NCBI RefSeq assembly: GCF_036046055.1
Contig: NZ_CP107939.1
Span: forward strand, 6,696,001 to 6,760,000
Direction of reading: 5' to 3'
DNA from: Nocardia sp. NBC_00403
GTDB lineage: Bacteria > Actinomycetota > Actinomycetes > Mycobacteriales > Mycobacteriaceae
Length of the DNA stretch: 64,000 nt
Shown here: piece after piece, positions 1 to 64,000 of the stretch
Layout: each line of letters starts with the position of its first letter
Position numbering within the stretch: the stretch's first letter is position 1
Translations under genes and position numbers: made by a program
Notes under the pieces: generated by a model
What the model saw: only the letters and a program-made list of their open reading frames with translations
What the model was told of the DNA's origin: nothing
The model's database searches: none

Positions 1-38
1 CGAATCCTGTTCGGTCCAGACCTGTTCGGACCGGTCGG

Positions 39-1214
39 TTACTCGGACCAGCGCTCTTCGAGCATGGCCGAGACATCCTCGGCGAAGTCGCCGACAGCAT
101 CGTCACCCGTGCAGCGGGCGTCCTCGGCCAGCGCCGCCCAACGGTTGATCAATGCCTCCGAGCGCGGCACCGAGAGCCCGTGCTCGCGAGCCGCGGCGAT
201 GCGGGCATGGTCCGCGGGCAGGAACCAATAGGTCGACAGCCACACCCAGATCAGGCGGGCCTCCAGGATGCGCTCGGCGAGCACGTCGTCGTCGGCCAGT
301 GCCTGCCAGACGCCGACGACCTCCGAACGCCACGCCTCTACCATCTGCTGTGCGCGTTCGCGGGACAGTTCGAAGTCGCACAGGCATCCAGGGAAAGACA
401 CCAGCGCGTAGGCGATGTCGAGGGTGGCATCACGGAAACCGCCCCATTCGTAGTCGAGGAACCGCGCGCCCTCCTCGTTCAGGATGACATTGTCCGGGCA
501 CAGATCCGAGGGACTGAAGGCGCGGAAACGCCCCGCGGAGAACAGGCGGTTACCACGCACGATCCGCTCAGCGATCTCACCGGGCACCTCGATGCCGAGC
601 TCGCGCTGCAGCATGCCGGGCACCTCGGAGATTGCGGCCTCGGCCTGCTGCGCGATGCCGTCGACCCGGTGCACCACATCGACGCGGCGCAGCAGCGCGA
701 CGAAATCCGCCTCGCGCCCAACAGTTGCCGCATGCATTCTGCCGAGCGCCTGCGCGAAGGCCATCAACCCGTTACGGGTCGCAGGCTCCGAGCCGGACTG
801 CAGGACTGCGGTGATGCTGGCGTTGTCACCGAGGTCGCTGAGGATGAGCAACCGGTCGGGCAGGCTGTGCGCTATCAGGTACGCGCCGGGTCGTTGCTCG
901 CGACTGAGCGCAGTCGTGAACTGGTAGGACACCGCTTCGCGTAGGAATGCGGAGTCGATGCTGGCCACACCGGGCGCTAGCCCTCCGGTGCGGCGATCCT
1001 CTGCGGAGCCACGGACCTGCTTGACAATCAGCGTTCGTGGCAACGAAAAGGCGTTCTCTGAAACACGTACGCGTAGGACTGTTGTCCTGCCACTGCCGCT
1101 GAGCTCGATCGGATCGCTCAGCTTCACCGGAGCACCCATTCGCTTGGTAAGCAACTGTTGCGCTGCGGACACGACTTCGGCGGCGCGTTCGGCCAATAGT
1201 GCGGTCATCGCCAT
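39..1214 (-). CDS. Phosphotransferase (APH-like kinase fold) family protein
   Basis: A 391-residue protein of the aminoglycoside/choline kinase-like phosphotransferase fold. A Brenner-type catalytic loop is seen at residues 233-242 (FSPSDLCPDN) with Asp237 as probable catalytic base, and a metal-binding LDYEWGG (Asp254) follows, as expected for the fold. The usual histidine-glycine before the catalytic Asp is replaced by Pro-Ser, which argues against a typical antibiotic kinase. Start is ATG at 1214, with a second ATG two codons later; neither has a strong ribosome site. A small inverted repeat (CGGTCC/GGACCG, positions 12-33) just after the stop could help termination. Substrate cannot be predicted. 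Confidence 0.75.
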   Translation of the reverse strand: MAMTALLAERAAEVVSAAQQLLTKRMGAPVKLSDPIELSGSGRTTVLRVRVSENAFSLPRTLIVKQVRGSAEDRRTGGLAPGVASIDSAFLREAVSYQFTTALSREQRPGAYLIAHSLPDRLLILSDLGDNASITAVLQSGSEPATRNGLMAFAQALGRMHAATVGREADFVALLRRVDVVHRVDGIAQQAEAAISEVPGMLQRELGIEVPGEIAERIVRGNRLFSAGRFRAFSPSDLCPDNVILNEEGARFLDYEWGGFRDATLDIAYALVSFPGCLCDFELSRERAQQMVEAWRSEVVGVWQALADDDVLAERILEARLIWVWLSTYWFLPADHARIAAAREHGLSVPRSEALINRWAALAEDARCTGDDAVGDFAEDVSAMLEERWSE

Positions 1215-1400
1215 TCAAGCTACTCGCACCGGGTCACTTCTAGCGAGCAGTTACACAACCTTTCCGCGTCGTTCGGCGTGTCTCGGTCGAGGTTGCGGAA
1301 CGAGCGCTCCTTGCTTGACACCATTGCGCGCGTCCGGTTTTCTCATCGTCAACTGCCGTGCGCCACACCGCAAACCAGTTGCGTCGAAAGGTCTACGACA

Positions 1401-2483
1401 ATGGCCGACACACCGTCATCCACACCGAACGATCCAGCTGGCGAGTCTCCCGAGCACAGCGGTGGCGAGAAGTTCGCCGCGCAGGGTCAGCACGAAAGCT
1501 CCGACCCGCAGTCGCCGAGCGCCGGCACCGGCACCGAGCACGGCCGCCACGAGATGGCGGGTCCCGCCGGGTACCCGCAGTTCGAGGGCCCGGGCGCGGC
1601 GCAGTACGGCAGCGAACCGGTGGAGCCACCGCCCGCGGCGGCTCCGATGCCGCAGGCCCCACCCCCTCAACAACCGCCTGCGCCGCACCAGCCGACCTAC
1701 GGTCCGCCGGGGACCGGTCCGGCGGGTCCCCAGCCCGGCAAGATGCCGCCGCCCGGGATGCAGCCCTACCCCGGCGCAACACCGCCACCGCCCAGCATCA
1801 TGCCGCCACCGCCCGGCGGCCCGCTGCCGACCTACGGCTATCAAGCCGCTGACAACGTTCCTCGCAGTCTCGATGTCGGCAACGCGTTGAGCTACGGCTG
1901 GGAGAGGTTCCGGGCGAATCCGCTGCCGTGGCTCGGCACCACCGCGGTCGGCGTACTCATCTATCTCGCGTTCGTCCTCGTCGTCCGGATCACGAATCCG
2001 ACGTCGATGCTGCCCGTGCTGCTGATCTTCCTGGCCGTGATGGTCGGGATCTGGCTGCTCCAGGCCGCGCTCGTCCGTGGCGCGCTGTACGAAACCGACG
2101 GCTACAAACCGGTTTTCGGGTCGTACTTCCACTTCGTGAACGCGGGCAATGTGCTGCTGACCGCACTGCTGGCGTTCGTGCTCACGGGGATCGGTTTCGC
2201 GCTGTGTGTCCTGCCGGGGGTCATCGCCGGGTTCCTGTGCATGTTCGCGCTGCACTATGTCGTGGATCAGGATCTGGGCCCGTTTGCCGCGATCAAGGCC
2301 AGCGCCACCCTTGTTGTCACCAATGCCGGGCCGGTGCTGTTGCTCGCTCTCGCGGTCATGGTGCTGACCGTCGTCGGCACGATTCTGTGCGGTCTCGGTT
2401 TGTTCGTTGCCGCGCCGGTGGCAACTATCGCGGTGACCTTCGCCTACCGCACCCTGACCGCCGGCATGGTCGCGCCGCTCTGA
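1401..2483 (+). CDS. Proline-rich multi-pass membrane protein (Rv2560-like)
   Basis: Start is set at the ATG at 1401 because GAAAGG lies nine bases upstream; an in-frame longer reading from 1278 has no such site. The product has about 360 residues. Residues 1-145 are a low-complexity cytoplasmic-type region rich in Pro, Gly and Gln with repeated PPP runs, and the rest holds at least four hydrophobic segments. Proline/glycine-rich N-terminus followed by membrane segments matches the mycobacterial Rv2560 type, and the neighbourhood supports that comparison. Function is unknown; proline-rich tails of this kind often serve as protein-interaction or envelope-associated regions, but that is inference. 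Confidence 0.75.
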   Translation: MADTPSSTPNDPAGESPEHSGGEKFAAQGQHESSDPQSPSAGTGTEHGRHEMAGPAGYPQFEGPGAAQYGSEPVEPPPAAAPMPQAPPPQQPPAPHQPTYGPPGTGPAGPQPGKMPPPGMQPYPGATPPPPSIMPPPPGGPLPTYGYQAADNVPRSLDVGNALSYGWERFRANPLPWLGTTAVGVLIYLAFVLVVRITNPTSMLPVLLIFLAVMVGIWLLQAALVRGALYETDGYKPVFGSYFHFVNAGNVLLTALLAFVLTGIGFALCVLPGVIAGFLCMFALHYVVDQDLGPFAAIKASATLVVTNAGPVLLLALAVMVLTVVGTILCGLGLFVAAPVATIAVTFAYRTLTAGMVAPL

Positions 2484-2502
2484 AAACTGGAGCGTGCGGT
2501 CG

Positions 2503-3468
2503 CTAGCCGACCAGCGACCGCATTCCGACCCACTGCTTGAAGCGCGATATGGGTCCGCCCTCGCTGCCTGCGCGAGGGCGCATCTCCAGCACGATCACCC
2601 CGGCCACCACGATGCCCGCCAGATTCACCGCCAGCTGGCCGGCCGACATGAACGCGATACGCCATTCCCCCATGGTGGCCGCGACCACGGCGAATCCGGC
2701 CGCGGGCACCGTCGTCACCGAAATGAACACCCCGATAAGGGCGGCCGATTTCGCGGTGACCAACGAAAGCATCCCCGCCCCACCGGCGAGCAGCGCGACG
2801 ACGAGCGAAAACGGACCGACCTCGTAGATGAAGTCGACGTTCTTGATGTCCTCGATGCCTGCGAGGTCGATCCAGCCGAACTGCTCCCAGGCCAGCGTCG
2901 CCGCCAGGGTGAACAGCATGGCCACCGGGAACCCGATCGCCAGCGCGAGCGCCGAACGGCGCGCGAGCCGAAAATCACGACGCACCAACCCCACTGCGAA
3001 CGCCGCCAGCGGTCCGAACTCCGGGCCGACGACCATCGCACCGACGATCGTCACCGGCGAGTCCGTCGCCACACCAACGGCTGCGAGCAGACAGGCGATG
3101 GTGAGGAAGGCGACGAAGGTGGAGTTGAGCGACGACTCCTCATGCACCTGGTTGAGCAGCTCCTCCCACACCACCGCATCGGTCGGATCGCCCGGCGCCT
3201 CCGTGATCGCGCGCTCCCCGGCATCGGAGAGCACGGTCTCCACTGGTCCGAGAGTGATGCCGCCGGAATGGGTGATGCCGAGCGAGGTGAGGTCGGCCAG
3301 CACATCGTTGGCCGCCTCTCGCGCGACATCGGCCTGCACCAGATCCCCCGCAGGCTCGACGGCGATACCCCGCGCCAGCGTCACATGCGTAACGCCCGGA
3401 TCCGCGGCCAGCACCGACATCACCTTGTCGGTCACATCGGGTGGGCTGATCATACGCAAGTGCAGCAA
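2503..3468 (-). CDS. DUF389 family membrane protein
   Basis: A 321-residue protein with an N-terminal soluble domain of about 130 residues and a C-terminal membrane domain of about six helices. The block VTIVGAMVVGPEFGPLAA near residue 140 is the characteristic DUF389 signature. The start is a TTG at 3468 preceded by AGGGG; it gives the N-terminus MLHLRMISPPD, which fits the family better than the internal ATG five codons later. DUF389 proteins are conserved membrane proteins of unknown biochemical role. The gene is convergent with the proline-rich membrane protein, 19 bases away, and lies downstream of aspS on the same strand after about 245 bases. Confidence 0.85.
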   Translation of the reverse strand: MLHLRMISPPDVTDKVMSVLAADPGVTHVTLARGIAVEPAGDLVQADVAREAANDVLADLTSLGITHSGGITLGPVETVLSDAGERAITEAPGDPTDAVVWEELLNQVHEESSLNSTFVAFLTIACLLAAVGVATDSPVTIVGAMVVGPEFGPLAAFAVGLVRRDFRLARRSALALAIGFPVAMLFTLAATLAWEQFGWIDLAGIEDIKNVDFIYEVGPFSLVVALLAGGAGMLSLVTAKSAALIGVFISVTTVPAAGFAVVAATMGEWRIAFMSAGQLAVNLAGIVVAGVIVLEMRPRAGSEGGPISRFKQWVGMRSLVG

Positions 3469-3713
3469 TGGATCCCCTGGTGGTCAGCGTCGATCGAACG
3501 ACATCGAAAACTGACCAGAAGGTACCGCCTGTGCCGTCGAGCCCGCCATTCCCCGATACGGTCCGCAACCCCCACGTCGGCGATGCCGTTCAGGGGCTGG
3601 TTTCGGTCCGGCCACTGCGGGCACTTCCCGGCAGATCCGGCAATCCCGCCTTCTCGACGCGAGAAGTACCCGCTGAGTCCGTGACGGGCACCAACTGAAG
3701 GGCAGTAGGCGGA

Positions 3714-5531
3714 CTACTCCACGGTGCGCTCGCCCGTGGCATCGTCGCCCTTCGCCTCGGGGGCCTTCTTCTTCTCCGGTTTGAAGTCGAGCCCGGCTTC
3801 CTTGCGCTGCTGCGGGGTGATCGGCGCGGGCGCGTCGGTCAGCGGGTCGACGCCGCCGCCGGTCTTCGGGAAGGCGATCACCTCGCGGATCGAGTCGAGC
3901 CCGGCGAGCAGCGCAGTGATGCGGTCCCAGCCGAAGGCGATACCGCCGTGCGGGGGCGCGCCGAAAGCGAAGGCATCCAACAGGAATCCGAACTTCTCCT
4001 GCGCCTCCTCATGGCTGATGCCCATCACCTTGAAGACCCGCTCCTGGACATCCCTGCGGTGAATACGGATGCTGCCGCCGCCGATTTCGTTGCCGTTACA
4101 GACGATGTCGTAGGCGTAGGCGAGCGCGGAGCCGGGATCGGTGTCGAAGGTGTCGATGGACTCCGGCTTCGGCGAGGTGAACGCGTGATGCACCGCCGTC
4201 CAGGCCGAATAACCCAGCGCCACATCGCCGCTCGCGGTCGCATCGGCCGTCGGCTCGAACATCGGCGCGTCCACGATCCAGACGAAGGCCCACGCGTTCT
4301 CGTCGATCAGGCCGACCTTGCGGGCGATCTCCCCGCGAGCCGCACCGAGCAGCGCGCGCTGCGCCTTGGCCGGACCGGCCGCGAAGAACACACAGTCACC
4401 GGGCTCTGCGCCGACGTGCTTGGCGAGGCCATCGCGCTCGGACTCGCTGAGGTTCTTGGCGACCGGACCGCCGAGCGTGCCGTCCTCCTGCACCAGCACA
4501 TACGCCAGGCCCTTCGCGCCGCGTTGCTTGGCCCATTCCTGCCATGCGTCGAGCTGACGCCGCGGCTGGCTCGCACCGCCCGGCATCACGACCGCGCCGA
4601 CGTACTCGGCCTGGAAGACCCGGAAAGGCGTGTCCTTGAAGTACTCCGCGCACTCGGTGATCTCGACACCGAACCGCAGATCCGGCTTGTCGCTACCGAA
4701 GCGACGCATCGCCTCCGCGTAGGTCATGTGTGGAATCGGGAAGGGGATCTCGTAGCCGACCAGCTGCCACAGCGCCGCCAGGATCTCCTCGGCGACCAGG
4801 ATCACGTCCTCCTGGCGCACGAAGCTCATCTCGAGGTCGAGCTGGGTGAACTCGGGCTGACGATCGGCGCGGAAATCCTCGTCGCGGTAGCAGCGGGCGA
4901 TCTGGTAGTACCGCTCGATCCCACCGACCATGAGCAGCTGCTTGAACAGCTGCGGGCTCTGCGGCAGTGCGTAGAAGCTGCCGGGCTGCAAACGCGCGGG
5001 CACCACGAAGTCGCGAGCGCCTTCGGGCGTCGAGCGGGTCAGCGTCGGGGTCTCCACCTCGATGAACTCGTGGGAAGCCAGCACCGCGCGGGCGGCGGCG
5101 TTGACCTTCGACCGCAGGCGAATGGCCTTACCCGGCGTCTCACGACGCAGGTCGAGGTAGCGGTACTTGAGGCGGGCCTCGTCACCAGGCTGCTCATCGA
5201 GCTGGAACGGCAGCGGGGCGCTCTCGTTGAGCACCTCGAGCTCGGTGACGTTCACCTCGATGCCGCCGGTCGGCAGCTCCGGGTTCTCGTTACCGTCCGG
5301 CCGCAGCTCGACCACGCCGGTGACCCGGACGCAATACTCGGCGCGTAGCCGGTGTGCCTGCGCGGCGGGCTCGCCCTCGCGGAACACCGCCTGCGCCACA
5401 CCCGACGCATCGCGCAGATCGATGAAGATCACGCCACCATGGTCACGTCGCCGGGCCACCCAACCGGTGAGGGTGACGGTCTGACCGGCGTGCTCGCTTC
5501 GCAGCGAACCAGCCAAGTGGGTGCGCAGCAC
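3714..5531 (-). CDS. aspS: Aspartyl-tRNA synthetase
   Basis: Class II aminoacyl-tRNA synthetase charging tRNA-Asp. The start is the GTG at 5531 ([10 protein letters not shown]) with GAAAGGA five bases upstream, giving 605 residues, close to the mycobacterial length; the open frame continues 103 codons upstream without synthetase similarity. An N-terminal OB-fold anticodon domain ([14 protein letters not shown]) is followed by the catalytic core: [12 protein letters not shown], motif 2 ([17 protein letters not shown]), the bacterial insertion domain, and motif 3 (GIAFGWDRI). The C-terminal tail is lysine- and glutamate-rich. Whether it also charges tRNA-Asn, as some actinobacterial enzymes do, cannot be decided by inspection. 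Confidence 0.97.
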
Positions 5532-5844
5532 TGGATTCCTTTCGACGACTTTCGGCACCGGCAGGCAATGGCCAGGTGCGGTAGCCATCGTAGCCAGCCG
5601 GGTTGCCGAGCCGGAAACCGATATCGCCGCTGCTACCCGCCGGTGTCTGCGCGGCAGACACGCCACGCAGTCGAACCGTTCGTCGCCCCGCCCATCGTAG
5701 TGAGAATGTTCGTCGGGCGGAAACCGACATCCGCCTTCCCGTTTCGGGCCAGGAAACAAAGACCCTGGAGTTGCCCAACCCGATTGCGCCGGAACCGACC
5801 GTAACGAGAGGAGACAGCGGCGACACGACCAGATGATCAATCAA
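5532..5844. other. aspS upstream region, no gene recognised
   Basis: About 310 bases upstream of aspS with no convincing coding potential on either strand, although the aspS frame stays open by chance of GC content. No T-box-like or other known leader was recognised. The aspS promoter presumably lies here but no clear -35/-10 pair was picked out. Confidence 0.4.
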
Positions 5845-5866
5845 ATCTGCGGCTGCAGCCGCAGAT
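5845..5866. repeat. Perfect 22-bp palindrome
   Basis: A perfect palindrome without a spacer, centred on CTGCAG and beginning ATCTGCGGCTG. It lies about 315 bases upstream of the aspS start, at the border between GC-rich coding DNA and an AT-richer stretch. It could be a dyad operator, a cruciform-prone site or a remnant of mobile DNA; no T-run follows it, so it is not a typical terminator. Confidence 0.6.
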
Positions 5867-6397
5867 AACTGCATCAGCCTCGACAATCACACAGAACGAT
5901 TATGGTGCCGCTGCTCGACCACGGCGTCTCCAGATCAAACCGGCTTGTGTAGATTGTTCACTTTGGACCCGCCGATAGAGCGCCATAATTTCCAGACCGA
6001 ACGACGGACAAAGAATACCGCCAAGATCCCTACCAGGGCAAACATGGATATATTATCAGGTTGAATGGATGTCGGCGCAGCAGCATACGCAATTGGCTGC
6101 GGAATGCTGCAGCACGGTCTGCCAAAGCATTAACCCGTATCGTGACGACACTATGTCTCCCCCATTTTATCACCGTCAATTGGCGTAGGAGTGCAGGACC
6201 AACCGGTAACCTCGATGATACATGGGTAGGTTTCAACACCGTTATTGAAAGTCATCTGGACTCGACTATCCAAGAACAGAATCTACTCGCAGAGCCCACA
6301 TCTGACCCCCTGGCAGATAATTCATCCCGCAGTCGAAAGAATTTAGCAATCGGACCGACCGGGCACAAGAGTTCGCGCTGGCTCAAACGCGCCGGTG
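5867..6397. other. AT-richer intergenic island, no gene recognised
   Basis: About 530 bases with clearly lower GC than the flanks. Short open frames exist on both strands (for example 6061 onward on plus) but their translations do not resemble any family, show no good ribosome site and break typical codon use. It abuts the decayed metallopeptidase fragment, so the whole 5.87-6.54 kb stretch looks like decaying or acquired DNA. Confidence 0.5.
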
Positions 6398-6537
6398 GTG
6401 GCAATCCGCCGCTCCTGAAGCCGCTGTCCGACAACGCCATCCGCGAACTCCGCCGCACCCGCCGTCGACGACGACGACCGGATCCAGCGCGCCGCACAGG
6501 GTCGAATCAACCTGCAGGCGTGGAATCACGAGATCGT
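6398..6537 (+). pseudogene. Decayed 3' fragment of a zinc metallopeptidase gene
   Basis: This stretch is a degraded copy of part of the intact metallopeptidase gene about 900 bases downstream. The read LLKPLSDNAIREL matches FLKPLSDNDIRDG of the intact gene, then after a frame change DDDRIQRAAQGRINLQAW matches GDDRIQRAAQGRVNPEAW. The fragment ends shortly after this point. It therefore represents a tandem duplicate, or an older paralogue, that lost its 5' part and acquired at least one frameshift. No start codon or ribosome site belongs to it. Confidence 0.8.
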
Positions 6538-6637
6538 GATGAGACACGTTAGTCGAGGGGAAACCGATATCGCCCTGTCCATGCCAAGCTCTAGACAACG
6601 CCGCGCCTGCGGGCCGATAACACAGAGAGCGACGACG

Positions 6638-7561
6638 ATGACCTTCAACGAGGGCAGGCAGATCGACCCGGATCGGGTTTCATGGGGCGGCGGCCCGGGC
6701 AGAGGCGGCAAGATCGCGCTGGGCGGCGGCGCCGGTGGTCTTGTCCTGCTGGTACTGACGCTGCTGTTGGGCGGCGATCCCGGCTCGGTGCTCGGCAATT
6801 TCACCGGCGCCGAGAACGCCCAGGTACAACCGGGCGCCGGCCGCATCCCGGAGCGCTGCACGGATAGCGCGAGCGCAAACAAGTACGTCGACTGCCGGGT
6901 CGCACTCACCGTGGAGAGCCTGGACGCGGTGTGGCAAACCGAACTGCCGAAGCAGACCGGCCAGCGCTATGTCGACCCGAAGGTGGTGCCGTTCTCGGGC
7001 GCGGTCTCGACCGGCTGCGGCAATGCGACCAGCGCGGTCGGCCCGTTCTATTGCCCGGCCGATATGACCGCCTACTTCGACATCAGCTTCTTCCGGGAAC
7101 TCGTCGACCGATTCGGCGCCAGCAGCGGCCCGCTCGCTCAGGAATACGTGGTAGCGCACGAATTCGGCCACCACATCCAGAACCTGCTCGGCGATATCGG
7201 TCGCGCCCAACGTGATCCGCGCGGGCCCGAGTCCGGAGCGGTGCGTACCGAACTGCAGGCCGACTGCTACGCGGGCATCTGGGCACATTTCGCCGACAAG
7301 TTGCCCGCACCTGGCGGTGATCGGCCGTTCCTGAAGCCGCTGTCCGACAACGACATTCGCGATGGGCTCTCTGCCGCGTCCGCGGTCGGCGATGACCGCA
7401 TCCAGCGTGCGGCGCAGGGCCGGGTGAACCCGGAAGCCTGGACTCACGGATCCTCCGATCAGCGCCAGAAGTGGTTCCTCACCGGCTACCGCACCGGTGA
7501 GGTCAACGCCTGCAACACGTATTCCGCGCCGGACCTGAACAATCCGCCTGGGCTGCGCTGA
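6638..7561 (+). CDS. Neutral zinc metallopeptidase, YpfJ family (Rv2575-like)
   Basis: A 307-residue single-pass membrane protein. It has a short polar N-terminus rich in Gly, a transmembrane segment at about residues 27-46, and an extracytoplasmic peptidase domain with the zincin motif HEFGHH at about residues 174-179. Paired cysteines in the ectodomain suggest disulphides. The start at 6638 (MTFNEGRQID) was chosen because upstream codons in frame do not resemble the family and GAGAG lies upstream. The glycine-rich membrane metallopeptidase near aspS corresponds to Rv2575 of mycobacteria. Physiological substrate is unknown. A decayed partial copy lies just upstream. Confidence 0.88.
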   Translation: MTFNEGRQIDPDRVSWGGGPGRGGKIALGGGAGGLVLLVLTLLLGGDPGSVLGNFTGAENAQVQPGAGRIPERCTDSASANKYVDCRVALTVESLDAVWQTELPKQTGQRYVDPKVVPFSGAVSTGCGNATSAVGPFYCPADMTAYFDISFFRELVDRFGASSGPLAQEYVVAHEFGHHIQNLLGDIGRAQRDPRGPESGAVRTELQADCYAGIWAHFADKLPAPGGDRPFLKPLSDNDIRDGLSAASAVGDDRIQRAAQGRVNPEAWTHGSSDQRQKWFLTGYRTGEVNACNTYSAPDLNNPPGLR

Positions 7562-7692
7562 ACGAACCACTCCGACAACAACTCTGCCCGGCACCGGATG
7601 CTCGACACGGCAGCCGGGTAGGGCCGCCGCAATTCGGCACGCTGTAATGATCGATGTCGAATTGCCCGGGGCACACCGAAGATGGGGATTTC

Positions 7693-8217
7693 ATGCGAAA
7701 AATGACATCGGCACTGCTGATTCTCGTAGTGGCACTTGCGGGCAGCTGGGGCGTCGCCTCGGCCGAGCCGGCACCGGATGCACCAACGCCCGCGGTGCCC
7801 GCCGTCGCCCTGCTCACGCTGACGACCATGCCCAGCGGCTGGCAGAGCCGCATCGACCTGCGCCCGGCGCTGGAGGTGTACCCCGACGGCCGCGCGATCA
7901 AGACGCCGGACGCCACGGCCGCCGATCGGGTCCCCACTACGCCGCCGCAACGACTGAACGGGACGGTCTCGCCGGTTGTGCTGAACGCGGCGCTTGCCGA
8001 GATCAGGGCATTGGCGACGCTGGATCTCGGCATGCCGAGCGCCACCGATCAGGGCACCCAGATCATCGATGTCATGCCGCAGCAGCCGGACCAGGACGTG
8101 CACGTGATCATGTATGCCCCGGATCTCACCGACGGCCTGACCAGCGAGCAGAAGGCCGCACGTCAACGTTTCGGCGACCTGTACCGCAAACTCGTGGACT
8201 CCTTCGTGCAGGGTTGA
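7693..8217 (+). CDS. Small secreted protein with signal peptide
   Basis: A 174-residue protein starting at the ATG at 7693 (MRKMTSALLI), where GGGG precedes the start. Residues 1-23 form a signal peptide ending near ASA-EP. The mature part has a short Ala/Pro-rich linker followed by about 140 residues predicted to be compact and soluble, with no cysteines. No family was recognised with confidence; position after the Rv2575-like gene suggests correspondence to the small exported protein Rv2576c, which is only an inference from gene order. Confidence 0.7.
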   Translation: MRKMTSALLILVVALAGSWGVASAEPAPDAPTPAVPAVALLTLTTMPSGWQSRIDLRPALEVYPDGRAIKTPDATAADRVPTTPPQRLNGTVSPVVLNAALAEIRALATLDLGMPSATDQGTQIIDVMPQQPDQDVHVIMYAPDLTDGLTSEQKAARQRFGDLYRKLVDSFVQG

Positions 8218-8363
8218 TCGCAGTCCACGAGGCTACCGGCCTCCCCAATTCTCGCGACGGCGGCCGGTAGCGTTCCGATGGCAAACGGTGTTCCCACCCA
8301 TGCCCGAGGAAACCTGGCGGGTTCCGTCCAGCTTTTGGCCGACCACCCAGCTCGTCGATAACT

Positions 8364-8395
8364 GTGCCTACCTCCCGCGGCCGGGAGGTAGGCAC
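8364..8395. terminator. Bidirectional hairpin terminator
   Basis: A perfect 14-bp stem (GTGCCTACCTCCCG and its complement) with a CGGC loop lies between two convergent genes, the small secreted protein and the type VII-associated operon. No T-run is present, as is common for actinobacterial terminators. Confidence 0.85.
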
Positions 8396-8423
8396 TATCG
8401 CGAGATGCCGTGCCGGCGCCGGC

Positions 8424-10085
8424 TCAGAACTGGTCCTGCTCGTAGTCGGAGCTGACCATCTCGTCCGAATGCGTCGCACCGATGACGTCCGGCGTGGACT
8501 CACCGAGCGGCCCCGTGAGGTCGTCGTTGCCGGTGCGGCTCTGGTACGGGTCCACGTTGCGCGAGTGTTCGTCGTTGTCACTGCCGCGCTGCCCTGCCGC
8601 GGCGGGAGCGCCACCGCCCATGAAGTTGGAGTTGCCTGCTCCGGCCGGGGTGGTGCTCGAGCCGGAACCGAGCGACGAACCCGGCATACCCGCGACCGGC
8701 CGCAGCGCGGGCGGCACCGTGGCGCCGGGCAATCCACCCGCCTTCGGCGTCGAAGGTGAGCTCGGGCTGCTCGGCGAGCCGGAACGGCTCGGGCTGCCGG
8801 AGCGGCTCGGCGAACCGATCGCGCCGCTCGGCGAGCCCGCTGCGCCCGGCGAACTCGGACTCGCCGAGGCCGGATTCGTCGAGGCGCCGAGACCTGAGCC
8901 GCCCGTGTCGAGCGCGCTGGCCGCTTTGGTCCCGGTGTCCTGCGCGACTTCCTGGGCCTGAGCCATGATCGGCTCACCGATGTTCTGCATCACCGCTTGC
9001 GCCACTTCTTGCGGCTGCGGCAAACCGCCCGGTGCGATCAGCTGGTTCACCAGGCCGGTCAGCTCGGCCGTCTTGCCGGCCAGGTCGCCGCGGGTCGCAT
9101 TGGCAACGCCTACCGCTTGCCCGAGATGCTCGGTGGCAGTGGCGATCAGCGAAGCCTGCGCGGGCGGGGTCAGGATCAGCGGCGCGAGCGCAGCGGCCTG
9201 GGTGGCGAACGAGGTCGCGATCCCGGTCAGCTGCACGTTGCCCTGCTGCACCACTGCGGCGGCCTTCGTGGTCAGATCGGAGATGTCGAAGCCGCGCTGG
9301 CTGGTGTCCTGCCCCTCGGTGTTCGCCTTCTGTCCCGCGACCTGCGCATTGCGCGCTGCCTGCCCTTGCCACAGCTGGTCGACGGTCGCCATGCTGCCCT
9401 TGCCTACCTGCATCGCCGATTCGATGACCTTGGAGGACTCGGCCAGAATCTTGGTCGGGTCGATGGCGCCGAGGATGCCGGTGCCGAAGCTGCCGAGCAG
9501 ATCCAGGATCGGTTTGAACAGCATGTCGACGCCGGGCAGTGCGGGCAAGGACAATCCGCTCATCAACGCCGCGACCGGATCGGCGGGCAGTGCGGGCAGT
9601 GCGGATATATCCGGCACTGCCGCGGCAGCCGGAGTTGCGGCAGCCGCCGCACCAGCGCCACCACCGAGCGCGCCATGGGCCTGACCGAGCACGCCCTGCG
9701 CCGCGCCGAGGACGGGAGCCGCTGCGTGACCGATCGCCGCGTTGGCGCTGTCGAGCATGCTCGACACGTCCGACGGAATGCCGGCGAGGATGTCGTTCGG
9801 GTCGGATGCCGGATTGCCGGACAGGCCCGGCATCCCGGCCGGGGCGGCGCCGAGGGTCTGCGAGTCTTCGCTGATCTTGCGCGCCAGATAGAACTCGGGC
9901 GCCTCGATCGGCGGCATGTCGGCGGGCAATTGCCCCAACGGCACGTCGATCAGACCCTGCGACGGTGCGCTCTGCGCGGCGTTGATCACCGACTGCTGTG
10001 CTGCGCCCGCGGCGTGATCGACCGCGCTCGCGGTCTGGTCGGCGGGTGCGATGACACCCGAATTCGCCGTGTCCAGTGGCTTCAT
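8424..10085 (-). CDS. Probable type VII secretion-associated protein (EspA/EspE-like partner)
   Basis: A 553-residue Ala-rich protein with no signal peptide. Residues 1-370 are mostly helical with an Ala/Gly/Pro low-complexity stretch near 150-170. Residues about 405-450 are a Ser-Pro-Gly repeat (SPSRSGSPSRSGSPSS), and the acidic C-terminal tail contains GPLGESTPDVIGA, similar to the tails of actinobacterial type VII substrates. Its ATG overlaps the stop of the EspC-like gene by four bases, so the two are co-translated, as with mycobacterial espC/espA-type pairs. Assignment to type VII secretion rests on this pairing and the tail, not on a clear domain match. No ESX core gene is in the window. 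Confidence 0.55.
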   Translation of the reverse strand: MKPLDTANSGVIAPADQTASAVDHAAGAAQQSVINAAQSAPSQGLIDVPLGQLPADMPPIEAPEFYLARKISEDSQTLGAAPAGMPGLSGNPASDPNDILAGIPSDVSSMLDSANAAIGHAAAPVLGAAQGVLGQAHGALGGGAGAAAAATPAAAAVPDISALPALPADPVAALMSGLSLPALPGVDMLFKPILDLLGSFGTGILGAIDPTKILAESSKVIESAMQVGKGSMATVDQLWQGQAARNAQVAGQKANTEGQDTSQRGFDISDLTTKAAAVVQQGNVQLTGIATSFATQAAALAPLILTPPAQASLIATATEHLGQAVGVANATRGDLAGKTAELTGLVNQLIAPGGLPQPQEVAQAVMQNIGEPIMAQAQEVAQDTGTKAASALDTGGSGLGASTNPASASPSSPGAAGSPSGAIGSPSRSGSPSRSGSPSSPSSPSTPKAGGLPGATVPPALRPVAGMPGSSLGSGSSTTPAGAGNSNFMGGGAPAAAGQRGSDNDEHSRNVDPYQSRTGNDDLTGPLGESTPDVIGATHSDEMVSSDYEQDQF

Positions 10086-10411
10086 ACCGCGCCTCCGATC
10101 TGGTTGCCGAGCGACGCCATCGAGCCCGCGTTGCCGAGATCGGTGCTGTTGATGGTGGCAACCGTGCTGAAGGTGGCCTCCGACAACTTGGCGTACTTCC
10201 CCGAGAGATCATTGATATCCCTGGCCTGCAACACCTGCGCGGCGGCGAACGCCACCAGATAGTCGGCGCCGATCAATCCGAAGACCGGCGTCATCGCGAC
10301 GACATTGCCGACCGCGTCTAAATTGCCCGCCCCCGCGATCTCACCGGCGATCCCGGCATTCGTCGCGGCGAATGCCGCAACCCCTTCGGTATCCATCGAG
10401 AAATCACTCAT
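10082..10411 (-). CDS. EspC/DUF2580-like type VII secretion target
   Basis: A 109-residue all-helical small protein (start ATG 10411, MSDFSMDTEG, preceded by GGGGGG). It resembles the WXG100-related EspC/DUF2580 group: short, without signal peptide, with two amphipathic helices separated by a turn. It contains no obvious WXG, so the family call is by size, helical pattern and operon structure. It is the first gene of a two-gene operon with the large partner, overlapping by ATGA. It is divergent from the dehydrogenase gene, separated by 220 bases that contain a KstR-type box lying close to the other gene. Confidence 0.6.
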   Translation of the reverse strand: MSDFSMDTEGVAAFAATNAGIAGEIAGAGNLDAVGNVVAMTPVFGLIGADYLVAFAAAQVLQARDINDLSGKYAKLSEATFSTVATINSTDLGNAGSMASLGNQIGGAV

Positions 10412-10603
10412 CGAGCTGCCCCCCAATCATCGTGAACATCAGTTTCGTGCACTTGGCTCGGTCGTACGTCAACTCCCTGCCCGAGCGACAACGCCGCCAC
10501 GGATGGGCCCAATATAGCGGACCCTACCGGCAAGTTTCGAGCCCAACAGGCCCCCGGAAACGAACCGATCGCCGCCGAGAAGGAACTGGAACGTGTTGCA
10601 AAT

Positions 10604-10617
10604 TAGAACAAGTTCTA
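10604..10617. promoter_or_regulatory. KstR-type operator
   Basis: TAGAACAAGTTCTA is a perfect dyad with a two-base spacer and fits the published KstR consensus TnnAACnnGTTnnA at every fixed position. It ends 13 bases before the start codon of the downstream dehydrogenase, where a repressor would block transcription. KstR is the TetR-family repressor of sterol catabolism in mycobacteria and rhodococci. Confidence 0.75.
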
Positions 10618-10630
10618 TATTCTCGGTGCC

Positions 10631-11635
10631 ATGAAGGTCGCAGTGACCGGCGCAGCCGGCTACCTTGGCACGAACCTGCTCAGCCTGCTCGTCGGGCGCG
10701 GGCACGAAGTCGTCGCCATCGACCGCGTGGTCCCCGAGGGCCCCGCGGATCCCCGCGTCACCTGGATGTCGGGCAACGTGCTGGATCCGGAGTCGATGCA
10801 CACCGTGCTCGCAGGCGCGGAGATCGTGTACCACCTGGTCGCCGTGATCACCCTGGCCGAGAAGAACGACCTGGCATGGAAGGTGAACACCGAGGGTGTC
10901 CGCGTGGTCGCCGAGGCCGCGCTCGACCTCGGCGTGCGCCGGATGGTGCATGCCAGCTCCATCCACGCCTTCAACCAGTACAGCTGCGGCGGCCGCATCG
11001 ACGAGGGCTCACCGCGCTCCACCGCGGACAGCCTGCCCGTCTACGACCGCTCCAAATGGGCGGGCGAGGTCGAACTGCGCAAGGTGATCGACAAGGGCCT
11101 CGACGCGGTGATCTGCAATCCCACCGGCGTGTTCGGCCCGGTAGACCACAGCACCCCGCTCTCGCGCATCAATCGCACCCTCAAGGACGCCGCGCGCGGC
11201 CGGGTGCCCGCGATGATCGGCGGCAGCTTCGACCTCGTCGACGTACGCGACGTGGCACAGGGCCTGATCCTTGCCTCGGAGCGCGGGCGCACCGGCGAGA
11301 ACTACCTGCTCGGCGGATCGATGATCTCGATGCTCGACCTGTGTCGCCTCGCGGCAGGCCACGGCGGCAAAAAGGGCCCGAAATTCACCATCTCGCCCCG
11401 CCTCGTCGGCGGCCTCATTCCGGTGCTGGAGCCGATCGGCAAGATGCTCGGCACCGACATCATGTCGCGCGCCGCACTCGGCGCACTGCTCTCGGCGCCC
11501 ATCGTCGACCACGACAAAGCGACGCGGGAAATCGACTACCAACCGCGCCCCATCGACGAAACCGTGCGCGATCTGGTGACCTTCTTCGCCGCTCCGGCCC
11601 AGCTGACGCCGCCCAACACCAGGCAGATCGCTTGA
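10631..11635 (+). CDS. NAD(P)-dependent epimerase/dehydratase (extended SDR), probable KstR-regulated
   Basis: A 334-residue extended short-chain dehydrogenase. The nucleotide-binding motif TGAAGYLG is at residues 6-13 and the catalytic Tyr138/Lys142 pair lies in YDRSK, with Ser at 109-110. Extended SDRs of this kind include 3-beta-hydroxysteroid dehydrogenases and sugar or isoprenoid-modifying enzymes. The perfect KstR-type operator next to the start suggests a sterol or steroid substrate, which is inference. Start ATG 10631 lies close behind the operator, so the transcript leader is probably very short; no strong ribosome site is seen. Confidence 0.85.
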   Translation: MKVAVTGAAGYLGTNLLSLLVGRGHEVVAIDRVVPEGPADPRVTWMSGNVLDPESMHTVLAGAEIVYHLVAVITLAEKNDLAWKVNTEGVRVVAEAALDLGVRRMVHASSIHAFNQYSCGGRIDEGSPRSTADSLPVYDRSKWAGEVELRKVIDKGLDAVICNPTGVFGPVDHSTPLSRINRTLKDAARGRVPAMIGGSFDLVDVRDVAQGLILASERGRTGENYLLGGSMISMLDLCRLAAGHGGKKGPKFTISPRLVGGLIPVLEPIGKMLGTDIMSRAALGALLSAPIVDHDKATREIDYQPRPIDETVRDLVTFFAAPAQLTPPNTRQIA

Positions 11636-11656
11636 CCCTCGTCGCTTGACATGCAT

Positions 11657-11672
11657 TAGAACGCATGTTCGA
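11657..11672. promoter_or_regulatory. LexA/SOS box
   Basis: TAGAACGCATGTTCGA matches the mycobacterial LexA consensus TCGAAC-N4-GTTCGA at all fixed positions but one. It lies eight bases upstream of the radical-SAM gene. The M. tuberculosis homologue Rv2578c is, to my knowledge, among the LexA-associated genes, which supports the call. Confidence 0.8.
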
Positions 11673-11680
11673 CTGAAGGG

Positions 11681-12697
11681 GTGCGGTGGCAAAGCCAAAC
11701 CCTGGACGCCGACGACGGCGCCTTGCCCGGTCTGGACCGGGCCGACTTCGTGCGCACCGTGCAAACACCGGAATTCGACGGCATCACCTTTCACGAGGTG
11801 CTGTGCAAAAGCGCACTGAACAAGATGCCAGAGGGTGCGAACCTACCGTTCCATTGGACGATCAATCCGATGCGCGGCTGCTCGCACGCCTGCCGCTATT
11901 GCTTCGCACGCGGCACGCACGAGTATCTGGAGCTGGACGCGGGCCGCGATTTCGATTCGCAGATCGTGGTGAAGACCAATATCGCCGCGGTGCTGCGCAA
12001 GGAACTCGGTAGACGGTCCTGGCATCAGGAACCGGTCGCGCTCGGCACCAATACCGATCCTTATCAACGCGCCGAGGGCCGATATCGATTGATGCCGGGA
12101 ATCATTCGCGCACTCACCGATTCCGGCACGCCGTTCTCCATTCTGACCAAAGGCACCCTGCTGCGCCGCGATCTGCCGCTGCTGACACTGGCGGCGCGCC
12201 AGGTTCGGGTGAGTGTGGCGGTGTCCGTCGCGATCCTCGACCTCGATCTGCACCACAGTCTCGAGACGGGCACGCCGTCACCGACGGCGCGCCTGGACCT
12301 GGTGCGTGCACTGGCCGACGCCGGATTCGACGTGAATGTCATGGTGGCGCCGGTGATTCCCTACCTCACCGACAGCAAAGCCCACCTCGACGAGCTGTTC
12401 GGCGAGATCGCCGCAGCGGGAGCCGCTTCGGCCATCGCGTTCCCGATGCACCTGCGCGGCAGCACCCGCGGCTGGTTCCTCGGCTGGCTGGCCGAAGCCC
12501 ACCCAGCGCTGCTGCGCCGCTACCGGCAGCTGTACGGCCGCGGCGCCTATGTCACGCCCGAGTACTCGACCTGGCTGCGCGAACGCACCCGGCCGCTGCT
12601 GCAACAGCACGGCCTGACCCGCGAGCAACCTCCGCAACCGCAGGCGCCGCCACAGCGCCCGCCCACGACCGACGAACAACTGTCCCTGTTCGCCTGA
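11681..12697 (+). CDS. Radical SAM protein, Rv2578c family
   Basis: A 338-residue radical-SAM enzyme. The [4Fe-4S]-binding CxxxCxxC is CSHACRYC at residues 67-74, preceded by HWTINPMRGC, a block typical of the Rv2578c and spore-photoproduct-lyase-like group. The C-terminal 35 residues are a Pro/Gln-rich tail. Some homologues carry an intein in this gene; the reading frame here is short and uninterrupted, so no intein is present. Start GTG at 11681 follows GAAGGG closely. The upstream SOS box suggests induction by DNA damage, consistent with a role in nucleic-acid repair or modification, but the reaction is not established. Confidence 0.87.
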   Translation: MRWQSQTLDADDGALPGLDRADFVRTVQTPEFDGITFHEVLCKSALNKMPEGANLPFHWTINPMRGCSHACRYCFARGTHEYLELDAGRDFDSQIVVKTNIAAVLRKELGRRSWHQEPVALGTNTDPYQRAEGRYRLMPGIIRALTDSGTPFSILTKGTLLRRDLPLLTLAARQVRVSVAVSVAILDLDLHHSLETGTPSPTARLDLVRALADAGFDVNVMVAPVIPYLTDSKAHLDELFGEIAAAGAASAIAFPMHLRGSTRGWFLGWLAEAHPALLRRYRQLYGRGAYVTPEYSTWLRERTRPLLQQHGLTREQPPQPQAPPQRPPTTDEQLSLFA

Positions 12698-12839
12698 GCG
12701 CCATTTCCCTCGAGCACCTGCTCACCATGGTCGCACCGAACAATTCCTATCGGACCGCGCGCTTCACGTTCAATCGCCTGCGCGGCGGAGTAGGTTGGCC
12801 ATTGGCACCCTCTCACCGACGAGGAAGTGAAGCAGGCAT

Positions 12840-14777
12840 ATGGTTTCGCACCAAAATGATGTCGGCACAGCGAAATTGGAAAAGGTCGTAATTCGGTTCG
12901 CCGGGGACTCCGGGGACGGAATGCAGCTCACGGGTGACCGTTTCACGCACGAAGCGGCCGCATTCGGCAACGACCTCGCCACCCAGCCCAACTTTCCCGC
13001 GGAAATTCGCGCGCCACAGGGCACGCTACCGGGCGTTTCGTCCTTCCAGATCCAGATCGCCGACTACGACATCCTCACCGCGGGCGACCAGCCCGACGTG
13101 CTGGTGGCGATGAACCCGGCGGCCCTGAAGGCCAATGTAGAGGACCTGCCGCGCGGCGCCACCGTCATTGTGAACACCGACGAGTTCACCAAACGCACCC
13201 TGGCCAAGGTCGGCTACGCCACCGACCCCCTCGATGACGACTCCCTGTCGGATTTCGTGGTGCACCGGGTTCCGATGACCTCGCTGACCCTGGGCGCCAC
13301 CGAGCCCACCGGCGTCGGCAAGAAAGACGGCCAGCGCGCGAAGAACATGTTCGCGCTCGGGCTGATCTCATGGATGTACGGCCGCCCGATCGACGGCACC
13401 GAGCAGTTCGTCCAGGAGAAGTTCGCCGCCACACCCGATATCGCCGAGGCGAACCTGCTCGCACTGCGCGCCGGCTGGAACTACGGCGAGACCACCGAGG
13501 CCTTCGCCACCACCTACGAGGTCGCCCCCGCGGCGCTGCCGCCGGGCACCTATCGGCAGATCACCGGCAACACCGCACTCGCGTACGGACTGGTGACCGC
13601 CGGACAGCTGGCCGGCCTGCCCGTCTTCCTCGGCACCTACCCGATCACGCCCGCCTCGGACATCCTGCACGAGCTGAGCAAACACAAGAACTTCGACGTC
13701 ACCACCTTCCAGGCCGAGGACGAGATCGCCGGTATCGGTGCCGCGCTCGGTGCCGCGCTCGGCGGCGCGCTCGGGGTCACCAGCACCTCTGGCCCTGGAT
13801 TGGCGCTCAAGAGCGAAACCATCGGACTCGCGGTGATGACGGAACTGCCGCTGGTGGTCATCGATGTGCAACGCGGCGGCCCGTCCACCGGGCTGCCGAC
13901 CAAGACCGAACAGGCCGACCTCCTGCAGGCGCTCTACGGCCGCAATGGTGAATCCCCCGTCGCGGTGCTCGCGCCCCGCTCCCCCGCCGACTGTTTCGCG
14001 ACCGCCGTAGAAGCCGCACGGATCGCGCTCACCTACCGCACCCCGGTGCTGCTGCTCTCCGACGGCGCCATCGCCAATGGCTCCGAACCGTGGTCGATTC
14101 CGAACGTGTCCGAGCTGCCGCCGATCGATCCGGCGTTCGAGCCGGATGCGGACGAGGAGGGCGGCTTCCAGCCTTACGCCCGCGACCCCGACACCCTCGC
14201 TCGCCCGCTTGCCGTACCGGGCACCAAGGGTCGCGCTCACCGAATCGGCGGACTCGAAAAGGCCGACGGCAGCGGCAATATCTCCTACGAGCCGGCCAAC
14301 CACGAGCTGATGGTGCGCCTGCGCCAGGCCAAGATCGATGCGATCGCCGTTCCTGATGTCGAGGTCGACGATCCCGACGAGCGCGCCGAACTGCTGCTGC
14401 TCGGCTGGGGCAGTTCGTTCGGGCCGATCGGTGAGGCGTGTCGCCGGGCCCGCCGTCGCGGCGTCCCGGTCGCACAGGCGCACCTGCGCCATCTGAATCC
14501 GTTGCCCGCCAACCTCGGTGCCGTGCTGCGCCGCTATCGCACCGTCGTCACGCCGGAGATGAACGGCGGCCAGCTGGCGATGCTGCTGCGCGCGAAATAT
14601 CTGGTGGACGTGCAGCCCTGGACCAAGATCGCGGGCACCGCGTTCGCCGCCCAGGAGCTCGTCGGGGTGATCGATGCCGCGCTGGACGGCTCGATCGAGG
14701 AGATGGAAAACGACAAGGCCTTCGCCGCGCGAGCGGGGGCCACCTACCGCGCCACTAGCATCGGGGGCAACGAATGA
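12840..14777 (+). CDS. korA: 2-oxoacid:ferredoxin oxidoreductase subunit alpha
   Basis: A 645-residue fused gamma-alpha subunit of the CoA-dependent 2-oxoglutarate (or related 2-oxoacid) ferredoxin oxidoreductase. Residues about 18-200 are the gamma-type domain (FAGDSGDGMQLTGDRF) and residues about 235 onward the pyrimidine-binding alpha-type domain (GTYPITPASDILHEL, then FQAEDEIAGIGAALGA). Start ATG 12840 has a GAGGAAG ribosome site. The stop overlaps the start of the beta subunit by four bases (ATGA), ensuring stoichiometric synthesis. The enzyme provides an alternative, ferredoxin-linked route through the TCA cycle in mycobacteria and relatives. Confidence 0.93.
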   Translation: MVSHQNDVGTAKLEKVVIRFAGDSGDGMQLTGDRFTHEAAAFGNDLATQPNFPAEIRAPQGTLPGVSSFQIQIADYDILTAGDQPDVLVAMNPAALKANVEDLPRGATVIVNTDEFTKRTLAKVGYATDPLDDDSLSDFVVHRVPMTSLTLGATEPTGVGKKDGQRAKNMFALGLISWMYGRPIDGTEQFVQEKFAATPDIAEANLLALRAGWNYGETTEAFATTYEVAPAALPPGTYRQITGNTALAYGLVTAGQLAGLPVFLGTYPITPASDILHELSKHKNFDVTTFQAEDEIAGIGAALGAALGGALGVTSTSGPGLALKSETIGLAVMTELPLVVIDVQRGGPSTGLPTKTEQADLLQALYGRNGESPVAVLAPRSPADCFATAVEAARIALTYRTPVLLLSDGAIANGSEPWSIPNVSELPPIDPAFEPDADEEGGFQPYARDPDTLARPLAVPGTKGRAHRIGGLEKADGSGNISYEPANHELMVRLRQAKIDAIAVPDVEVDDPDERAELLLLGWGSSFGPIGEACRRARRRGVPVAQAHLRHLNPLPANLGAVLRRYRTVVTPEMNGGQLAMLLRAKYLVDVQPWTKIAGTAFAAQELVGVIDAALDGSIEEMENDKAFAARAGATYRATSIGGNE

Positions 14778-15856
14778 CCATCCTGGAAACCTCGCTTGTC
14801 GGAACAGATCTGGGCCTGACCGGGCGGTCCGGCGTGCCGGCCGCCGACGGTCCGCAGAAGGTGAAGGAATTCACCTCCGATCAGGAGGTCCGCTGGTGCC
14901 CCGGCTGCGGCGACTACGTGATCCTGGCGACCGTGCGCAGTTTCCTGGCCGAACTCGGGTTACGCAGGGAGAACCTGATGTTCGTTTCCGGGATCGGCTG
15001 CTCCAGTCGCTTCCCGTACTACCTGGAGGCCTACGGCATCCACTCCATCCACGGCCGCGCACCCGCCATCGCCACCGGTCTCGCGGTGACACGCCCTGAT
15101 CTCTCGGTGTGGGTGGTCACCGGTGACGGCGACGCGCTGTCCATCGGCGGCAACCACCTCATCCACGCGCTGCGACGCAACGTGAACATGACGATCCTGC
15201 TGTTCAACAATCGGATATACGGCCTCACCAAGGGCCAGTACTCGCCGACCTCGGAACCGGGCAAGATCACCAAATCCACCCCCATGGGGTCGGTGGACCA
15301 CCCGTTCAACACACTGTCGGTCGCGCTCGGTGCCGAGGCCGGATTCGCCGCGCGCGCATTGGATTCCGACCGCCCCGGCCTCACCGAGGTATTGCGTGCC
15401 GCCGCCGATCATCGTGGCACCTCGTTCGTCGAAATCCTGCAGGACTGCCCCATTTTCAACGATGGTTCCTTCGATGTGCTGCGCCGCGGCGACGCCGAAT
15501 CCCGGCTGATCCCGCTCCGGCACGGCGAGCCGATCCGCTTCGGCGCCGATGGCGAATTCGCGGTGGTGCGCAACGGTTTCGCCCTCGAAGTGGCCCGCAC
15601 CGACGCCGTCGCGGCGTCCGACATCGTCGTGCACGATGCCTACACCGACAACCCCGAATACGCCTACGCCCTCTCCCGCCTCTCCGACCAGGACCTCGGC
15701 CACGTGGTCACCGGCATCTTCCGCGCCGTCACCCGTCCCACCTACGACGACGGCGTCCGCGCCCAGGCCGCGATGGCCCGCGAACGTAAACCGTTAGATC
15801 AGGATTCGCTGCAATCGCTACTCAACGGCTCCGAAACTTGGACCATCGGCGAGTAG
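14774..15856 (+). CDS. korB: 2-oxoacid:ferredoxin oxidoreductase subunit beta
   Basis: A 360-residue thiamine-diphosphate-binding beta subunit. The cluster-related CPGCGDYVIL begins at about residue 42, the TPP/Mg motif is GDGDALSIGGNH, and IYGLTKGQYSPTS follows, all typical of KorB. It forms the catalytic complex with the preceding alpha subunit, to which it is translationally coupled. It is convergent with malate dehydrogenase, only 19 bases away. Two TCA-cycle enzymes therefore lie tail to tail. Confidence 0.94.
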   Translation: MTILETSLVGTDLGLTGRSGVPAADGPQKVKEFTSDQEVRWCPGCGDYVILATVRSFLAELGLRRENLMFVSGIGCSSRFPYYLEAYGIHSIHGRAPAIATGLAVTRPDLSVWVVTGDGDALSIGGNHLIHALRRNVNMTILLFNNRIYGLTKGQYSPTSEPGKITKSTPMGSVDHPFNTLSVALGAEAGFAARALDSDRPGLTEVLRAAADHRGTSFVEILQDCPIFNDGSFDVLRRGDAESRLIPLRHGEPIRFGADGEFAVVRNGFALEVARTDAVAASDIVVHDAYTDNPEYAYALSRLSDQDLGHVVTGIFRAVTRPTYDDGVRAQAAMARERKPLDQDSLQSLLNGSETWTIGE

Positions 15857-15875
15857 CGGACCAGCTCGGCAGGCG

Positions 15876-16913
<1,038 letters not shown>

Positions 16914-17063
16914 CTATCGAGTCTCACCGCTCCCGAGCCCCGGTGGTGAGCTACCAGACAGTTGCCCTACCGAAGCTCTGGGCATCCACGCGTGGTTCAC
17001 CCTCGGCAATTCTCACCGTGTTCGGGCGAGCGACGCCCCGGACTTCGCGGGAGCCGGCACAGG

Positions 17064-17720
17064 TCAGCACAACGCCGCGACCTCGCCGTCGGTCAGCACA
17101 ATCGGCGACACATAGTCCTTCTCCCGCGCCATCTGCACGGCCCGATACAGCGGCCGCTCCTCGAGCCCCGCGTCGCGCGCCTCGGCGCGGAGCTGGTGGA
17201 CCAGCATCGACGAAACCGCAACGGCCGCAGCCAATGGGCACGAGGCAAGAGCGTCGGCCAGTTTGCGGAGGCCGATCAGGTGTAGTTCGCGGCCACTGCC
17301 CGTGTCGGTGTACATCGCCAGCGGAATGATCTGGGTGTCGGCTCCCGCAGTCACCCGCAGCACGATGCGACTGAGCCGGGCCGGAAAGACGAGAATCTCG
17401 ACACCGGTCGCGGCCGCGATGTCGACGCGCCGCGCACCGAACAATCGCCGCGCGTGAATCGTGGTCCCGGCCAGCCACATTCGCCGCCGCCGCAACGCCA
17501 TCGCATACCCGACGGTGGGCGCGCCGACGACAAAGCCGATCAGCACCGCGATCGGCCAGCTCACCAGCAATGCCGCCAACAGTGCGGCGCCGACTCCGAC
17601 CCCCACTGCGGCGAGTGCGAGTCGCCGCAGCATGGGGGCATACGTCTCCGGCGCGACCAGGTCGAGTCCGACCGGTGAAACAGGCTGAGAATCCCCGGGA
17701 TTCGACGGTTCTACAGTCAC
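17064..17720 (-). CDS. Two-helix membrane protein of unknown function
   Basis: A 218-residue protein, start GTG 17720. A polar N-terminus of about 30 residues is followed by a helical hairpin at about residues 32-72 and a C-terminal cytoplasmic-type domain of about 145 residues with a beta-rich, PH-like feel (TTIHARRLFGARRVDIAAATGVEI). No family was recognised. It sits 42 bases downstream of hisS on the same strand, so the two may be co-transcribed, and about 190 bases upstream of mdh. Confidence 0.65.
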   Translation of the reverse strand: MTVEPSNPGDSQPVSPVGLDLVAPETYAPMLRRLALAAVGVGVGAALLAALLVSWPIAVLIGFVVGAPTVGYAMALRRRRMWLAGTTIHARRLFGARRVDIAAATGVEILVFPARLSRIVLRVTAGADTQIIPLAMYTDTGSGRELHLIGLRKLADALASCPLAAAVAVSSMLVHQLRAEARDAGLEERPLYRAVQMAREKDYVSPIVLTDGEVAALC

Positions 17721-17762
17721 GGCAACACATTCGTACGGGTGGCGGTGTACCCGGGCACCGTA

Positions 17763-19040
17763 CTACTCGGAGCGGGTGAGCACGGCCACGACGGCGGTAA
17801 CCGTCTCGTCCAATGGGATCTGACGTTGATCACCGGTCGCCATGTCCTTCATGCCGATCGTCCCTTCGGCCAGGTCACGGTCGCCGAGAACCAGGGTGAG
17901 CTTCGCACCGGACTTGTCGGCCGCCTTCATCGCGCCCTTCACACCACGCCCGCCGTAGGCCAGATCCACCCGGACGCCCGCGGCGCGCAACTGCGCGGAC
18001 AGCACCACGAGGCGCTGTTTGGCGGCGTCACCCAGCGGCACCCCGAAGACCTCACAGCGCGCCGGATCACCCACCGACTTGCCCTCCGCGGCCAGCGCGA
18101 GCACGGTGCGGTCGACTCCGAGACCGAAGCCGATGCCGGACAGCGGTTGACCACCGAGTTCGGCCATCAGGCCGTCGTAGCGACCACCGCCGCCGATGCC
18201 GGACTGCGCGCCGAGACCGTCGTGCACGAATTCGAAGGTCGTCTTCGTGTAGTAGTCCAGGCCGCGGACCATGCGCGGATTCACCACGTACGGCACACCG
18301 AGCGCGTCGAGGTAGCCGAGCACCTGCTCGAAGTGCGTCTTCGCCGATTCCGACAGGTGATCGATCATCAGCGGCGCGTTCGCGGTGAGCTCCCGCACCT
18401 CGGGGCGCTTGTCGTCTAGCACGCGCAGCGGGTTGATCTGCGCCCGCCGTTTGGTCTCCTCGTCGAGCGGGAGCTTCAACAAGAACTCCTGGAGCAGTTC
18501 CCGGTACTGCGGGCGGCAGGTCTCGTCGCCGAGCGAGGTGATCTCGAGCCGGAAGCCTGTCAAGCCGAGCGCGCGGAATCCGGCATCGGCGATCGCGATC
18601 ACCTCGGCGTCCAGCGCCGGATCGTCGACACCGATCGCCTCGACGCCGACCTGCTGTAGCTGCCGGTAGCGGCCCGCCTGCGGCCTCTCGTACCGGAAGA
18701 ACGGTCCCGCGTAGACCAGCTTCACCGGCAATTGGCCACGATCGAGGCTGTGCTCGATCACCGCGCGCATCACGCCGGCGGTGCCTTCGGGACGCAGCGT
18801 CACGCTGCGATCGCTGCGATCGGAGAAGGTGAACATTTCCTTGCTCACCACATCGGTCGACTCGCCGACACCGCGCGCGAACAGTTCGGTGTCTTCGAAG
18901 ACCGGCAGCTCTACATGCCCGTACCCGGCGAGGCGGGCGGCGCGAATGAGGCCATCGCGCACCGCGACGAACTCGGCCGAGCTGGGTGGCACGTAATCCG
19001 GTACCCCCTTCGGGGCGGAGAAGCTGCTGGTCTTGGTCAC
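17763..19040 (-). CDS. hisS: Histidyl-tRNA synthetase
   Basis: Class II synthetase charging tRNA-His. Start GTG at 19040 ([19 protein letters not shown]) gives 425 residues, the family's usual length; the frame remains open 78 codons upstream without similarity. Motif 2 reads [18 protein letters not shown], and the histidine-A loop [12 protein letters not shown] and the C-terminal anticodon domain are present. The position upstream of and divergent from ppiB is shared with mycobacteria, although the glyoxalase gene that lies between them there (Rv2581c) is absent. Confidence 0.96.
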
Positions 19041-19395
19041 GATTGTCCAGTTTCCACCACCACCGCCCGTCAAGTCCAACCGGTTAGCCTTGCGCGCCCG
19101 CGGCATGATCAACTCCGGTCGCTTGCACCGGGCCTTATATTCTCGGCGGGCTTCGTCCGGCGTAGCAGAGCTATACACGCTGGGATGGCTCCGCCTTCGG
19201 CGAGACCGACGGAACGCTGGACAGCTGCGGCGCACTCTCGCGCATGACACTCCCATCGCACGCGGTCGCGCCAAAGCGCTTCGTGGCCGCCGGAATGCTG
19301 ACGGTATGGTGGCCGCATGAACACACGCATGCTGCGAAATCGCCGCATTTCGGGTGTTCTATTCCGGAAGTAACGGATACGGGAGGAACGTGGTA

Positions 19396-20283
19396 GTGCC
19401 GAGCAACGAACAGCGGCGAGCAGCGGCCAAACGCAAGCTGGAACGCCAGCTCGCCAACCGGGCCGATCGGGCGCGCAAGCGCAAGCAACTCGCGATCGCC
19501 GGGTCTGTGCTCGGCGTCGTCGTCGCGGTCGCGGCGGTCACCGGCGTCTATTTCCTGACCCGTGGCGACGACAGCGAGAACAACGCCGCGTCCGAGACCA
19601 AGGACGCCTCGCTCTCGGCTGCGGCGCCGCCTGCCGCGCAGGCCAAGCCCGCCTCGGTGAACTGCACCTACCGCGACGGCCAGCGGCCCGCGGACAAGCC
19701 GGTGAACAAGCCGCGCACCGAGGGCATCCTGACCGACGGCCCCAATGCCAAGTTGAGTGTCAGCATGGAAACCAGCCAGGGCCCCATCGGCCTCACGTTG
19801 AACAACGCCGAGTCACCCTGCACCGTGAACAGTTTCGCGAGCCTGGCGAGCCAGGGCTACTTCGACGGGTCCAGCTGCCACCGCATGACCGCGGGCGAGG
19901 GCCTGAAGGTGCTGCAGTGCGGTGACCCGACCGGCACCGGAATGGGTGGTCCCGGTTACGAATTCGCCAACGAATACCCGACCGATCAGTACGCGCCCGG
20001 CGATCCGGCCGCGGAATCGCAGCCGGTCGCCTACAAGCGCGGCGTGCTCGCGATGGCCAATGCGGGCCCCGGCCCCGATGGCGGCGGCACCAACGGCAGC
20101 CAGTTCTTCATCGTCTATGGCGATTCCGAATTGCCGCCGCAATACACCATTTTCGGCACTGTCGACCAGGACGGCCTCGCGACGCTGGACAAGATCGCCA
20201 AGGGTGGTCAGGACAACGCGAACGGCCCCGGCGACGGCAAGCCGAAGCTTCCCGTGACCATCTCCTCGATGCGCCTCGACTGA
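19396..20283 (+). CDS. ppiB: Membrane-anchored cyclophilin-type peptidyl-prolyl isomerase
   Basis: A 295-residue protein. The start is set at the GTG at 19396 (MPSNEQRRAAAKRKLERQL), because GGAGGA is eight bases upstream while an earlier in-frame GTG is too close to it. A basic coiled N-terminus is followed by a single transmembrane helix at about residues 32-53, a linker, and a cyclophilin domain (FASLASQGYFDGSSCHRM, then GTNGSQFFIVYGD). The domain should face outside the membrane and catalyse proline isomerisation in exported proteins. It corresponds to Rv2582, which borders relA in mycobacteria; here a secretion-like cluster intervenes. Confidence 0.93.
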   Translation: MPSNEQRRAAAKRKLERQLANRADRARKRKQLAIAGSVLGVVVAVAAVTGVYFLTRGDDSENNAASETKDASLSAAAPPAAQAKPASVNCTYRDGQRPADKPVNKPRTEGILTDGPNAKLSVSMETSQGPIGLTLNNAESPCTVNSFASLASQGYFDGSSCHRMTAGEGLKVLQCGDPTGTGMGGPGYEFANEYPTDQYAPGDPAAESQPVAYKRGVLAMANAGPGPDGGGTNGSQFFIVYGDSELPPQYTIFGTVDQDGLATLDKIAKGGQDNANGPGDGKPKLPVTISSMRLD

Positions 20284-20636
20284 GTCATCCGAACCGGCCA
20301 GGGTAGGCGACCCTAATCATCCGGTAAGGGTGAGCTAAAACAGAAGATCCTCCGGCGCTTTGCGCTACGTGCCGGAATTGTGCGATATATGCTGTTAAGC
20401 GGCACGCCCGTACGGTTGTGTCGAGCTTTCTCGGGTAATCTCGAAACAAGGAGTTCCCGTAGCGCAGTCACACCCTGAAACAGGATGATCCCCCTGGGGG
20501 AATGCCACGCCACGAGCACTCTTGGTGTCCGCGTTTGCAGGCGGGGCAGCGTCCGACGGACTACAGTTCGCGTGGCGGTGTCCGTGACGAAGCACCACAA
20601 CATCCATAGTGATCACTGCAGCATCGGGGAGCAGCC
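20284..20636. other. Intergenic region between ppiB and the coiled-coil gene
   Basis: About 350 bases with no supported gene and no tRNA gene. This is one border of the secretion-like cluster, so it was searched by eye for an integration site: no tRNA 3' end and no direct repeat shared with the far border was recognised. A short G/C palindrome (CCCCCTGGGGG near 20490) is the only notable structure. Confidence 0.45.
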
Positions 20637-21191
20637 ATGTCCGAGGAACTGGACGACATCGGCCGGGAAACCGCGGCCATGGTAAAGACTATGTTGCAGC
20701 TTGCGACCCTGGTCGCGCTGCGGGCCCGTGAACGTGGTCAGAAAGAAGCCGAAGCGCGCGTCAAGGTCACCGAGGCCCGCAACAAGGAAGCCAGAGAGCT
20801 TCAGATCCGTGAGGCTCGCGACGCCAAGGCCAAAGATCCGCGCAACCTGGAACTGGCCAGAATGGTCGAGAAAACGGTGCCCGCCAAGGGAATCTCCTTG
20901 GAGAAGGACCGATTCGCGGCACAGGCCGAAGCCAGCCGCATGGCCGCCACCGCCTCCGCCGCAGCCAAGCCGCTCGTCCGTTACGACTCCGCCGAACGGC
21001 GCACGGCCATCGCGGCCCACCTCGCCAGGATCGGCATCTCACCGGAGTTGGCGGCAGTACGGATGCTCATCGAGGTCGGGCAGGCGCTGCCACCGGAAGA
21101 AGCGGTCCGCGTCCGTAATGAAGAGGCTCGAGCGACCGCGGCCAGGGGCCGGGAGCAGGAATCCCGCGGCCTGGAGCGCGTCCGACAGTAA
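20637..21191 (+). CDS. Highly charged coiled-coil protein of unknown function
   Basis: A 184-residue soluble protein with ATG 20637 and a GGGGAG ribosome site. Residues 25-80 form a continuous charged helix rich in Lys, Arg, Glu and Ala (coiled-coil-like), and the rest is also mostly helical. No family was recognised. It faces the secretion-like operon tail to tail, separated by a strong terminator. Actinobacterial conjugative regions often carry such charged accessory proteins, but no link is shown by the sequence. Confidence 0.6.
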   Translation: MSEELDDIGRETAAMVKTMLQLATLVALRARERGQKEAEARVKVTEARNKEARELQIREARDAKAKDPRNLELARMVEKTVPAKGISLEKDRFAAQAEASRMAATASAAAKPLVRYDSAERRTAIAAHLARIGISPELAAVRMLIEVGQALPPEEAVRVRNEEARATAARGREQESRGLERVRQ

Positions 21192-21198
21192 GCCACGA

Positions 21199-21227
21199 GA
21201 AACGCCCGCTGATCCAGCGGGCGTTTC
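21199..21227. terminator. Bidirectional intrinsic terminator
   Basis: A perfect 13-bp stem (GAAACGCCCGCTG and its complement) with a three-base ATC loop, with A residues on one flank and T residues on the other. It separates the coiled-coil gene from the 3' end of the long secretion-like operon and can serve both. Confidence 0.92.
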
Positions 21228-21271
21228 GTCATTCCGCGGACCGGTATGTCCGCTGCGCCTTCAGGATTCGC

Positions 21272-21658
21272 TCACATTCGGAAGTCGCCGACGGTCGGAT
21301 CACCGAACAGCCCCTGGGCCGGGGACTTCAGCGGCAGCGGGCTCAGCATGTCCTTGTGCCCGTTGCGCACGCTGCAGTACTTGAACGGCCCACGGGGATC
21401 GAACAGTTTCGTCATATGCGGGTCGGCATGGTCGAGGAACCACACGCTCAGCCCGGTGCTCGGCTGCAGCCGGTAGTGCTCCCACGCCCGCCACAGCGCA
21501 TCCAGCCGCGCCACCGCCTCGGCATGCTTCCACCATTCGGGGCACCACACCGTTTCACTGATGTCGGTCACCTGGCGGCGGTAGACGAGACTCAGATAGT
21601 TCTCGACGAATTCCACCACGCTGGTGTGAATCATCGGCTGTTGCTGCTGTTCGGTCAC
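21272..21658 (-). CDS. DUF4913 family protein
   Basis: A 128-residue soluble protein, start GTG 21658 overlapping the stop of the VirD4-like gene by four bases (GTGA). The Trp-rich core (WCPEWWKHAEAVARLDALWRAW, then GLSVWFLDHADPHM) is characteristic of DUF4913, a small family found next to conjugation genes in actinobacteria. Function is unknown. It is the last gene of the operon and is followed by the strong terminator at 21199-21227. Confidence 0.8.
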   Translation of the reverse strand: MTEQQQQPMIHTSVVEFVENYLSLVYRRQVTDISETVWCPEWWKHAEAVARLDALWRAWEHYRLQPSTGLSVWFLDHADPHMTKLFDPRGPFKYCSVRNGHKDMLSPLPLKSPAQGLFGDPTVGDFRM

Positions 21659-23481
21659 AGCGGCCGGACCTCCTCGGATTGGCCGTATTCAGGTGGTGGA
21701 GTGACCTTGGTCAGCGAAGGTGAGCCGATCAGGTCGATGATTTCGGTCTTGCGCCCCGGGAGATGGTGCTCGATCGACTTCTTCACGTCGGCAGAGTACT
21801 CGCCCTCCCACCAGGGCACGGTGCGGACCAGCACCGCAGGCTGGCCGGAGGTGAAGACGATCGCACGGCCCTGCGGCAGGGTTGCCAACCCGTGCGCGGT
21901 GAACGTCTTCGACGAGCCGAGCGAGCGCGAATAGCTCTTGCCGCCTTTGGATTCGGAGACCGAAGAGGACACGGCATCGTATTCGCCGATCGCCTCGGAG
22001 CGGTCCCGCAGGAAATTCATATCGTCCACACCGGGGCCGAGCACCTTGACGTTGGCCGCCGACCACAGCGCGAGCATGCCGGCGTCTCCCCAGCAGCGCG
22101 CACCCTGGGCCCAGGACTGCAGCACCGTCATCACCACGATGCCGCGCGATCCGAAGTGGCTGTACTGCTTGGGCAGATCCTTCCAGCGCACCACGTTGGC
22201 CGCCTCGTCGAGCACGGCGAGCATCGGAATGGGCAGGCGACCGCCCGGCGAGCGCGACGCCTTACGCATGGCCACGTCGATGACGGCCTCGGTCAGCGCA
22301 CTCACCAGGGGCGCCGCGGAGCCGCGACCCTCCAGCGAGAGGCTGTAGAGGGTGCCGTTGGCCTCGAGGAAGGCGAGTTCGTCGAACTGCTCTCTGTTGT
22401 CGCCGGGCAAGATCCAAGAGTGCACGTTCGACAGCTGCAGACACCGGATCATCTTCTTCGCGGTACCGAAAATGCCACTCTTGGTTCGCGGATCGGCGTT
22501 GTACTGCATGGCAAGACCCGAGGCCGTGTAGTGCTTGCTGGCATTGCGCAGCAGCTCGATGGGCTCGGAGTCACCGGGGTTGGTCACCCAGTCCCACACC
22601 TGCACGATCGGCAGGCCGCCGAGCGCCGCGGCCAGGAACAGACCGGCCAGCAGATCTTCGGCCTCCGGGTCGAAGAACACATCCGACTTCGTGGAGTCCG
22701 AACCGTTGTCGGCGTCGGCGAAGTGCCCGGCCAGTCGCGCGGCCCGCATTTCGGCGCCGTCGTGGTGAGCATCCACCCAGGCCAACGGATCCCAGTACCA
22801 GGTGGGTTCCTCGCCCGCCACGCCCTGTGGGTCGAAGACGAATGTCGGACTTCCCTTGGCCTTGCGCACATCCCGGGTCGCGTCCACCACGTCCCGTTTG
22901 TTGGAGGTGGCAAGGACCGGACCGATCGCGGTCAGGATCGCCGGGATCACCCGTGAGGTCGACTTGCCCTGCCGCGGACCCCAGATATCCAGGTGCAGGT
23001 CCTCGTAGGAACCGTAGAGCATCACCCCGTCGGCGACACCGATGCCGATCGGCACACCGGGTGCGTCGTTGTAACCGAGACGCACACCGAGCGTTTCGGC
23101 CTTGGCCCGCACGCCTGCCTCGGTGAGCGAGGCGATGGCGCTGCCGTTGCCCATCACATCGGCCTTGTCGTCGATGGCCAGGCGTCCTTTGCCCTGGCGC
23201 TTCTGCAACTGCTTGCGCACGTAGAGGTAGACCAGTAAGAGCCCGATCACCAGCAGCACGAGGACCGTGGATGCCCGCGGCCAGTGCAGTTTGCCGCGGG
23301 CGAGGTCGGCGACGATGGCGATCGGATTGATCGGGACGTCCTGGCGGGTGACCGCCATCGCGTTGCCGAGATGCAGTGCGATCCACAGAGTCCCGAGGAT
23401 CGCGAAACCGGCGTAGATCATGTACAGGGTGACGTCGGGCCCGGCTATGGCCGGATCCTGCACCTTCTTCTTCTTCGCCAT
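21655..23481 (-). CDS. VirD4/TraD-like type IV coupling ATPase
   Basis: A 608-residue membrane ATPase of the TraM-recognition/VirD4 family, start ATG 23481 with GGAGG upstream. Two N-terminal transmembrane helices (about residues 18-38 and 70-88) precede the motor domain with Walker A GPRQGKSTS at about 168-176 and Walker B MLAVLDEAANV near 420. Proteins of this family recruit DNA-protein or protein substrates to type IV channels. Its presence shows that the machine had a substrate-receptor ATPase, but no relaxase gene is nearby. Confidence 0.9.
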   Translation of the reverse strand: MAKKKKVQDPAIAGPDVTLYMIYAGFAILGTLWIALHLGNAMAVTRQDVPINPIAIVADLARGKLHWPRASTVLVLLVIGLLLVYLYVRKQLQKRQGKGRLAIDDKADVMGNGSAIASLTEAGVRAKAETLGVRLGYNDAPGVPIGIGVADGVMLYGSYEDLHLDIWGPRQGKSTSRVIPAILTAIGPVLATSNKRDVVDATRDVRKAKGSPTFVFDPQGVAGEEPTWYWDPLAWVDAHHDGAEMRAARLAGHFADADNGSDSTKSDVFFDPEAEDLLAGLFLAAALGGLPIVQVWDWVTNPGDSEPIELLRNASKHYTASGLAMQYNADPRTKSGIFGTAKKMIRCLQLSNVHSWILPGDNREQFDELAFLEANGTLYSLSLEGRGSAAPLVSALTEAVIDVAMRKASRSPGGRLPIPMLAVLDEAANVVRWKDLPKQYSHFGSRGIVVMTVLQSWAQGARCWGDAGMLALWSAANVKVLGPGVDDMNFLRDRSEAIGEYDAVSSSVSESKGGKSYSRSLGSSKTFTAHGLATLPQGRAIVFTSGQPAVLVRTVPWWEGEYSADVKKSIEHHLPGRKTEIIDLIGSPSLTKVTPPPEYGQSEEVRPL

Positions 23482-23523
23482 GTCTGCCTCCTGTCGGGAC
23501 CGTGCGGTGTGGTCTGCGCTGGA

Positions 23524-24183
23524 TCAGCGGTACGCGTCGAGCCGCCAGCCGTCCGATGTGCGGACGACGGTGGCGATGACCGTGGCGGGCGGCAGCTTTT
23601 CCTTGCGCCCGTTCGGGTAGACGACCGTCTGCTCGATGCCGATCTTGAATTGTTGGATGTTCGGGTCCGCGCCTACCGGCGGCTTGTCCCCGGACGCGAA
23701 GGTGAACGCCTCCACGCGCGCCTTCGCTGTGGCCCACTGCGCCCACTGCAGTGTCGCCTTCGGCGTCTCCAGCCCGGTCGGGACGCTGTCCAACATCCGA
23801 ATCATGCTGGGGCCCAGCCATTTCCTGGCCCGAGTCAACGAGGCGCCCTGATCCTCGGTGGCAGGATGCCAGGTATAGATCTCCTTCAGCGCGGCAACCG
23901 CGACACCATCCGGCGTCACCGGGTCGGGTGCGGGCACCTCCTCCAGCAATCGAGTCGTGGACGTGGGTGGGTGTGACACACCGGAATTCACGTCGCCACC
24001 CTCTCCACGACCGCAGGCGGCACCAAGCATCGCGACGCTCACCACCAGCATCACCACCAGTATCGCGCGGGCTTTCACTTTGTCATTCAAGACTAATCGG
24101 TCATTCAAGGCTAACCGCCGTGACCGACACGTGGGCGCTCCGACAGCCTCCGGAGCCTGGGTGTGTTCACTCCCGCTGCTCAC
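23524..24183 (-). CDS. Lipoprotein with NTF2-like/VirB8-like ectodomain
   Basis: A 219-residue protein whose GTG start at 24183 overlaps the preceding stop by four bases. An unusually long N-terminus of about 36 residues contains a small repeat (LALNDR, LVLNDK); it is followed by a hydrophobic segment and a lipobox LGAAC with Cys57. A later start near GTG 24078 would give a normal lipoprotein signal. The ectodomain is about 150 residues, mixed helix and strand (ATVIATVVRTSDGWRLDAY), resembling the NTF2-like fold used by VirB8/TcpC-type proteins; that is inference. It lies just upstream of the coupling ATPase gene. Confidence 0.65.
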   Translation of the reverse strand: MSSGSEHTQAPEAVGAPTCRSRRLALNDRLVLNDKVKARAILVVMLVVSVAMLGAACGRGEGGDVNSGVSHPPTSTTRLLEEVPAPDPVTPDGVAVAALKEIYTWHPATEDQGASLTRARKWLGPSMIRMLDSVPTGLETPKATLQWAQWATAKARVEAFTFASGDKPPVGADPNIQQFKIGIEQTVVYPNGRKEKLPPATVIATVVRTSDGWRLDAYR

Positions 24184-25865
24184 AGTACCCTCCTGGCTCG
24201 CGCGTCTCCGGGCACCGCGACCTGGGTCACGCCGCCGCGCGAGCGCGCCTCCGCACCTGGCACCGACTGGATCATTCGTCCATTGCCGGAATAGATTCCG
24301 ACCTGCGCGGGACCCCGCGGGCCGAAGGCACTGAACACCAGATCACCCGGCGCCAGTTTGCCCATCGGCACCTCGACACCCGCCTCCCACTGCTGTTCGG
24401 CGGTCCGCGGCAATGTCACGGTCCCGGAGGAGGCCGCGAACACCGCCGCCGAGGTCAAGCCGGGACCGTCCAGACCGCCACCGCTGGGTCCCTGCGGACC
24501 ACCGCCGCCCCAGACATACGGCTGACCGAGCCATTCGTGCGCGGCCTCCACGATGTTCTCCCCACTGGACCCACCCTTCGGAGTGAAGCGACCGAGCGAG
24601 CCCGGCGCCCGGTACTGCGGCTCCATCGCGAGGATGTTCGCGACATAGGGCTGGGTCTCGGAGTAGTGCGCCGCCACCTGATTCGGCATGCCGCCGGAGG
24701 CGAGCACCGCGCCCTCACCTGCGTTGTAGGCGGCCAGGGTCAACGCGGTGATGTCGCCGTGCACGCGCCCCTCGGCCTGCCAGGCCATGATCTTGTGCGC
24801 GATGGCGCACATATAACGGCCCTGGCCGACGATCGCATCGCCGTCGTCCCACACGCTGGCAACGCCGTTGCCATCGGCGTCGACGACATACGGGCGGCCG
24901 TCGTCGGGGTTCGTGCTCGCCGCGGTGCCCGGCAGGAACTGCGCGAGGCCCTGCGCACCGGCCGGTGAGTTCGCGCCGCGCTGGAATCCGGACTCCTGCC
25001 TACCCTGGGCAGCCAACAGCGACGGGGTGATCTGCGGGCACAGCGAGCCCGCACGGCGATACCAGATTTCGAGCTCCGGGGGCACCTTGCCCGCGGCCAG
25101 CGCGCCGCCTGCGGTGCCGAAGCCACGGCTGCACCGCGGATCGTTCGAAAACGCCCGCGCACCACCGACATCCGGCGTCGGCGCACCGTCGAGCCACGGC
25201 AGTGGGTCGATTTGACGCCCCCCGGTGAAGCGGCCGCCCGGCACGATCTCGAAATGCAGATGCGGACCACTGGATTCACCCGCCGAGCCCACCTGAGCGA
25301 TCGGCTGGCCCGCGGTCACCGTGTCGCCGACGCGCACGTGCACACCGCTGTCCCACATGTGGCCGTACACCGCCGAATACGAGCGGCCGTTGGTGTCGAC
25401 CGAGTCGACGACGATCCAGTTGCCGAAACCCGATGCGGGACCGGCCGCCACAACGCGGCCTTCGGACACCGAGTAGATCGTGGTGCCGTCGGTGGCGGCC
25501 AGGTCGACGCCGAGATGAGCGCCGCCGCGCGCACCGAACACATCGGACACGGTGAAGGTGCCCACCGCCAGTGGCAAGGTGCGACGGATCGGCCCGCTAC
25601 CGGCCGCGAGCGACGGCGTCCCGGTAGCGGTCGGGTTCGTCTGCGTCACAGAAGGATTCGTTGCCGTAGAGGTGGCGATCGAGGCTGCGGCGCGGGGATC
25701 ACCCGGCGCGAAACCACCCAGCGACGGCAGGGCGGTCTGCGACGGCCCGAGCACCGAGTAACCCTCACAGTCCTCATCCACCGCGGGCATCACGATCACT
25801 ACGACAAGGGTCATCAGCGCCAGCACCGCGCCGAGGGCAAACCAGAGGATGGAGCGGCCGGTCAC
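24180..25865 (-). CDS. Three-domain cell-wall hydrolase: M23 peptidase + lytic transglycosylase + NlpC/P60-like domain
   Basis: A 561-residue protein with one N-terminal transmembrane helix (about residues 7-27). Residues about 95-210 are an M23/LytM peptidase with all zinc ligands (His117, Asp121, His202/His204 in HLHFE). Residues about 262-425 are a lytic-transglycosylase domain with catalytic Glu291 (GRQESGF). The last 115 residues are an NlpC/P60-type domain (AHEWLGQPYVWGGGGP), but the expected catalytic Cys is Gly467 (LDGPG instead of FDCSG) and the expected His is Gln521 (QVGIY instead of HVGIY). The enzyme should open peptidoglycan for the secretion machine; the third domain is probably a binding or structural module. 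Confidence 0.88.
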   Translation of the reverse strand: MTGRSILWFALGAVLALMTLVVVIVMPAVDEDCEGYSVLGPSQTALPSLGGFAPGDPRAAASIATSTATNPSVTQTNPTATGTPSLAAGSGPIRRTLPLAVGTFTVSDVFGARGGAHLGVDLAATDGTTIYSVSEGRVVAAGPASGFGNWIVVDSVDTNGRSYSAVYGHMWDSGVHVRVGDTVTAGQPIAQVGSAGESSGPHLHFEIVPGGRFTGGRQIDPLPWLDGAPTPDVGGARAFSNDPRCSRGFGTAGGALAAGKVPPELEIWYRRAGSLCPQITPSLLAAQGRQESGFQRGANSPAGAQGLAQFLPGTAASTNPDDGRPYVVDADGNGVASVWDDGDAIVGQGRYMCAIAHKIMAWQAEGRVHGDITALTLAAYNAGEGAVLASGGMPNQVAAHYSETQPYVANILAMEPQYRAPGSLGRFTPKGGSSGENIVEAAHEWLGQPYVWGGGGPQGPSGGGLDGPGLTSAAVFAASSGTVTLPRTAEQQWEAGVEVPMGKLAPGDLVFSAFGPRGPAQVGIYSGNGRMIQSVPGAEARSRGGVTQVAVPGDARARRVL

Positions 25866-25956
25866 CGCGACACCCGCACAGCCGGATTCGACACCCGTCG
25901 AGGTGGATTCGGCACTACCCGCGTAGGCCGCAGCAGGCCCCGCACGCCGGGGCAGG

Positions 25957-26265
25957 TCACCGTTGGCGCCGGGATTCGTTGAGGGTGTCGGCGAGGGTGC
26001 GATTCATTTCGGCGGCCGCAGCCAATTGCTGTTGCAGCAGTGCCACTTTACGGCGCAGCGCGGTCGCGTCCAGCCGTTCCAAGCTCGGTCCTTCGGCGGC
26101 GCGCACCCAATTGCGCACCGAATTCGTATGCACACCGATCTGTTCGGCGACCACCCTGCATGCCTCCGATTCGCTGCGCAGCTTGCCGGTCAACGCCATG
26201 ACCTGCGCCACCGCGGCATTGCGCACCTCCGGCGACACTCTCCGATAGGACCGATGCGGCATCAC
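25957..26265 (-). CDS. Small helix-turn-helix protein resembling IS3 OrfA
   Basis: About 102 residues. It has an N-terminal helix-turn-helix (YRRVSPEVRNAAVAQV, then VHTNSVRNWVRAAEG) and a C-terminal leucine-zipper-like helix (LRRKVALLQQQLAAAAEM), the layout of IS3-family OrfA. No OrfB/integrase partner and no inverted repeats are next to it. The start is uncertain: GTG 26265 or ATG 26262, both behind GGAGG; a longer version from ATG 26304 is possible. It lies inside the operon, 61 bases after the VirB4-like gene, so it is probably a domesticated DNA-binding protein rather than part of an insertion sequence. Confidence 0.65.
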   Translation of the reverse strand: MMPHRSYRRVSPEVRNAAVAQVMALTGKLRSESEACRVVAEQIGVHTNSVRNWVRAAEGPSLERLDATALRRKVALLQQQLAAAAEMNRTLADTLNESRRQR

Positions 26266-26326
26266 GCGGCCCACCTCCAGCTCGCACGCACAGGTCTGCA
26301 CCATCTCGCGACCGTCGCACCAACTC

Positions 26327-28693
26327 TCATGCGGCACTCCCGCCCGGCGAATTCGAGCCACGCGTGGTGGATTCGGTGAACTCACTGAACCGCTGATTGG
26401 TGTCGTGGATTCCACTTTCCTTCTCCGAGAGGGTGAACTCCATATGGAATGGGATGCCGGGCCGACGATCCTCACCGATTTTCAGGAGGAACTTGCCGGT
26501 GCCCGGTGGTGACGGCCGTTGCTGGCCGGGCTTGAGCGCCTCGCCCGTCAGCGCTTGCGGTGCGGACCATCCGGTCACCATCTCCTCCTCGGCGGATGTG
26601 AACGGAATGGTGCTGTCGAGGCGTTTGATCTCTTCGCCTGGCAGCGCGCCGAAGATCTTGGCGCGCGCCCGCTCCAGGAAACCCAGTGCCTTGGCAATCG
26701 CCGCTTCGGATCCGAGTGCTTGCAGGTCCTTGATGGTGTGGCTGATCATGATCAGTGCGGTGCCGATGCCACGCTGCAGGCGGGTGAGCTCGTCGACCCG
26801 GTCGATCATGAAGTCGCCGAGGCCGAGCACCTGCCACAGCTCGTCCATCACCACCTGGAAGTAGCGCTGCGCGCCGAGTTCGGCGTCGGCGAGCACGTGT
26901 GCGGCCTCCACCGAGGCGAATCCGTCCGCCCAACAGGCCAACATCACGGCGGCCTTGAGCTTCTTGTCGCCGGTGGGGATGTGCGAGACGTCGATGCAGA
27001 CCGCGACCGCGCCGGTGTCGATCGGCACCGTGGTCTGGCCGTTGAAGATCGCGCCGAACGGGCCCTGAGTGAGCGCACGCAGGGACCGGCGGAGCCCTTT
27101 GATCGAGACCTGGTACTCGTCGGGGTTGTCAGCGCCCGCGTCGAGCATCAATTCCTCACCGCCACCGACGATCACCTCGAGCAGGTTCTCCATGATGGGC
27201 GGCTGGTCGGGGGTGTAGCCGCTGCCCGGCCGGTAGAGCACGCGCAGCGCGGTGGAGATCAGTGTCTCCTCGTAGTCGCGCACCCGCGCGCCGCGCACCA
27301 ACTCGACCAGACCCGCGACCAACGTCACCTGCCTGGCCCGCAGATCCTGCAGCACCTGGGTCTGCAACGCAGGCAGCGCGTCCAGGCGCGGCACCACCGA
27401 ACCGAGCACACCCGCGGCGAGCGGATTGAGTTTGCCGTGCCCGTAGCCGAGGTCGATCACCTGGCCGCCGACCAGTTCCACCATCTTGCGGTAATCCGGT
27501 TTCACATCGGCGAGGATGAGCGGGGTGATGCCCTGCGCGATGCCGCCGAGCACGATCCGGCGCACCAGCGAGGACTTACCGAAACCATTGAGCCCCAGGA
27601 CGAAAAGGCTCGGTGCGGTGATGAAGCTGCCGCGCATGAACCAGTTCATCGGGTCGAAGCACACCGGCGCGCCGGTGTGCAGGTGCGATCCGAGCGGGGT
27701 GCCGATCAGCGGCGCGCCCGCGCCCACCGACCACGGCCACAGGCCCGCGACCTGGGCGGTGGTCGCCCGGTATTCGACCGGGCGACCGACCACGTTCATG
27801 CGGCCGCCGCCCGCACCTGCGTAGCCGCGATCGGTGAGTTGCGCAGTGCTGCGGTCGAATCCGTCCTCGAAGGTCTGTTCGGCGCGGGCGGCGTAATTGC
27901 GGCGTCGGATCTCGTCGGTGCGCAACCGGAAGGTCGCCCACGCCGCGCGCAGCCCCGTCTGCTCGCGGCTGATCCCCTCCAGCCTGGTCCTCGTGACATC
28001 GTCGAGCAGCTGCGGACCGGACTGTTTGCGCCTGTCCGCCTTCAGCCTCGCCCGCTCCATCTGGGGCGTGCCCATTGCACGGTCGGCGACCCGGTCGGCC
28101 TTGACCGGTCGCGCCACACCACGACCGATCCGCTCGCCCCTGGCGCCGACGCGATCCGCCGTTGCGCCGGTCCGCTGAGGCGGTACCGGCCGATTGCTGC
28201 GCACCGGACGTTCGCCCTCGCGCGGGCGCGGCGGCCTGCCCTCGGCACGATCCGCGGAAGTGCGCTCGCCACGACCGTTCTCGGCATGGGGCCGATCGGC
28301 GCGCGCACGGTCGGTGTGCGCCCGCTCGGGACGTACGCCGTCGGCGCGACCGGCTCCGGCCCGGGCGCGACGCTCCGCCGCATCCCGCGCCGAACGCCGT
28401 TCCCGATCGGCCATTTCCTCCAGGCCCGACCGATCGTCGCCGGTCACCCGCGCCGCGTCCCGTGCGGGGCGACGCGGACGGTCGGGTATTTCCTCCAGGC
28501 CGTTGCGTTCGCCGCCACGCGGCCTCGTGCCATCCGCACCGCGGCCCCGCGCGGTTTCCCCGGCAGGACGCTGCTGGGGCGCATCGACCGCGGGCCGGTG
28601 TGCCCAGTCGTGCTCCCCTTCCGGCTGCCGTGTGCCGCGGCGAACCGGCGTCCCGTCCCGTTCCCGTACGGGTGGCTCGTAGTCACGTGCCAT
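26327..28693 (-). CDS. VirB4-like type IV secretion ATPase
   Basis: A 788-residue ATPase, start ATG 28693 (MARDYEPPVRERDG) with GGTGAG upstream. The first 200 residues are highly charged and disordered (Arg/Asp/Glu/Pro repeats such as RPARDAARVTGDDR). A core of about 550 residues follows with Walker A GLNGFGKSS near 368 and Walker B VVMDELWQV near 616, the VirB4/TraC arrangement. VirB4 ATPases energise assembly and transport of type IV systems. The charged tail is much longer than in canonical VirB4 and may bind other cytoplasmic components. Seven bases separate it from the SCO6880-family gene. Confidence 0.88.
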   Translation of the reverse strand: MARDYEPPVRERDGTPVRRGTRQPEGEHDWAHRPAVDAPQQRPAGETARGRGADGTRPRGGERNGLEEIPDRPRRPARDAARVTGDDRSGLEEMADRERRSARDAAERRARAGAGRADGVRPERAHTDRARADRPHAENGRGERTSADRAEGRPPRPREGERPVRSNRPVPPQRTGATADRVGARGERIGRGVARPVKADRVADRAMGTPQMERARLKADRRKQSGPQLLDDVTRTRLEGISREQTGLRAAWATFRLRTDEIRRRNYAARAEQTFEDGFDRSTAQLTDRGYAGAGGGRMNVVGRPVEYRATTAQVAGLWPWSVGAGAPLIGTPLGSHLHTGAPVCFDPMNWFMRGSFITAPSLFVLGLNGFGKSSLVRRIVLGGIAQGITPLILADVKPDYRKMVELVGGQVIDLGYGHGKLNPLAAGVLGSVVPRLDALPALQTQVLQDLRARQVTLVAGLVELVRGARVRDYEETLISTALRVLYRPGSGYTPDQPPIMENLLEVIVGGGEELMLDAGADNPDEYQVSIKGLRRSLRALTQGPFGAIFNGQTTVPIDTGAVAVCIDVSHIPTGDKKLKAAVMLACWADGFASVEAAHVLADAELGAQRYFQVVMDELWQVLGLGDFMIDRVDELTRLQRGIGTALIMISHTIKDLQALGSEAAIAKALGFLERARAKIFGALPGEEIKRLDSTIPFTSAEEEMVTGWSAPQALTGEALKPGQQRPSPPGTGKFLLKIGEDRRPGIPFHMEFTLSEKESGIHDTNQRFSEFTESTTRGSNSPGGSAA

Positions 28694-28700
28694 GAATCGC

Positions 28701-30197
28701 TCACCCCGCAAGTGCTTTCGGAATTGTCGCGTGTTCCGGCAGGATCACACCACAGCCGAGCGAGGCCGCGAAAGCCGCCGACTGATAGCGGTAACACCGT
28801 CGGATCTTCAGCCGCGCCTGCGTGGACAGGTCGCGCGTGATGGCTTCGATACGCGGCAGATCTCCGCGCAGTGGCTCGGTGATGGTCACCAACGCCCCGA
28901 AGCGGGTCACACCGTGACCCCTGGCCTGCTCCTCGCGGGCCTGCTGGGTGGCCCCGACGCGCAGGGTGGCGGCCGCCGAGACGACCCCGCGTTCGCTCTG
29001 CTGAGCGACGAGTGCGTTCTTGAAATCGTCGTCCACGATCTCGGCGGCGTCGGCGGCCGAGTGCGGGCGATAGACGATGGCGATGCGCTTACGCGGCACT
29101 TCGGGATTCGGCGCGAGCAGCCGCTGCAACACGCGCTCGTCCACCGCGCCCTCGGGTGCGGCGTCCATCTCCCAGGTGACCGAGCGGCCACCGTCGTGCA
29201 CCAGGTGATCCCACTTCTCGTCGTGCGACACCGGCCCGGCGTCGGCCCAATCCAGGCCGTGCCCTTCGGGTTCACCCGCCGCGACCTCGAGGTCGGCCTG
29301 CGAGGCCGGGTCGTAGCTGCGCCGGATGAACGAGATGACCTCATCGGCCGACATCGGCTGTGCCCGCACACCGGCCTCGGCCAGCGCGGCGCAGATGCCG
29401 GGCAGCCTGCGGCCGATCTCGACCGCCTCTTCGGCGGGGTTCTTGCGGCGCTCGGCAGTGGTGGCCTTGAAGGTGATCGCCACCCGTGGCAACAGCTGCA
29501 CCCGCTCCTGCGGCAGCTCGGTGGCCAGCTCGTACATCACCTGCTGAGCGAGCTCCGGCGCATCGGGCCTGGTGATCGTGGAAACCTCGGTGAGCAAACG
29601 GTTTCCGGTCTCCGGCACGGTGTCGATCACCGGGACGACTGCGACGATGTCACTGGTCTGACCCACCGAGGCCAGGAAGGTGCCCCACGCCGACACCCAG
29701 CGGTCGATGACCGGCTGGTCGACCGCCTCGTGGCCCTGCGGCCACGCGCGTAGCACCACCGTGTACTGCGCGAACTGCGGTAGGTGGATCATGCCGAAGC
29801 TGTAGCCACCCGCGTCGATGCCCTCATACAACTTCGAGGGCGCGAGCAACCCGGGCAATCGGGTGACGCCACCGGGAATCCGGGAGAAACGGCCGCCGCG
29901 GTACACGTGCTCGCCACGCTTACGCGAGCGCATCCAGTTGAACATCATTATTCCGTTCTCGTAGCCGGAGCGGCCCCCCGTCCGCCACACCAGTGGAACC
30001 ATCACGACAACGCCGGTGCCGCCCACGATCAGACCCCATGTGAACCCGCCGACCATGGCGCAGATCAGGGCCGTGATCACGACGACGAAGCCGAGCACGG
30101 TTTCCTCCCAGCGCAGGCCGAAAAGGCCTGCGCTGCGAGGTTTCTGCCACAGTCCGTACGCGCGGCGCTCGTAGGTATCGCTCGTCGTCATCGTCAT
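28701..30197 (-). CDS. SCO6880 family conjugation-associated membrane protein
   Basis: A 498-residue protein with two transmembrane helices in the first 75 residues (VLGFVVVITALICAMVGG, then GLIVGGTGVVVMVPLVW) and a large cytoplasmic domain of about 400 residues. The sequence type (RRAYGLWQKPRSAGLFGLRW near the N-terminus) is that of the SCO6880 family, found with VirB4-like genes in actinobacterial conjugative regions. The pairing of a PrgI-like membrane part with the separate VirB4 ATPase downstream is typical. Start ATG 30197 overlaps the upstream stop by four bases. Confidence 0.82.
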   Translation of the reverse strand: MTMTTSDTYERRAYGLWQKPRSAGLFGLRWEETVLGFVVVITALICAMVGGFTWGLIVGGTGVVVMVPLVWRTGGRSGYENGIMMFNWMRSRKRGEHVYRGGRFSRIPGGVTRLPGLLAPSKLYEGIDAGGYSFGMIHLPQFAQYTVVLRAWPQGHEAVDQPVIDRWVSAWGTFLASVGQTSDIVAVVPVIDTVPETGNRLLTEVSTITRPDAPELAQQVMYELATELPQERVQLLPRVAITFKATTAERRKNPAEEAVEIGRRLPGICAALAEAGVRAQPMSADEVISFIRRSYDPASQADLEVAAGEPEGHGLDWADAGPVSHDEKWDHLVHDGGRSVTWEMDAAPEGAVDERVLQRLLAPNPEVPRKRIAIVYRPHSAADAAEIVDDDFKNALVAQQSERGVVSAAATLRVGATQQAREEQARGHGVTRFGALVTITEPLRGDLPRIEAITRDLSTQARLKIRRCYRYQSAAFAASLGCGVILPEHATIPKALAG

Positions 30198-31660
30198 CGC
30201 GGAATGGTGCTCCTCCCGAGGTCGGGTGAACGATTGGCCCAGCGGTCGCCGGCCACGTCACCCATTGCTTGATCGGCCCCGGTCAGCGGAGCGGTCATGG
30301 CGCGCGCCGCGCCGACCCGGCCCGCCGCTCTGGCCGCACCGGACGGTACTCCCGCCGCGCCCGCGGGCCCGGAGGCGCGCGGTGCGCCGCCCGGGGCGCC
30401 ACCGCCACCGCCACCACCGCCACGTGGTGGGGCCGGACGCGGACCGGCGCCACCGCCGCGGGTGGGCGGCGGACTTCCCGCACCGCCGACGTAGCCCGCC
30501 GAGCCAGGAGCAGCCGCGCTCTTGACCGCAACGGCCTTGGTACCCATGGCCCCGAGACCCGCGACGGCGAGCAACGTACCGCCGGTCGCGGTGAGACCGG
30601 AACCGCCGCTACCGACGACCGCGATCGCGGGCGTGACAAGGCGCATCAGTGCGGGCAGCACGAACGCGACACTGCAGAGCAACACGATGGCGACCAGCAT
30701 GCGTTGTGCCTGTTCGCCTTCGGGCAGTCCGGAAGTGTCGGTCAGCGAGTCCACATGACCAGCGGTGGTGAACGCGATCATGTAGACGATGGCCGCGACC
30801 GGTTTCCACAGCATGAACGCGATGATCCAGCCGACCAGCTTCTGATACGACGTCTTACCGACGTTCATCCCGGAAGCCGCTGCCGCCAAAGGCAATACGC
30901 CCGCAGCGATGATCAGCAGACCCTGCCTGACGATGGCGAGGATGATCTGCGCGAGCGCGCCGAGCAGTCCGACGATCGCGATGATCAGCACCAAACCCGG
31001 CGAAAACGCCTGCAGTTTACTGGTTTTCACCATCAGCTCAGCCAGGTCCTTGGCGTTGCCATCGGTCGAGTCGTTGATGATCCACTCGGAGAACTTGTCC
31101 GAAGCCTGGGTGCCCGCGACGATCACGGCGCCGAGCATCCACGAACTGAACACCACTCGGGCGAACATCCGGAACGATTCGGCCGCTTCGTTCATCGCGG
31201 CGCCGCGTCTGGCCTCGGCCAATCTGGCGCCGGAGAGGATCACCGAGGCTATCAAGAGCAATATCTGTACCTGATAGGTGTAATCGTTGATCTTGGTGAA
31301 CAACGACCCCCCATCGCTGGCCACCTCGTTGGGCACCTTCATCCAGAACGTCAACGCCAGAATGATGGCCTCGCCGAGGCCCTTCATCAGCGAATCGACG
31401 ACCTTACCGAAGGTCGAATCCCAGGCCTTGTCCTTGATCGCGTCGGCCGCGCTGCGGGGATGCGAGGCGGCATTGCCAGCCTTGCACGCGGCCGAAGCGG
31501 CGTCACCGAGCGAGATCCCGGGCAGACCGACGTTGTCGAGAGTGTCGTGCAGTTCGTTGCACGTCTCGTCGAAACCGTAGGTCTGACCGTAGGCCACGGT
31601 CGGCGTCGCGATCATCACCGTGAATATGACCGCGAGAATTGTGAAGACACGCCTCACCAT
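30194..31660 (-). CDS. TrbL/VirB6-like polytopic channel protein
   Basis: A 488-residue membrane protein starting at ATG 31660 (MVRRVFTILAV), which overlaps the upstream stop by seven bases in the same ATGGTGA arrangement seen one gene earlier. Residues 1-24 are a signal peptide ending near AYG-QT; at least six hydrophobic helices follow between about 95 and 375. The C-terminal 110 residues are Gly/Pro/Ala-rich, with a run of glycines. This layout is typical of TrbL/VirB6 inner-channel proteins of Gram-positive type IV systems. Cysteines after the signal peptide (CNELH and AACKAG) may form a disulphide. Confidence 0.8.
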   Translation of the reverse strand: MVRRVFTILAVIFTVMIATPTVAYGQTYGFDETCNELHDTLDNVGLPGISLGDAASAACKAGNAASHPRSAADAIKDKAWDSTFGKVVDSLMKGLGEAIILALTFWMKVPNEVASDGGSLFTKINDYTYQVQILLLIASVILSGARLAEARRGAAMNEAAESFRMFARVVFSSWMLGAVIVAGTQASDKFSEWIINDSTDGNAKDLAELMVKTSKLQAFSPGLVLIIAIVGLLGALAQIILAIVRQGLLIIAAGVLPLAAAASGMNVGKTSYQKLVGWIIAFMLWKPVAAIVYMIAFTTAGHVDSLTDTSGLPEGEQAQRMLVAIVLLCSVAFVLPALMRLVTPAIAVVGSGGSGLTATGGTLLAVAGLGAMGTKAVAVKSAAAPGSAGYVGGAGSPPPTRGGGAGPRPAPPRGGGGGGGGAPGGAPRASGPAGAAGVPSGAARAAGRVGAARAMTAPLTGADQAMGDVAGDRWANRSPDLGRSTIPR

Positions 31661-32514
31661 TGTGTCCACCCCTCGATGCTTCGCAGGGAATCAATCTGGA
31701 CTTGCTGTTCGCCGCTCACCGCGGTGAGCTTCCAATCTCCGTCGCGCCACACGACTGCCAGGCGCATGCCCACCCATGTTGGTTGGCCATCAACTGTTTC
31801 TCGGGCCTTTCTCGCAAACTGAATGAGCGCGGTTTCTTCTGTGTAGCTTTCGATTCGGAAGGCGTCCGAAGCGAACAGCAGTGGTCTCAGCTTCTCCGGC
31901 AGTCGATCCGACACCTTCCCCTCGGCGACCAAGCGGTCGTATTCCGCCAAATACTGTGGCGTGACCTGGACCAGGCGCACCAGCATCTCCCGGTCCCGCG
32001 GATTCGCGTTGGTGCGCCAGTAGATCTGCTCAGCCGCCAGTGCGGCCCCCTGCGGTGTATGGGCGAATCCGACCGCGGCCTTACCTTCGATGCGTGCCGG
32101 ACCATCGGACGTCGAGAACCGCACCACGGGGCCACCGAATACTCGCTGCCACACGCCTTCTCCGCTCGCAGGCCGCGGCGCGGCCGTCAACCAACCAGGT
32201 GCGTCGGACTGCAGCTGCGCGGCCGGATTCTGTTCCAGCGCAACACCTGCCGGGCTGTCCGGGATATCCACCCCGCGGCCGAACACATCGACATCCGACT
32301 TGCCGAATCCTGCCGACCCGTTCGGATTTCGGACGGGAGCACGCTCCGAGCTGGTGCCCGTCTTCGACACCTGGTCACCCTCTGCGGCATTGTTGCGGAC
32401 CGCACCCACGGTCACCACGACCGCGATGAGCACCGCCAGCACCGCGCCGAGACCGACCAGCACCAAGGGCGAACGCTTACGCTCCGGTCCGGATCCGGGC
32501 CCTACCGTTACCAT
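31654..32514 (-). CDS. Single-pass protein of a tandem paralogous family (copy 3)
   Basis: A 286-residue protein starting at ATG 32514 and overlapping the preceding gene by seven bases. A short charged N-terminus and a transmembrane helix at about residues 17-39 anchor an ectodomain of about 245 residues. The core WQRVFGGPVVRFSTSDGP, AVGFAHTPQGAALAAEQIYW and the C-terminal IEGWTQW are shared with the next gene (32508-33320), showing a tandem duplication. A bitopic protein at this operon position suggests a VirB8/TcpC-like scaffold. No established family name was recalled with confidence. Confidence 0.75.
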   Translation of the reverse strand: MVTVGPGSGPERKRSPLVLVGLGAVLAVLIAVVVTVGAVRNNAAEGDQVSKTGTSSERAPVRNPNGSAGFGKSDVDVFGRGVDIPDSPAGVALEQNPAAQLQSDAPGWLTAAPRPASGEGVWQRVFGGPVVRFSTSDGPARIEGKAAVGFAHTPQGAALAAEQIYWRTNANPRDREMLVRLVQVTPQYLAEYDRLVAEGKVSDRLPEKLRPLLFASDAFRIESYTEETALIQFARKARETVDGQPTWVGMRLAVVWRDGDWKLTAVSGEQQVQIDSLRSIEGWTQW

Positions 32515-33320
32515 TTCGTCCACCCCGCCAGCGATTCGATGTATTCGGTCTGTGCGCTGTTGGAGGTGGCGGGCTTGAGCCGCCAGTCCCCTGCGTCCCA
32601 TACCATCACCAGTCGCAGCGCGGCCCACAGCTGCTTGCCATCGACAACGGGCCCGCGCGAGGCGAGCCGAATGATGGCGAGGTCGTCGGCGTAGTTCTCC
32701 ACCTTGAACGCATCGGAGGCCACGAAGTACTTGGTCACCTTCTCCGGCTGCTGTTGCGGCAGCCGGTCCTGCGACAAGGCCTTGTCGTAGGCGGCGATCT
32801 GCTGGGCCGAGACCCGCACCTGACGGACGTACAGATCGCGGTCGGCGGGCCTGGCATTGAGCCGATAGGTGATCTGCGCCGCGGCGAGCACCGAACCCTG
32901 CGGGGTATGCGAATAGCCAACGGCGAGACCGTCTTCGATGCGCGTGGGTCCGTCGGAGGTGGAGAACGGCACCGAGGCGCCGTACACCCGCTGCCAACCA
33001 TGTGGTGTGGCCGTGCCGATCGGCGCCGCGGTCAGCCAATCCGGGTCCGAGGACTTGCGCTGATCGCTCGGTTCCTGCGGAAGTGGTTGTCCGGCAGGGT
33101 TGTTCGGCACATCGAGACGCCTGCCGAAGATGTCGATCTCGGGTTCGGCGAATCCCTCAGCACCCGAACCCCCGGACGCGGCCGCCCCACCGCTCGAACT
33201 CGAATCATCGCGGCCCAGATACACGACGAGACCGACGATCACGATGAGTGCGAGCACCGCGGCCGACGCGACGGCACCGAAGGAGACGCGATCGCGTGCG
33301 TACGACTCCTTCTCGGTCAC
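32508..33320 (-). CDS. Single-pass protein of a tandem paralogous family (copy 2)
   Basis: A 270-residue protein starting at GTG 33320 (MTEKESYARDRVSF) behind GAGG. A transmembrane helix at about residues 14-36 and a Ser/Gly-rich linker precede an ectodomain clearly homologous to the next gene: WQRVYGASVPFSTSDGP, AVGYSHTPQGSVLAAAQITY and the C-terminal LAGWTKW. Both copies share the DIFGR/DVFGR box just before the ectodomain. Two related bitopic subunits could form a hetero-oligomeric scaffold around the channel; this is inference from paralogy and context. Confidence 0.75.
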   Translation of the reverse strand: MTEKESYARDRVSFGAVASAAVLALIVIVGLVVYLGRDDSSSSGGAAASGGSGAEGFAEPEIDIFGRRLDVPNNPAGQPLPQEPSDQRKSSDPDWLTAAPIGTATPHGWQRVYGASVPFSTSDGPTRIEDGLAVGYSHTPQGSVLAAAQITYRLNARPADRDLYVRQVRVSAQQIAAYDKALSQDRLPQQQPEKVTKYFVASDAFKVENYADDLAIIRLASRGPVVDGKQLWAALRLVMVWDAGDWRLKPATSNSAQTEYIESLAGWTKW

Positions 33321-33393
33321 GACTCCACCTCGCCGGCACACGGCTCCGTCATGCCCGAGGGTCGCGGCGACATGATTCGCTCGCTGCGCTCCC

Positions 33394-34101
33394 TCATGTA
33401 GGTGCCTCCAATTTCACAATGTCGGTGGGCAATTCGTCGACCGCCTCGATGGGACGTGCGGCCGATTCCGGGTCGGGCAGTCGTAACCTCCAGTCGTTGC
33501 CGAACCACTCCACGATGGTGTGATTCACCGCTCTCGAGTTGTCCGAATATTCGGTGTAGACGTCGACGCCGGACTTCTGATCGGTGTAGTCGGTGATCTT
33601 GTAGCCGAGCAGCCGCGGCGCGTATTCGGCCGAAGCGGGCCCGGTGATCGACAACTGCACACGGTTGACCGACCACTCGTCTCTGGCCCGGCCCGGCACG
33701 ACTTCCATGGCAACCACTTTCGACCACTGGTTGTCCGCGGCTACCGACAATCGCACGGTGTGGACGATCGCGGCGAGCGCTGCGCCGGGCGGTGAATGCT
33801 CGAAACCCATTGCGGCACCGTCGGCTTCCTTCTTCGGACCTTGGTCCGCGTGTGGCAGTGCCACGCCTTGGAACGGCTGCCAGCGCAGTTGCGTCGGCGC
33901 CGCGGCCAGGTCGGGGCCCGACTCGCCGTCACCACCGCAACCGACCGCGGCCATCAGCAACGCGACACCGACCGCACCCGCGGCAGGCCGGCGGGCGCCC
34001 CACCGCGACGCGCGGGCGGGCTGTCGGGTCGCGATATGCTGCGGACGCGTCGCTGTGGATTTCATCGCAGGGCCGTTCCTATCCCCATACCGGTCGTTCA
34101 C
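33394..34101 (-). CDS. Lipoprotein distantly related to the tandem paralogues (copy 1)
   Basis: A lipoprotein of about 235 residues from GTG 34101, which overlaps the upstream stop (GTGA), or 223 residues from ATG 34065. The signal has an Arg-rich N-region and the lipobox AAVGC. The mature part begins with a short linker; the ectodomain shares the box AMGFEHSPPGAALAAIVHTV with the (H)TPQGA box of the two following genes and ends with a similar GNDWRLRLP strand, so it is a diverged third member with a lipid instead of a helix anchor. Confidence 0.7.
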   Translation of the reverse strand: MNDRYGDRNGPAMKSTATRPQHIATRQPARASRWGARRPAAGAVGVALLMAAVGCGGDGESGPDLAAAPTQLRWQPFQGVALPHADQGPKKEADGAAMGFEHSPPGAALAAIVHTVRLSVAADNQWSKVVAMEVVPGRARDEWSVNRVQLSITGPASAEYAPRLLGYKITDYTDQKSGVDVYTEYSDNSRAVNHTIVEWFGNDWRLRLPDPESAARPIEAVDELPTDIVKLEAPT

Positions 34102-34382
34102 GTCGGTAGGAAGGCCAGCGCGATCCCGGACGCGGTGCTCGCCACCGATGCGCCGAGCAGGCTCATCAGCACGCCGTGCGAGGCGTCGTTCATCGCGAGA
34201 TCGCTGCGGAATGCGATCCACAACCGGCCCGCGGACACGATCATCCAGGCGAGGCATACCAGCAGCACGAACCAGAGCAGCCAATTCAGCAGGTGCATCA
34301 GAGGTTGCAGCACCTCGGCAGGCATCTGCTTGTAGGCGAGCACCTCGCCTGCCGACATTCGCACGGTAGACATCGCCCGCAT
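34098..34382 (-). CDS. Small two-helix membrane protein
   Basis: A 94-residue protein with ATG 34382 overlapping the preceding stop (TGATG). Two hydrophobic helices (about residues 32-53 and 72-91) are separated by a short polar loop. Size and topology suit a VirB2/TrbC-type pilin or a small channel subunit, and the preceding gene encodes a similar protein. No sequence family was recognised. Confidence 0.65.
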   Translation of the reverse strand: MRAMSTVRMSAGEVLAYKQMPAEVLQPLMHLLNWLLWFVLLVCLAWMIVSAGRLWIAFRSDLAMNDASHGVLMSLLGASVASTASGIALAFLPT

Positions 34383-34678
34383 CAGGTGCCGATGACGGCG
34401 TTCATGATGGTGCCGGCGCTGGTGGCGACCACGCCGCCGATCATGGCTCCCGCCACCATCTTCGGCGACTCGAGCCCACCACCGGTCCACTTCTCCCACG
34501 CGAACTTGCCGCCCGCGTAGGTGATGCCGCAGACCCCCGACAGCAGGACGAACCAGGTGAGGTACCTGACCAGCTGCAGGATCTTCTCCGAGCCGGGAGG
34601 CGCCTCCGGTGTCGGGTTACCGACTTGAGCGAGGACAGTGCCGTACGTGTCCTGCACGGCGAGGAGGATCGTGCTCAT
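34382..34678 (-). CDS. Small two-helix membrane protein, VirB2-like topology
   Basis: A 98-residue protein starting at ATG 34678 with GAAAGG upstream. Two helices lie at about residues 37-57 and 76-97, separated by GKFAWEKWTGGG. The spacing and the small Gly/Ala-rich second helix are reminiscent of VirB2/TrbC pilins. It is translationally linked to the next small membrane protein, and both precede the tandem bitopic proteins, a common order in Gram-positive type IV operons. Confidence 0.65.
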   Translation of the reverse strand: MSTILLAVQDTYGTVLAQVGNPTPEAPPGSEKILQLVRYLTWFVLLSGVCGITYAGGKFAWEKWTGGGLESPKMVAGAMIGGVVATSAGTIMNAVIGT

Positions 34679-34738
34679 CGGGTGCCTTTCTCGAAAAAGT
34701 GTGCTGTCAACGGTCCGGTACGGCGCTGAATATCAACA

Positions 34739-35380
34739 TTATTCTGGCCCTTCGTCGAATGATGAAGCGGCATCCAGGTTTTCGCGCACCGCTGCAACGA
34801 TGTCGGTGCCGAGTTCCCGGACTTCGAGTGGGACCTCCTCGAGTGGGTCGATCTTTCGCTTCTTCTGCGGGAGTGCGTCACCCGGCGCCCACACCGGCAA
34901 TTGCTCCGGCTCGACGAGCGTCCACTCCTCGTACCACGGCACTTCCCACACCTGGCCTGCCAGCGATCCGACCACCTCGCGGTAGCGCCGGATCTCGGCA
35001 GGCAACCGGCCGGGCCGGGCCGCGACCGTGATGAGTCCGAGTACCTCGGCGGCGCCGGCGAACCCCGAATGATGTTGGCGCAGTAAGTCATGGGCGCGAG
35101 TCAGTCCGGCGATGGTCTCTCTGGCGACCAGGACGACGAAGGGCGATTCGCGGTCGAAGACGCCGGGCCAGCGGCGGCCCGAATCCGCCGCGGGCGCAAG
35201 CACATGCGCGAGGGTACTGGCTCCGGCACCACCGTGCACACCCAGCAACCACACCAGTGGCGCCCTGCCGATGCCCGGCACCGGACGTTCCCAGATCAGG
35301 GCGCGACGCGACTCCGGCGGCGCGACAACGCCGGCTTGCGCAGGCTCGGGTTGACGACGAAGTTTCATAGCGGCGGTCAT
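34739..35380 (-). CDS. DUF6668-like ParA-fold protein without P-loop lysine
   Basis: A 213-residue soluble protein; ATG 35380 overlaps the stop of the ParA-like gene by four bases. After a 45-residue Pro/Ala/Arg linker, the read WLLGVHGGAGASTLA aligns with the deviant Walker A of ParA/MinD proteins but lacks both conserved lysines (GGAGAS where GGxGKT is expected). The C-terminal tail is acidic and basic in blocks (PQKKRKIDPLEE). The DUF6668 assignment is from memory. It may be a degenerate NTPase that regulates or partners the adjacent ParA-like protein. Confidence 0.65.
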   Translation of the reverse strand: MTAAMKLRRQPEPAQAGVVAPPESRRALIWERPVPGIGRAPLVWLLGVHGGAGASTLAHVLAPAADSGRRWPGVFDRESPFVVLVARETIAGLTRAHDLLRQHHSGFAGAAEVLGLITVAARPGRLPAEIRRYREVVGSLAGQVWEVPWYEEWTLVEPEQLPVWAPGDALPQKKRKIDPLEEVPLEVRELGTDIVAAVRENLDAASSFDEGPE

Positions 35381-36261
35381 GATGCCACCCCGGCCAGCAG
35401 GCGCGCATACGCCCGGCGCGTCTCCGCGGCCAGCGACGTGTGCCGGACGAGTTCACCGCGGGCCAGGTGCGGGTCGTACGGAATCTCCCTGATGTCACGG
35501 ACCCAACCGGAAAGATGCGAACGCAAATGATCGGCAACCCGCGACTCGCCGCCCGGCTGCTGGTGTGAGACAACGATCGTCGTGTCACCGACGATGCCGC
35601 TGCCCTGTCCATCCGCGGAGTCGCCGAACTGGTCGTCGAGCCATTCCAAGGTCACCCGCAGCCGGTTGGCAGCGTCGGCGCGCGCCGGAATGGCAAGCAC
35701 CAGAGCAACATCCGAGTCGTCGAGCAGCGGGCGCAGCTGACGCCCGGCAATCGGGCTGCCACCGTCGTAGACGCCGGTGAAGCCTGCGTCGTAGATCGCC
35801 CGCGCCACGGTCAGATAGGTGGCCCTGCGACGCAGCGGCGCGGCATCGCGCCACAGCAGCCCGACCCCCGAGCTCGCCTGGGACATGCACTCCTTCAACG
35901 GCGCCGGCTCGTCGTTGCCACGGCCGTACAACCACGATTGCAGGCTGATCGGGTACAGGTGCTCGTCGGCGCCGCGCAGCGCGAGATCACTGCCCGCGGC
36001 TGTCGAGTCCACCGCGACCGTAGGATTACCCCCCAGCGCGAGCTCGCCCGCGATCCCGAGCACCGTCGTTGTCGTCCCCGCGCCGCCGCAGCCGCCGACC
36101 ACCAGAATCGGCCGCTGCGCGGGTTCCACGGCCTCCACACCGCTCTCCGCGCGCTTACCGCGCCGTAACCGCACTACCGGAGCCCTCGTGCGCGTAGGTC
36201 GGCTCGCCGATTCGCCCTCTGCGGGCGCCTCGTCGAGCCAGCGACTCCAGTCCTCTCCCAT
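35377..36261 (-). CDS. ParA/MinD-like protein with atypical P-loop
   Basis: A 294-residue protein starting at ATG 36261 with AAGGAG upstream. The first 50 residues are charged and disordered; the ParA-type fold begins at RPILVVGGCGGAGTTTTVLG, where Thr takes the place of the expected P-loop lysine, and includes the switch-like VAVDSTAAGSDLALRG. Related proteins occur in actinobacterial conjugative and type VII loci. It may position the machine or its substrate at the membrane, but whether it hydrolyses ATP is doubtful from the motif. Confidence 0.75.
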   Translation of the reverse strand: MGEDWSRWLDEAPAEGESASRPTRTRAPVVRLRRGKRAESGVEAVEPAQRPILVVGGCGGAGTTTTVLGIAGELALGGNPTVAVDSTAAGSDLALRGADEHLYPISLQSWLYGRGNDEPAPLKECMSQASSGVGLLWRDAAPLRRRATYLTVARAIYDAGFTGVYDGGSPIAGRQLRPLLDDSDVALVLAIPARADAANRLRVTLEWLDDQFGDSADGQGSGIVGDTTIVVSHQQPGGESRVADHLRSHLSGWVRDIREIPYDPHLARGELVRHTSLAAETRRAYARLLAGVAS

Positions 36262-36277
36262 CGCCTCAGCTCTCCTT

Positions 36278-37273
36278 TTATCCGGCCGCGATACCCGTGA
36301 TGAGGGTGCGGCCGTCGACCACCGCTGTGGTGACCGTCTGCTTGTTGTACGTGGCGGGCACACCGCCGGGCCGGTACTCGGTGATCTCCACCGAGTACCG
36401 AGTGTCGGTGAGCGTCACGATGCGCACACAGTGCGTGGTGCCCACCGGGATGGAGTCGATACCGCGCTGGATCACCGACGCGGGCGAGACGGTGGCCTCG
36501 GGCGCGACCGCTGCCCTGGCCCGCTCACCGGAGCGTTCCACGTAGTAGCCGTACTGGAACGACAGCACCGCATCCGGCCCCGACGCAGTGCCGCCGGATT
36601 CGGCGCTACGCACCACGCGATCAGCACGTTCGGTGGGGCAGGCGCCGGCCGCGCTCGCACCGGTGCCGGGTTGCGGTCGAGTCGCGTAGACCGGCTTTGC
36701 GCCGATGTCGTCGGCTTGGACGGTGCCCGCGGCGAACTGCAGGGGCGAGGACGTCGGACCGGCCGCGCCGCGATCGTCGGAGGAGTCCAGCAGGAACAGC
36801 ACAACCGCCACGGCCGCACCGAGCAGCACCACCGCGACGATCAGCACCGCGATCACCCTGGCGCGGCGTGCGGCCGGATGATCGCGAGCCTCCTGACGCA
36901 GTGCGCGCGAGGCCGCCGCGGCGGCCCAATCCGCGCGGTCGTTGTCGAATTCGTCCTCTGGCCACGGGAAGCGCACGACGCCACCATCCAGCGGCGGTGG
37001 GTAGTCGTCGTCGGGGCCGGGTGCGCGGCCGGACACCCAGTCCGACCAGCCACCGATGAATTCGCTACGGCCCGACGGGAGATCGGTCGGCACATCCGCG
37101 CGGGCTCGGATCTCGTCGGGATCGTCGTCGAGAATGTAGTGCGGATATCGCGCGGGCCCATCGTCGTCGAGGACGGAAGCACCCACTTCGTCTGCGTGGG
37201 CCGGGGCGGCCGAGCCCGTCTCCGGCTCCAGCGGGCCGTACCAACGCGACAGCTGTTTGTACGACTTCAACAT
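36278..37273 (-). CDS. Bitopic membrane protein, first gene of the secretion-like operon
   Basis: A 331-residue protein with ATG 37273 directly behind a G-rich ribosome site. Residues 1-139 form an acidic cytoplasmic region, residues 140-162 a transmembrane helix, and residues about 175-331 an ectodomain with two cysteines (CPTERAD and HCVRIV). It resembles families annotated DUF8176 next to actinobacterial conjugation genes, a low-confidence recollection. It begins 54 bases downstream of the cutinase-family gene, so the latter may share its transcript. Confidence 0.65.
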   Translation of the reverse strand: MLKSYKQLSRWYGPLEPETGSAAPAHADEVGASVLDDDGPARYPHYILDDDPDEIRARADVPTDLPSGRSEFIGGWSDWVSGRAPGPDDDYPPPLDGGVVRFPWPEDEFDNDRADWAAAAASRALRQEARDHPAARRARVIAVLIVAVVLLGAAVAVVLFLLDSSDDRGAAGPTSSPLQFAAGTVQADDIGAKPVYATRPQPGTGASAAGACPTERADRVVRSAESGGTASGPDAVLSFQYGYYVERSGERARAAVAPEATVSPASVIQRGIDSIPVGTTHCVRIVTLTDTRYSVEITEYRPGGVPATYNKQTVTTAVVDGRTLITGIAAG

Positions 37274-37327
37274 TCCCCCCGTCCCGCGGAGCGAGGCACA
37301 TGGCGCATCGTCAGACCCTCTCGGCGA

Positions 37328-38962
37328 TCAGTTCGTGGAGAACGGGTAGGTGTTGGCGGTGCCGGGCCGATCGGCGGGGGGCACCGAGGTCTCGCCTCCG
37401 GATGAGGCGCCATCGGCTCCCGTCCCAAACGGAAATTGTCCCGTACCGGACGAATTCGGCACAGTCGACGCGCCGGAGCTTTCGCCGAAGAATCCGGTCG
37501 GCGGCCTGTCGCTGCCGCCCTGCGGCGTGGCGCCACTGCCGAACGTGCCTGCCACATCGCGTGCGACCGCAGCGAACCAGTCGGCGACGAACTGAGTCGG
37601 TGCTTCCCCGTTGGCGGACATCGCCGCGGTGCTGTACCCGGTGTGGCGCTGGACGGTGTCCCAGTACCGCGTCCAGGTGGTGATGTTGAGTAATTCGCTG
37701 TTGTCGGTGATGTTCTGTAGAACCGCGTCGAAGGCCTGCGTGACAAGACGAACGCCGGTGGTCGGCGGAATCAATTGTGGAACGGCGCCGATCAGCTTCG
37801 TTCCCAGCAACAGCAGGCCGGACACCGGATCCGACAACCCCGCGCCGGCGAGCTGACCGATGCTCGCCGGATCGAGGACCGCTCTGACCACGGCGACGAC
37901 CGAGTTCAGACCGATCATGCCGACCTTCAGCAGGCCCTGGATCGCACTGGGAATCTCCAGCGGGGTGCGCGGGTCGGCGGCGTCGGCCAGCCGCTGGGAG
38001 ATCGACTTCCGCGGCGAGAGCGACAGATTCGCGATCGAATTGCCTTGGATGTCCTCGCCGGCAACCTTGGTCGCCGTCTTGATCGAGGTGAACGCCAGCG
38101 CCTGCGCGATCGACACCAACGAGGCGATCGGGTCGCCGCCACTGAGCTTGGCCTGCCCGACGACATTGGCGACGGCCTTCAGAATCGGCGCCCCCTGCGG
38201 TGCGTCGCACGCGAGGTCGCCCGCCGCACAGAAACTCGCGACGCGACCGGTCAGCGCGCCGAAATTCGCCGCTCTGTCCCGGTCCGGACCGATACCGCCG
38301 CCCGCCGCGGGCGTTTGGGCCAGCGCGGCGATCGAGGCCAGCTGATCACCGGTGGTGCCGGGCGCCGCATCGGGCGCCGCCTTGCCCGGCGAGCCGGGGA
38401 ACAGCGGGGCGCCGGGGTTGCGCGTCGGATCGCCGAACAGCGCTACCGCAGCGACCTTCTCGGCAGGCAGCACACCGCGACCCTGGCCGATCTCCTGCGC
38501 GAACATCGAAGCGACATGGGCGCCTTGGGAATACCCCACCACCGCGAACCGGGTGTTCCCGCACCGCTCGGCGACCGTCGCGGCCATGCTCCGCAACCTG
38601 GTCAGACCGCCGGCGACGGACTCCGAATACGGCACCGCGCCACCGGCGGTCGCGCCACCGAATCCGGCTTCGTAGGGCACATAGGCACGATCGACCAGCC
38701 CGGGATCGGGAGCCTTCGCCAGCATCGGCCGAAAGACCGTCGACAGCATCCCGGTGTCGGTGGTCGGTGCCGCGTCGGGCGAGGATTCCCCCGTGCCCTG
38801 AATTCCCAACGCGTACAGCGCAGGGCAGCTATTGATCGGCACATTCGTCGAGGGTCCCGCGGGATTCGACGGCGCCGCGGCCGCCGCGCCGGTCGTAGCG
38901 GTCGCCACAGCAACGGTGAACGCGACCAGCATTCCCGAGGTTCGTACCGAGTACTTTGCCAT
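37328..38962 (-). CDS. Cutinase-family secreted esterase/lipase with extended C-terminus
   Basis: A 544-residue exported hydrolase starting at ATG 38962 (MAKYSVRTSG). Residues 1-30 are a signal peptide (GAAAAA-PS). The cutinase core has the nucleophile elbow GYSQG with Ser145 and a disulphide-flanked Asp in CAAGDLACD near residue 250. The C-terminal region is about 270 residues longer than in plain cutinases and includes HTGYSTAA, a possible site of the catalytic His. Such enzymes act on lipid or ester bonds outside the cell, including envelope lipids in mycolic-acid bacteria. It lies 54 bases upstream of the secretion-like operon on the same strand. Confidence 0.83.
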   Translation of the reverse strand: MAKYSVRTSGMLVAFTVAVATATTGAAAAAPSNPAGPSTNVPINSCPALYALGIQGTGESSPDAAPTTDTGMLSTVFRPMLAKAPDPGLVDRAYVPYEAGFGGATAGGAVPYSESVAGGLTRLRSMAATVAERCGNTRFAVVGYSQGAHVASMFAQEIGQGRGVLPAEKVAAVALFGDPTRNPGAPLFPGSPGKAAPDAAPGTTGDQLASIAALAQTPAAGGGIGPDRDRAANFGALTGRVASFCAAGDLACDAPQGAPILKAVANVVGQAKLSGGDPIASLVSIAQALAFTSIKTATKVAGEDIQGNSIANLSLSPRKSISQRLADAADPRTPLEIPSAIQGLLKVGMIGLNSVVAVVRAVLDPASIGQLAGAGLSDPVSGLLLLGTKLIGAVPQLIPPTTGVRLVTQAFDAVLQNITDNSELLNITTWTRYWDTVQRHTGYSTAAMSANGEAPTQFVADWFAAVARDVAGTFGSGATPQGGSDRPPTGFFGESSGASTVPNSSGTGQFPFGTGADGASSGGETSVPPADRPGTANTYPFSTN

Positions 38963-39246
38963 AGCGATCCGCAATCATCCGTGTTGCCGCAGCCATCCTC
39001 AACGCCATGAAACGCACTAAACCGTAACAGAATCCGGCAAACATCGCTGAGCCCGCGAAAACTTTCCGGGAACCGCCGGACGATCCCGGACACAGCTTGG
39101 CGTGGCGTGCCGGACCTGCCGACAACTTTCCGATCATGAGCAGTCGAAGGCAATCCACGGCGACCCCCGGGGACTCGAATCATCAACCCGGACTTCGCAT
39201 TCCGGCGAAGGCCCGACCGGCGCGAACGCTTTGCCCGAAAAATAGC
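38963..39246. other. Intergenic region upstream of the cutinase gene
   Basis: About 280 bases between the cutinase gene start and the relA terminator. It must hold the promoter for the cutinase gene and perhaps for the secretion-like operon. No clear -35/-10 pair, operator or attachment repeat was identified. Confidence 0.4.
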
Positions 39247-39275
39247 CAGGTCACCGGGTCAAACCCGGTGACCTG
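39247..39275 (-). terminator. relA terminator hairpin
   Basis: A perfect 13-bp stem (CAGGTCACCGGGT and its complement) closed by a three-base CAA loop, 36 bases after the relA stop. It should insulate relA from the downstream cutinase and secretion-like genes. Without a T-run, it fits the usual actinobacterial terminator form. Confidence 0.9.
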
Positions 39276-39311
39276 CGGCGATGTTCAGCTATCTTGACGA
39301 ATACCGGTCAC

Positions 39312-41735
39312 TCAGGTGGCCGAGGTAACGCGGTAGACGTCGTACACGCCTTCCACATTGCGCACCACATTGAGCAGGTGACCCAGATGCTTCGGATCGC
39401 CCATCTCGAAGGTGAACTTGCTGATCGCGACCCGATCGCCGTGCGTGGCCACCGAGGCGGACAGAATGTTCACCTTTTCATCGGCGAGTACCTTCGTCAC
39501 GTCCGACAGCAGGCGGGTGCGATCGAGCGCCTCGATCTGGATGGCCACCAAGAACACCGACGACGGCGACGGCGCCCATTCCACGTCGATGATCCGCTCG
39601 GCCTGCTCGCGCAGCGAACCAGCATTGGTGCAGTCGGTGCGGTGCACACTGACCGCGCCGCCGCGGGTCACGAAGCCCATGATCTCGTCGCCCGGCACCG
39701 GGGTGCAGCACTTGGCCAGCTTGGCCACCGTGCCCGGTGCACCGGGAATCAGCACACCGGCATCGCCGGTGACGCGCTGCCTGCTGGGCGTGGTCGACGG
39801 TGTGGAACGCTCCGCGAGCTCGTTCTCCACGTCGCCGATCCCGCCGAGCTGCGCCATCAGCCGCTGCACGACGTGATGCGCGGACACCTGGTGCTCGCCG
39901 ACAGCGGTGTAGAGCATCGAGATGTCGGTGTAGTGCAGCTCGTGCGCGACCGCGGTCATCGCGTCCACGCTCATCAAGCGCTGCAACGGCAGCCCGACTC
40001 TGCGGACTTCCTTGCCGATCTGCTCCTTGCCGCTCTCCAGCGCCTCCTCGCGGCGTTCCTTCGCGAACCACTGCCGAATCTTGGCCTTGGCACGCGGGGA
40101 CACCACGAAGTTCTGCCAGTCGCGGCTCGGTCCCGCGTTCTGCGCCTTCGAGGTGAACACCTCGACGACCTCGCCATTCTCCAGCTGGCGTTCCAGCGCG
40201 ACGAGCCTGCCGTTCACCCGCGCGCCGATGCACTTGTGCCCGACCTCGGTGTGCACCGCGTACGCGAAATCGACCGGCGTCGACTTCTGCGGCAGCGTGA
40301 TCACATCGCCCTTCGGGGTGAACACGAAGATCTCCGGCGACTTCAGGTCGAAGCGCAGCGACTCCAGGAACTCGGCCGGGTCTGCGGCCTCCCGCTGCCA
40401 GTCGAGCAGCTGGCGCATCCACGCCATGTCGTCGACCTCGGTGGAGTCGTTGGAGTGCTTACCGCGCGTCTCCTTGTAGCGCCAGTGCGCGGCAATGCCG
40501 AACTCGGCGGTGCGGTGCATGTCCTGAGTGCGGATCTGCACTTCCAGCGGCTTGCCGTCCGGTCCGACCACCGTAGTGTGCAGCGACTGGTAGACGCCGT
40601 AGCGCGGCTGGGCGATGTAGTCCTTGAACCGGCCCGCCATCGGCTGCCACAGCGAGTGCACGACGCCGACCGCGGCATAGCAGTCGCGGACCTCGTCGCA
40701 CAGGATGCGGATGCCGACCAGGTCGTGGATGTCGTCGAAATCCTTACCCTTGACGATCATCTTCTGGTAGATCGACCAGTAGTGCTTGGGCCTGCCCTCG
40801 ACGATCGCATTGATCCGGGAGGCGGCCAGGGTGTTGACGATTTCCGCGCGCACCCGCGCCAGGTAGGTGTCACGCGAGGGTGCCCGGTCGGCGACCAGTC
40901 GCACGATCTCGTCGTACTTCTTCGGGTGCAGGATGGCGAATGCGAGGTCCTCCAGCTCCCACTTGACCGTGGCCATGCCGAGGCGATGCGCCAGCGGCGC
41001 GATCACCTCCAGAGTTTCCTTCGCCTTCTTCGCCTGCTTCTCCGGTGGCAGGAAACGCATGGTGCGCATGTTGTGCAGCCGATCGGCCACCTTGATCACC
41101 AGCACGCGCGGATCCCGCGCCATCGCGATGATCATCTTGCGGATCGTCTCGGCCTCCGCCGCAGCGCCGAGATTGACCTTGTCCAGCTTGGTGACACCGT
41201 CCACCAGATGCGCGACCTCGGCACCGAAATCCGTCGTCAGCTGCTCGAGGGAATACCCGGTGTCCTCGACGGTGTCGTGCAACAGCGCCGCGACCAGCGT
41301 GGTCGTGTCCATGCCGAGCTCGGCCAGAATATTGGCGACCGCGAGCGGATGGGTGATGTACGGATCGCCGGACTTGCGGAACTGATGCGCGTGCCGCTCG
41401 TCGGCGACATCGAACGCGCGCTGCAGCAGCGTGAGGTTCGCCTTCGGATACAGCTCCCGATGCACGCTGGCCAATGGCTCGAGCACCGGCTTGACCGCCG
41501 CGATACCGCGCTGGCCGGTCATCCGCCGCGCCAACCGCGCGCGAACCCGCCGGGACGCCGATGTGGGCACCGCCGCCGACGTTCCCGGCTGCCGCGCGGG
41601 AGCCGAATTACCGGCCGCAGGCTGTGCCGCGGGAGTGGTCGATGTTGCCTTTCCCCCTGGGGCGGCCGAGGCACCATTCGCGGGCGAGGCCACCGCCGAT
41701 TGCTCGACATTCGCCTCGCCTAGATGCTGAGTCAT
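39312..41735 (-). CDS. relA: Bifunctional (p)ppGpp synthetase/hydrolase
   Basis: An 807-residue Rel protein that makes and degrades the alarmone (p)ppGpp. After a Pro/Ala-rich N-terminus of about 65 residues come the HD hydrolase domain ([12 protein letters not shown]), the synthetase domain ([13 protein letters not shown], then the RFKD box typical of bifunctional Rel rather than the EXDD of synthetase-only RelA), a TGS domain ([21 protein letters not shown] region) and a C-terminal zinc-finger/ACT region ([18 protein letters not shown]). ATG 41735. In mycobacteria this gene lies between ppiB and apt; here both neighbours are displaced. Confidence 0.97.
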
Positions 41736-42176
41736 GCCACCACCTCTCCACGCCGCGGTCGGACCACCCTATCCGACCGCTGCAACCGCCCTCATCAACT
41801 CTAGTCCCGCCTCGACTCGTCCGTCCGATTCACGATTAGCGGAGACAGTTTTCGTGTCACCTGCGGGGGACCCGGGCTCGATTCCACCGGGTAGCCGTGT
41901 TCGCAAAGTCAGCTGTGTGGGTGGCGCGGAATACCGACCGGAACCTCGCAGCCTCCGCGGTGACGATCCGACCGGTACAACGGCTGAACCACCCGCGGAT
42001 AATCCCAGCGTAGGTGACGCAAGCACAGCGGCAAGAGCCCGTTGCGCGCCTCGATCGCACCGCACGCCGGCGTCGATACCGTCCACACCGAGGTCCGACT
42101 GCTGGTGGCATCGAGGGACACCGACATCGCGGTGAGTGGCGGCGGCTGGGTAATCAGGACGTGAGCCGCCTCGTGG
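41736..42176. other. Intergenic region between relA and the IS element
   Basis: About 440 bases. Open frames on both strands exist by GC content, but no translation resembles a known protein. The minus frame continuous with the alkaline-phosphatase-family gene across the IS target site stays open to 41769, but its sequence does not extend the family. The relA promoter should be near its 5' border. Confidence 0.45.
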
Positions 42177-42182
42177 GCTAGC
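42177..42182. repeat. IS target site duplication, left copy
   Basis: GCTAGC, identical to 43273-43278, directly flanks the left terminal inverted repeat. It fits the NCTAGN target preference known for IS481. Confidence 0.9.
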
Positions 42183-43272
42183 TGTACTGACCATGGACGT
42201 TGGTGACGGCGTGGCGAGCTGACATGGCGAAGACCTCCGAGTGAAGTGCGAGCTGTCTAGGAACGCATTCACCTGTCGGAGGTCTTCGTGTCTCACCGTA
42301 ATGCCCCGCTCACGGAGTTGGGCCGGTTGCGTCTTGCTCGTTGTGTCGTCGATGAAGGTTGGCCGCTCCGCCGGGCGGCCGAACGGTTCCAGGTCTCGGC
42401 CACCACCGCGTCGAGGTGGGCGGGTCGCTATCGCCTGCAGGGCCCGGCGGGCATGGTCGATCGGTCCTCGCGACCACATCACAGCCCGCGCCGGACACCG
42501 ACTCGCACCGAACGCCGCATCATCAAAGTTCGTGTGCTGCGCCGATGGGGACCGGCCCGCATCGCCTACCTACTGGGCTTGCATCCCTCGACGGTGCACC
42601 GGGTCCTGACCCGCTACCGGCTGGCACGGCTGCGCTGGCTCGACCGCGCCACCAGCCAACCGGTACGCCGCTATGAACACGATGCCCCGGGCGATCTGAT
42701 CCACATCGACGTCAAGAAACTCGGCAAGATCCCCGACGGCGGTGGCTGGCGCAAGCTCGGCCGTTCCGCTGGCAACCGAAATTCCCAGGCGCACAAGCTA
42801 ACCAGGGTCAACAATGTTCACGGCAACCCGATGCACGGCTACCACTACCTGCACACTGCCCTCGATGATCATTCCCGGCTGGCCTATACCGAACTCCTCG
42901 GTGACGAGCGCAAGGAAACCGCCGCCGCGTTCTGGGCACGCGCCAACGCCTGGTTCACCGCCAACGGCATCATCACCCGAAAGGTGTTGACCGACAACGG
43001 GTCCTGCTACCGATCCCGCACCTTCGCCGAGGCCCTAGGGCCGGTGGTCCACAAACGCACCCGTCCCTACCGGCCCCAAACCAACGGCAAGGTCGAACGC
43101 TTCCACCGCACCCTGGCCGACGAGTGGGCCTATGCGCGGCTCTACCGCAGCGATGTTGAACGATGCGCAGCCTTCACCACCTGGCTCCACACCTACAATC
43201 ACCACCGCGGCCACACCGCACTCGCAGGCCACCCGCCCGCTAGCCGCGTTACTAACCTCTCAGGTCAGTACA
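42183..43272 (+). mobile_element. IS481-family insertion sequence, complete
   Basis: A 1,090-bp element with one transposase gene. Terminal inverted repeats begin TGTACTGACC at both ends (42183 onward on plus, 43272 backward on minus) and stay similar for about 26 bases with several mismatches. It is flanked by GCTAGC duplications. The intact transposase, intact ends and matching duplication suggest a recent, possibly still active insertion. It lies in the variable segment between relA and apt. Confidence 0.93.
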
Positions 43273-43277
43273 GCTAG
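42288..43277 (+). CDS. IS481-family transposase
   Basis: A 329-residue DDE transposase. An N-terminal helix-turn-helix (GWPLRRAAERFQVSATTASRW) is followed by a second DNA-binding region and the rve-type catalytic domain with Asp in HIDVKKLG, Asp in VLTDNGSCY and Glu in KVERFHRTLADEW. The last sense codons reach the very end of the element; the TAG stop (43275-43277) lies in the flanking CTAG target duplication rather than in the element itself. Confidence 0.95.
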   Translation: MSHRNAPLTELGRLRLARCVVDEGWPLRRAAERFQVSATTASRWAGRYRLQGPAGMVDRSSRPHHSPRRTPTRTERRIIKVRVLRRWGPARIAYLLGLHPSTVHRVLTRYRLARLRWLDRATSQPVRRYEHDAPGDLIHIDVKKLGKIPDGGGWRKLGRSAGNRNSQAHKLTRVNNVHGNPMHGYHYLHTALDDHSRLAYTELLGDERKETAAAFWARANAWFTANGIITRKVLTDNGSCYRSRTFAEALGPVVHKRTRPYRPQTNGKVERFHRTLADEWAYARLYRSDVERCAAFTTWLHTYNHHRGHTALAGHPPASRVTNLSGQYS

Positions 43278-44250
43278 CGCACTCCTTGCGGCGCGACGAC
43301 CTCGACGATCCGACATCACCGCGCGGGTGGGCGAGCATGGAGTGCCCGTCGGAGCCAGGGTCGGGTGGCGCGCCGAGCAGGTCGAGCACAGTGGGGGTGA
43401 TGTCGACCAGCGAGTAGCGGGCGTTGGCGGCACCCGCGGGGAAATCGGGACCGCGGGCAATCACGAAATTCGTTGTCTCGTCGGCTGATTGGCCGCCGTG
43501 ACCACCCTCCGGTAGGTGCCCGTGATCGGCGGTGACCAAGATCGTCCACGACTCGGCCGGATTCGCCCGCATCCGCGCGTCGACGGCGGCGGCGATTCGG
43601 CCGACCAGCACATCGATGCGAGTCACGGCGTTGAGGTATTCCTGTGACGCACCCCCGTGGCGATGGCCCGCCCGATCGACCTGATCGAGGTGAGTGAAGA
43701 GGAAATCGGGTCCGAAGCGGGTAACGGCGGTGACAACTGCATCGGTGGTAGCGACGTCGACGGTGGATTCGTCAGCGTCGTTCGGCACGGGTTGGGTGGA
43801 AATGACCACGTCGGCGCGCGGGTTGCCGCTCGCGGCCATGGTGGCAATCTGATCCCAGGTGGCAATCGAATGGGTTTTCAATGCGGGGTCGGCGCGCCCG
43901 AGTTGCGTGAACACGGTCGGATACTTCGCGAACGGCGTGGCATCGAATTGGTTGTCCCTGATGCCGTGCTTGCGGTCCCACACACCGGTCAACACGGTGG
44001 CCCACGAGGGGCCGGAGATGGTGATGTGCGGCGCTATGGACGTTCGGCTCAGCGACCCTTCTGCGCTGAGCTGCAACAGATTCGGCGCCTGCACCTGCTG
44101 AATCTTCTTGTACATCAACCCGTCGAGCCCGATCAGCACGACTTTGCGCACGCGGCCATCGGCCCGCGCGGTTCCGGCCGGCGCGGCGACGGGCAGCGCC
44201 GCGACCGCCGCGGCGGCAACCGCACCCGACAGCAACCGCCTACGGCTCAC
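43252..44250 (-). CDS. Alkaline-phosphatase-superfamily protein with IS-altered C-terminus
   Basis: About 332 residues from GTG 44250 (MSRRRLLSGAVAAAAVAAL), behind GGGG. The N-terminus is a twin-arginine signal (SRRRLL) ending near TARADG, so the enzyme is exported folded. The phosphodiesterase/alkaline-phosphatase fold shows the first metal site LIGLDGLMYKK, the nucleophile region ITISGPSWATVLTG, HLDQVDRAGHRHGG and VTADHGHLPEGGH. The final residues after KEC come from the target duplication and the IS end, so the original C-terminus was replaced by six to eight foreign residues. The catalytic domain looks complete. The frame is open further upstream to 44661, probably non-coding. Confidence 0.8.
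   Translation of the reverse strand: MSRRRLLSGAVAAAAVAALPVAAPAGTARADGRVRKVVLIGLDGLMYKKIQQVQAPNLLQLSAEGSLSRTSIAPHITISGPSWATVLTGVWDRKHGIRDNQFDATPFAKYPTVFTQLGRADPALKTHSIATWDQIATMAASGNPRADVVISTQPVPNDADESTVDVATTDAVVTAVTRFGPDFLFTHLDQVDRAGHRHGGASQEYLNAVTRIDVLVGRIAAAVDARMRANPAESWTILVTADHGHLPEGGHGGQSADETTNFVIARGPDFPAGAANARYSLVDITPTVLDLLGAPPDPGSDGHSMLAHPRGDVGSSRSSRRKECASCTDLRG
43273..43278. repeat. IS target site duplication, right copy
   Basis: GCTAGC, the right-hand copy of the target duplication. It also supplies the transposase stop codon on plus, and two codons (Ala-Ser) of the phosphatase-family gene on minus. Confidence 0.9.
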
Positions 44251-44678
44251 GGCGCCGCCCCACGGACGCCGACCTGCACCGTGCTCGGGGGGCAGCGGTC
44301 CCCCGATGTCGCGTCGGGCACCCGCACGCTGCGGACATTCGGCTCCACAATGCCCCGGAAGCGCCGCGGCCACGACCGGCTCGACGACCGCGCCCCACCG
44401 ATGCCCGTGACCGTCGGCTGCCGACGACACTGGGTCCATGGCCCGCTCGCTGGGTTCCCTCACAGTTCGAACCATGCGGGCCCGCGCGGCCTTTCGGAAG
44501 GCCGCCGCGCCACTGTTCATAGACGTTTCATCGGTCACGCCACCGCGCGTTGCCTCGCTGAACGACCGCTGAACATTCCAGAGCCGACAGCTATTCAACC
44601 TGTTCACAGTGGTTAACCCGCACGAGGTGTGCGGGATACCGATTGACACCCGGCTGGTCATGTGGCTGGCTGACGGAC

Positions 44679-45419
44679 ATGCAGTACAGCGGAAATCGCA
44701 GCATCCGAGTCGCGGCTGTCGCAGACCTGCACATGCGCGACTCGGTGGTCGGGGTGTTCCGTCCCGACTTCACCCGCCTGGCCGAGCACGCGGACGTGCT
44801 GTTGCTCGCCGGCGACCTCACCGAGGGCGGCACAGTGCGCGAAGCCGATCTGCTCTGCGCCGAAATCGCGGCTCTCCCCGTACCTGTCGTCGCGGTGCTC
44901 GGCAACCACGACCACGACCACAAGCTGGGCTACCGAATCGCCGCGATGCTCACCGCCGCCGGCATTCACCTGCTCGACGGCGACGCCGTCACTCTCGATC
45001 TGGCGGGCTCCCGACTCGGCATCGCCGGAGTGATGGGCGGCAGCGGCGGATTCCCCCGCTACCCCGGCACACCCGACGAAGGCACCCTCGAACACCAGGC
45101 CCGCATGCGCCGCGGCCCCCTCGACGCGCTCCGCCTACACCAGGCACTCGACACCCTCACCTGCGAAACCCGAATCGCTCTCATGCATTTCGCCCCCGTC
45201 ACCGACACACTGGTCGGCGAGCCACGAAAGATCTACCCAGGCCTCGGCTGCCACGATCTGGCCGAAGCCGTCGACGCGGGACGCGCCACCCTGGCAATCC
45301 ACGGCCATGCGCACGGCGGCACCGAATTCGGCCGCACCGCGGGCGGTGTCCCGGTCCGCAACGTCTCTTATCCCGTTATCGGCCGCAGCTACGTCGTCTA
45401 CGACGTAGGGCTGACGTAG
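44679..45419 (+). CDS. Metallophosphoesterase
   Basis: A 246-residue calcineurin-like phosphoesterase, start ATG 44679 (MQYSGNRSIRVAAVADLH). All metal-binding motifs are present in order: DLH near residue 17, GDL near 45, GNHDHDH near 79, and HGHAHGG near 210. The enzyme should hydrolyse phosphoester bonds in the cytoplasm; substrate is not predictable. It is divergent from the exported alkaline-phosphatase-like gene, about 430 bases from its signal-peptide start. The ribosome site is weak. Confidence 0.87.
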   Translation: MQYSGNRSIRVAAVADLHMRDSVVGVFRPDFTRLAEHADVLLLAGDLTEGGTVREADLLCAEIAALPVPVVAVLGNHDHDHKLGYRIAAMLTAAGIHLLDGDAVTLDLAGSRLGIAGVMGGSGGFPRYPGTPDEGTLEHQARMRRGPLDALRLHQALDTLTCETRIALMHFAPVTDTLVGEPRKIYPGLGCHDLAEAVDAGRATLAIHGHAHGGTEFGRTAGGVPVRNVSYPVIGRSYVVYDVGLT

Positions 45420-45525
45420 CGGCCGATTCCCGCAACCGACCTGACGGGCAACAGCGCGCCGGTCGAGTATCCCAGCGAGGCGAGTCCAACGGCTACCAGC
45501 GTGGCCCGGCCGGTAGGTTCTCGCC

Positions 45526-45858
45526 ATGACCGTCGCCAAGTCGCTGCTGTTGTTCGCTCTCGCCGCGCTTGCCGAAATCGGCGGCGCCTGGCTCGTCTGG
45601 CAGGGTTGGCGGGAACACCGCGGCGTCCTTTGGATTGCGGCAGGCGTCCTCGCCCTCGGCGCATACGGTTTCGTGGCAACCTTCCAGCCGGACCCTAATT
45701 TCGGCCGCATCCTCGCCGCATACGGCGGCGTCTTCGTCGCAGGCTCTCTCGTCTGGGGCATGGTCGTCGACAAATTCCACCCCGACCGTTGGGATTACGT
45801 GGGCGCAACCAGCTGCCTGATCGGCGTGGCGATCATCATGTACGCACCGCGCGGCTAG
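45526..45858 (+). CDS. YnfA/UPF0060 family membrane protein
   Basis: A 110-residue protein with four transmembrane helices spanning nearly its whole length ([21 protein letters not shown] in helix 1, then [18 protein letters not shown] between helices 3 and 4). This matches the YnfA family, relatives of small multidrug-resistance transporters. Start ATG 45526 follows GGTAGG. No substrate can be assigned. It lies about 105 bases after the metallophosphoesterase on the same strand and could share its transcript. Confidence 0.9.
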
Positions 45859-46150
45859 CCAGCCGAAACCCTCCGAGCCGCAACCCCTTCCGCGTCCTTG
45901 CCGTCCGTAGGGCGCCACTTGCAGAAAAGCCCTGAAATTGCCCTGGTGACTCACATGAATAGATGCGCATATCCAAGTATCACAATGCGATTCCAGCATC
46001 GCTCTACACGGCTACACCAATACCCGATCCCGCAGCCACCGAATACCACCCCCGAACGGTCCGCGTAACGAGCGGCACGTGGCTGCGGCAGAACGTGGGT
46101 GGGCCACTCCACCATGTGCCGGTCAGGCGGGCGTCTCCAGGCGGGCTGGG
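45859..46150. other. Intergenic region between convergent genes, nothing recognised
   Basis: About 290 bases between the YnfA-like gene and the Nudix gene on opposite strands. No gene and no clear hairpin terminator was seen. Confidence 0.4.
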
Positions 46151-46777
46151 TTACTCGGTCGGCGTGAACGCCCAGACGGCGGCGGGGCGGCCGGTGGCTT
46201 TGACGCGGCGGCGTTCGGTGGTGCGGTAGAGGCCGGGGAGGGCGGCGAGGGTGCGGTTCAGGTTTGCCGGGTCCGGCTTGGCGCCCTGCAGGGTGGTACT
46301 GAGTTCAACGGCGCGGGTGGCGGGGAACTCATCACCCGTCAGGGCGCGGGTGAAGGGAATGTCCTTCCAGAGCAGGCGGGCGAGCAAGCCCTGTGCGGCG
46401 TCGACGATCCGATTGTGGTCGAAGGCGAGCTGGGGCACGGCGTCGAATGACACCCACTGCGCCGGACCCTCGTGTGGGCCGACAACTGCCCACATCGCGA
46501 TCGACAAGGTCGGGCCGCGTGGGTCGCGATTCGGCTCGTCGAAGGTGACCAACTGCCCCACCGCACCGATCGCGGCCTCGGGCACACCCAACTTGGCATG
46601 CACCGCCCGCCGCGCTGCCCCAACCAACCGCTCCCCCCGCCCCAGCAACACCCCAGGCAATGCCAACTCCCCGGTGAACGGCTCGAGCTCGCGCGGCGCA
46701 ACCCCGATCGTGACCCCCGCGTCCGCACCCCAGAATCGCAACGCCACCACATCCACCGAAACCACAGATTGCTCCAC
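46151..46777 (-). CDS. NrtR-like Nudix-domain protein, probable transcription regulator
   Basis: A 208-residue protein, start GTG 46777. Residues 1-130 form a Nudix fold, but the Nudix box is degenerate: GVLLGRGERLVGAARRAVHAKLGV lacks the REUxEE glutamates needed for catalysis. Residues about 135-208 form a winged-helix-like domain (LPGLYRTTERRRVKATGRPAAVWAF). Nudix fold plus C-terminal winged helix is the NrtR architecture, in which the Nudix part senses an ADP-ribose-type ligand. It is the last gene of a cluster with a divergent adenylosuccinate-synthetase paralogue and a VWA protein, and is the natural candidate for binding the palindrome at the cluster promoter. Confidence 0.78.
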   Translation of the reverse strand: MEQSVVSVDVVALRFWGADAGVTIGVAPRELEPFTGELALPGVLLGRGERLVGAARRAVHAKLGVPEAAIGAVGQLVTFDEPNRDPRGPTLSIAMWAVVGPHEGPAQWVSFDAVPQLAFDHNRIVDAAQGLLARLLWKDIPFTRALTGDEFPATRAVELSTTLQGAKPDPANLNRTLAALPGLYRTTERRRVKATGRPAAVWAFTPTE

Positions 46778-47016
46778 GTCGACCTATCCTGCCCCAGCCT
46801 GCGCACTCGACCACGATGCAGGGCCCGCCCGACGAACGGGACACCCGAGCGCACGCTTCACGACCATTGCCAGCACCGTGGACCCCGCGCCGCACGGTCG
46901 CAATGCGTCGGCATTCATGCGACCGGCGACATTGCGAGCGGTGGCGTCGAGTGGAGTGCGCCGTAATGGATCCGGCGTGCCGCTGCCGACGGAGCTGCGC
47001 ATTGTCTCGGCCACGA
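46778..47016 (-). other. Gap between Nudix and PurA-like genes
   Basis: About 240 bases. A minus-strand frame is open through it but the translation resembles no family and no good ribosome site was seen, so no gene is called. Confidence 0.35.
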
Positions 47017-48294
47017 TCACCGCGTCGAACCAGCAGAGGTCTCCCGTGCCCGCATCGCACGCAGCGGCATCCGATCGGTGCGATCGGGGCCGTCGGCAGT
47101 GAGCACGACGGGGGTGCCGAGTTGGTGTTCGAGCCAGGGCACCGGATCGCTCGGCATGGCGGTCAGTTCCGGGATCGCGGTGGTCAGGAGGTCGGTTAGG
47201 TGCCGCTGATGGTCGAGATCCTGCCAGGTACCCGGCGCGAGGTGGTCGACGATGCCGGTGGAGGTTGTGTATCCGGTTGCGGCATAGCGCGTTCCCGGCG
47301 CATCCAGGTGGGTGACGGCCAGCCCATCGATACCACCGGATGCCGCGATGGCGTAGCGGAGCAGGATCGGGTCGAAATGGCCGAGCCGGAAGGGGCCCTG
47401 GTAGGGGCCGGTCGTGTTGTGTGGCTCGGGGATCGCGAGGGTGGTGTCCGCCGTCGGCAGCGGGCCCGCACCGTGTCGGGTCAGATAGGTGCGCGTCACG
47501 CCGAGCACGTAGCCCTCGGCGCCGATGCCTGCGAGCATGGCGCGGGCATTGCGTGGTTCGACGGTCGACCACGTGGTGTGGGGGTGGAAGCCGCGCCACT
47601 CGTCGAGCAGGATGCCTTGGGCACCTTCGAAGACCAAGCGCCCCTGCCGCGCAAAGTGTGCGAGGTGGGCGCCGTCGACGATCCGCACCGCGGCGGCGAA
47701 CTCCCGATACATGTCGAGAAGGTCGGCTATCGGCTCGAACCGGTGTTCGCTCGGCGCGATCAGCGGCCCGTAGTGCGCGGCCAGCGCCTGCAGCTTGTCG
47801 CGAAGTAGACTGGGGCGCAAGCAATCCGACACCGTCGGCGCGTTGTGTCCGAGCGCATACGAGGCCGTCTCCCCGATGCCACGTCCACACGAACCGTGCC
47901 GCGAGAGCCCCCGCGCGTCCTCACGAGCACGGTTGGCGGCGATGTGGATGGGCGTCGTGAGCAGTGCCCGCCCGTCCACGAACAGCATCGAGAGCGGGTC
48001 CGGCACACCGAGCGCCGCCAACCGCCGTGCCTCCCCCGCCAGCGCGATCGGCTCGACGAGCATGTGCCGCGACAGCAGGGTCGGCACACCCGCGAACGTC
48101 CCGGACCCGAACTGCGCGAAGGTGTGATGCCGTCCTTCGGCCACCACGTTGTGCGCCGCCTGCGCCCCACCGTTGAATCGCACCACCGCCGCCACACCCA
48201 ACTCTGCCTCCGGCGAACACAACCAGTCGACCGTCGCCCCCTTGCCCGCATCGCCGAACCCGAGGTCGACCACAATGATGTGCCCATGAGACAT
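47017..48294 (-). CDS. Divergent adenylosuccinate synthetase (PurA) paralogue
   Basis: A 425-residue protein with the complete PurA fold, start ATG 48294 (MSHGHIIVVDLGFGDAGKG) behind AAGGGG. The P-loop region retains the catalytic Asp15 but reads GDAGKG instead of GDEGKGK; His48 in GGAQAAHN corresponds to the catalytic His of GGNNAGHT. The IMP-site motif RHGAGPLPT is kept, but the aspartate-binding TTGRPRR loop is replaced by TTGPYQGPFR (about residues 286-297). This suggests the enzyme activates a purine nucleotide as PurA does but accepts a different nucleophile. It is one gene of a VWA / PurA-like / Nudix cluster, and is not the housekeeping purA. Confidence 0.85.
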   Translation of the reverse strand: MSHGHIIVVDLGFGDAGKGATVDWLCSPEAELGVAAVVRFNGGAQAAHNVVAEGRHHTFAQFGSGTFAGVPTLLSRHMLVEPIALAGEARRLAALGVPDPLSMLFVDGRALLTTPIHIAANRAREDARGLSRHGSCGRGIGETASYALGHNAPTVSDCLRPSLLRDKLQALAAHYGPLIAPSEHRFEPIADLLDMYREFAAAVRIVDGAHLAHFARQGRLVFEGAQGILLDEWRGFHPHTTWSTVEPRNARAMLAGIGAEGYVLGVTRTYLTRHGAGPLPTADTTLAIPEPHNTTGPYQGPFRLGHFDPILLRYAIAASGGIDGLAVTHLDAPGTRYAATGYTTSTGIVDHLAPGTWQDLDHQRHLTDLLTTAIPELTAMPSDPVPWLEHQLGTPVVLTADGPDRTDRMPLRAMRARETSAGSTR

Positions 48295-48429
48295 GTTGCA
48301 CCCCTTCATGATTCGTCCGGTCGATCACCGAGCGGCGGCAACCTGTGCGCACGCGACGGCCCTGCCGGCGATGCCGGGCCCTGCGGCGCAGCAGGCCGCG
48401 GCGGCGATGATCCGCTCGAATCGGCTGCC

Positions 48430-49377
48430 TCAGCCACGTCCGCCGGGCAGGGCTCGGATACCAGGACTATTGGTGCCGAGCACTTTTCCCACGGAAGCCG
48501 CTTCGCCAGTCGAGCCCACGTCTCGCAGGTCCGCCAGACCGGTGGGCAGGTCGACGCGATCTTCTTCCAGGCCGATGGTGAGTGCGATAAGTTCGCAGAC
48601 GGCACGGGGGTCGTCGAGTTTCAGGAAGTTCTGGCCGAGTAGGTCGCGCCAGTGGTCGGCGATTTCCGGGTCGTCGAAGTAGCTGGATTGGTTCGGCAGG
48701 ATGTAGTAGACGTGCCAGCGTTCGGCGAGATCACGGTAGATGGATTCCACCGAAATATCTCGGCGCACATGGTCGCCGATCACTTCGCGAGTATGCCTGC
48801 TCGCCAGCTTCGGTTTGTTGAGCTCGTCGCCGATCAGAAAAAGGTAGCCGCGTTTTCGCCGCTTCTCCCAGGCATCGGTAACGACGTGGGTTGCCATGAA
48901 ATATGCTGCCAGTTCGTAGCTTTCGGATTTCTGCCCACCGCCGCCGCCTTCCAGGAACACCGCGCGCAGCTGCTCGTCCATCCGATTGTCCGATTCGAAC
49001 TGGCCGATCTGCAGCGGAACCCGATCACTGTCGGCGTCACCGATGGCGCCGAACAGTAGTTGCGGATCCTCCGCATAGCCTTTGCGCTGCAATAGCCCGT
49101 GCAGTTTGCCGAGCTTGTCCTGCATGATGATCGGGACCTGCCCCATCGACCCGGTGACGTCGAATAATATCGCGATAGGCAGCGAGTTTCCGTGCTCGGT
49201 CGAATCCCGGCATTCCCGCACGTCGACCCCGAGTGGATCGAGGTCGGGGTGCGCGCTCCACCTCGTGGACGGTTCGGCGCGCATGGCCGCGGTATATCCG
49301 AAATCGTCGAGCCCCCGGCCGGCGCGGTAGGTCTTCGCCGCACGGTAGGCGGTGTCGTCCCAATGTCCGTATCCCAT
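48430..49377 (-). CDS. von Willebrand factor A-domain protein
   Basis: A 315-residue soluble protein starting at ATG 49377 with GAGAGGA upstream; a GTG nine bases earlier is too close to that site. The VWA domain (residues about 65-270) has a MIDAS motif DVTGSMG (Asp73, Thr75, Ser77) and a Gly-rich stretch (FLEGGGGGQKSESYELAAYF). No signal peptide or membrane helix is present, so it acts in the cytoplasm. It is the first gene of a cluster with a divergent PurA paralogue and a Nudix regulator. VWA domains often scaffold or chaperone metal-dependent assemblies. Confidence 0.87.
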   Translation of the reverse strand: MGYGHWDDTAYRAAKTYRAGRGLDDFGYTAAMRAEPSTRWSAHPDLDPLGVDVRECRDSTEHGNSLPIAILFDVTGSMGQVPIIMQDKLGKLHGLLQRKGYAEDPQLLFGAIGDADSDRVPLQIGQFESDNRMDEQLRAVFLEGGGGGQKSESYELAAYFMATHVVTDAWEKRRKRGYLFLIGDELNKPKLASRHTREVIGDHVRRDISVESIYRDLAERWHVYYILPNQSSYFDDPEIADHWRDLLGQNFLKLDDPRAVCELIALTIGLEEDRVDLPTGLADLRDVGSTGEAASVGKVLGTNSPGIRALPGGRG

Positions 49378-49401
49378 GTCGTTCACGTCCTCTCACGAGC
49401 T

Positions 49402-49437
49402 TGTTTTAGTGTATTCGACCAAAACAATTGTCGTCAA
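49402..49437 (-). promoter_or_regulatory. Promoter with overlapping palindromic operator
   Basis: Minus-strand -35 TTGACG (49437-49432) and -10 TACACT (49413-49408), 18 bases apart, give a good housekeeping-type promoter just ahead of the VWA gene. A dyad (TGTTTTAGT, seven bases, ACCAAAACA; 49402-49426) covers the -10 and part of the spacer, with one mismatch between arms. The arrangement is that of a repressor site; the Nudix-type regulator encoded in the same cluster is the likeliest ligand-sensing repressor. Confidence 0.7.
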
Positions 49438-49507
49438 GAGTTGTTCTTTCCGAGATGCCCGAAAACCGTTAATGCCCAACAGCTCTAAGGTGATTCAGGC
49501 TTAGGCG

Positions 49508-49954
49508 GTGGGTAGCCTGTTGCACCCCACCTCGACTACGGACGTTCACCCGCCGGATGGAACATCGCGGAACGGGATGGCGAGTGCGGCGCTGTACTCC
49601 CCCTCGACTTGCGCCCGGGCGGCCATGGTGGGGATCGCCGACTCCCGTGACCCGATGGTCGTGCGCGGACGGGTCGGCACCGGCAAGACAACCTTTGCGC
49701 TACGTTTCGCCCATCAGCTGACCGCCGAATTTCCCGACTGCCAGCTCTTCGCCGATATGTCCGCCCGCCACGCCGACGATACGGCGCCACGAGAAGTCAT
49801 TACCGGCTTCCTGCACGCGCTGGGCGTACCGCGCGACCAGGTCCCCGACGACGATATGCACATCGTCGCTCAGGACCGGCCCCTGCAATCGGCGGACGCC
49901 CACCTGATGGGCGGAGCCCCTGGCTTCAAGCTCTGCCTCGGTCTCGTGCGGTAG
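49508..49954 (+). pseudogene. Remnant of an NB-ARC (AfsR/SARP-type) regulator
   Basis: A 148-codon open frame whose middle (MVVRGRVGTGKTTFALRFAHQ, then EFPDCQLFADM and ITGFLHALGVPRDQVPDD) is the start of an NB-ARC ATPase domain as found in AfsR/SARP-type regulators. The protein stops soon after Walker A and lacks Walker B, the rest of the ATPase and any DNA-binding or TPR domain. It is therefore a truncated remnant. Flanking sequence did not reveal the missing parts. Confidence 0.7.
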
Positions 49955-49978
49955 CCCGTCGCCGCAACCGCTCGAGTG

Positions 49979-50341
49979 TTAGGGAGCGTCGACGCGATCG
50001 GGGTAGAACGCGATGTGGTCCTTGATCTCGGCGACGGCCGGGTACGGCGACTCATAGGCCCATCCCGCGTCGATGCTCTGTGCACCGTCGACCGAAACGG
50101 TGAAGTAGCTCGCGTCGCCCTTGTAGGGGCAATACGTGGCGGTGTCGGTGCGCTCCAGCACCGATTCCTCGGCGTCGGCCAACGGCAGGTAATAGACCGG
50201 CGGGTAGGACGCTTCCTGCAGAACCAGTGCGTTCTGCGTGTCGATGACCACCTGACCGTGCACTCGAACGACAATGCGCTCCGGGTGTGGCGTGACGGTG
50301 ATCGGATGATCCGGGCCCGGCTGCAGAACAGGTCTCGTCAT
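49979..50341 (-). CDS. DUF427 family protein
   Basis: A 120-residue protein, start ATG 50341 with GGAG upstream. The pattern VRVHGQVVIDTQNALVLQEASYPPVYYLP followed by YCPYKGDASYFTV and SPYPAVAEIKDHIAFYPDRV is the DUF427 signature. DUF427 proteins are small beta-rich proteins of unknown role, widespread in actinobacteria. It stands alone between a regulator remnant and a thioesterase gene. Confidence 0.92.
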   Translation of the reverse strand: MTRPVLQPGPDHPITVTPHPERIVVRVHGQVVIDTQNALVLQEASYPPVYYLPLADAEESVLERTDTATYCPYKGDASYFTVSVDGAQSIDAGWAYESPYPAVAEIKDHIAFYPDRVDAP

Positions 50342-50479
50342 GGTTACTCCAACCGACCGCGCCGATCGTTCTATTCCGGCTCCGCGGCGGCGGGTTCAAA
50401 TGGCTCGAGGCTCACGCTTCATGGCCTCGCGGGCGAGCGCGCCGTCGCGCTGTTCCTCGAATTCGAGGACGTGCGGCGG

Positions 50480-50929
50480 TTAGAGGATCAGCTGGGTACA
50501 GCGGAACAGCGCCATGGTCTTACCTGCGCCGTCGCTGACCACGGCATCCCAGACCTGGGTGCGACGGCCGCCGTGCACGAGCGTTGCCTCGGTGCGGATC
50601 AGACCCGCGCGCGCGGTGGCCAGAAAGTTGGATTTCAGCTCGATGGTGGTGAATCTGTCGGCGCGGTCGGGCAGGCTGAGGCGGGCGCCGAGGCCGCAGG
50701 CGGTGTCGGCGAGCGCCACGACGGTGGCCGCGTGCAGGTAGCCGTTGGGGGCCATGAGCTCCTCCTTGACCTCCATTTCTGCGGTCACTCGGGCAGCGTC
50801 GGCGGTGAGCACGCGTACGCCGAGCAGTCCCGGCAGTCGGCCCTGCAGTAATGCGGTGAGCTGGGCGGCGGCGTCGCCGTCGGTGATGTTCGGGGTTGCG
50901 CGGTGTAGTCCGACCGGGGCATCGGCCAT
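50480..50929 (-). CDS. PaaI-type hotdog thioesterase
   Basis: A 149-residue acyl-CoA thioesterase of the hotdog fold. The active-site segment APNGYLHAATVVALADTACG near residues 59-78 and the strand FTTIELKSNFLATAR match the PaaI/YbaW group (the usual HGG is LHA here). Start ATG 50929 is four bases after the stop of a truncated AMP-ligase remnant, so the pair was once an operon linking acyl-CoA formation with hydrolysis. It should hydrolyse aromatic or medium-chain acyl-CoA, but specificity cannot be read. Confidence 0.87.
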   Translation of the reverse strand: MADAPVGLHRATPNITDGDAAAQLTALLQGRLPGLLGVRVLTADAARVTAEMEVKEELMAPNGYLHAATVVALADTACGLGARLSLPDRADRFTTIELKSNFLATARAGLIRTEATLVHGGRRTQVWDAVVSDGAGKTMALFRCTQLIL

Positions 50930-50933
50930 GGGG

Positions 50934-51200
50934 TCAACCTTCGGTGTCGAGGAGCTCGGCGCGCAGGTCGCGACGCATCGGCTTACCGACCGAGTTGCGC
51001 GGCAGTTCGGTGGCGAGCACGAGGCGTTCGGGAAATGTGACCGAGGCCACCGCCACAGCGCGGAGATGCTCGGCCAGTTCCTGCCGTGTCACCGCCGATC
51101 CTGACGCGGGAACCACCACAGCGCAACACTTTTCGCCCATCACCTCATCCGGGTACCCGATCGCGACATCGGCGACCCGACGGATGGACGCTGAGCGGCT
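50934..51200 (-). pseudogene. C-terminal remnant of an AMP-forming acyl-CoA ligase
   Basis: The read RVADVAIGYPDEVMGEKCCAVVVP, followed by the terminal LPRNSVGKPMRRDLRAEL with the conserved catalytic lysine region, is the C-terminal domain of an acyl-CoA synthetase. The large N-terminal adenylation domain is missing; upstream of about 51200 similarity stops and the 3' end of an unrelated gene begins at 51220. The remnant therefore cannot encode an active enzyme. It probably arose by deletion. Confidence 0.82.
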
Positions 51201-51219
51201 TCGTCGTGGCAGCGGATCC

Positions 51220-52491
51220 TCAACGGGGCGAATAGCGCAGGGAACGCCACGTTTCGATCGCCCAGTTCATCTCCGCGTCGGGAACGCTGATGGTGACCAG
51301 GAGCAGTTCGCCGTTGCGGTGGCTGGCGATGCCTTGGACACCGGCTTCGTCGGTGTCACTGGAGGGCAACCACCAGCCGTCGCCGGGCCCGCCGAGCACC
51401 GGCTCGCCGCGGTGCCCTTCGGTCGCATTCGCGCCGTATTGCAGCATGGCCGCGGGCGGTGGACCGGTCTTTTCGTCGTCCACCCGGAGCACCGTGATGT
51501 CGATCTGGCGCTCGCCGTCCCACGCCCACCAGCGGTCACCATCCCACCCGTAGGTGAAATCGCCGGGGATGCGCAAACTCCAACCAGGCAGCAGCGAGGT
51601 GAACACCGGCCGGCGCCGATACCCGGGACGTGCGCCGAAATCGTGGCTGGCGCGTTCAGCCAGGTCCGCGGGCGCGTCGTCGACAACCGGTTCCAGCGTG
51701 CCGAGCAGTCCGCGCAGCTCGTGCCAGGCCGCCCAGGGCAATTCGAGTGCGTAGTCGAGCCGACTCGCCTCGGCGAGCAGTGTGTCGGCCTGACGCAATG
51801 CCGGTGCGTCGTCTTCGTCGGTGGGAACCCGCCAGCGCACGTCGTTCCACATGATGCCGAGTGCGGTGTCACGGAAGGTTCGCGCCGTCCAGCCGTCCTC
51901 CCACCAAGGGAAGAATCGAACGGCGGCGGCTTCGTCGCCATCGGCGACAGCGCGGAACCAGTCGACGTCACGGGGTCCGAGCCAGGTCGCGGCCAGGCCC
52001 TCGTAGTCGAATTGGTCACTGCCGAGAGACAATCCGAGCGACACCACATTGCCTTCGGTCGGCACCTGGCTGAGCACGGTGTGCGCGAGCGTTCGAATCC
52101 ACGTCAAATAGTCCCGTTCGACCTCCGCGCGGTTATCCGCAAGCCCGAGCGGATCATCGGTCCCCTCGTCCCAGACGATGTCGAACTCCCTGCCCATTTC
52201 GTGCAGGACCGCGGCGACGTGCCGGTGATAGCCGGGCCCGGCCGGCGCACATCCCGCGGTCACCACCACCTGACCGTGGGCCGCCCGCAGATCGACCGGC
52301 TCGGCCGCGGGATGTAGCACGGCAAGCAACTGGTCGCCGGATACCTCGACCGGATTGCGGAACGGTGCCGACGTCGAGGTCCAATCGATCCGCGCCCCCG
52401 CGGGCCCGGTCCGCAACCACCGCTCGACCCGTTGCAGAAAATCTTCAGTGGGCCCGCGGCACACCCCCGCGACATTCAGCTCGATTCCCAT
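51220..52491 (-). CDS. Conserved hypothetical protein, unrecognised
   Basis: A 423-residue soluble protein starting at ATG 52491 (MGIELNVAGVCRGPTEDF) with AAGGA upstream. It is rich in Trp, Asp and Pro, with no signal peptide, membrane helix or recognised motif. Residues 1-250 look like one domain (VERDYLTWIRTLAHTVLSQV) and the C-terminal 150 residues another, with YGWDGDRWWAWDGERQID. Its codon use fits the host. No function is proposed. Confidence 0.7.
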   Translation of the reverse strand: MGIELNVAGVCRGPTEDFLQRVERWLRTGPAGARIDWTSTSAPFRNPVEVSGDQLLAVLHPAAEPVDLRAAHGQVVVTAGCAPAGPGYHRHVAAVLHEMGREFDIVWDEGTDDPLGLADNRAEVERDYLTWIRTLAHTVLSQVPTEGNVVSLGLSLGSDQFDYEGLAATWLGPRDVDWFRAVADGDEAAAVRFFPWWEDGWTARTFRDTALGIMWNDVRWRVPTDEDDAPALRQADTLLAEASRLDYALELPWAAWHELRGLLGTLEPVVDDAPADLAERASHDFGARPGYRRRPVFTSLLPGWSLRIPGDFTYGWDGDRWWAWDGERQIDITVLRVDDEKTGPPPAAMLQYGANATEGHRGEPVLGGPGDGWWLPSSDTDEAGVQGIASHRNGELLLVTISVPDAEMNWAIETWRSLRYSPR

Positions 52492-52599
52492 GGATACATC
52501 CTTGTGTCCGCGGTCCAACGCCGAAAGTCGGGGCAGCACACCCGGGTTCCGCCACCACCGATCAGCCAGGGCGTGAGCGGGACATGGCGGCCGCAGAGG

Positions 52600-53112
52600 T
52601 CAGGTCGGAACACCGTCATGTCCGGCTCGACGTGGCGGCGGCTGGAGATAGTCGCCGATGAGCATGGTGCCTGGGGCGCGGTGGGCGCCGGGGCCTTTGA
52701 GCCAGTGGACGTTGTCGGCGGTCAGGGGGGTATGACAGTTGGTGCAGGTGACGACGCCGGAGGTGGTTCGGCCGCAGTCGTCGTGCACGACCAGGGCAGG
52801 AGGACCTTCAGACGCGAGCCATTTGTCGCCCCAGGTGATGAGCATCGTCAGGACCGGATAGAGGTCGCGCCCCTGATCGGTGAGCACGTACTCGTAGCGG
52901 ACCGGATTCGATTGGTATGCGCGGGTTTCGACGATACCGTGCTGCTGGAGGGTTTCCAGGCGGGCGGTAAGGACGTTGGTGGCGATGCCGAGGTCGCGGC
53001 GGATGTCTTCGAATCGGTTCAGGCCGACGAACAGGTCGCGCAGGATCAGCGGCGTCCACCGCTCGCCGACCACGTCGAGGGTGCGCGCGATCGAGCAGAC
53101 GATGTCGGACAT
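52600..53112 (-). CDS. HxlR-family transcription regulator
   Basis: A 170-residue regulator (ATG 53112 behind AAGG; GTG 53127 is an alternative). Residues 1-95 are the HxlR winged helix (CSIARTLDVVGERWTPLILRDLFVGLNRFEDI), with the conserved N-terminal Cys. An extra C-terminal part includes a CxxC pair (VTCTNCHTPL), possibly a metal or zinc-ribbon site. It is divergent from an NTF2-like gene about 100 bases away, the usual target arrangement for HxlR proteins. Confidence 0.9.
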   Translation of the reverse strand: MSDIVCSIARTLDVVGERWTPLILRDLFVGLNRFEDIRRDLGIATNVLTARLETLQQHGIVETRAYQSNPVRYEYVLTDQGRDLYPVLTMLITWGDKWLASEGPPALVVHDDCGRTTSGVVTCTNCHTPLTADNVHWLKGPGAHRAPGTMLIGDYLQPPPRRAGHDGVPT

Positions 53113-53213
53113 AGCAGCCTTGGGCACCCGACCATTCTAGTCCATTGCTTTTTGCAAGCGACTGGGGAAGGATTCGCCTCGACCGACACCACGCACGAGA
53201 GGCGATCGAGGCC

Positions 53214-53639
53214 ATGACAAACGCAGTGCCCCAGTTCCGCAAAGCGACCGAGTCCGCCGACATCGACGCGCTGATGGAAACCCTCGCACCCGACGCCGAG
53301 CTGGCCTCCCCGATCTCCGGGCGACTGGTGTTCCGCGGGCAGGACGATCTTCGGATCCTGCTGACCGCGGTGTACCGCGGCATCTCCGCGATGCAGTGGA
53401 CCGATCAGATCGGCGACGGGGCGCACCGAGTCCTGTTGGGAGAGGCATCCATCGGACCGTTCCGAATGACCGAGGCGATGGTCATCGAGCTCGACAAGGA
53501 CGGCCGCATCCGCAAGCTGAACCCGCACATCCGCCCGTGGCCCGCCCTCACCTTCCTCGCGGTCAGGCTGGGCCCCCGGCTCATCCGACACCCCGGCGTC
53601 ATGCGGCGAGCCGCCGGAGCGCGGCCGCACACCCCTTGA
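53214..53639 (+). CDS. NTF2-like/SnoaL-type protein
   Basis: A 141-residue protein from ATG 53214 (MTNAVPQFRKATESADIDAL). The opening helix followed by LMETLAPDAELASPISGRLVFRGQDDLRILL is typical of NTF2-like/SnoaL proteins, which form a conical binding pocket. No catalytic residues can be assigned. It is divergent from the HxlR regulator and probably its target. Confidence 0.82.
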   Translation: MTNAVPQFRKATESADIDALMETLAPDAELASPISGRLVFRGQDDLRILLTAVYRGISAMQWTDQIGDGAHRVLLGEASIGPFRMTEAMVIELDKDGRIRKLNPHIRPWPALTFLAVRLGPRLIRHPGVMRRAAGARPHTP

Positions 53640-53720
53640 TGCGCGACACCCGCAGGGCACTGCGGGTGCACGACACCGAGGAATGTGCGGCGCTGCGCGA
53701 CCGCGCCCCACGCCGCCGCA

Positions 53721-55310
53721 TCAGCCGACCGGAGTCTCGACCAGGCCGTCGGTGGTGAGTTCCACCCGACGGGTCACTCCGATGTCGTCGAGGAACCGCG
53801 GGTCGTGGCTCACCACGATCAGCGCGCCCTCGAAACTCGCGAGCGCCTGGGCCAGATGCTCCAGGCTCGGCAGGTCGAGATTGTTGGTCGGCTCGTCGAG
53901 CAGCAACAGCTTCGGCGCCGGGTCGGCCAGCAGCAGCATTGCCAGCGCGGCACGCAAGCGTTCACCACCGGACAGTGCCGAGGCGGCGACATCGGCGTCG
54001 GTACCCCGGAACAGGAACCGCGCCAACTGTGCCCGGATCTGCTCCGCCGACGCGTGCGGTGCCGCCGCCACCACGTTCTCGAACACCGAACACGGCTCGT
54101 CGAAGACGTCGAGACGTTGCGGCAGCATCCGCCACGCGACCTTCGGCGATTCCTCGACGATCCGGTGCAGCAACGTGGTTTTGCCGACGCCGTTACGGCC
54201 GGTGAGCGCGATACGCTCAGGGCCGGTCACCCGCAACGTCACCTTCGGTCCACACGCCAGCCGGACCCCGTCGAGCTCGATCACGTCCTGGCCCGGATAC
54301 AACCGGGTGTCGGGCAGATCGACACGGATCTCCCGGTCGTCGCGCAACAACTCCTGCGCCTGCTGGAGCTGTTCCTTTGCGGTATCGACCTTTTCGATGT
54401 GGTTGTTGCGCAGTTTGCCCGCCGACACCTGCGCCTGCCGCTTCCGCTCGTTCATCACGATTTTCGGTTCGCGCTTGGTGTCCCACATTTTCTGCCCGTA
54501 GCGCAGTCGTCGATCCAGTTTGATGCGCGCCTCCACAAGTTCGCGTGCCTGCTTGCGCACATCGCTGCGCGCATCGCGGATCACCGCCCGCGCGGCCTGC
54601 TGCTCGGCCTCGATGATCCGCTCGTACTCGCTGAAATTTCCTCCGAACAACCGCAATTCGCCCTGCCGCAGCTCGACGATCGAGGTCATCCGGTCCAGCA
54701 GCTCACGATCGTGGCTCACGGTGAGCACTGTGCCGGAGAACTGGGCGACCACGGCATAAAGCCGCTGCCTGGCAACATGATCCAGGTTGTTCGTCGGTTC
54801 GTCCAACAACAGCACATCGGGCTCGCGCAGCAGCTGCGCCACCAATCCCAGCAGTACCGTCTCGCCGCCGGACAGGGTTTCCAGTCGGCGATCGAGCTGC
54901 TCTGTCGAGTCGGCCAGATAGTGCAGACCGAGCCGGCCGAGCAGCGCGACGGCGCTCTCCTCGACGTCCCACTGGCCGCCGACGATGTCGAAGTCGGCGT
55001 CAGCTGCCGTGCCGGATTCGATGCGGTGCAAGGCTTTTCGCGTATCCGCGATGCCGAGCACTTCGTCCACCCGCAGCCCGTCGCCGAGTCCGAGATCCTG
55101 CCGCAGATAGCCCAGGCGACCCGAAACCGTAATCGAGCCACGCGCCGGCGGCAGTGCACCGGCGATCAGCCGCAACAGTGTCGATTTGCCGACGCCGTTG
55201 CTGCCGACCAGACCGAGGTGGCCGGGACCGAGCACAGCGTCGAGCCCATCGAAGACCGGAGTCCCGTCGGGCCACGAGAAAGTGAGATCGGAAATAGAAA
55301 GATTGGTCAT
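53721..55310 (-). CDS. ABC-F family ATPase
   Basis: A 529-residue soluble protein with two ABC cassettes and no membrane segment. Cassette 1 has Walker A GSNGVGKST, signature LSGGET and Walker B LLLDEPTNNLD; cassette 2 has GRNGVGKTT, LSGGERLR and LLLDEPTNNLD. Between them, residues about 225-330 form a long basic interdomain linker (LRYGQKMWDTKREPK, RKRQAQVSAGKLR), the part that reaches into the ribosome in ABC-F proteins. It may be a ribosome-protection resistance factor or a translation factor. The 330 bases upstream could hold a regulatory leader. Confidence 0.92.
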   Translation of the reverse strand: MTNLSISDLTFSWPDGTPVFDGLDAVLGPGHLGLVGSNGVGKSTLLRLIAGALPPARGSITVSGRLGYLRQDLGLGDGLRVDEVLGIADTRKALHRIESGTAADADFDIVGGQWDVEESAVALLGRLGLHYLADSTEQLDRRLETLSGGETVLLGLVAQLLREPDVLLLDEPTNNLDHVARQRLYAVVAQFSGTVLTVSHDRELLDRMTSIVELRQGELRLFGGNFSEYERIIEAEQQAARAVIRDARSDVRKQARELVEARIKLDRRLRYGQKMWDTKREPKIVMNERKRQAQVSAGKLRNNHIEKVDTAKEQLQQAQELLRDDREIRVDLPDTRLYPGQDVIELDGVRLACGPKVTLRVTGPERIALTGRNGVGKTTLLHRIVEESPKVAWRMLPQRLDVFDEPCSVFENVVAAAPHASAEQIRAQLARFLFRGTDADVAASALSGGERLRAALAMLLLADPAPKLLLLDEPTNNLDLPSLEHLAQALASFEGALIVVSHDPRFLDDIGVTRRVELTTDGLVETPVG

Positions 55311-55642
55311 GTGCCTACCCCAGAGGTTGCAACGGAATGCGACGCGCGAGACGCGGGCCGCCCGAGTGGCTACCTCATGAGAGCAACGGCATGACTCCGA
55401 TCAACGGGAACAAGACCCGTCCAGAGTAAGCAAACCGCACCGATCGCGCCAGTGATATTTCGATCACATCATCTCCGCAGGTCTGCGGGCTGCGCGACCT
55501 TCCACGAGCCCCGCGCACGCCGTCAGCCGAGTGCCGGATCGTTTCCGGGCGCACCTGTTCACCCCGCCCGCGCCTGTTCGACGGTCGGCTCCTCGGAGCG
55601 GTATTGCGCGGCAGCATGGCTGCGGCCGGGCGCCCAAGGAAA
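55311..55642 (-). other. Leader region of the ABC-F gene
   Basis: About 330 bases between the apt terminator and the ABC-F start. A five-codon reading MPLLS followed by a stop begins at about 55392 on minus, but its ribosome site is poorly spaced. Resistance ABC-F genes are often controlled by leader-peptide attenuation, so the region is worth noting. No convincing terminator/antiterminator pair was built by eye. Confidence 0.35.
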
Positions 55643-55678
55643 CCGCGCACCATCAGCTGGAAGGCTGATGATGCGCGG
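55643..55678 (-). terminator. Terminator downstream of apt
   Basis: A 15-bp stem (CCGCGCATCATCAGC on minus) with a six-base loop and one G-U pair, followed on minus by a T-rich tail (TTTCCTT). It lies 51 bases after the apt stop and should end the secD-secF-lipoprotein-apt transcript. Confidence 0.9.
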
Positions 55679-55729
55679 CATTCCCCGGGCTGCGCCGGAG
55701 CAACGTCCTGACGGATTCTTTCGAAGTGA

Positions 55730-56302
55730 CTAGATGCGAACCACCGAGGTCAACGGGTAGTCGCCCTGCCGCTCGCGCCCGCCGAGGAAGCCGAGCTCGA
55801 GGACTACCGCGGCGGCAACGACTTCGGCGCCCGCCTCGGCGAAGAGGGCCGCGGCGGCTGCGAGGGTGCCGCCGGTGGCCAGGACATCGTCGAGGAGCAG
55901 CACGCGGCGGCCCTTCAGATCGATGCCGTCGGCGGGGATCTCCAGGGCCGCGGTGCCATATTCGAGACTGTATTCGCGGGTGATCACGGGCGGGGGCAGC
56001 TTGCCCGCCTTGCGGACCGCGAGGACGCCGGTGCCGAGAGTGGCCGCGACGCCCGCGCCGATAATGAAGCCGCGAGCATCGACGCCGGCGACCAGGTCGG
56101 CCTGCGGTGCACAATCCGCGAGGCAGTCGATGACGGCGCGGAAGCCCTCAGGATCGGCAAAAACGGGGCTGAGATCAGCAAAACGAACACCAGGAGTAGG
56201 GAAATCGTCGCGCCACCGGGTAAGACGCTCTACCAGCTCGGCGGCCTTTGTTGTCCGCTCGGTTGCCAGGTCGTCTGATTCGACCGCCGCGTGCTTGCTC
56301 AT
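55730..56302 (-). CDS. apt: Adenine phosphoribosyltransferase
   Basis: A 190-residue purine-salvage enzyme that converts adenine and PRPP to AMP. Start ATG 56302 (MSKHAAVESD) has GGAGAGG five bases upstream. The PRPP-binding loop VLLLDDVLATGGTL is near residue 115 and the N-terminal DFPTPGVRFADLSP is typical. It lies 37 bases downstream of the substrate-binding lipoprotein gene; the order secD-secF-lipoprotein-apt equals that of mycobacteria, where relA follows directly. Confidence 0.96.
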   Translation of the reverse strand: MSKHAAVESDDLATERTTKAAELVERLTRWRDDFPTPGVRFADLSPVFADPEGFRAVIDCLADCAPQADLVAGVDARGFIIGAGVAATLGTGVLAVRKAGKLPPPVITREYSLEYGTAALEIPADGIDLKGRRVLLLDDVLATGGTLAAAAALFAEAGAEVVAAAVVLELGFLGGRERQGDYPLTSVVRI

Positions 56303-56339
56303 CGACACCTCTCCATGGTCCATCACCCACAACACCTTG

Positions 56340-58055
56340 TCACCGCTTCAACACCCAGCGGTCCATGTTCCAGCCGGTCCCGCCCTGCGTGGGGCCGGCG
56401 ATGCCGTTCTGCAGACCGTTGCCGAAGGCGATGATGCGGGGATTGGCGAACAAGGGGACGCTCGGCATCTCCGACCACAGCAGGTTTTCGGCCTCGGTCA
56501 GCAGATTCAGCGTTGTGGTCGAGTTATCGTCGGCCGCAAGCTGATCGGTGATCGCATCGTATCGCCCGTTACCGAAGCGACCGAAATTGAGCCCGCTACC
56601 TGTGCGCAACGCGCTGGTCGCGGCGATCCCGGCCAGTGATCCGGCCGGACCCGACGCCGACGCGGTGCTCGCGAGGACGGCGTCGACCTTGCCCTCGGTG
56701 AGCTGAGCGGGGGTGAAATCGGCCGCGCCCGCGTCGAGGACGGTGAGGCCGGCGGGTTTGCACGCCTCGGCGATCATCGCGACGGTCTGTGCACGACGCT
56801 CATCGGGCTGCAGGTAACCGATGCGAACGGTGGGCTTGCCTGCGCCGGAGGAGGCCAGCGCCGCGGTGGCGGCGGGGACGTCGGTGCCGCGATACTTCTC
56901 GGCCGCACCGGTGACCGCTGGGTAGTACAGCGAGTCCTGCTGCACGATGCGGGAATTCAGCGGTGCGGTGCCGAGACCGCTCTTCGGCGCGTCCTTCGCC
57001 TTGCCGAGTTTGTCGAACAGTGCCTGCCTCGGCACACACAGGGCGAACGCACGGCGCGCATCCACCGAACCGAACACTCCCCCGGTCCCGAGCACCAACT
57101 GCTCGACACTGCGGCCCGGCACGGTGCGTACCGAAAAACCGTCCAGGTTAAGATCTTTCACCGATCCAGCGCCGACATCGACAACGCCGACAGCATTGTC
57201 GGCAACCTTGGCCCGCACATCGACGGTCTTGGGCCACACCACGATCCGCCCGGTCTCGGGCTTGTTGCCCCACCAGCGCTCGTTCGCGATGAGCACCAAA
57301 CCGTCTTTGGCGGAATAGGATTCGATCCGGTAGGGCCCCGACGACGGGAAGCGGGACAGATCGAGACTGCCCGAACTCATGGCCCAGCCGTTGTTCCAGA
57401 AGTCGGCCAGCCGTTGGATCGCGCCGGGATCACCGGTTTGCAAGGCCGACACCACATTCGGCACATTGGCCACCCGCGCCGCGACGTGTGCGGGCATCAG
57501 CTCGCCTGCGGTGAACAGGGTGCGCCACGGCAGGAAATGCCGGTCGGGCCGGAACACCACGGTGGCGTCCTTGGAGCCGGGCTGACAGTCCACCCGCTCG
57601 ATGTCGGCGTACCCGGCGCTGTTGGCTGCGTCGAACAGTGGCGCGGGGCCGCGGTCACCGGGTTTGGTGAACCGACCGCTGCGCGCGGCCCAGGCCAGCA
57701 CCAGGTCGTCACACGAGGTGGGCACGCCATCGGAGTACACACCATCCGGGTTGAGCCGGTACTGCACGGTCTGGGCCTCGCCGGGAACCTCTTTCGCGGT
57801 GCCCGCGTCGGTGTCGGCGACCTGCTGACCGTCCGGTCCGGTGTAGAAGAACCCCGTCAGCACCCGCCCGAACACGGCCGCCGAGCCGCTGCTCGCACCG
57901 AGCGTGCTGCCACCGTTGTAGCTGGCGATCACGGCATCGACGGCGTAGCCGATGGACGGCACCTGGTTCTGACCGGAGCACCCGGCGACCATCCCGGCCG
58001 CCAGGGTGCCCGCAGCCACCGATCCGATCAGACGCGCCAGTGACTGCTTGCGCAT
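56340..58055 (-). CDS. ABC-transporter substrate-binding lipoprotein (Rv2585c-like)
   Basis: A 571-residue lipoprotein from ATG 58055 (MRKQSLARLIG). The signal ends in a lipobox GMVAGC with Cys26. The mature protein has the solute-binding family 5 fold of peptide/nickel binders (RLNPDGVYSDGVPTSCDDLVLAW, then FPSSGPYRIESYSAKDG). No permease or ATPase gene is nearby, so it may function with a distant transporter or in another envelope role, as for the mycobacterial homologue linked to secDF. Confidence 0.9.
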   Translation of the reverse strand: MRKQSLARLIGSVAAGTLAAGMVAGCSGQNQVPSIGYAVDAVIASYNGGSTLGASSGSAAVFGRVLTGFFYTGPDGQQVADTDAGTAKEVPGEAQTVQYRLNPDGVYSDGVPTSCDDLVLAWAARSGRFTKPGDRGPAPLFDAANSAGYADIERVDCQPGSKDATVVFRPDRHFLPWRTLFTAGELMPAHVAARVANVPNVVSALQTGDPGAIQRLADFWNNGWAMSSGSLDLSRFPSSGPYRIESYSAKDGLVLIANERWWGNKPETGRIVVWPKTVDVRAKVADNAVGVVDVGAGSVKDLNLDGFSVRTVPGRSVEQLVLGTGGVFGSVDARRAFALCVPRQALFDKLGKAKDAPKSGLGTAPLNSRIVQQDSLYYPAVTGAAEKYRGTDVPAATAALASSGAGKPTVRIGYLQPDERRAQTVAMIAEACKPAGLTVLDAGAADFTPAQLTEGKVDAVLASTASASGPAGSLAGIAATSALRTGSGLNFGRFGNGRYDAITDQLAADDNSTTTLNLLTEAENLLWSEMPSVPLFANPRIIAFGNGLQNGIAGPTQGGTGWNMDRWVLKR

Positions 58056-58078
58056 GGAAGGAAACCCCTGCCTGTAGG

Positions 58079-59299
58079 TCAGTGCCTCTTCTTGTACCGT
58101 TTTCCGCTCGGCCGTGCGCCGGGCCGCGGAGCATCGCCCGGTTCCCGCGCCCGTCGCGGCGCTTCGGAGTAGTCCCGGCCGGTCGCGGCCACCGCGCGCC
58201 GCTCGGCCTCGGCGCCCGCACGGGCCGCGGCCACGCCGGACCGCCGGTTCTGCACCTTCTTGGTGTGCGCCGCGACCGGACCCCAGCGTTCCTTGATCGA
58301 CACCAGCAGCGGGGTGGCGAAGAAGATCGAGGAGTAGGTGCCGACCAGCAGACCGACCAGCTGCACGAGCGCCAGGTCCTTGAGCGTGCCGACGCCGAGC
58401 ATCCACACCGCGATCACCATCAGGCCGACGATCGGCAGAATACCGATCAGCGCGGTGTTGATCGAACGCATCAGCGTCTGGTTCACCGCGAGGTTGGCCT
58501 GCTCGCCGTAGGTCCGACGGTTCAAATGCAGGATGCCCCTGGTGTTCTCCTCGACCTTGTCGAAGACGACGACCGAGTCGTACAGCGAGAAGCCGAGAAT
58601 GGTGAGAATGCCGATCACGGTGGCCGGCGTAACCTCCAGGCCGACGATCGAGTAGACGCCCGCCGTCACCGAGACATCGAAGCCCAATGCGGCAAGGGCG
58701 GCGATCGCCATGTCCCGCTCGAACCGGATGGTGATGTAGATGGCGACCAGCACGAGGAACACCGCGAGTGCGATGAGGGCCTTGCGGGTGATCTGGCTGC
58801 CCCAGGTTTCGCTGACGTCGGAGGTGCTGATCGCGGCGCGGCTCGGATTCCCGTCCCGGTCCTTGGGCTGGAACTTACTGAACAGCGCGTTGTTCAGCGC
58901 TTCCACTTGATTCTTGTCGAGCGCCTCGGAGCGGATCAACATGGTGGACGACGCGCCCGTGCCCACCGTCTGTACCGACACCGGGTCGGTACCGATGGCG
59001 CCGCGGTAGACGTCCTCCACCTGGCTGGTGGTCGCGTTACCCGCCGGGAACTGGATCCGCGAGCCGCCCTCGAAATCGATGCCGAGGGTGAAACCGCGAA
59101 AAACGATGCTGCCCAACGAGATCAGCACGATGGCCGCAGTGATGAGGTACCACATCCGGCGCTTGCCGATGACGTCGATGGCGCCGGTGCCGGTGTAGAG
59201 CCGGTTGAGGAAGCTGTGCTTGGGCTGTGCGGCGTACCGCACGTCATCGGTTTCGGGATCGTCCTCATGCAGCGAGGGCGTGATCTGGCTGTTGGTCAT
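58079..59299 (-). CDS. secF: Protein translocase subunit SecF
   Basis: A 406-residue membrane protein with the SecF signature [14 protein letters not shown] near the first periplasmic region and six predicted helices. The C-terminal 60 residues are a basic, Arg-rich tail. It works with SecD to complete Sec-dependent export using the proton motive force. ATG 59299 overlaps the secD stop by four bases, ensuring coupled synthesis. Confidence 0.97.
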
Positions 59300-60963
59300 C
59301 GCGTCCTCACGCTTTCCCCGAGTGCGGCATCGGCCGCCTTGCGCTCACGAGCGACCTGCTGGATCGCACCGAGACCATTCACCGACGGGCTCGACCAGAA
59401 GGCCGTCCTGGAGGCCAGCAACACCAGCGGCGCCGTCACCAGGAACACCACCACCACGTCGAGCACGGTGGTGAGACCGAGGGTGAACGCGAAGCCGCGC
59501 ACCTGGCCGACGGCCAGCGCGTAGAGCACCGCCGCCGCGATGAAGCTCACCGCGTTGCCGGACAGGACCGTCCGGCGGGCGCGCTGCCAGCCGCGTGGCA
59601 CGGCCGAGCGGAAACTGCGGCCCTCACGCATCTCGTCCTTGATGCGTTCGAAGAACACCACGAACGAGTCGGCGGTCATGCCGATACCGATGATCAGGCC
59701 GGCGATGCCGGCAAGGTCGAGGGTGAAGCCGATCCACCGCCCGAGCAGGACCATGATGCCGTATACGGCGAGACCGGAGGCGACCAGCGACAAGCCGGTC
59801 AGGAAACCGAGCATCCGATAGTAGGCCAGGCAGTAGAGCAGGACCACGACAAGACCGACCGCGCCCGCGAGCAGACCCGCCTTCAACGAGGAAAGGCCCA
59901 GCGTCGCCGAGACGGTTTCGGCTTCCGAGATCTGGAACGACAGCGGCAGCGAACCGTACTTCAGCGTGTTCGCGAGTTCCTTCGCACTGGTGGCGTTGAA
60001 ATTGCCGCTGATGGTGGTGCGGCCGCCCTGCTGCGGTCCCGCCTGCACGACGGGCGCGCTGACGACCTTCGAGTCGAGGACGAATGCGACTCGCTTGTAG
60101 AGGTATTCGCCGGTAAGCGTGGCCCAAGCGTCACTGCCGCCGGACTTGAACTCGAGGTTGACCTCGTGCCGCGCCTGCTGCTGGTTGAGCCCCGAGCTCG
60201 CGTTCTTGATCTCCTGGCCGTCGATGCGGCTCTTGTCGAGCAGCAACACCTCGGTGCCGTCGGTGGAGCAGGCGACCAGCGGCAGGTTCGGATCGTCATT
60301 GCCTGCCAGCGGGTCGGGCTTGCTGCAATCCAGCGCGGCCATCGCGGCCTTCTGGACGGTCGGGTCGGTGCTCTGCCGCACAGCCTTGGCCGTGGCGATT
60401 TCTTTCTGTGCCTGTTCCTGCGGGGAACCGGGCGGCGCAGGCGGCTCGGTCGGCGCCTGCGCGGGGAACACCCGCTGCTGCGGCGCGGGCTCCGGCGACA
60501 CCTCTACCGGTGTTTCCGGTGCGGGGCTCAACGGCGTCGCGTCGGGCAACGGCACAGGCTGTTGCGGCACACCCCGACTCGCCACCGATTCGGCTGACAG
60601 CACCGGCCGGATGTAGAGCTTGGCGGTGGTCGCCAGCGCGCGCGCCTGCTGACCGTCGTCACCCGGCACCGTGATGACGATGTTGTCACCGTCGATCACG
60701 ACCTCGGAGCCACCGACGCCGAGTCCGTTGACCCGGTTCTCGATGATCTCCTGCGCCTTCCGCAGGCTGTCCTGGCTCGGCTTACTGCCGTCGGGGGTGC
60801 GCGCGGTCAGCGTGACCCGGGTGCCACCCTGTAGGTCGATGCCGAGCTTGGGGGTCGGGTCTTTGTCACCGGTGAAGAACACCAACGCATAGATCACGGC
60901 CAGCAGCGCGGCGTAGACGCCGAGCAGCCGGAGCGGATGCGCCGATCCTTGGGAAGGTGGCAC
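59296..60963 (-). CDS. secD: Protein translocase subunit SecD
   Basis: A 555-residue protein starting at GTG 60963 with AGGAGA upstream. [13 protein letters not shown] follows the first helix; a large extracytoplasmic P1 region contains a Pro/Gln-rich insertion (residues about 140-185, [19 protein letters not shown]), then five more helices with the [11 protein letters not shown] and [20 protein letters not shown] blocks. It partners SecF and probably YajC, encoded about 125 bases upstream. Confidence 0.97.
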
Positions 60964-61089
60964 AGTACGTCATCTCCTAGGCGGTAAGTCGAGGTGGAAC
61001 GGACGGGCACGCACCAGCGGCGCCGGGTACCCGGGAGTGGGGCCCGGCAGCATCCGGCGCGCGGGCTCACCGATAACCGGTCGGGCCGG

Positions 61090-61449
61090 TCAGTCCTTGG
61101 TCAGCCGGGTCTCGGTCTGTTCCGCGGATTCTTCGACGGCACCGTCGACGGCCTCGTCGGTCACGGTCTCGTCCGTGGCCTCATCCGTGGTCTCGTCCTC
61201 GGTGCGCACCTCACGGATGGCCAGGCGCAGCCACGTGGTGACAACCTCTTCGGCAATCTCGAGGTCGACGGTGGAGTCGTCGAGATCGACCACTGTGCCG
61301 TACAGCCCCGACGTGGTGGTGACCTGATCGCCGACTTTCAGGCTGCCCTGCATATCGGTGACCTTCTGTGCCTCGCGCTTCTGGCGGCGAGACATCAGGT
61401 ACATCGACACGAACAGGCCTACCAGCACTAGCGGAAACAGAAGTTCCAT
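61090..61449 (-). CDS. yajC: Preprotein translocase subunit YajC
   Basis: A 119-residue protein with an N-terminal transmembrane helix (residues 3-19), the typical MSRRQKREAQK basic stretch and the YajC core LKVGDQVTTTSGLYGTVVDLDDSTVDLEIA. The C-terminal 40 residues are an acidic Asp/Glu/Thr tail. It associates with SecDF. The order yajC-secD-secF is conserved in bacteria. Confidence 0.95.
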   Translation of the reverse strand: MELLFPLVLVGLFVSMYLMSRRQKREAQKVTDMQGSLKVGDQVTTTSGLYGTVVDLDDSTVDLEIAEEVVTTWLRLAIREVRTEDETTDEATDETVTDEAVDGAVEESAEQTETRLTKD

Positions 61450-61651
61450 CGTCGAAGTCAGTCCCTAGTCTGTGGGTGGGTGTGGACAGGTATCTCAACA
61501 GTCTGCCAGCTCGCGTCACCACTGCCACACCGGCACACCCTTGACGTCCCGATTCGCGCTCCGGCGGGCAATTCGGCGCGCCGCTGCGCGGTTGCCGGGC
61601 GGCGGCGACGAACCAGTCGGCATCAAACTTCTCAGTGAAGGCGTCACCGGC

Positions 61652-62293
61652 GGCGTGAGCATGGGCGGACGGGTCACCCGCTACGCCCTTACGGCGATGG
61701 GACGCGACGGGGACGAGCATCAGACCGAGACTTATCTGTCCTGGGACGCACCGCACAACGGTGCGTGGATTCCGCTGATCCTGCAGCAACAGCAGCCGGT
61801 CCGGCTCGGCGGCGCCAACGGTCGAGACGACGGCGGTCTGCTCGGCCTGACACCGGGCGAGGTCGTCTTCGACAAGAAGTTCCTCGGCGGCCTGGTCGGC
61901 GGCGCGACGGCGCGTTTCCAGCCGGACCACGACACCGAACAGCCGGTCGGCGGGATGCACCTGGGATTGACCACGCGCACATCGACGACCACCGCGGTCG
62001 CGCCGTTCGACGGCGCCCCCGGCGGCACCCTCGACTCCTTCGGCCAGATCGCCACCGCGCTCGGCATCGAGTTGGAAGAGTTCAAGCGCTGGAGCTGCTT
62101 CGTACCGTCGGGCAGCGCGGTCGCACTGAAATTCGATCCGACCACCTGGCCCGTCGAGCTCGACAAGGACCGGCGTGAGGTGACATAGGAACAGACCGCT
62201 CTCACCGAGTTCTGTTGCAACGACACCAATTCGGAGCACTCCGCGGTAACGCCGGTACTCACGGAATGGATTCTGCGCAAGATCGCCAAGTAG
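61652..62293 (+). pseudogene. Alpha/beta-hydrolase (esterase/lipase) remnant
   Basis: The recognisable part begins at the nucleophile elbow GVSMGGRVTRYALTAM and continues with ETYLSWDAPHNGAWIPLILQQ, a block typical of bacterial esterases. The frame stops at a TAG (62186-62188), yet in the same frame family-like sequence continues (EFCCNDTNSEHSAVTPVLTEW) to a second stop at 62293, showing an in-frame nonsense mutation. The N-terminal half of the enzyme, with the oxyanion region, is missing. A minus-strand frame covers the same DNA but lacks family similarity. Confidence 0.75.
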
Positions 62294-62305
62294 CGATTCG
62301 GACGG

Positions 62306-62333
62306 GCCCGCGGCCGACATCTCGACCGCGGGC
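62306..62333. terminator. Hairpin between convergent genes
   Basis: An 8-bp perfect G/C stem (GCCCGCGG and its complement) with a 12-base loop, lying between the esterase remnant and the monooxygenase stop. It is a plausible terminator for the monooxygenase gene, without a T-run. Confidence 0.6.
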
Positions 62334-62350
62334 ACGCCCAAGGGTCGTTC

Positions 62351-63841
62351 TTAGGCGGACTTGCCGTAGGTGTAGTCGTCGAGCGGAAAGCTGACTGCCT
62401 CACGGTGGGCGTTGATGGTGCTGGTCGGGCGCAGTAGCGCGGCCTCGCCGTGCTGGTTGAAGTAGTAGCTGCGCGCGGTCGAGCAATCGCCGCCGTAGAA
62501 CACCGAGGAGCCGAGCTTGTCTGTCACTCGATTCAGGAAGTGTGCGTTGGCCTGCTCGGTCACCTCGAAGGTTGTCTCACCACGACGGAAGGTCTCCTTC
62601 AGCAGCCTGCCCATGTGCTTCATCTGAGCCTCGATGGTGGTGAAGTACGACAGGCCGCTGTAGGAGTACGGGCTGTTGAGGCTGATGAAGTTCGGGAACT
62701 TGGGCACGGTGATGCCCTCGTAGGCCTGGAAACGGTTGTCACGCCAGAACTTTCCGAGGTCGACGCCATCGCGGCCGATGATCTCGATGGCCGGGAAGTT
62801 CACATCCCACAGATTGAAGCCGGTGGCAAGGATCAGGGTGTCGATCTCGGTCTTGCGCCCGTCGGCGGTCACGATGCCGTCGGCCTCGACGTGGTCGATC
62901 GAGTTGGTCTCGAGGCGCACGTTCGGCCGGTTGAACGTTTTGAAGTACAGGTTGGAGAAAGTCGGGCGCTTGCAGCCGAAGTCGTAGTGCGGTGTCAGCT
63001 TCTTGCGCGTTTCCTTGTCGCGCACCTGCGCACGCAGGTGCGCCTTAGCGAGCAGGCCCGCGGCCTTGTTCAGTGGCTTGGCCTGCTTGAAATGCAGCAC
63101 ACCGACTACCATCAGCGCCTCGAGCATGCCGGTGTTCACCAGCCGGGCCGCCTTCTGAGTGGCGGGTACTCGGGCGAACAGCTTCTGCACCGGGCCGGGG
63201 ATCGCGGTGTCGACCTTCGGCACCACCCAGATCGGGGTGCGCTGGAAAACGGTGAGCTCCGCGACCTTCTCGGCCGCCTCCGGCACCAGCTGCACGGCGG
63301 TCGCGCCGGTGCCGATGATCGCGGCCTTGCGACCGGCGAGGTCGAAGTCGTCCTCCCACGCGGTGGTGTGGATGATCTTGCCCGCGAAGGAGTCGATGCC
63401 GGGGAACGGCGGGGTGTAGGGCTGGGATAGGAACCCGGTGGCAGTGAGAAGGTAACGGCCGGTGATGGTTTCACCACCCGCGACGGACACCACCCAGTAC
63501 TGGTGCTCCTCGTCCCAGCGTGCGCCGTCGACGACGGTGCCGAAACGCATCCGGCGGCGCAGGCCGTACTTGTCGGCGACGAACTCGGCGTACTTCTTGA
63601 GCTCCTGGCCGGGCGCGAACAGGCGCGTCCAGTAGGGATTGGGCTCGAACGAGTACGAGTAGGTCACCGAGGCGATGTCGACCGCGAGACCCGGATAGTG
63701 ATTGACGTGCCAGGTGCCGCCGAGGTCGTCTTCGCGTTCCAGGATGACGAAATTGCTCAGACCGAGCCGGTCGAGCTCGATGCTCGCACCCATTCCGCCG
63801 AAACCTGCACCGACAACGACCGCATCGAACTGAGGCGCCAC
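62351..63841 (-). CDS. Baeyer-Villiger-type flavin monooxygenase
   Basis: A 496-residue FAD/NADPH enzyme. Start GTG 63841 (MAPQFDAVVVGAG) has AGGAGG six bases upstream. The FAD motif GAGFGG is near residue 12, the Baeyer-Villiger fingerprint FAGKIIHTTAWED near 160-172, and the NADPH motif GTGATA near 187. Such enzymes insert oxygen into ketones, including steroid or cyclic ketones, or oxidise heteroatoms. It is divergent from a TetR-type regulator, with two palindromes in between, so it is probably repressed until a ligand binds the regulator. Confidence 0.92.
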   Translation of the reverse strand: MAPQFDAVVVGAGFGGMGASIELDRLGLSNFVILEREDDLGGTWHVNHYPGLAVDIASVTYSYSFEPNPYWTRLFAPGQELKKYAEFVADKYGLRRRMRFGTVVDGARWDEEHQYWVVSVAGGETITGRYLLTATGFLSQPYTPPFPGIDSFAGKIIHTTAWEDDFDLAGRKAAIIGTGATAVQLVPEAAEKVAELTVFQRTPIWVVPKVDTAIPGPVQKLFARVPATQKAARLVNTGMLEALMVVGVLHFKQAKPLNKAAGLLAKAHLRAQVRDKETRKKLTPHYDFGCKRPTFSNLYFKTFNRPNVRLETNSIDHVEADGIVTADGRKTEIDTLILATGFNLWDVNFPAIEIIGRDGVDLGKFWRDNRFQAYEGITVPKFPNFISLNSPYSYSGLSYFTTIEAQMKHMGRLLKETFRRGETTFEVTEQANAHFLNRVTDKLGSSVFYGGDCSTARSYYFNQHGEAALLRPTSTINAHREAVSFPLDDYTYGKSA

Positions 63842-63864
63842 GTCGAACCTCCTGCTGAGTGAAC

Positions 63865-63881
63865 CATTCCCGCAGGGAATG
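63865..63881. promoter_or_regulatory. Palindromic operator candidate 1
   Basis: CATTCCC-GCA-GGGAATG, a perfect 7-bp dyad 23 bases upstream of the monooxygenase start. Its CATTCC half-site resembles that of the second palindrome, suggesting the same regulator. Confidence 0.65.
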
Positions 63882-63895
63882 TGAATCAATCCTCA

Positions 63896-63915
63896 CGGAA
63901 TGACACATCATTCCG
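63896..63915. promoter_or_regulatory. Palindromic operator candidate 2
   Basis: CGGAATGA-CACA-TCATTCCG, a perfect 8-bp dyad between the monooxygenase and the TetR-type gene. It shares the GGAATG/CATTCC half-site with candidate 1 and is the better TetR-type operator. Confidence 0.75.
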
Positions 63916-63941
63916 TTTGTGAACACAGTATCATCGTGAGG

Positions 63942-64000
63942 GTGACGAAGCCATCCACGCGTGCTGAGCGACGCAAAGCCGAACTGCGCCAGGACATCAT
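63942..64000 (+). CDS. TetR-family regulator, 5' end only
   Basis: The first 19 codons (MTKPSTRAERRKAELRQDI) look like the N-terminus of a TetR regulator just before its helix-turn-helix; the rest lies beyond the window. GTG 63942 is used, with in-frame GTG 63936 as an alternative. It is divergent from the monooxygenase and is its likely repressor. Confidence 0.6.
   Translation, partial: MTKPSTRAERRKAELRQDI

Follow-up and report, generated by a model that had tools for sequence, protein, structure and literature searches.

Whether the type IV secretion systems (T4SSs) of Gram-positive bacteria have evolved into dedicated effector translocators is described in a 2025 review as a long-standing question; the first such translocator that it names is that of Streptococcus suis 89K, a Gram-positive T4SS with evidence for protein secretion, followed by the systems of Patescibacteria (PMC12857230). 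The available part of a second report presents the latter as lineage-wide T4SSs of the monoderm type, mostly without a relaxase and thought to have been co-opted from conjugation (PMC12102498). Use in protein export is likewise described, in the accessible text of the source, for the VirB/VirD4 system of Bartonella, a conjugation-derived T4SS that bears a coupling protein (PMC5675462). In Streptomyces, the available description of cmdABCDEF (SCO4126-4131) is of a conserved chromosomal cluster encoding VirB4-like and SCO6880/SCO6881-like proteins, null mutants of which have sporulation, aerial-hypha and antibiotic defects, with transfer of an SLP2-derived plasmid unaffected (PMC2782261). No report of a T4SS between ppiB and relA of Nocardia was found in searches of open-licence PMC papers on Nocardia T4SS/VirB4, domesticated actinobacterial T4SSs or SCO6880.

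The locus described here lies in a 64,000-nt window of Nocardia sp. NBC_00403 DNA, the window being the whole stretch that was analyzed. The original prediction, of a type IV-secretion-like machine of 16 minus-strand genes at 21272-37273 between the core genes ppiB and relA, holds for its gene set, with all 16 genes confirmed, and for its site, which recurs across Nocardia loci. The predicted extent does not hold, as the real unit is larger, with a cutinase gene (37328-38974, minus strand) at the head of the operon and a convergent gene, orf184 (20637-21191, plus strand), past its tail, both having relatives in plasmid T4SSs. A terminator-like hairpin after relA (39247-39275, minus strand), with a 13-pair stem and a T-rich tail, would separate relA from the operon, but it matches a consensus and no more, and the region overall has no excess of terminator-like sites over shuffles (5 vs. 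a mean of 7.7). With a VirB4-type ATPase, an SCO6880 protein and a VirD4-type coupling protein, the locus is a T4SS of the actinobacterial SCO6880 type. Near gene-by-gene counterparts are found on the Rhodococcus plasmids pCP1 (NZ_CP088907) and pKNR (NC_012523), which have in common with it the cutinase, bitopic, ParA-like, DUF6668, small membrane, scaffold, TrbL-like, SCO6880, VirB4, HTH, hydrolase, VirD4 and DUF4913 genes and an orf184-like ORF, and whose SCO6880 proteins are 63 and 53% identical to that of Nocardia, respectively. On both plasmids there are also genes for replication or partition and a relaxase accompanied by MobC, none of which is present at the Nocardia locus. In addition, orf184 is inverted in Nocardia relative to the plasmids, and pCP1 carries additional genes between the hydrolase and VirD4 genes, including a thermonuclease-family gene.

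Comparison of the ppiB-relA interval across Nocardia, which had been proposed as a check, revealed the machine conserved at the same locus without a relaxase. An SCO6880 ortholog (89-98%) was found in 111 of 128 genus genomes and an ortholog of the coupling protein VirD4 (at least 66%) in 126, and the site is fixed in the loci compared; the strain-specific presence that was looked for as contrary evidence was therefore not found. The detected machine genes stand in the same order, cross-matching paralogs aside, in all 48 named Nocardia loci (those of at least 21 kb, out of 80), with ppiB found in 45, and the order is also kept in 20 fetched loci picked for contiguity. The hydrolase was not found in 8 of the 48, the cutinase in 16 and a lipoprotein-like gene (33394-34065) in 14, and in some members of the genus certain components are gone or lie elsewhere. 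True absence of the machine from the 17 genomes without an SCO6880 ortholog was considered and rejected for most of them: in eight of nine inspected relA contigs the machine genes run to the contig end or close to it, usually breaking off within the TrbL gene, so that assembly gaps seem to account for most of the missing orthologs. For the other 8 of the 17, presence is read from the VirD4 ortholog only. One assembly, G054 (1,340 contigs), yielded neither an SCO6880 nor a VirD4 ortholog and no machine gene in the 4 kb beyond relA.

The machine is also at the same site in a related genus, G157, where no cutinase, ParA-like or HTH match was found. The relA of G157 is 83% identical to that of the window and some machine-free genera reach 87%, in a comparison of 30 relA loci kept from 60 genomes with a match, three being genus members and one G157. 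That G157 is a mere horizontal recipient was rejected because its relA falls beside Nocardia in the relA tree (support 91/83, long branch), by which common descent is favored, not proven. In 23 of 26 family loci outside Nocardia and G157 the junction is closed, ppiB lying within 1.5 kb of relA. Copies with 88% identity or more are limited to 30 of 301 family genomes (29 genus members plus G157), beyond which the best match is 63%. The resident copies form one supported clade (99/95), machine-gene distances follow relA distances (r 0.39-0.77), and dN/dS values of 0-0.37 place all machine genes under purifying selection. Such sequence comparisons show that the machine has been passed down as part of the chromosome and maintained by purifying selection.

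The predicted labels of the coupling ATPase, SCO6880 and wall hydrolase were upheld by profile matches. The VirD4-type coupling ATPase (21655-23481) matches the Pfam models TraG-D_C (102 bits) and T4SS-DNA_transf (80 bits), both over the cut-off, and the SCO6880 family protein (28701-30197) scores 567 bits with NCBIfam. After two membrane helices, the predicted structure of the latter has a fold matching the N-terminal part of VirB4; a PDB sequence search with it returned nothing convincing. The VirB4-like ATPase (26327-28693), which has a long N-terminal charged region, was also upheld, through a match to the VirB4 structure PDB 4ag5 (E 0.0012), whilst its 48 bits against the NCBIfam VirB4 model are far under the cut-off of that model. 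Walker motifs of the VirD4-type and VirB4-like ATPases are intact at 22 of 22 loci. The SCO6880 gene of G113 is broken into two frames.

The label of the TrbL/VirB6-like membrane protein (30194-31669) comes from a TraG_N match below the cut-off (21.7 bits), its multi-helix sequence and its position, since it precedes SCO6880 as in plasmids, and the pilin-like and most scaffold labels come from size, sequence appearance and position only. Several true gene starts are shorter than the longest ORFs, and trimmed starts are used below where stated. Bitopic scaffold proteins 1 (32508-33320) and 2 (31654-32514), both with trimmed starts, are paralogs, as seen from cross-matches, and may have a VirB8-like role. 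The first is DUF8175 in database entries, PF26526 being precomputed on its homologs; the Pfam scan run here matched neither, and protein 1 had no PDB sequence match. The lipoprotein-like protein at 33394-34065 (approximate start; 34 of 48 named loci) cross-matches this pair as a distant paralog. Small pilin-like membrane proteins 1 (34382-34678; 81-99% identity; no Pfam match) and 2 (34098-34382; trimmed start), the latter labeled from size and sequence appearance, are both present at 48 of 48 named loci, as is a 331-aa bitopic scaffold protein (36278-37273), whose dN/dS of 0.18-0.37 is the top value among the machine genes. The DUF6668 protein (34739-35380; PF20373, 29.9 bits, over the cut-off) has a ParA-like P-loop without Lys, and DUF6668 genes occupy the same place in plasmids. 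The P-loop Lys is also absent from the ParA/MinD-like protein (35377-36261; trimmed start; CbiA, 14.4 bits, below the cut-off) in all 21 resident copies found. Decay of the ParA-like P-loop as a mark of domestication was rejected, as mobile relatives are without the Lys too.

The VirB1-like wall hydrolase (24180-25865; 40 of 48 named loci) combines M23, SLT and NlpC/P60 domains by Pfam, with the NlpC catalytic Cys absent. This Cys divides the groups, being kept in 0 of 19 resident vs. 7 of 7 mobile hydrolase copies; the search covered 22 resident and 18 mobile stretches, with one plasmid present in two views in the mobile set. The neighboring genes encode a lipoprotein-like 219-aa protein (23524-24183; 48 of 48 named loci) and a TnpA-like helix-turn-helix protein (25957-26262; trimmed start; HTH_Tnp_1, 27.1 bits on a longer ORF), a possible regulator found at 48 of 48 named loci with 82-95% identity. 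The secreted cutinase/Culp6-like esterase that heads the operon (PF01083, 57.9 bits; PDB 5w95 and 3aja by sequence; 32 of 48 named loci) is encoded near the head of homologous plasmid operons as well, and a cutinase is annotated in 7 of 8 plasmid regions of mycolic-acid bacteria vs. 0 of 4 other plasmid regions. It was rejected as an obligatory T4SS part in mycolic-acid bacteria, given the 16 resident loci in which it was not found. In the accessible part of one paper on a Rhodococcus equi plasmid, the authors have already suggested that its cutinase acts in envelope crossing, and conjugation of an R. fascians plasmid is cited as being promoted by a cutinase (PMC6794481).

At the other end of the operon, the last gene encodes a DUF4913 protein (21272-21658; PF16259, 137.7 bits; 48 of 48 named loci), which sits after the coupling protein in the Nocardia locus and plasmids alike. 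The helical protein orf184 is present at 48 of 48 named loci, and the named entries among the 120 matches listed in its homolog search are Nocardia and one labeled Streptomyces. A tblastn search against plasmids gave no match, but a profile found relatives in pCP1 (E 9.5e-11), an ICE-like element of G115 (E 3.3e-8), G157 (E 8.7e-40) and, weakly, pKNR (E 0.0035). Those of the plasmids and the ICE-like element follow DUF4913 on the operon's own strand, and the idea that orf184 is confined to Nocardia was rejected on this evidence. The retention of DUF4913 and orf184, which in plasmids lie near the relaxase module, counts against the export reading in that it would fit DNA cargo too.

The original prediction, that the cluster has no relaxase, integrase, att repeats or tRNA target, was borne out. 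Pfam scans of 22 distinct ORFs at 20637-38974, a few of which proved to be wrong-frame ORFs, found no relaxase and no integrase; the sole mobile-type match is the TnpA-like helix-turn-helix domain, the gene for which is also present inside plasmid T4SS clusters. ARAGORN found no tRNA gene in the window, and the longest exact direct repeat at the borders is 11 bp, vs. 12-14 bp for eight control pairs of equal size taken from other parts of the window, and so none is above chance. A relaxase module is present near the machine in most plasmid relatives and missing in Nocardia: 8 of 12 plasmid regions carry a relaxase or MobC gene no more than 4 kb downstream of DUF4913.

The favored explanation, with a probability of roughly 60%, is that a conjugation machine was domesticated before the Nocardia radiation and has been kept as an exporter of non-relaxase cargo. 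That the machine is resident and domesticated is nearly certain, it is very probably active, and protein is by a modest preference its main cargo. VirD4, joined at the docking end by DUF4913 and orf184, would gather cytoplasmic cargo, VirB4 and SCO6880 would drive assembly and transport, and the TrbL-like, bitopic and small membrane proteins may make up the channel. The M23/SLT hydrolase would open the peptidoglycan and the cutinase-like esterase, where present, could loosen the mycolic-acid layer.

The main rival, itself unlikely, is that the resident T4SS is a shared conjugation engine: relaxases encoded elsewhere would prepare the plasmids, mobilizable elements or chromosomal DNA that it moves, and it would so serve DNA exchange in the genus. 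It draws support from the retained coupling protein, DUF4913 and orf184, and from the NBC_00403 genome, which has one MobF relaxase (3,220,730-3,226,123), in a defence-gene island about 3.5 Mb from the cluster, and a single SCO6880 and a single VirD4 match; a Replic_Relax match in this genome is partial (36 bits, 41 of 191 positions). MobF occurs somewhere in 89 of 128 genus genomes, and the available text of the review describes movement of chromosomal DNA by non-classical routes in Streptomyces and mycobacteria (PMC12857230). However, 39 of the 128 genomes are without MobF, and in 21 of them (two being <90% complete) Replic_Relax is missing as well, yet a VirD4 ortholog was found in all 21; these are the two most widely searched relaxase families, MobP and MobQ having been searched in 10 genomes. 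Furthermore, among the matches listed and compared by eye, MobF lies within 100 kb on the same contig of 14 of 39 non-resident SCO6880 copies vs. 0 of 111 resident copies. Given that the locus has no relaxase and that 21 of 128 genomes have neither family, protein is the most likely cargo, or else DNA prepared without a classical relaxase. Between protein export and serving an element elsewhere, the choice leans to export because those 21 genomes still keep the machine.

Mycelial growth occurs in Nocardia as in Streptomyces, which speaks for a developmental or envelope machine like Cmd, acting within the mycelium in hyphal growth, septation or chromosome segregation, with any transport being local. 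The conserved chromosomal position of Cmd and the developmental defects of its nulls, with plasmid transfer unaffected, point the same way, but this reading is improbable: Nocardia keeps a coupling protein, a wall hydrolase and often a cutinase, none of which appears in the accessible description of Cmd, given there as six genes for five membrane proteins and one ATP/GTP-binding protein (PMC2782261).

A machine for DNA uptake would need no relaxase, but no competence gene was found among the scanned ORFs of the locus. The DNA-uptake system ComB of Helicobacter is not known to have a VirD4-type coupling protein, which Nocardia keeps, and uptake in this manner is very improbable. Least credible of all is an ordinary integrative conjugative element or its decaying remnant, for although it has the genes of a conjugative plasmid and not all members of the genus keep every component in place, the fixed, syntenic position in the genus and G157, the lack of an integrase and of border repeats, the congruence with relA, the purifying selection and the intact ATPase motifs all stand against it, and a strain-specific element was rejected on the first three.

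Export of protein through the mycolic-acid envelope, by a chromosomally inherited relaxase-free T4SS dedicated to this and equipped for the crossing with a wall hydrolase of its own and, in most cases, an esterase, would make the machine of Nocardia and its related genus an effector-type T4SS that spans a Gram-positive lineage, a tentative proposal at slightly below even odds. Such a conserved machine without a relaxase, present at a single locus in many species of Nocardia, opens the effector-translocator question to direct testing. Compared by description, and for Cmd with the available part of it, the Nocardia locus resembles Cmd as a conserved chromosomal cluster with VirB4-like and SCO6880-like proteins, the role of Cmd being non-conjugative. 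The T4SSs of Patescibacteria belong to another phylum, one that is not known to have a mycolic-acid layer, and the likeness is drawn from the accessible description. Bartonella VirB/VirD4, likened from the part of its description available, is Gram-negative and has known effectors, unlike the Nocardia machine. The system of Streptococcus suis 89K, again likened by description, is carried on an island of one species, whereas that of Nocardia is genus-wide.

The type IV secretion system (T4SS) between ppiB and relA is not strain-specific, in agreement with its original prediction as a possible resident machine. Among the matches listed, a few of which are partial, an ortholog of the SCO6880 gene (28701–30197, minus strand), 89–98% identical, was found in 111 of 128 genus genomes, and one of the coupling ATPase VirD4 (21655–23481, minus strand), at least 66% identical, in 126 of 128. 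Assembly gaps probably account for most of the 17 SCO6880 absences, since in eight of nine relA contigs inspected the machine genes run as far as the contig end or close to it, the exception being genome G054. Draft assemblies are frequently broken in or near the TrbL-like gene (30194–31669, minus strand), beside GC-rich sequence (window ∼28000–29000 and 30194–31000), so that the machine seems absent in gene searches. Gene order was kept in 20 fetched loci (the left part of one being read separately), and the order and strand of detected machine genes in 48 named Nocardia loci, bar three cross-matching paralogs (genes 11, 12, and 13; two bitopic, 31654–32514 and 32508–33320, and one lipoprotein-like, 33394–34065), which were out of order in six. 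Detection across these 48 loci was 45 for ppiB, 39 for relA (two on the unexpected strand), 46 for VirB4, 40 for the hydrolase, 34 for the lipoprotein-like gene and 32 for the cutinase. Two loci from one clade (L172 and L173, genomes G072 and G011) have the hydrolase gene beyond relA and no cutinase was found in them; between relA and the machine of G072, where the cutinase would stand, there are metabolic and kinase genes unrelated to it. The SCO6880 gene of genome G113 (L169, ∼9922–11414) occupies two overlapping frames, reflecting either a sequencing error or a broken gene.

The machine also sits between relA and ppiB in one genome of a different genus (G157), which groups with Nocardia in the relA tree (support 91/83) on a long branch. 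In other family members the junction is closed in 23 of 26 relA loci, with ppiB no more than 1.5 kb from relA; the short flanks of the remaining three showed no ppiB. Copies at least 88% identical occur in 30 of 301 family genomes, namely 29 genus members plus G157; the highest identity beyond these is 63%. In the SCO6880 tree, the residents, G157 and four database sequences (86–89% identity, context unknown) form one clade (support 99/95), adjoining copies of 76–77% identity such as that of the second T4SS of genome G043. This second system (L054) is chromosomal, with an SCO6880 77% identical to the resident one and a MobF relaxase 41 kb away. DNA distances of 12 genes track relA distances across 17 loci (r 0.39–0.77; as high in 0 or 1 of 500 permutations).

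Over seven pairs, dN/dS was 0–0.37 for machine genes, with SCO6880 (0.01–0.05) close to relA (0–0.04), and both ATPases retain intact Walker motifs at all 22 resident loci. Sequence comparison favors a machine that spans the envelope and has working motors. The NlpC/P60 catalytic Cys of the hydrolase (24180–25865) is absent from all 19 resident copies found and present in all seven mobile copies found, a possible mark of changed use; the M23 and SLT motifs are retained in residents. The ParA-like neighbors (34739–35380 and 35377–36261) are a pseudo-ATPase pair, the P-loop Lys being absent both in residents and in mobile relatives.

The borders originally predicted, 21272–37273, do enclose T4SS genes, but the unit appears larger. 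Its most likely start is a cutinase gene (37328–38974, minus strand), as a cutinase gene also stands close to the head of the homologous operon in Rhodococcus plasmid pCP1, from where the order is nearly identical down to DUF4913. A terminator-like hairpin, by consensus match only, lies between the cutinase gene and relA (39275–39247). Past the other end, orf184 (20637–21191, plus strand) is convergent to the operon and present in all 48 named loci. Profile searches placed its relatives 3' of DUF4913 in pCP1, in an ICE-like element of genome G115 (L217, 1758–4622) and, weakly (E 0.0035), in plasmid pKNR, all on the same strand as the operon, whereas the resident orf184 is inverted. The G115 relative is a much longer protein, both ends of which match orf184, and the resident gene may represent a shortened version.

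No relaxase was found at the resident locus, as originally predicted, and no MobC gene either, in contrast to eight of 12 plasmid regions examined, where an annotated relaxase or MobC gene lies downstream of DUF4913, no more than 4 kb away and on the opposite strand (pCP1, pKNR, NBC_01327, Hoyosella, Dietzia, Corynebacterium faecale, Streptomyces canus, and Amnibacterium, the last with MobC only); neither was seen in the stretches of the other four. Genome searches covered MobF and Replic_Relax, plus PF03432 and PF03389 in 10 genomes. Neither PF03432 nor PF03389 had a match in the window's strain, which has a partial Replic_Relax match and a single MobF match, at 3.22 Mb. This sole MobF ORF (1797 aa; within C1 3205000–3244800, L032 and L033) has as close neighbors a NACHT gene and one for an OLD-type ATPase followed by a P-loop ORF, the latter two presumably Gabija-like; none of eight neighboring ORFs scanned is a T4SS gene. 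MobF occurs in 89 of 128 genus genomes; of the 39 without it, Replic_Relax is present in 18 and missing from 21, two of these 21 being <90% complete. Two single-contig genomes among the 21 (G088 and G104) are also negative for PF03432 and PF03389.

Because the machine is kept even in genomes lacking the relaxases searched for, protein is the preferred cargo, with a probability of roughly 0.55. Mobilization of elements in trans comes second and is doubtful, and a Cmd-like function, third, is improbable. The presence of a coupling protein suggests that cytoplasmic cargo would be taken; such a protein is found in most T4SSs that secrete proteins, though not in all, Ptl being an example (PMC12102498). 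The cutinase, missing from some resident loci, may help in crossing the mycolic-acid layer, as has been suggested for plasmid pRErm46 of Rhodococcus equi (PMC6794481).

No report of a ppiB-relA T4SS fixed throughout Nocardia was found in the open-licence PMC literature searched, and it is this fixed position, in a system with a coupling protein, that appears to be new. The component parts are already known, as are T4SSs mostly without relaxase in Patescibacteria (PMC12102498), protein secretion by the S. suis 89K T4SS (PMC12857230) and a related cluster on the Streptomyces chromosome that has a role in development (PMC2782261).
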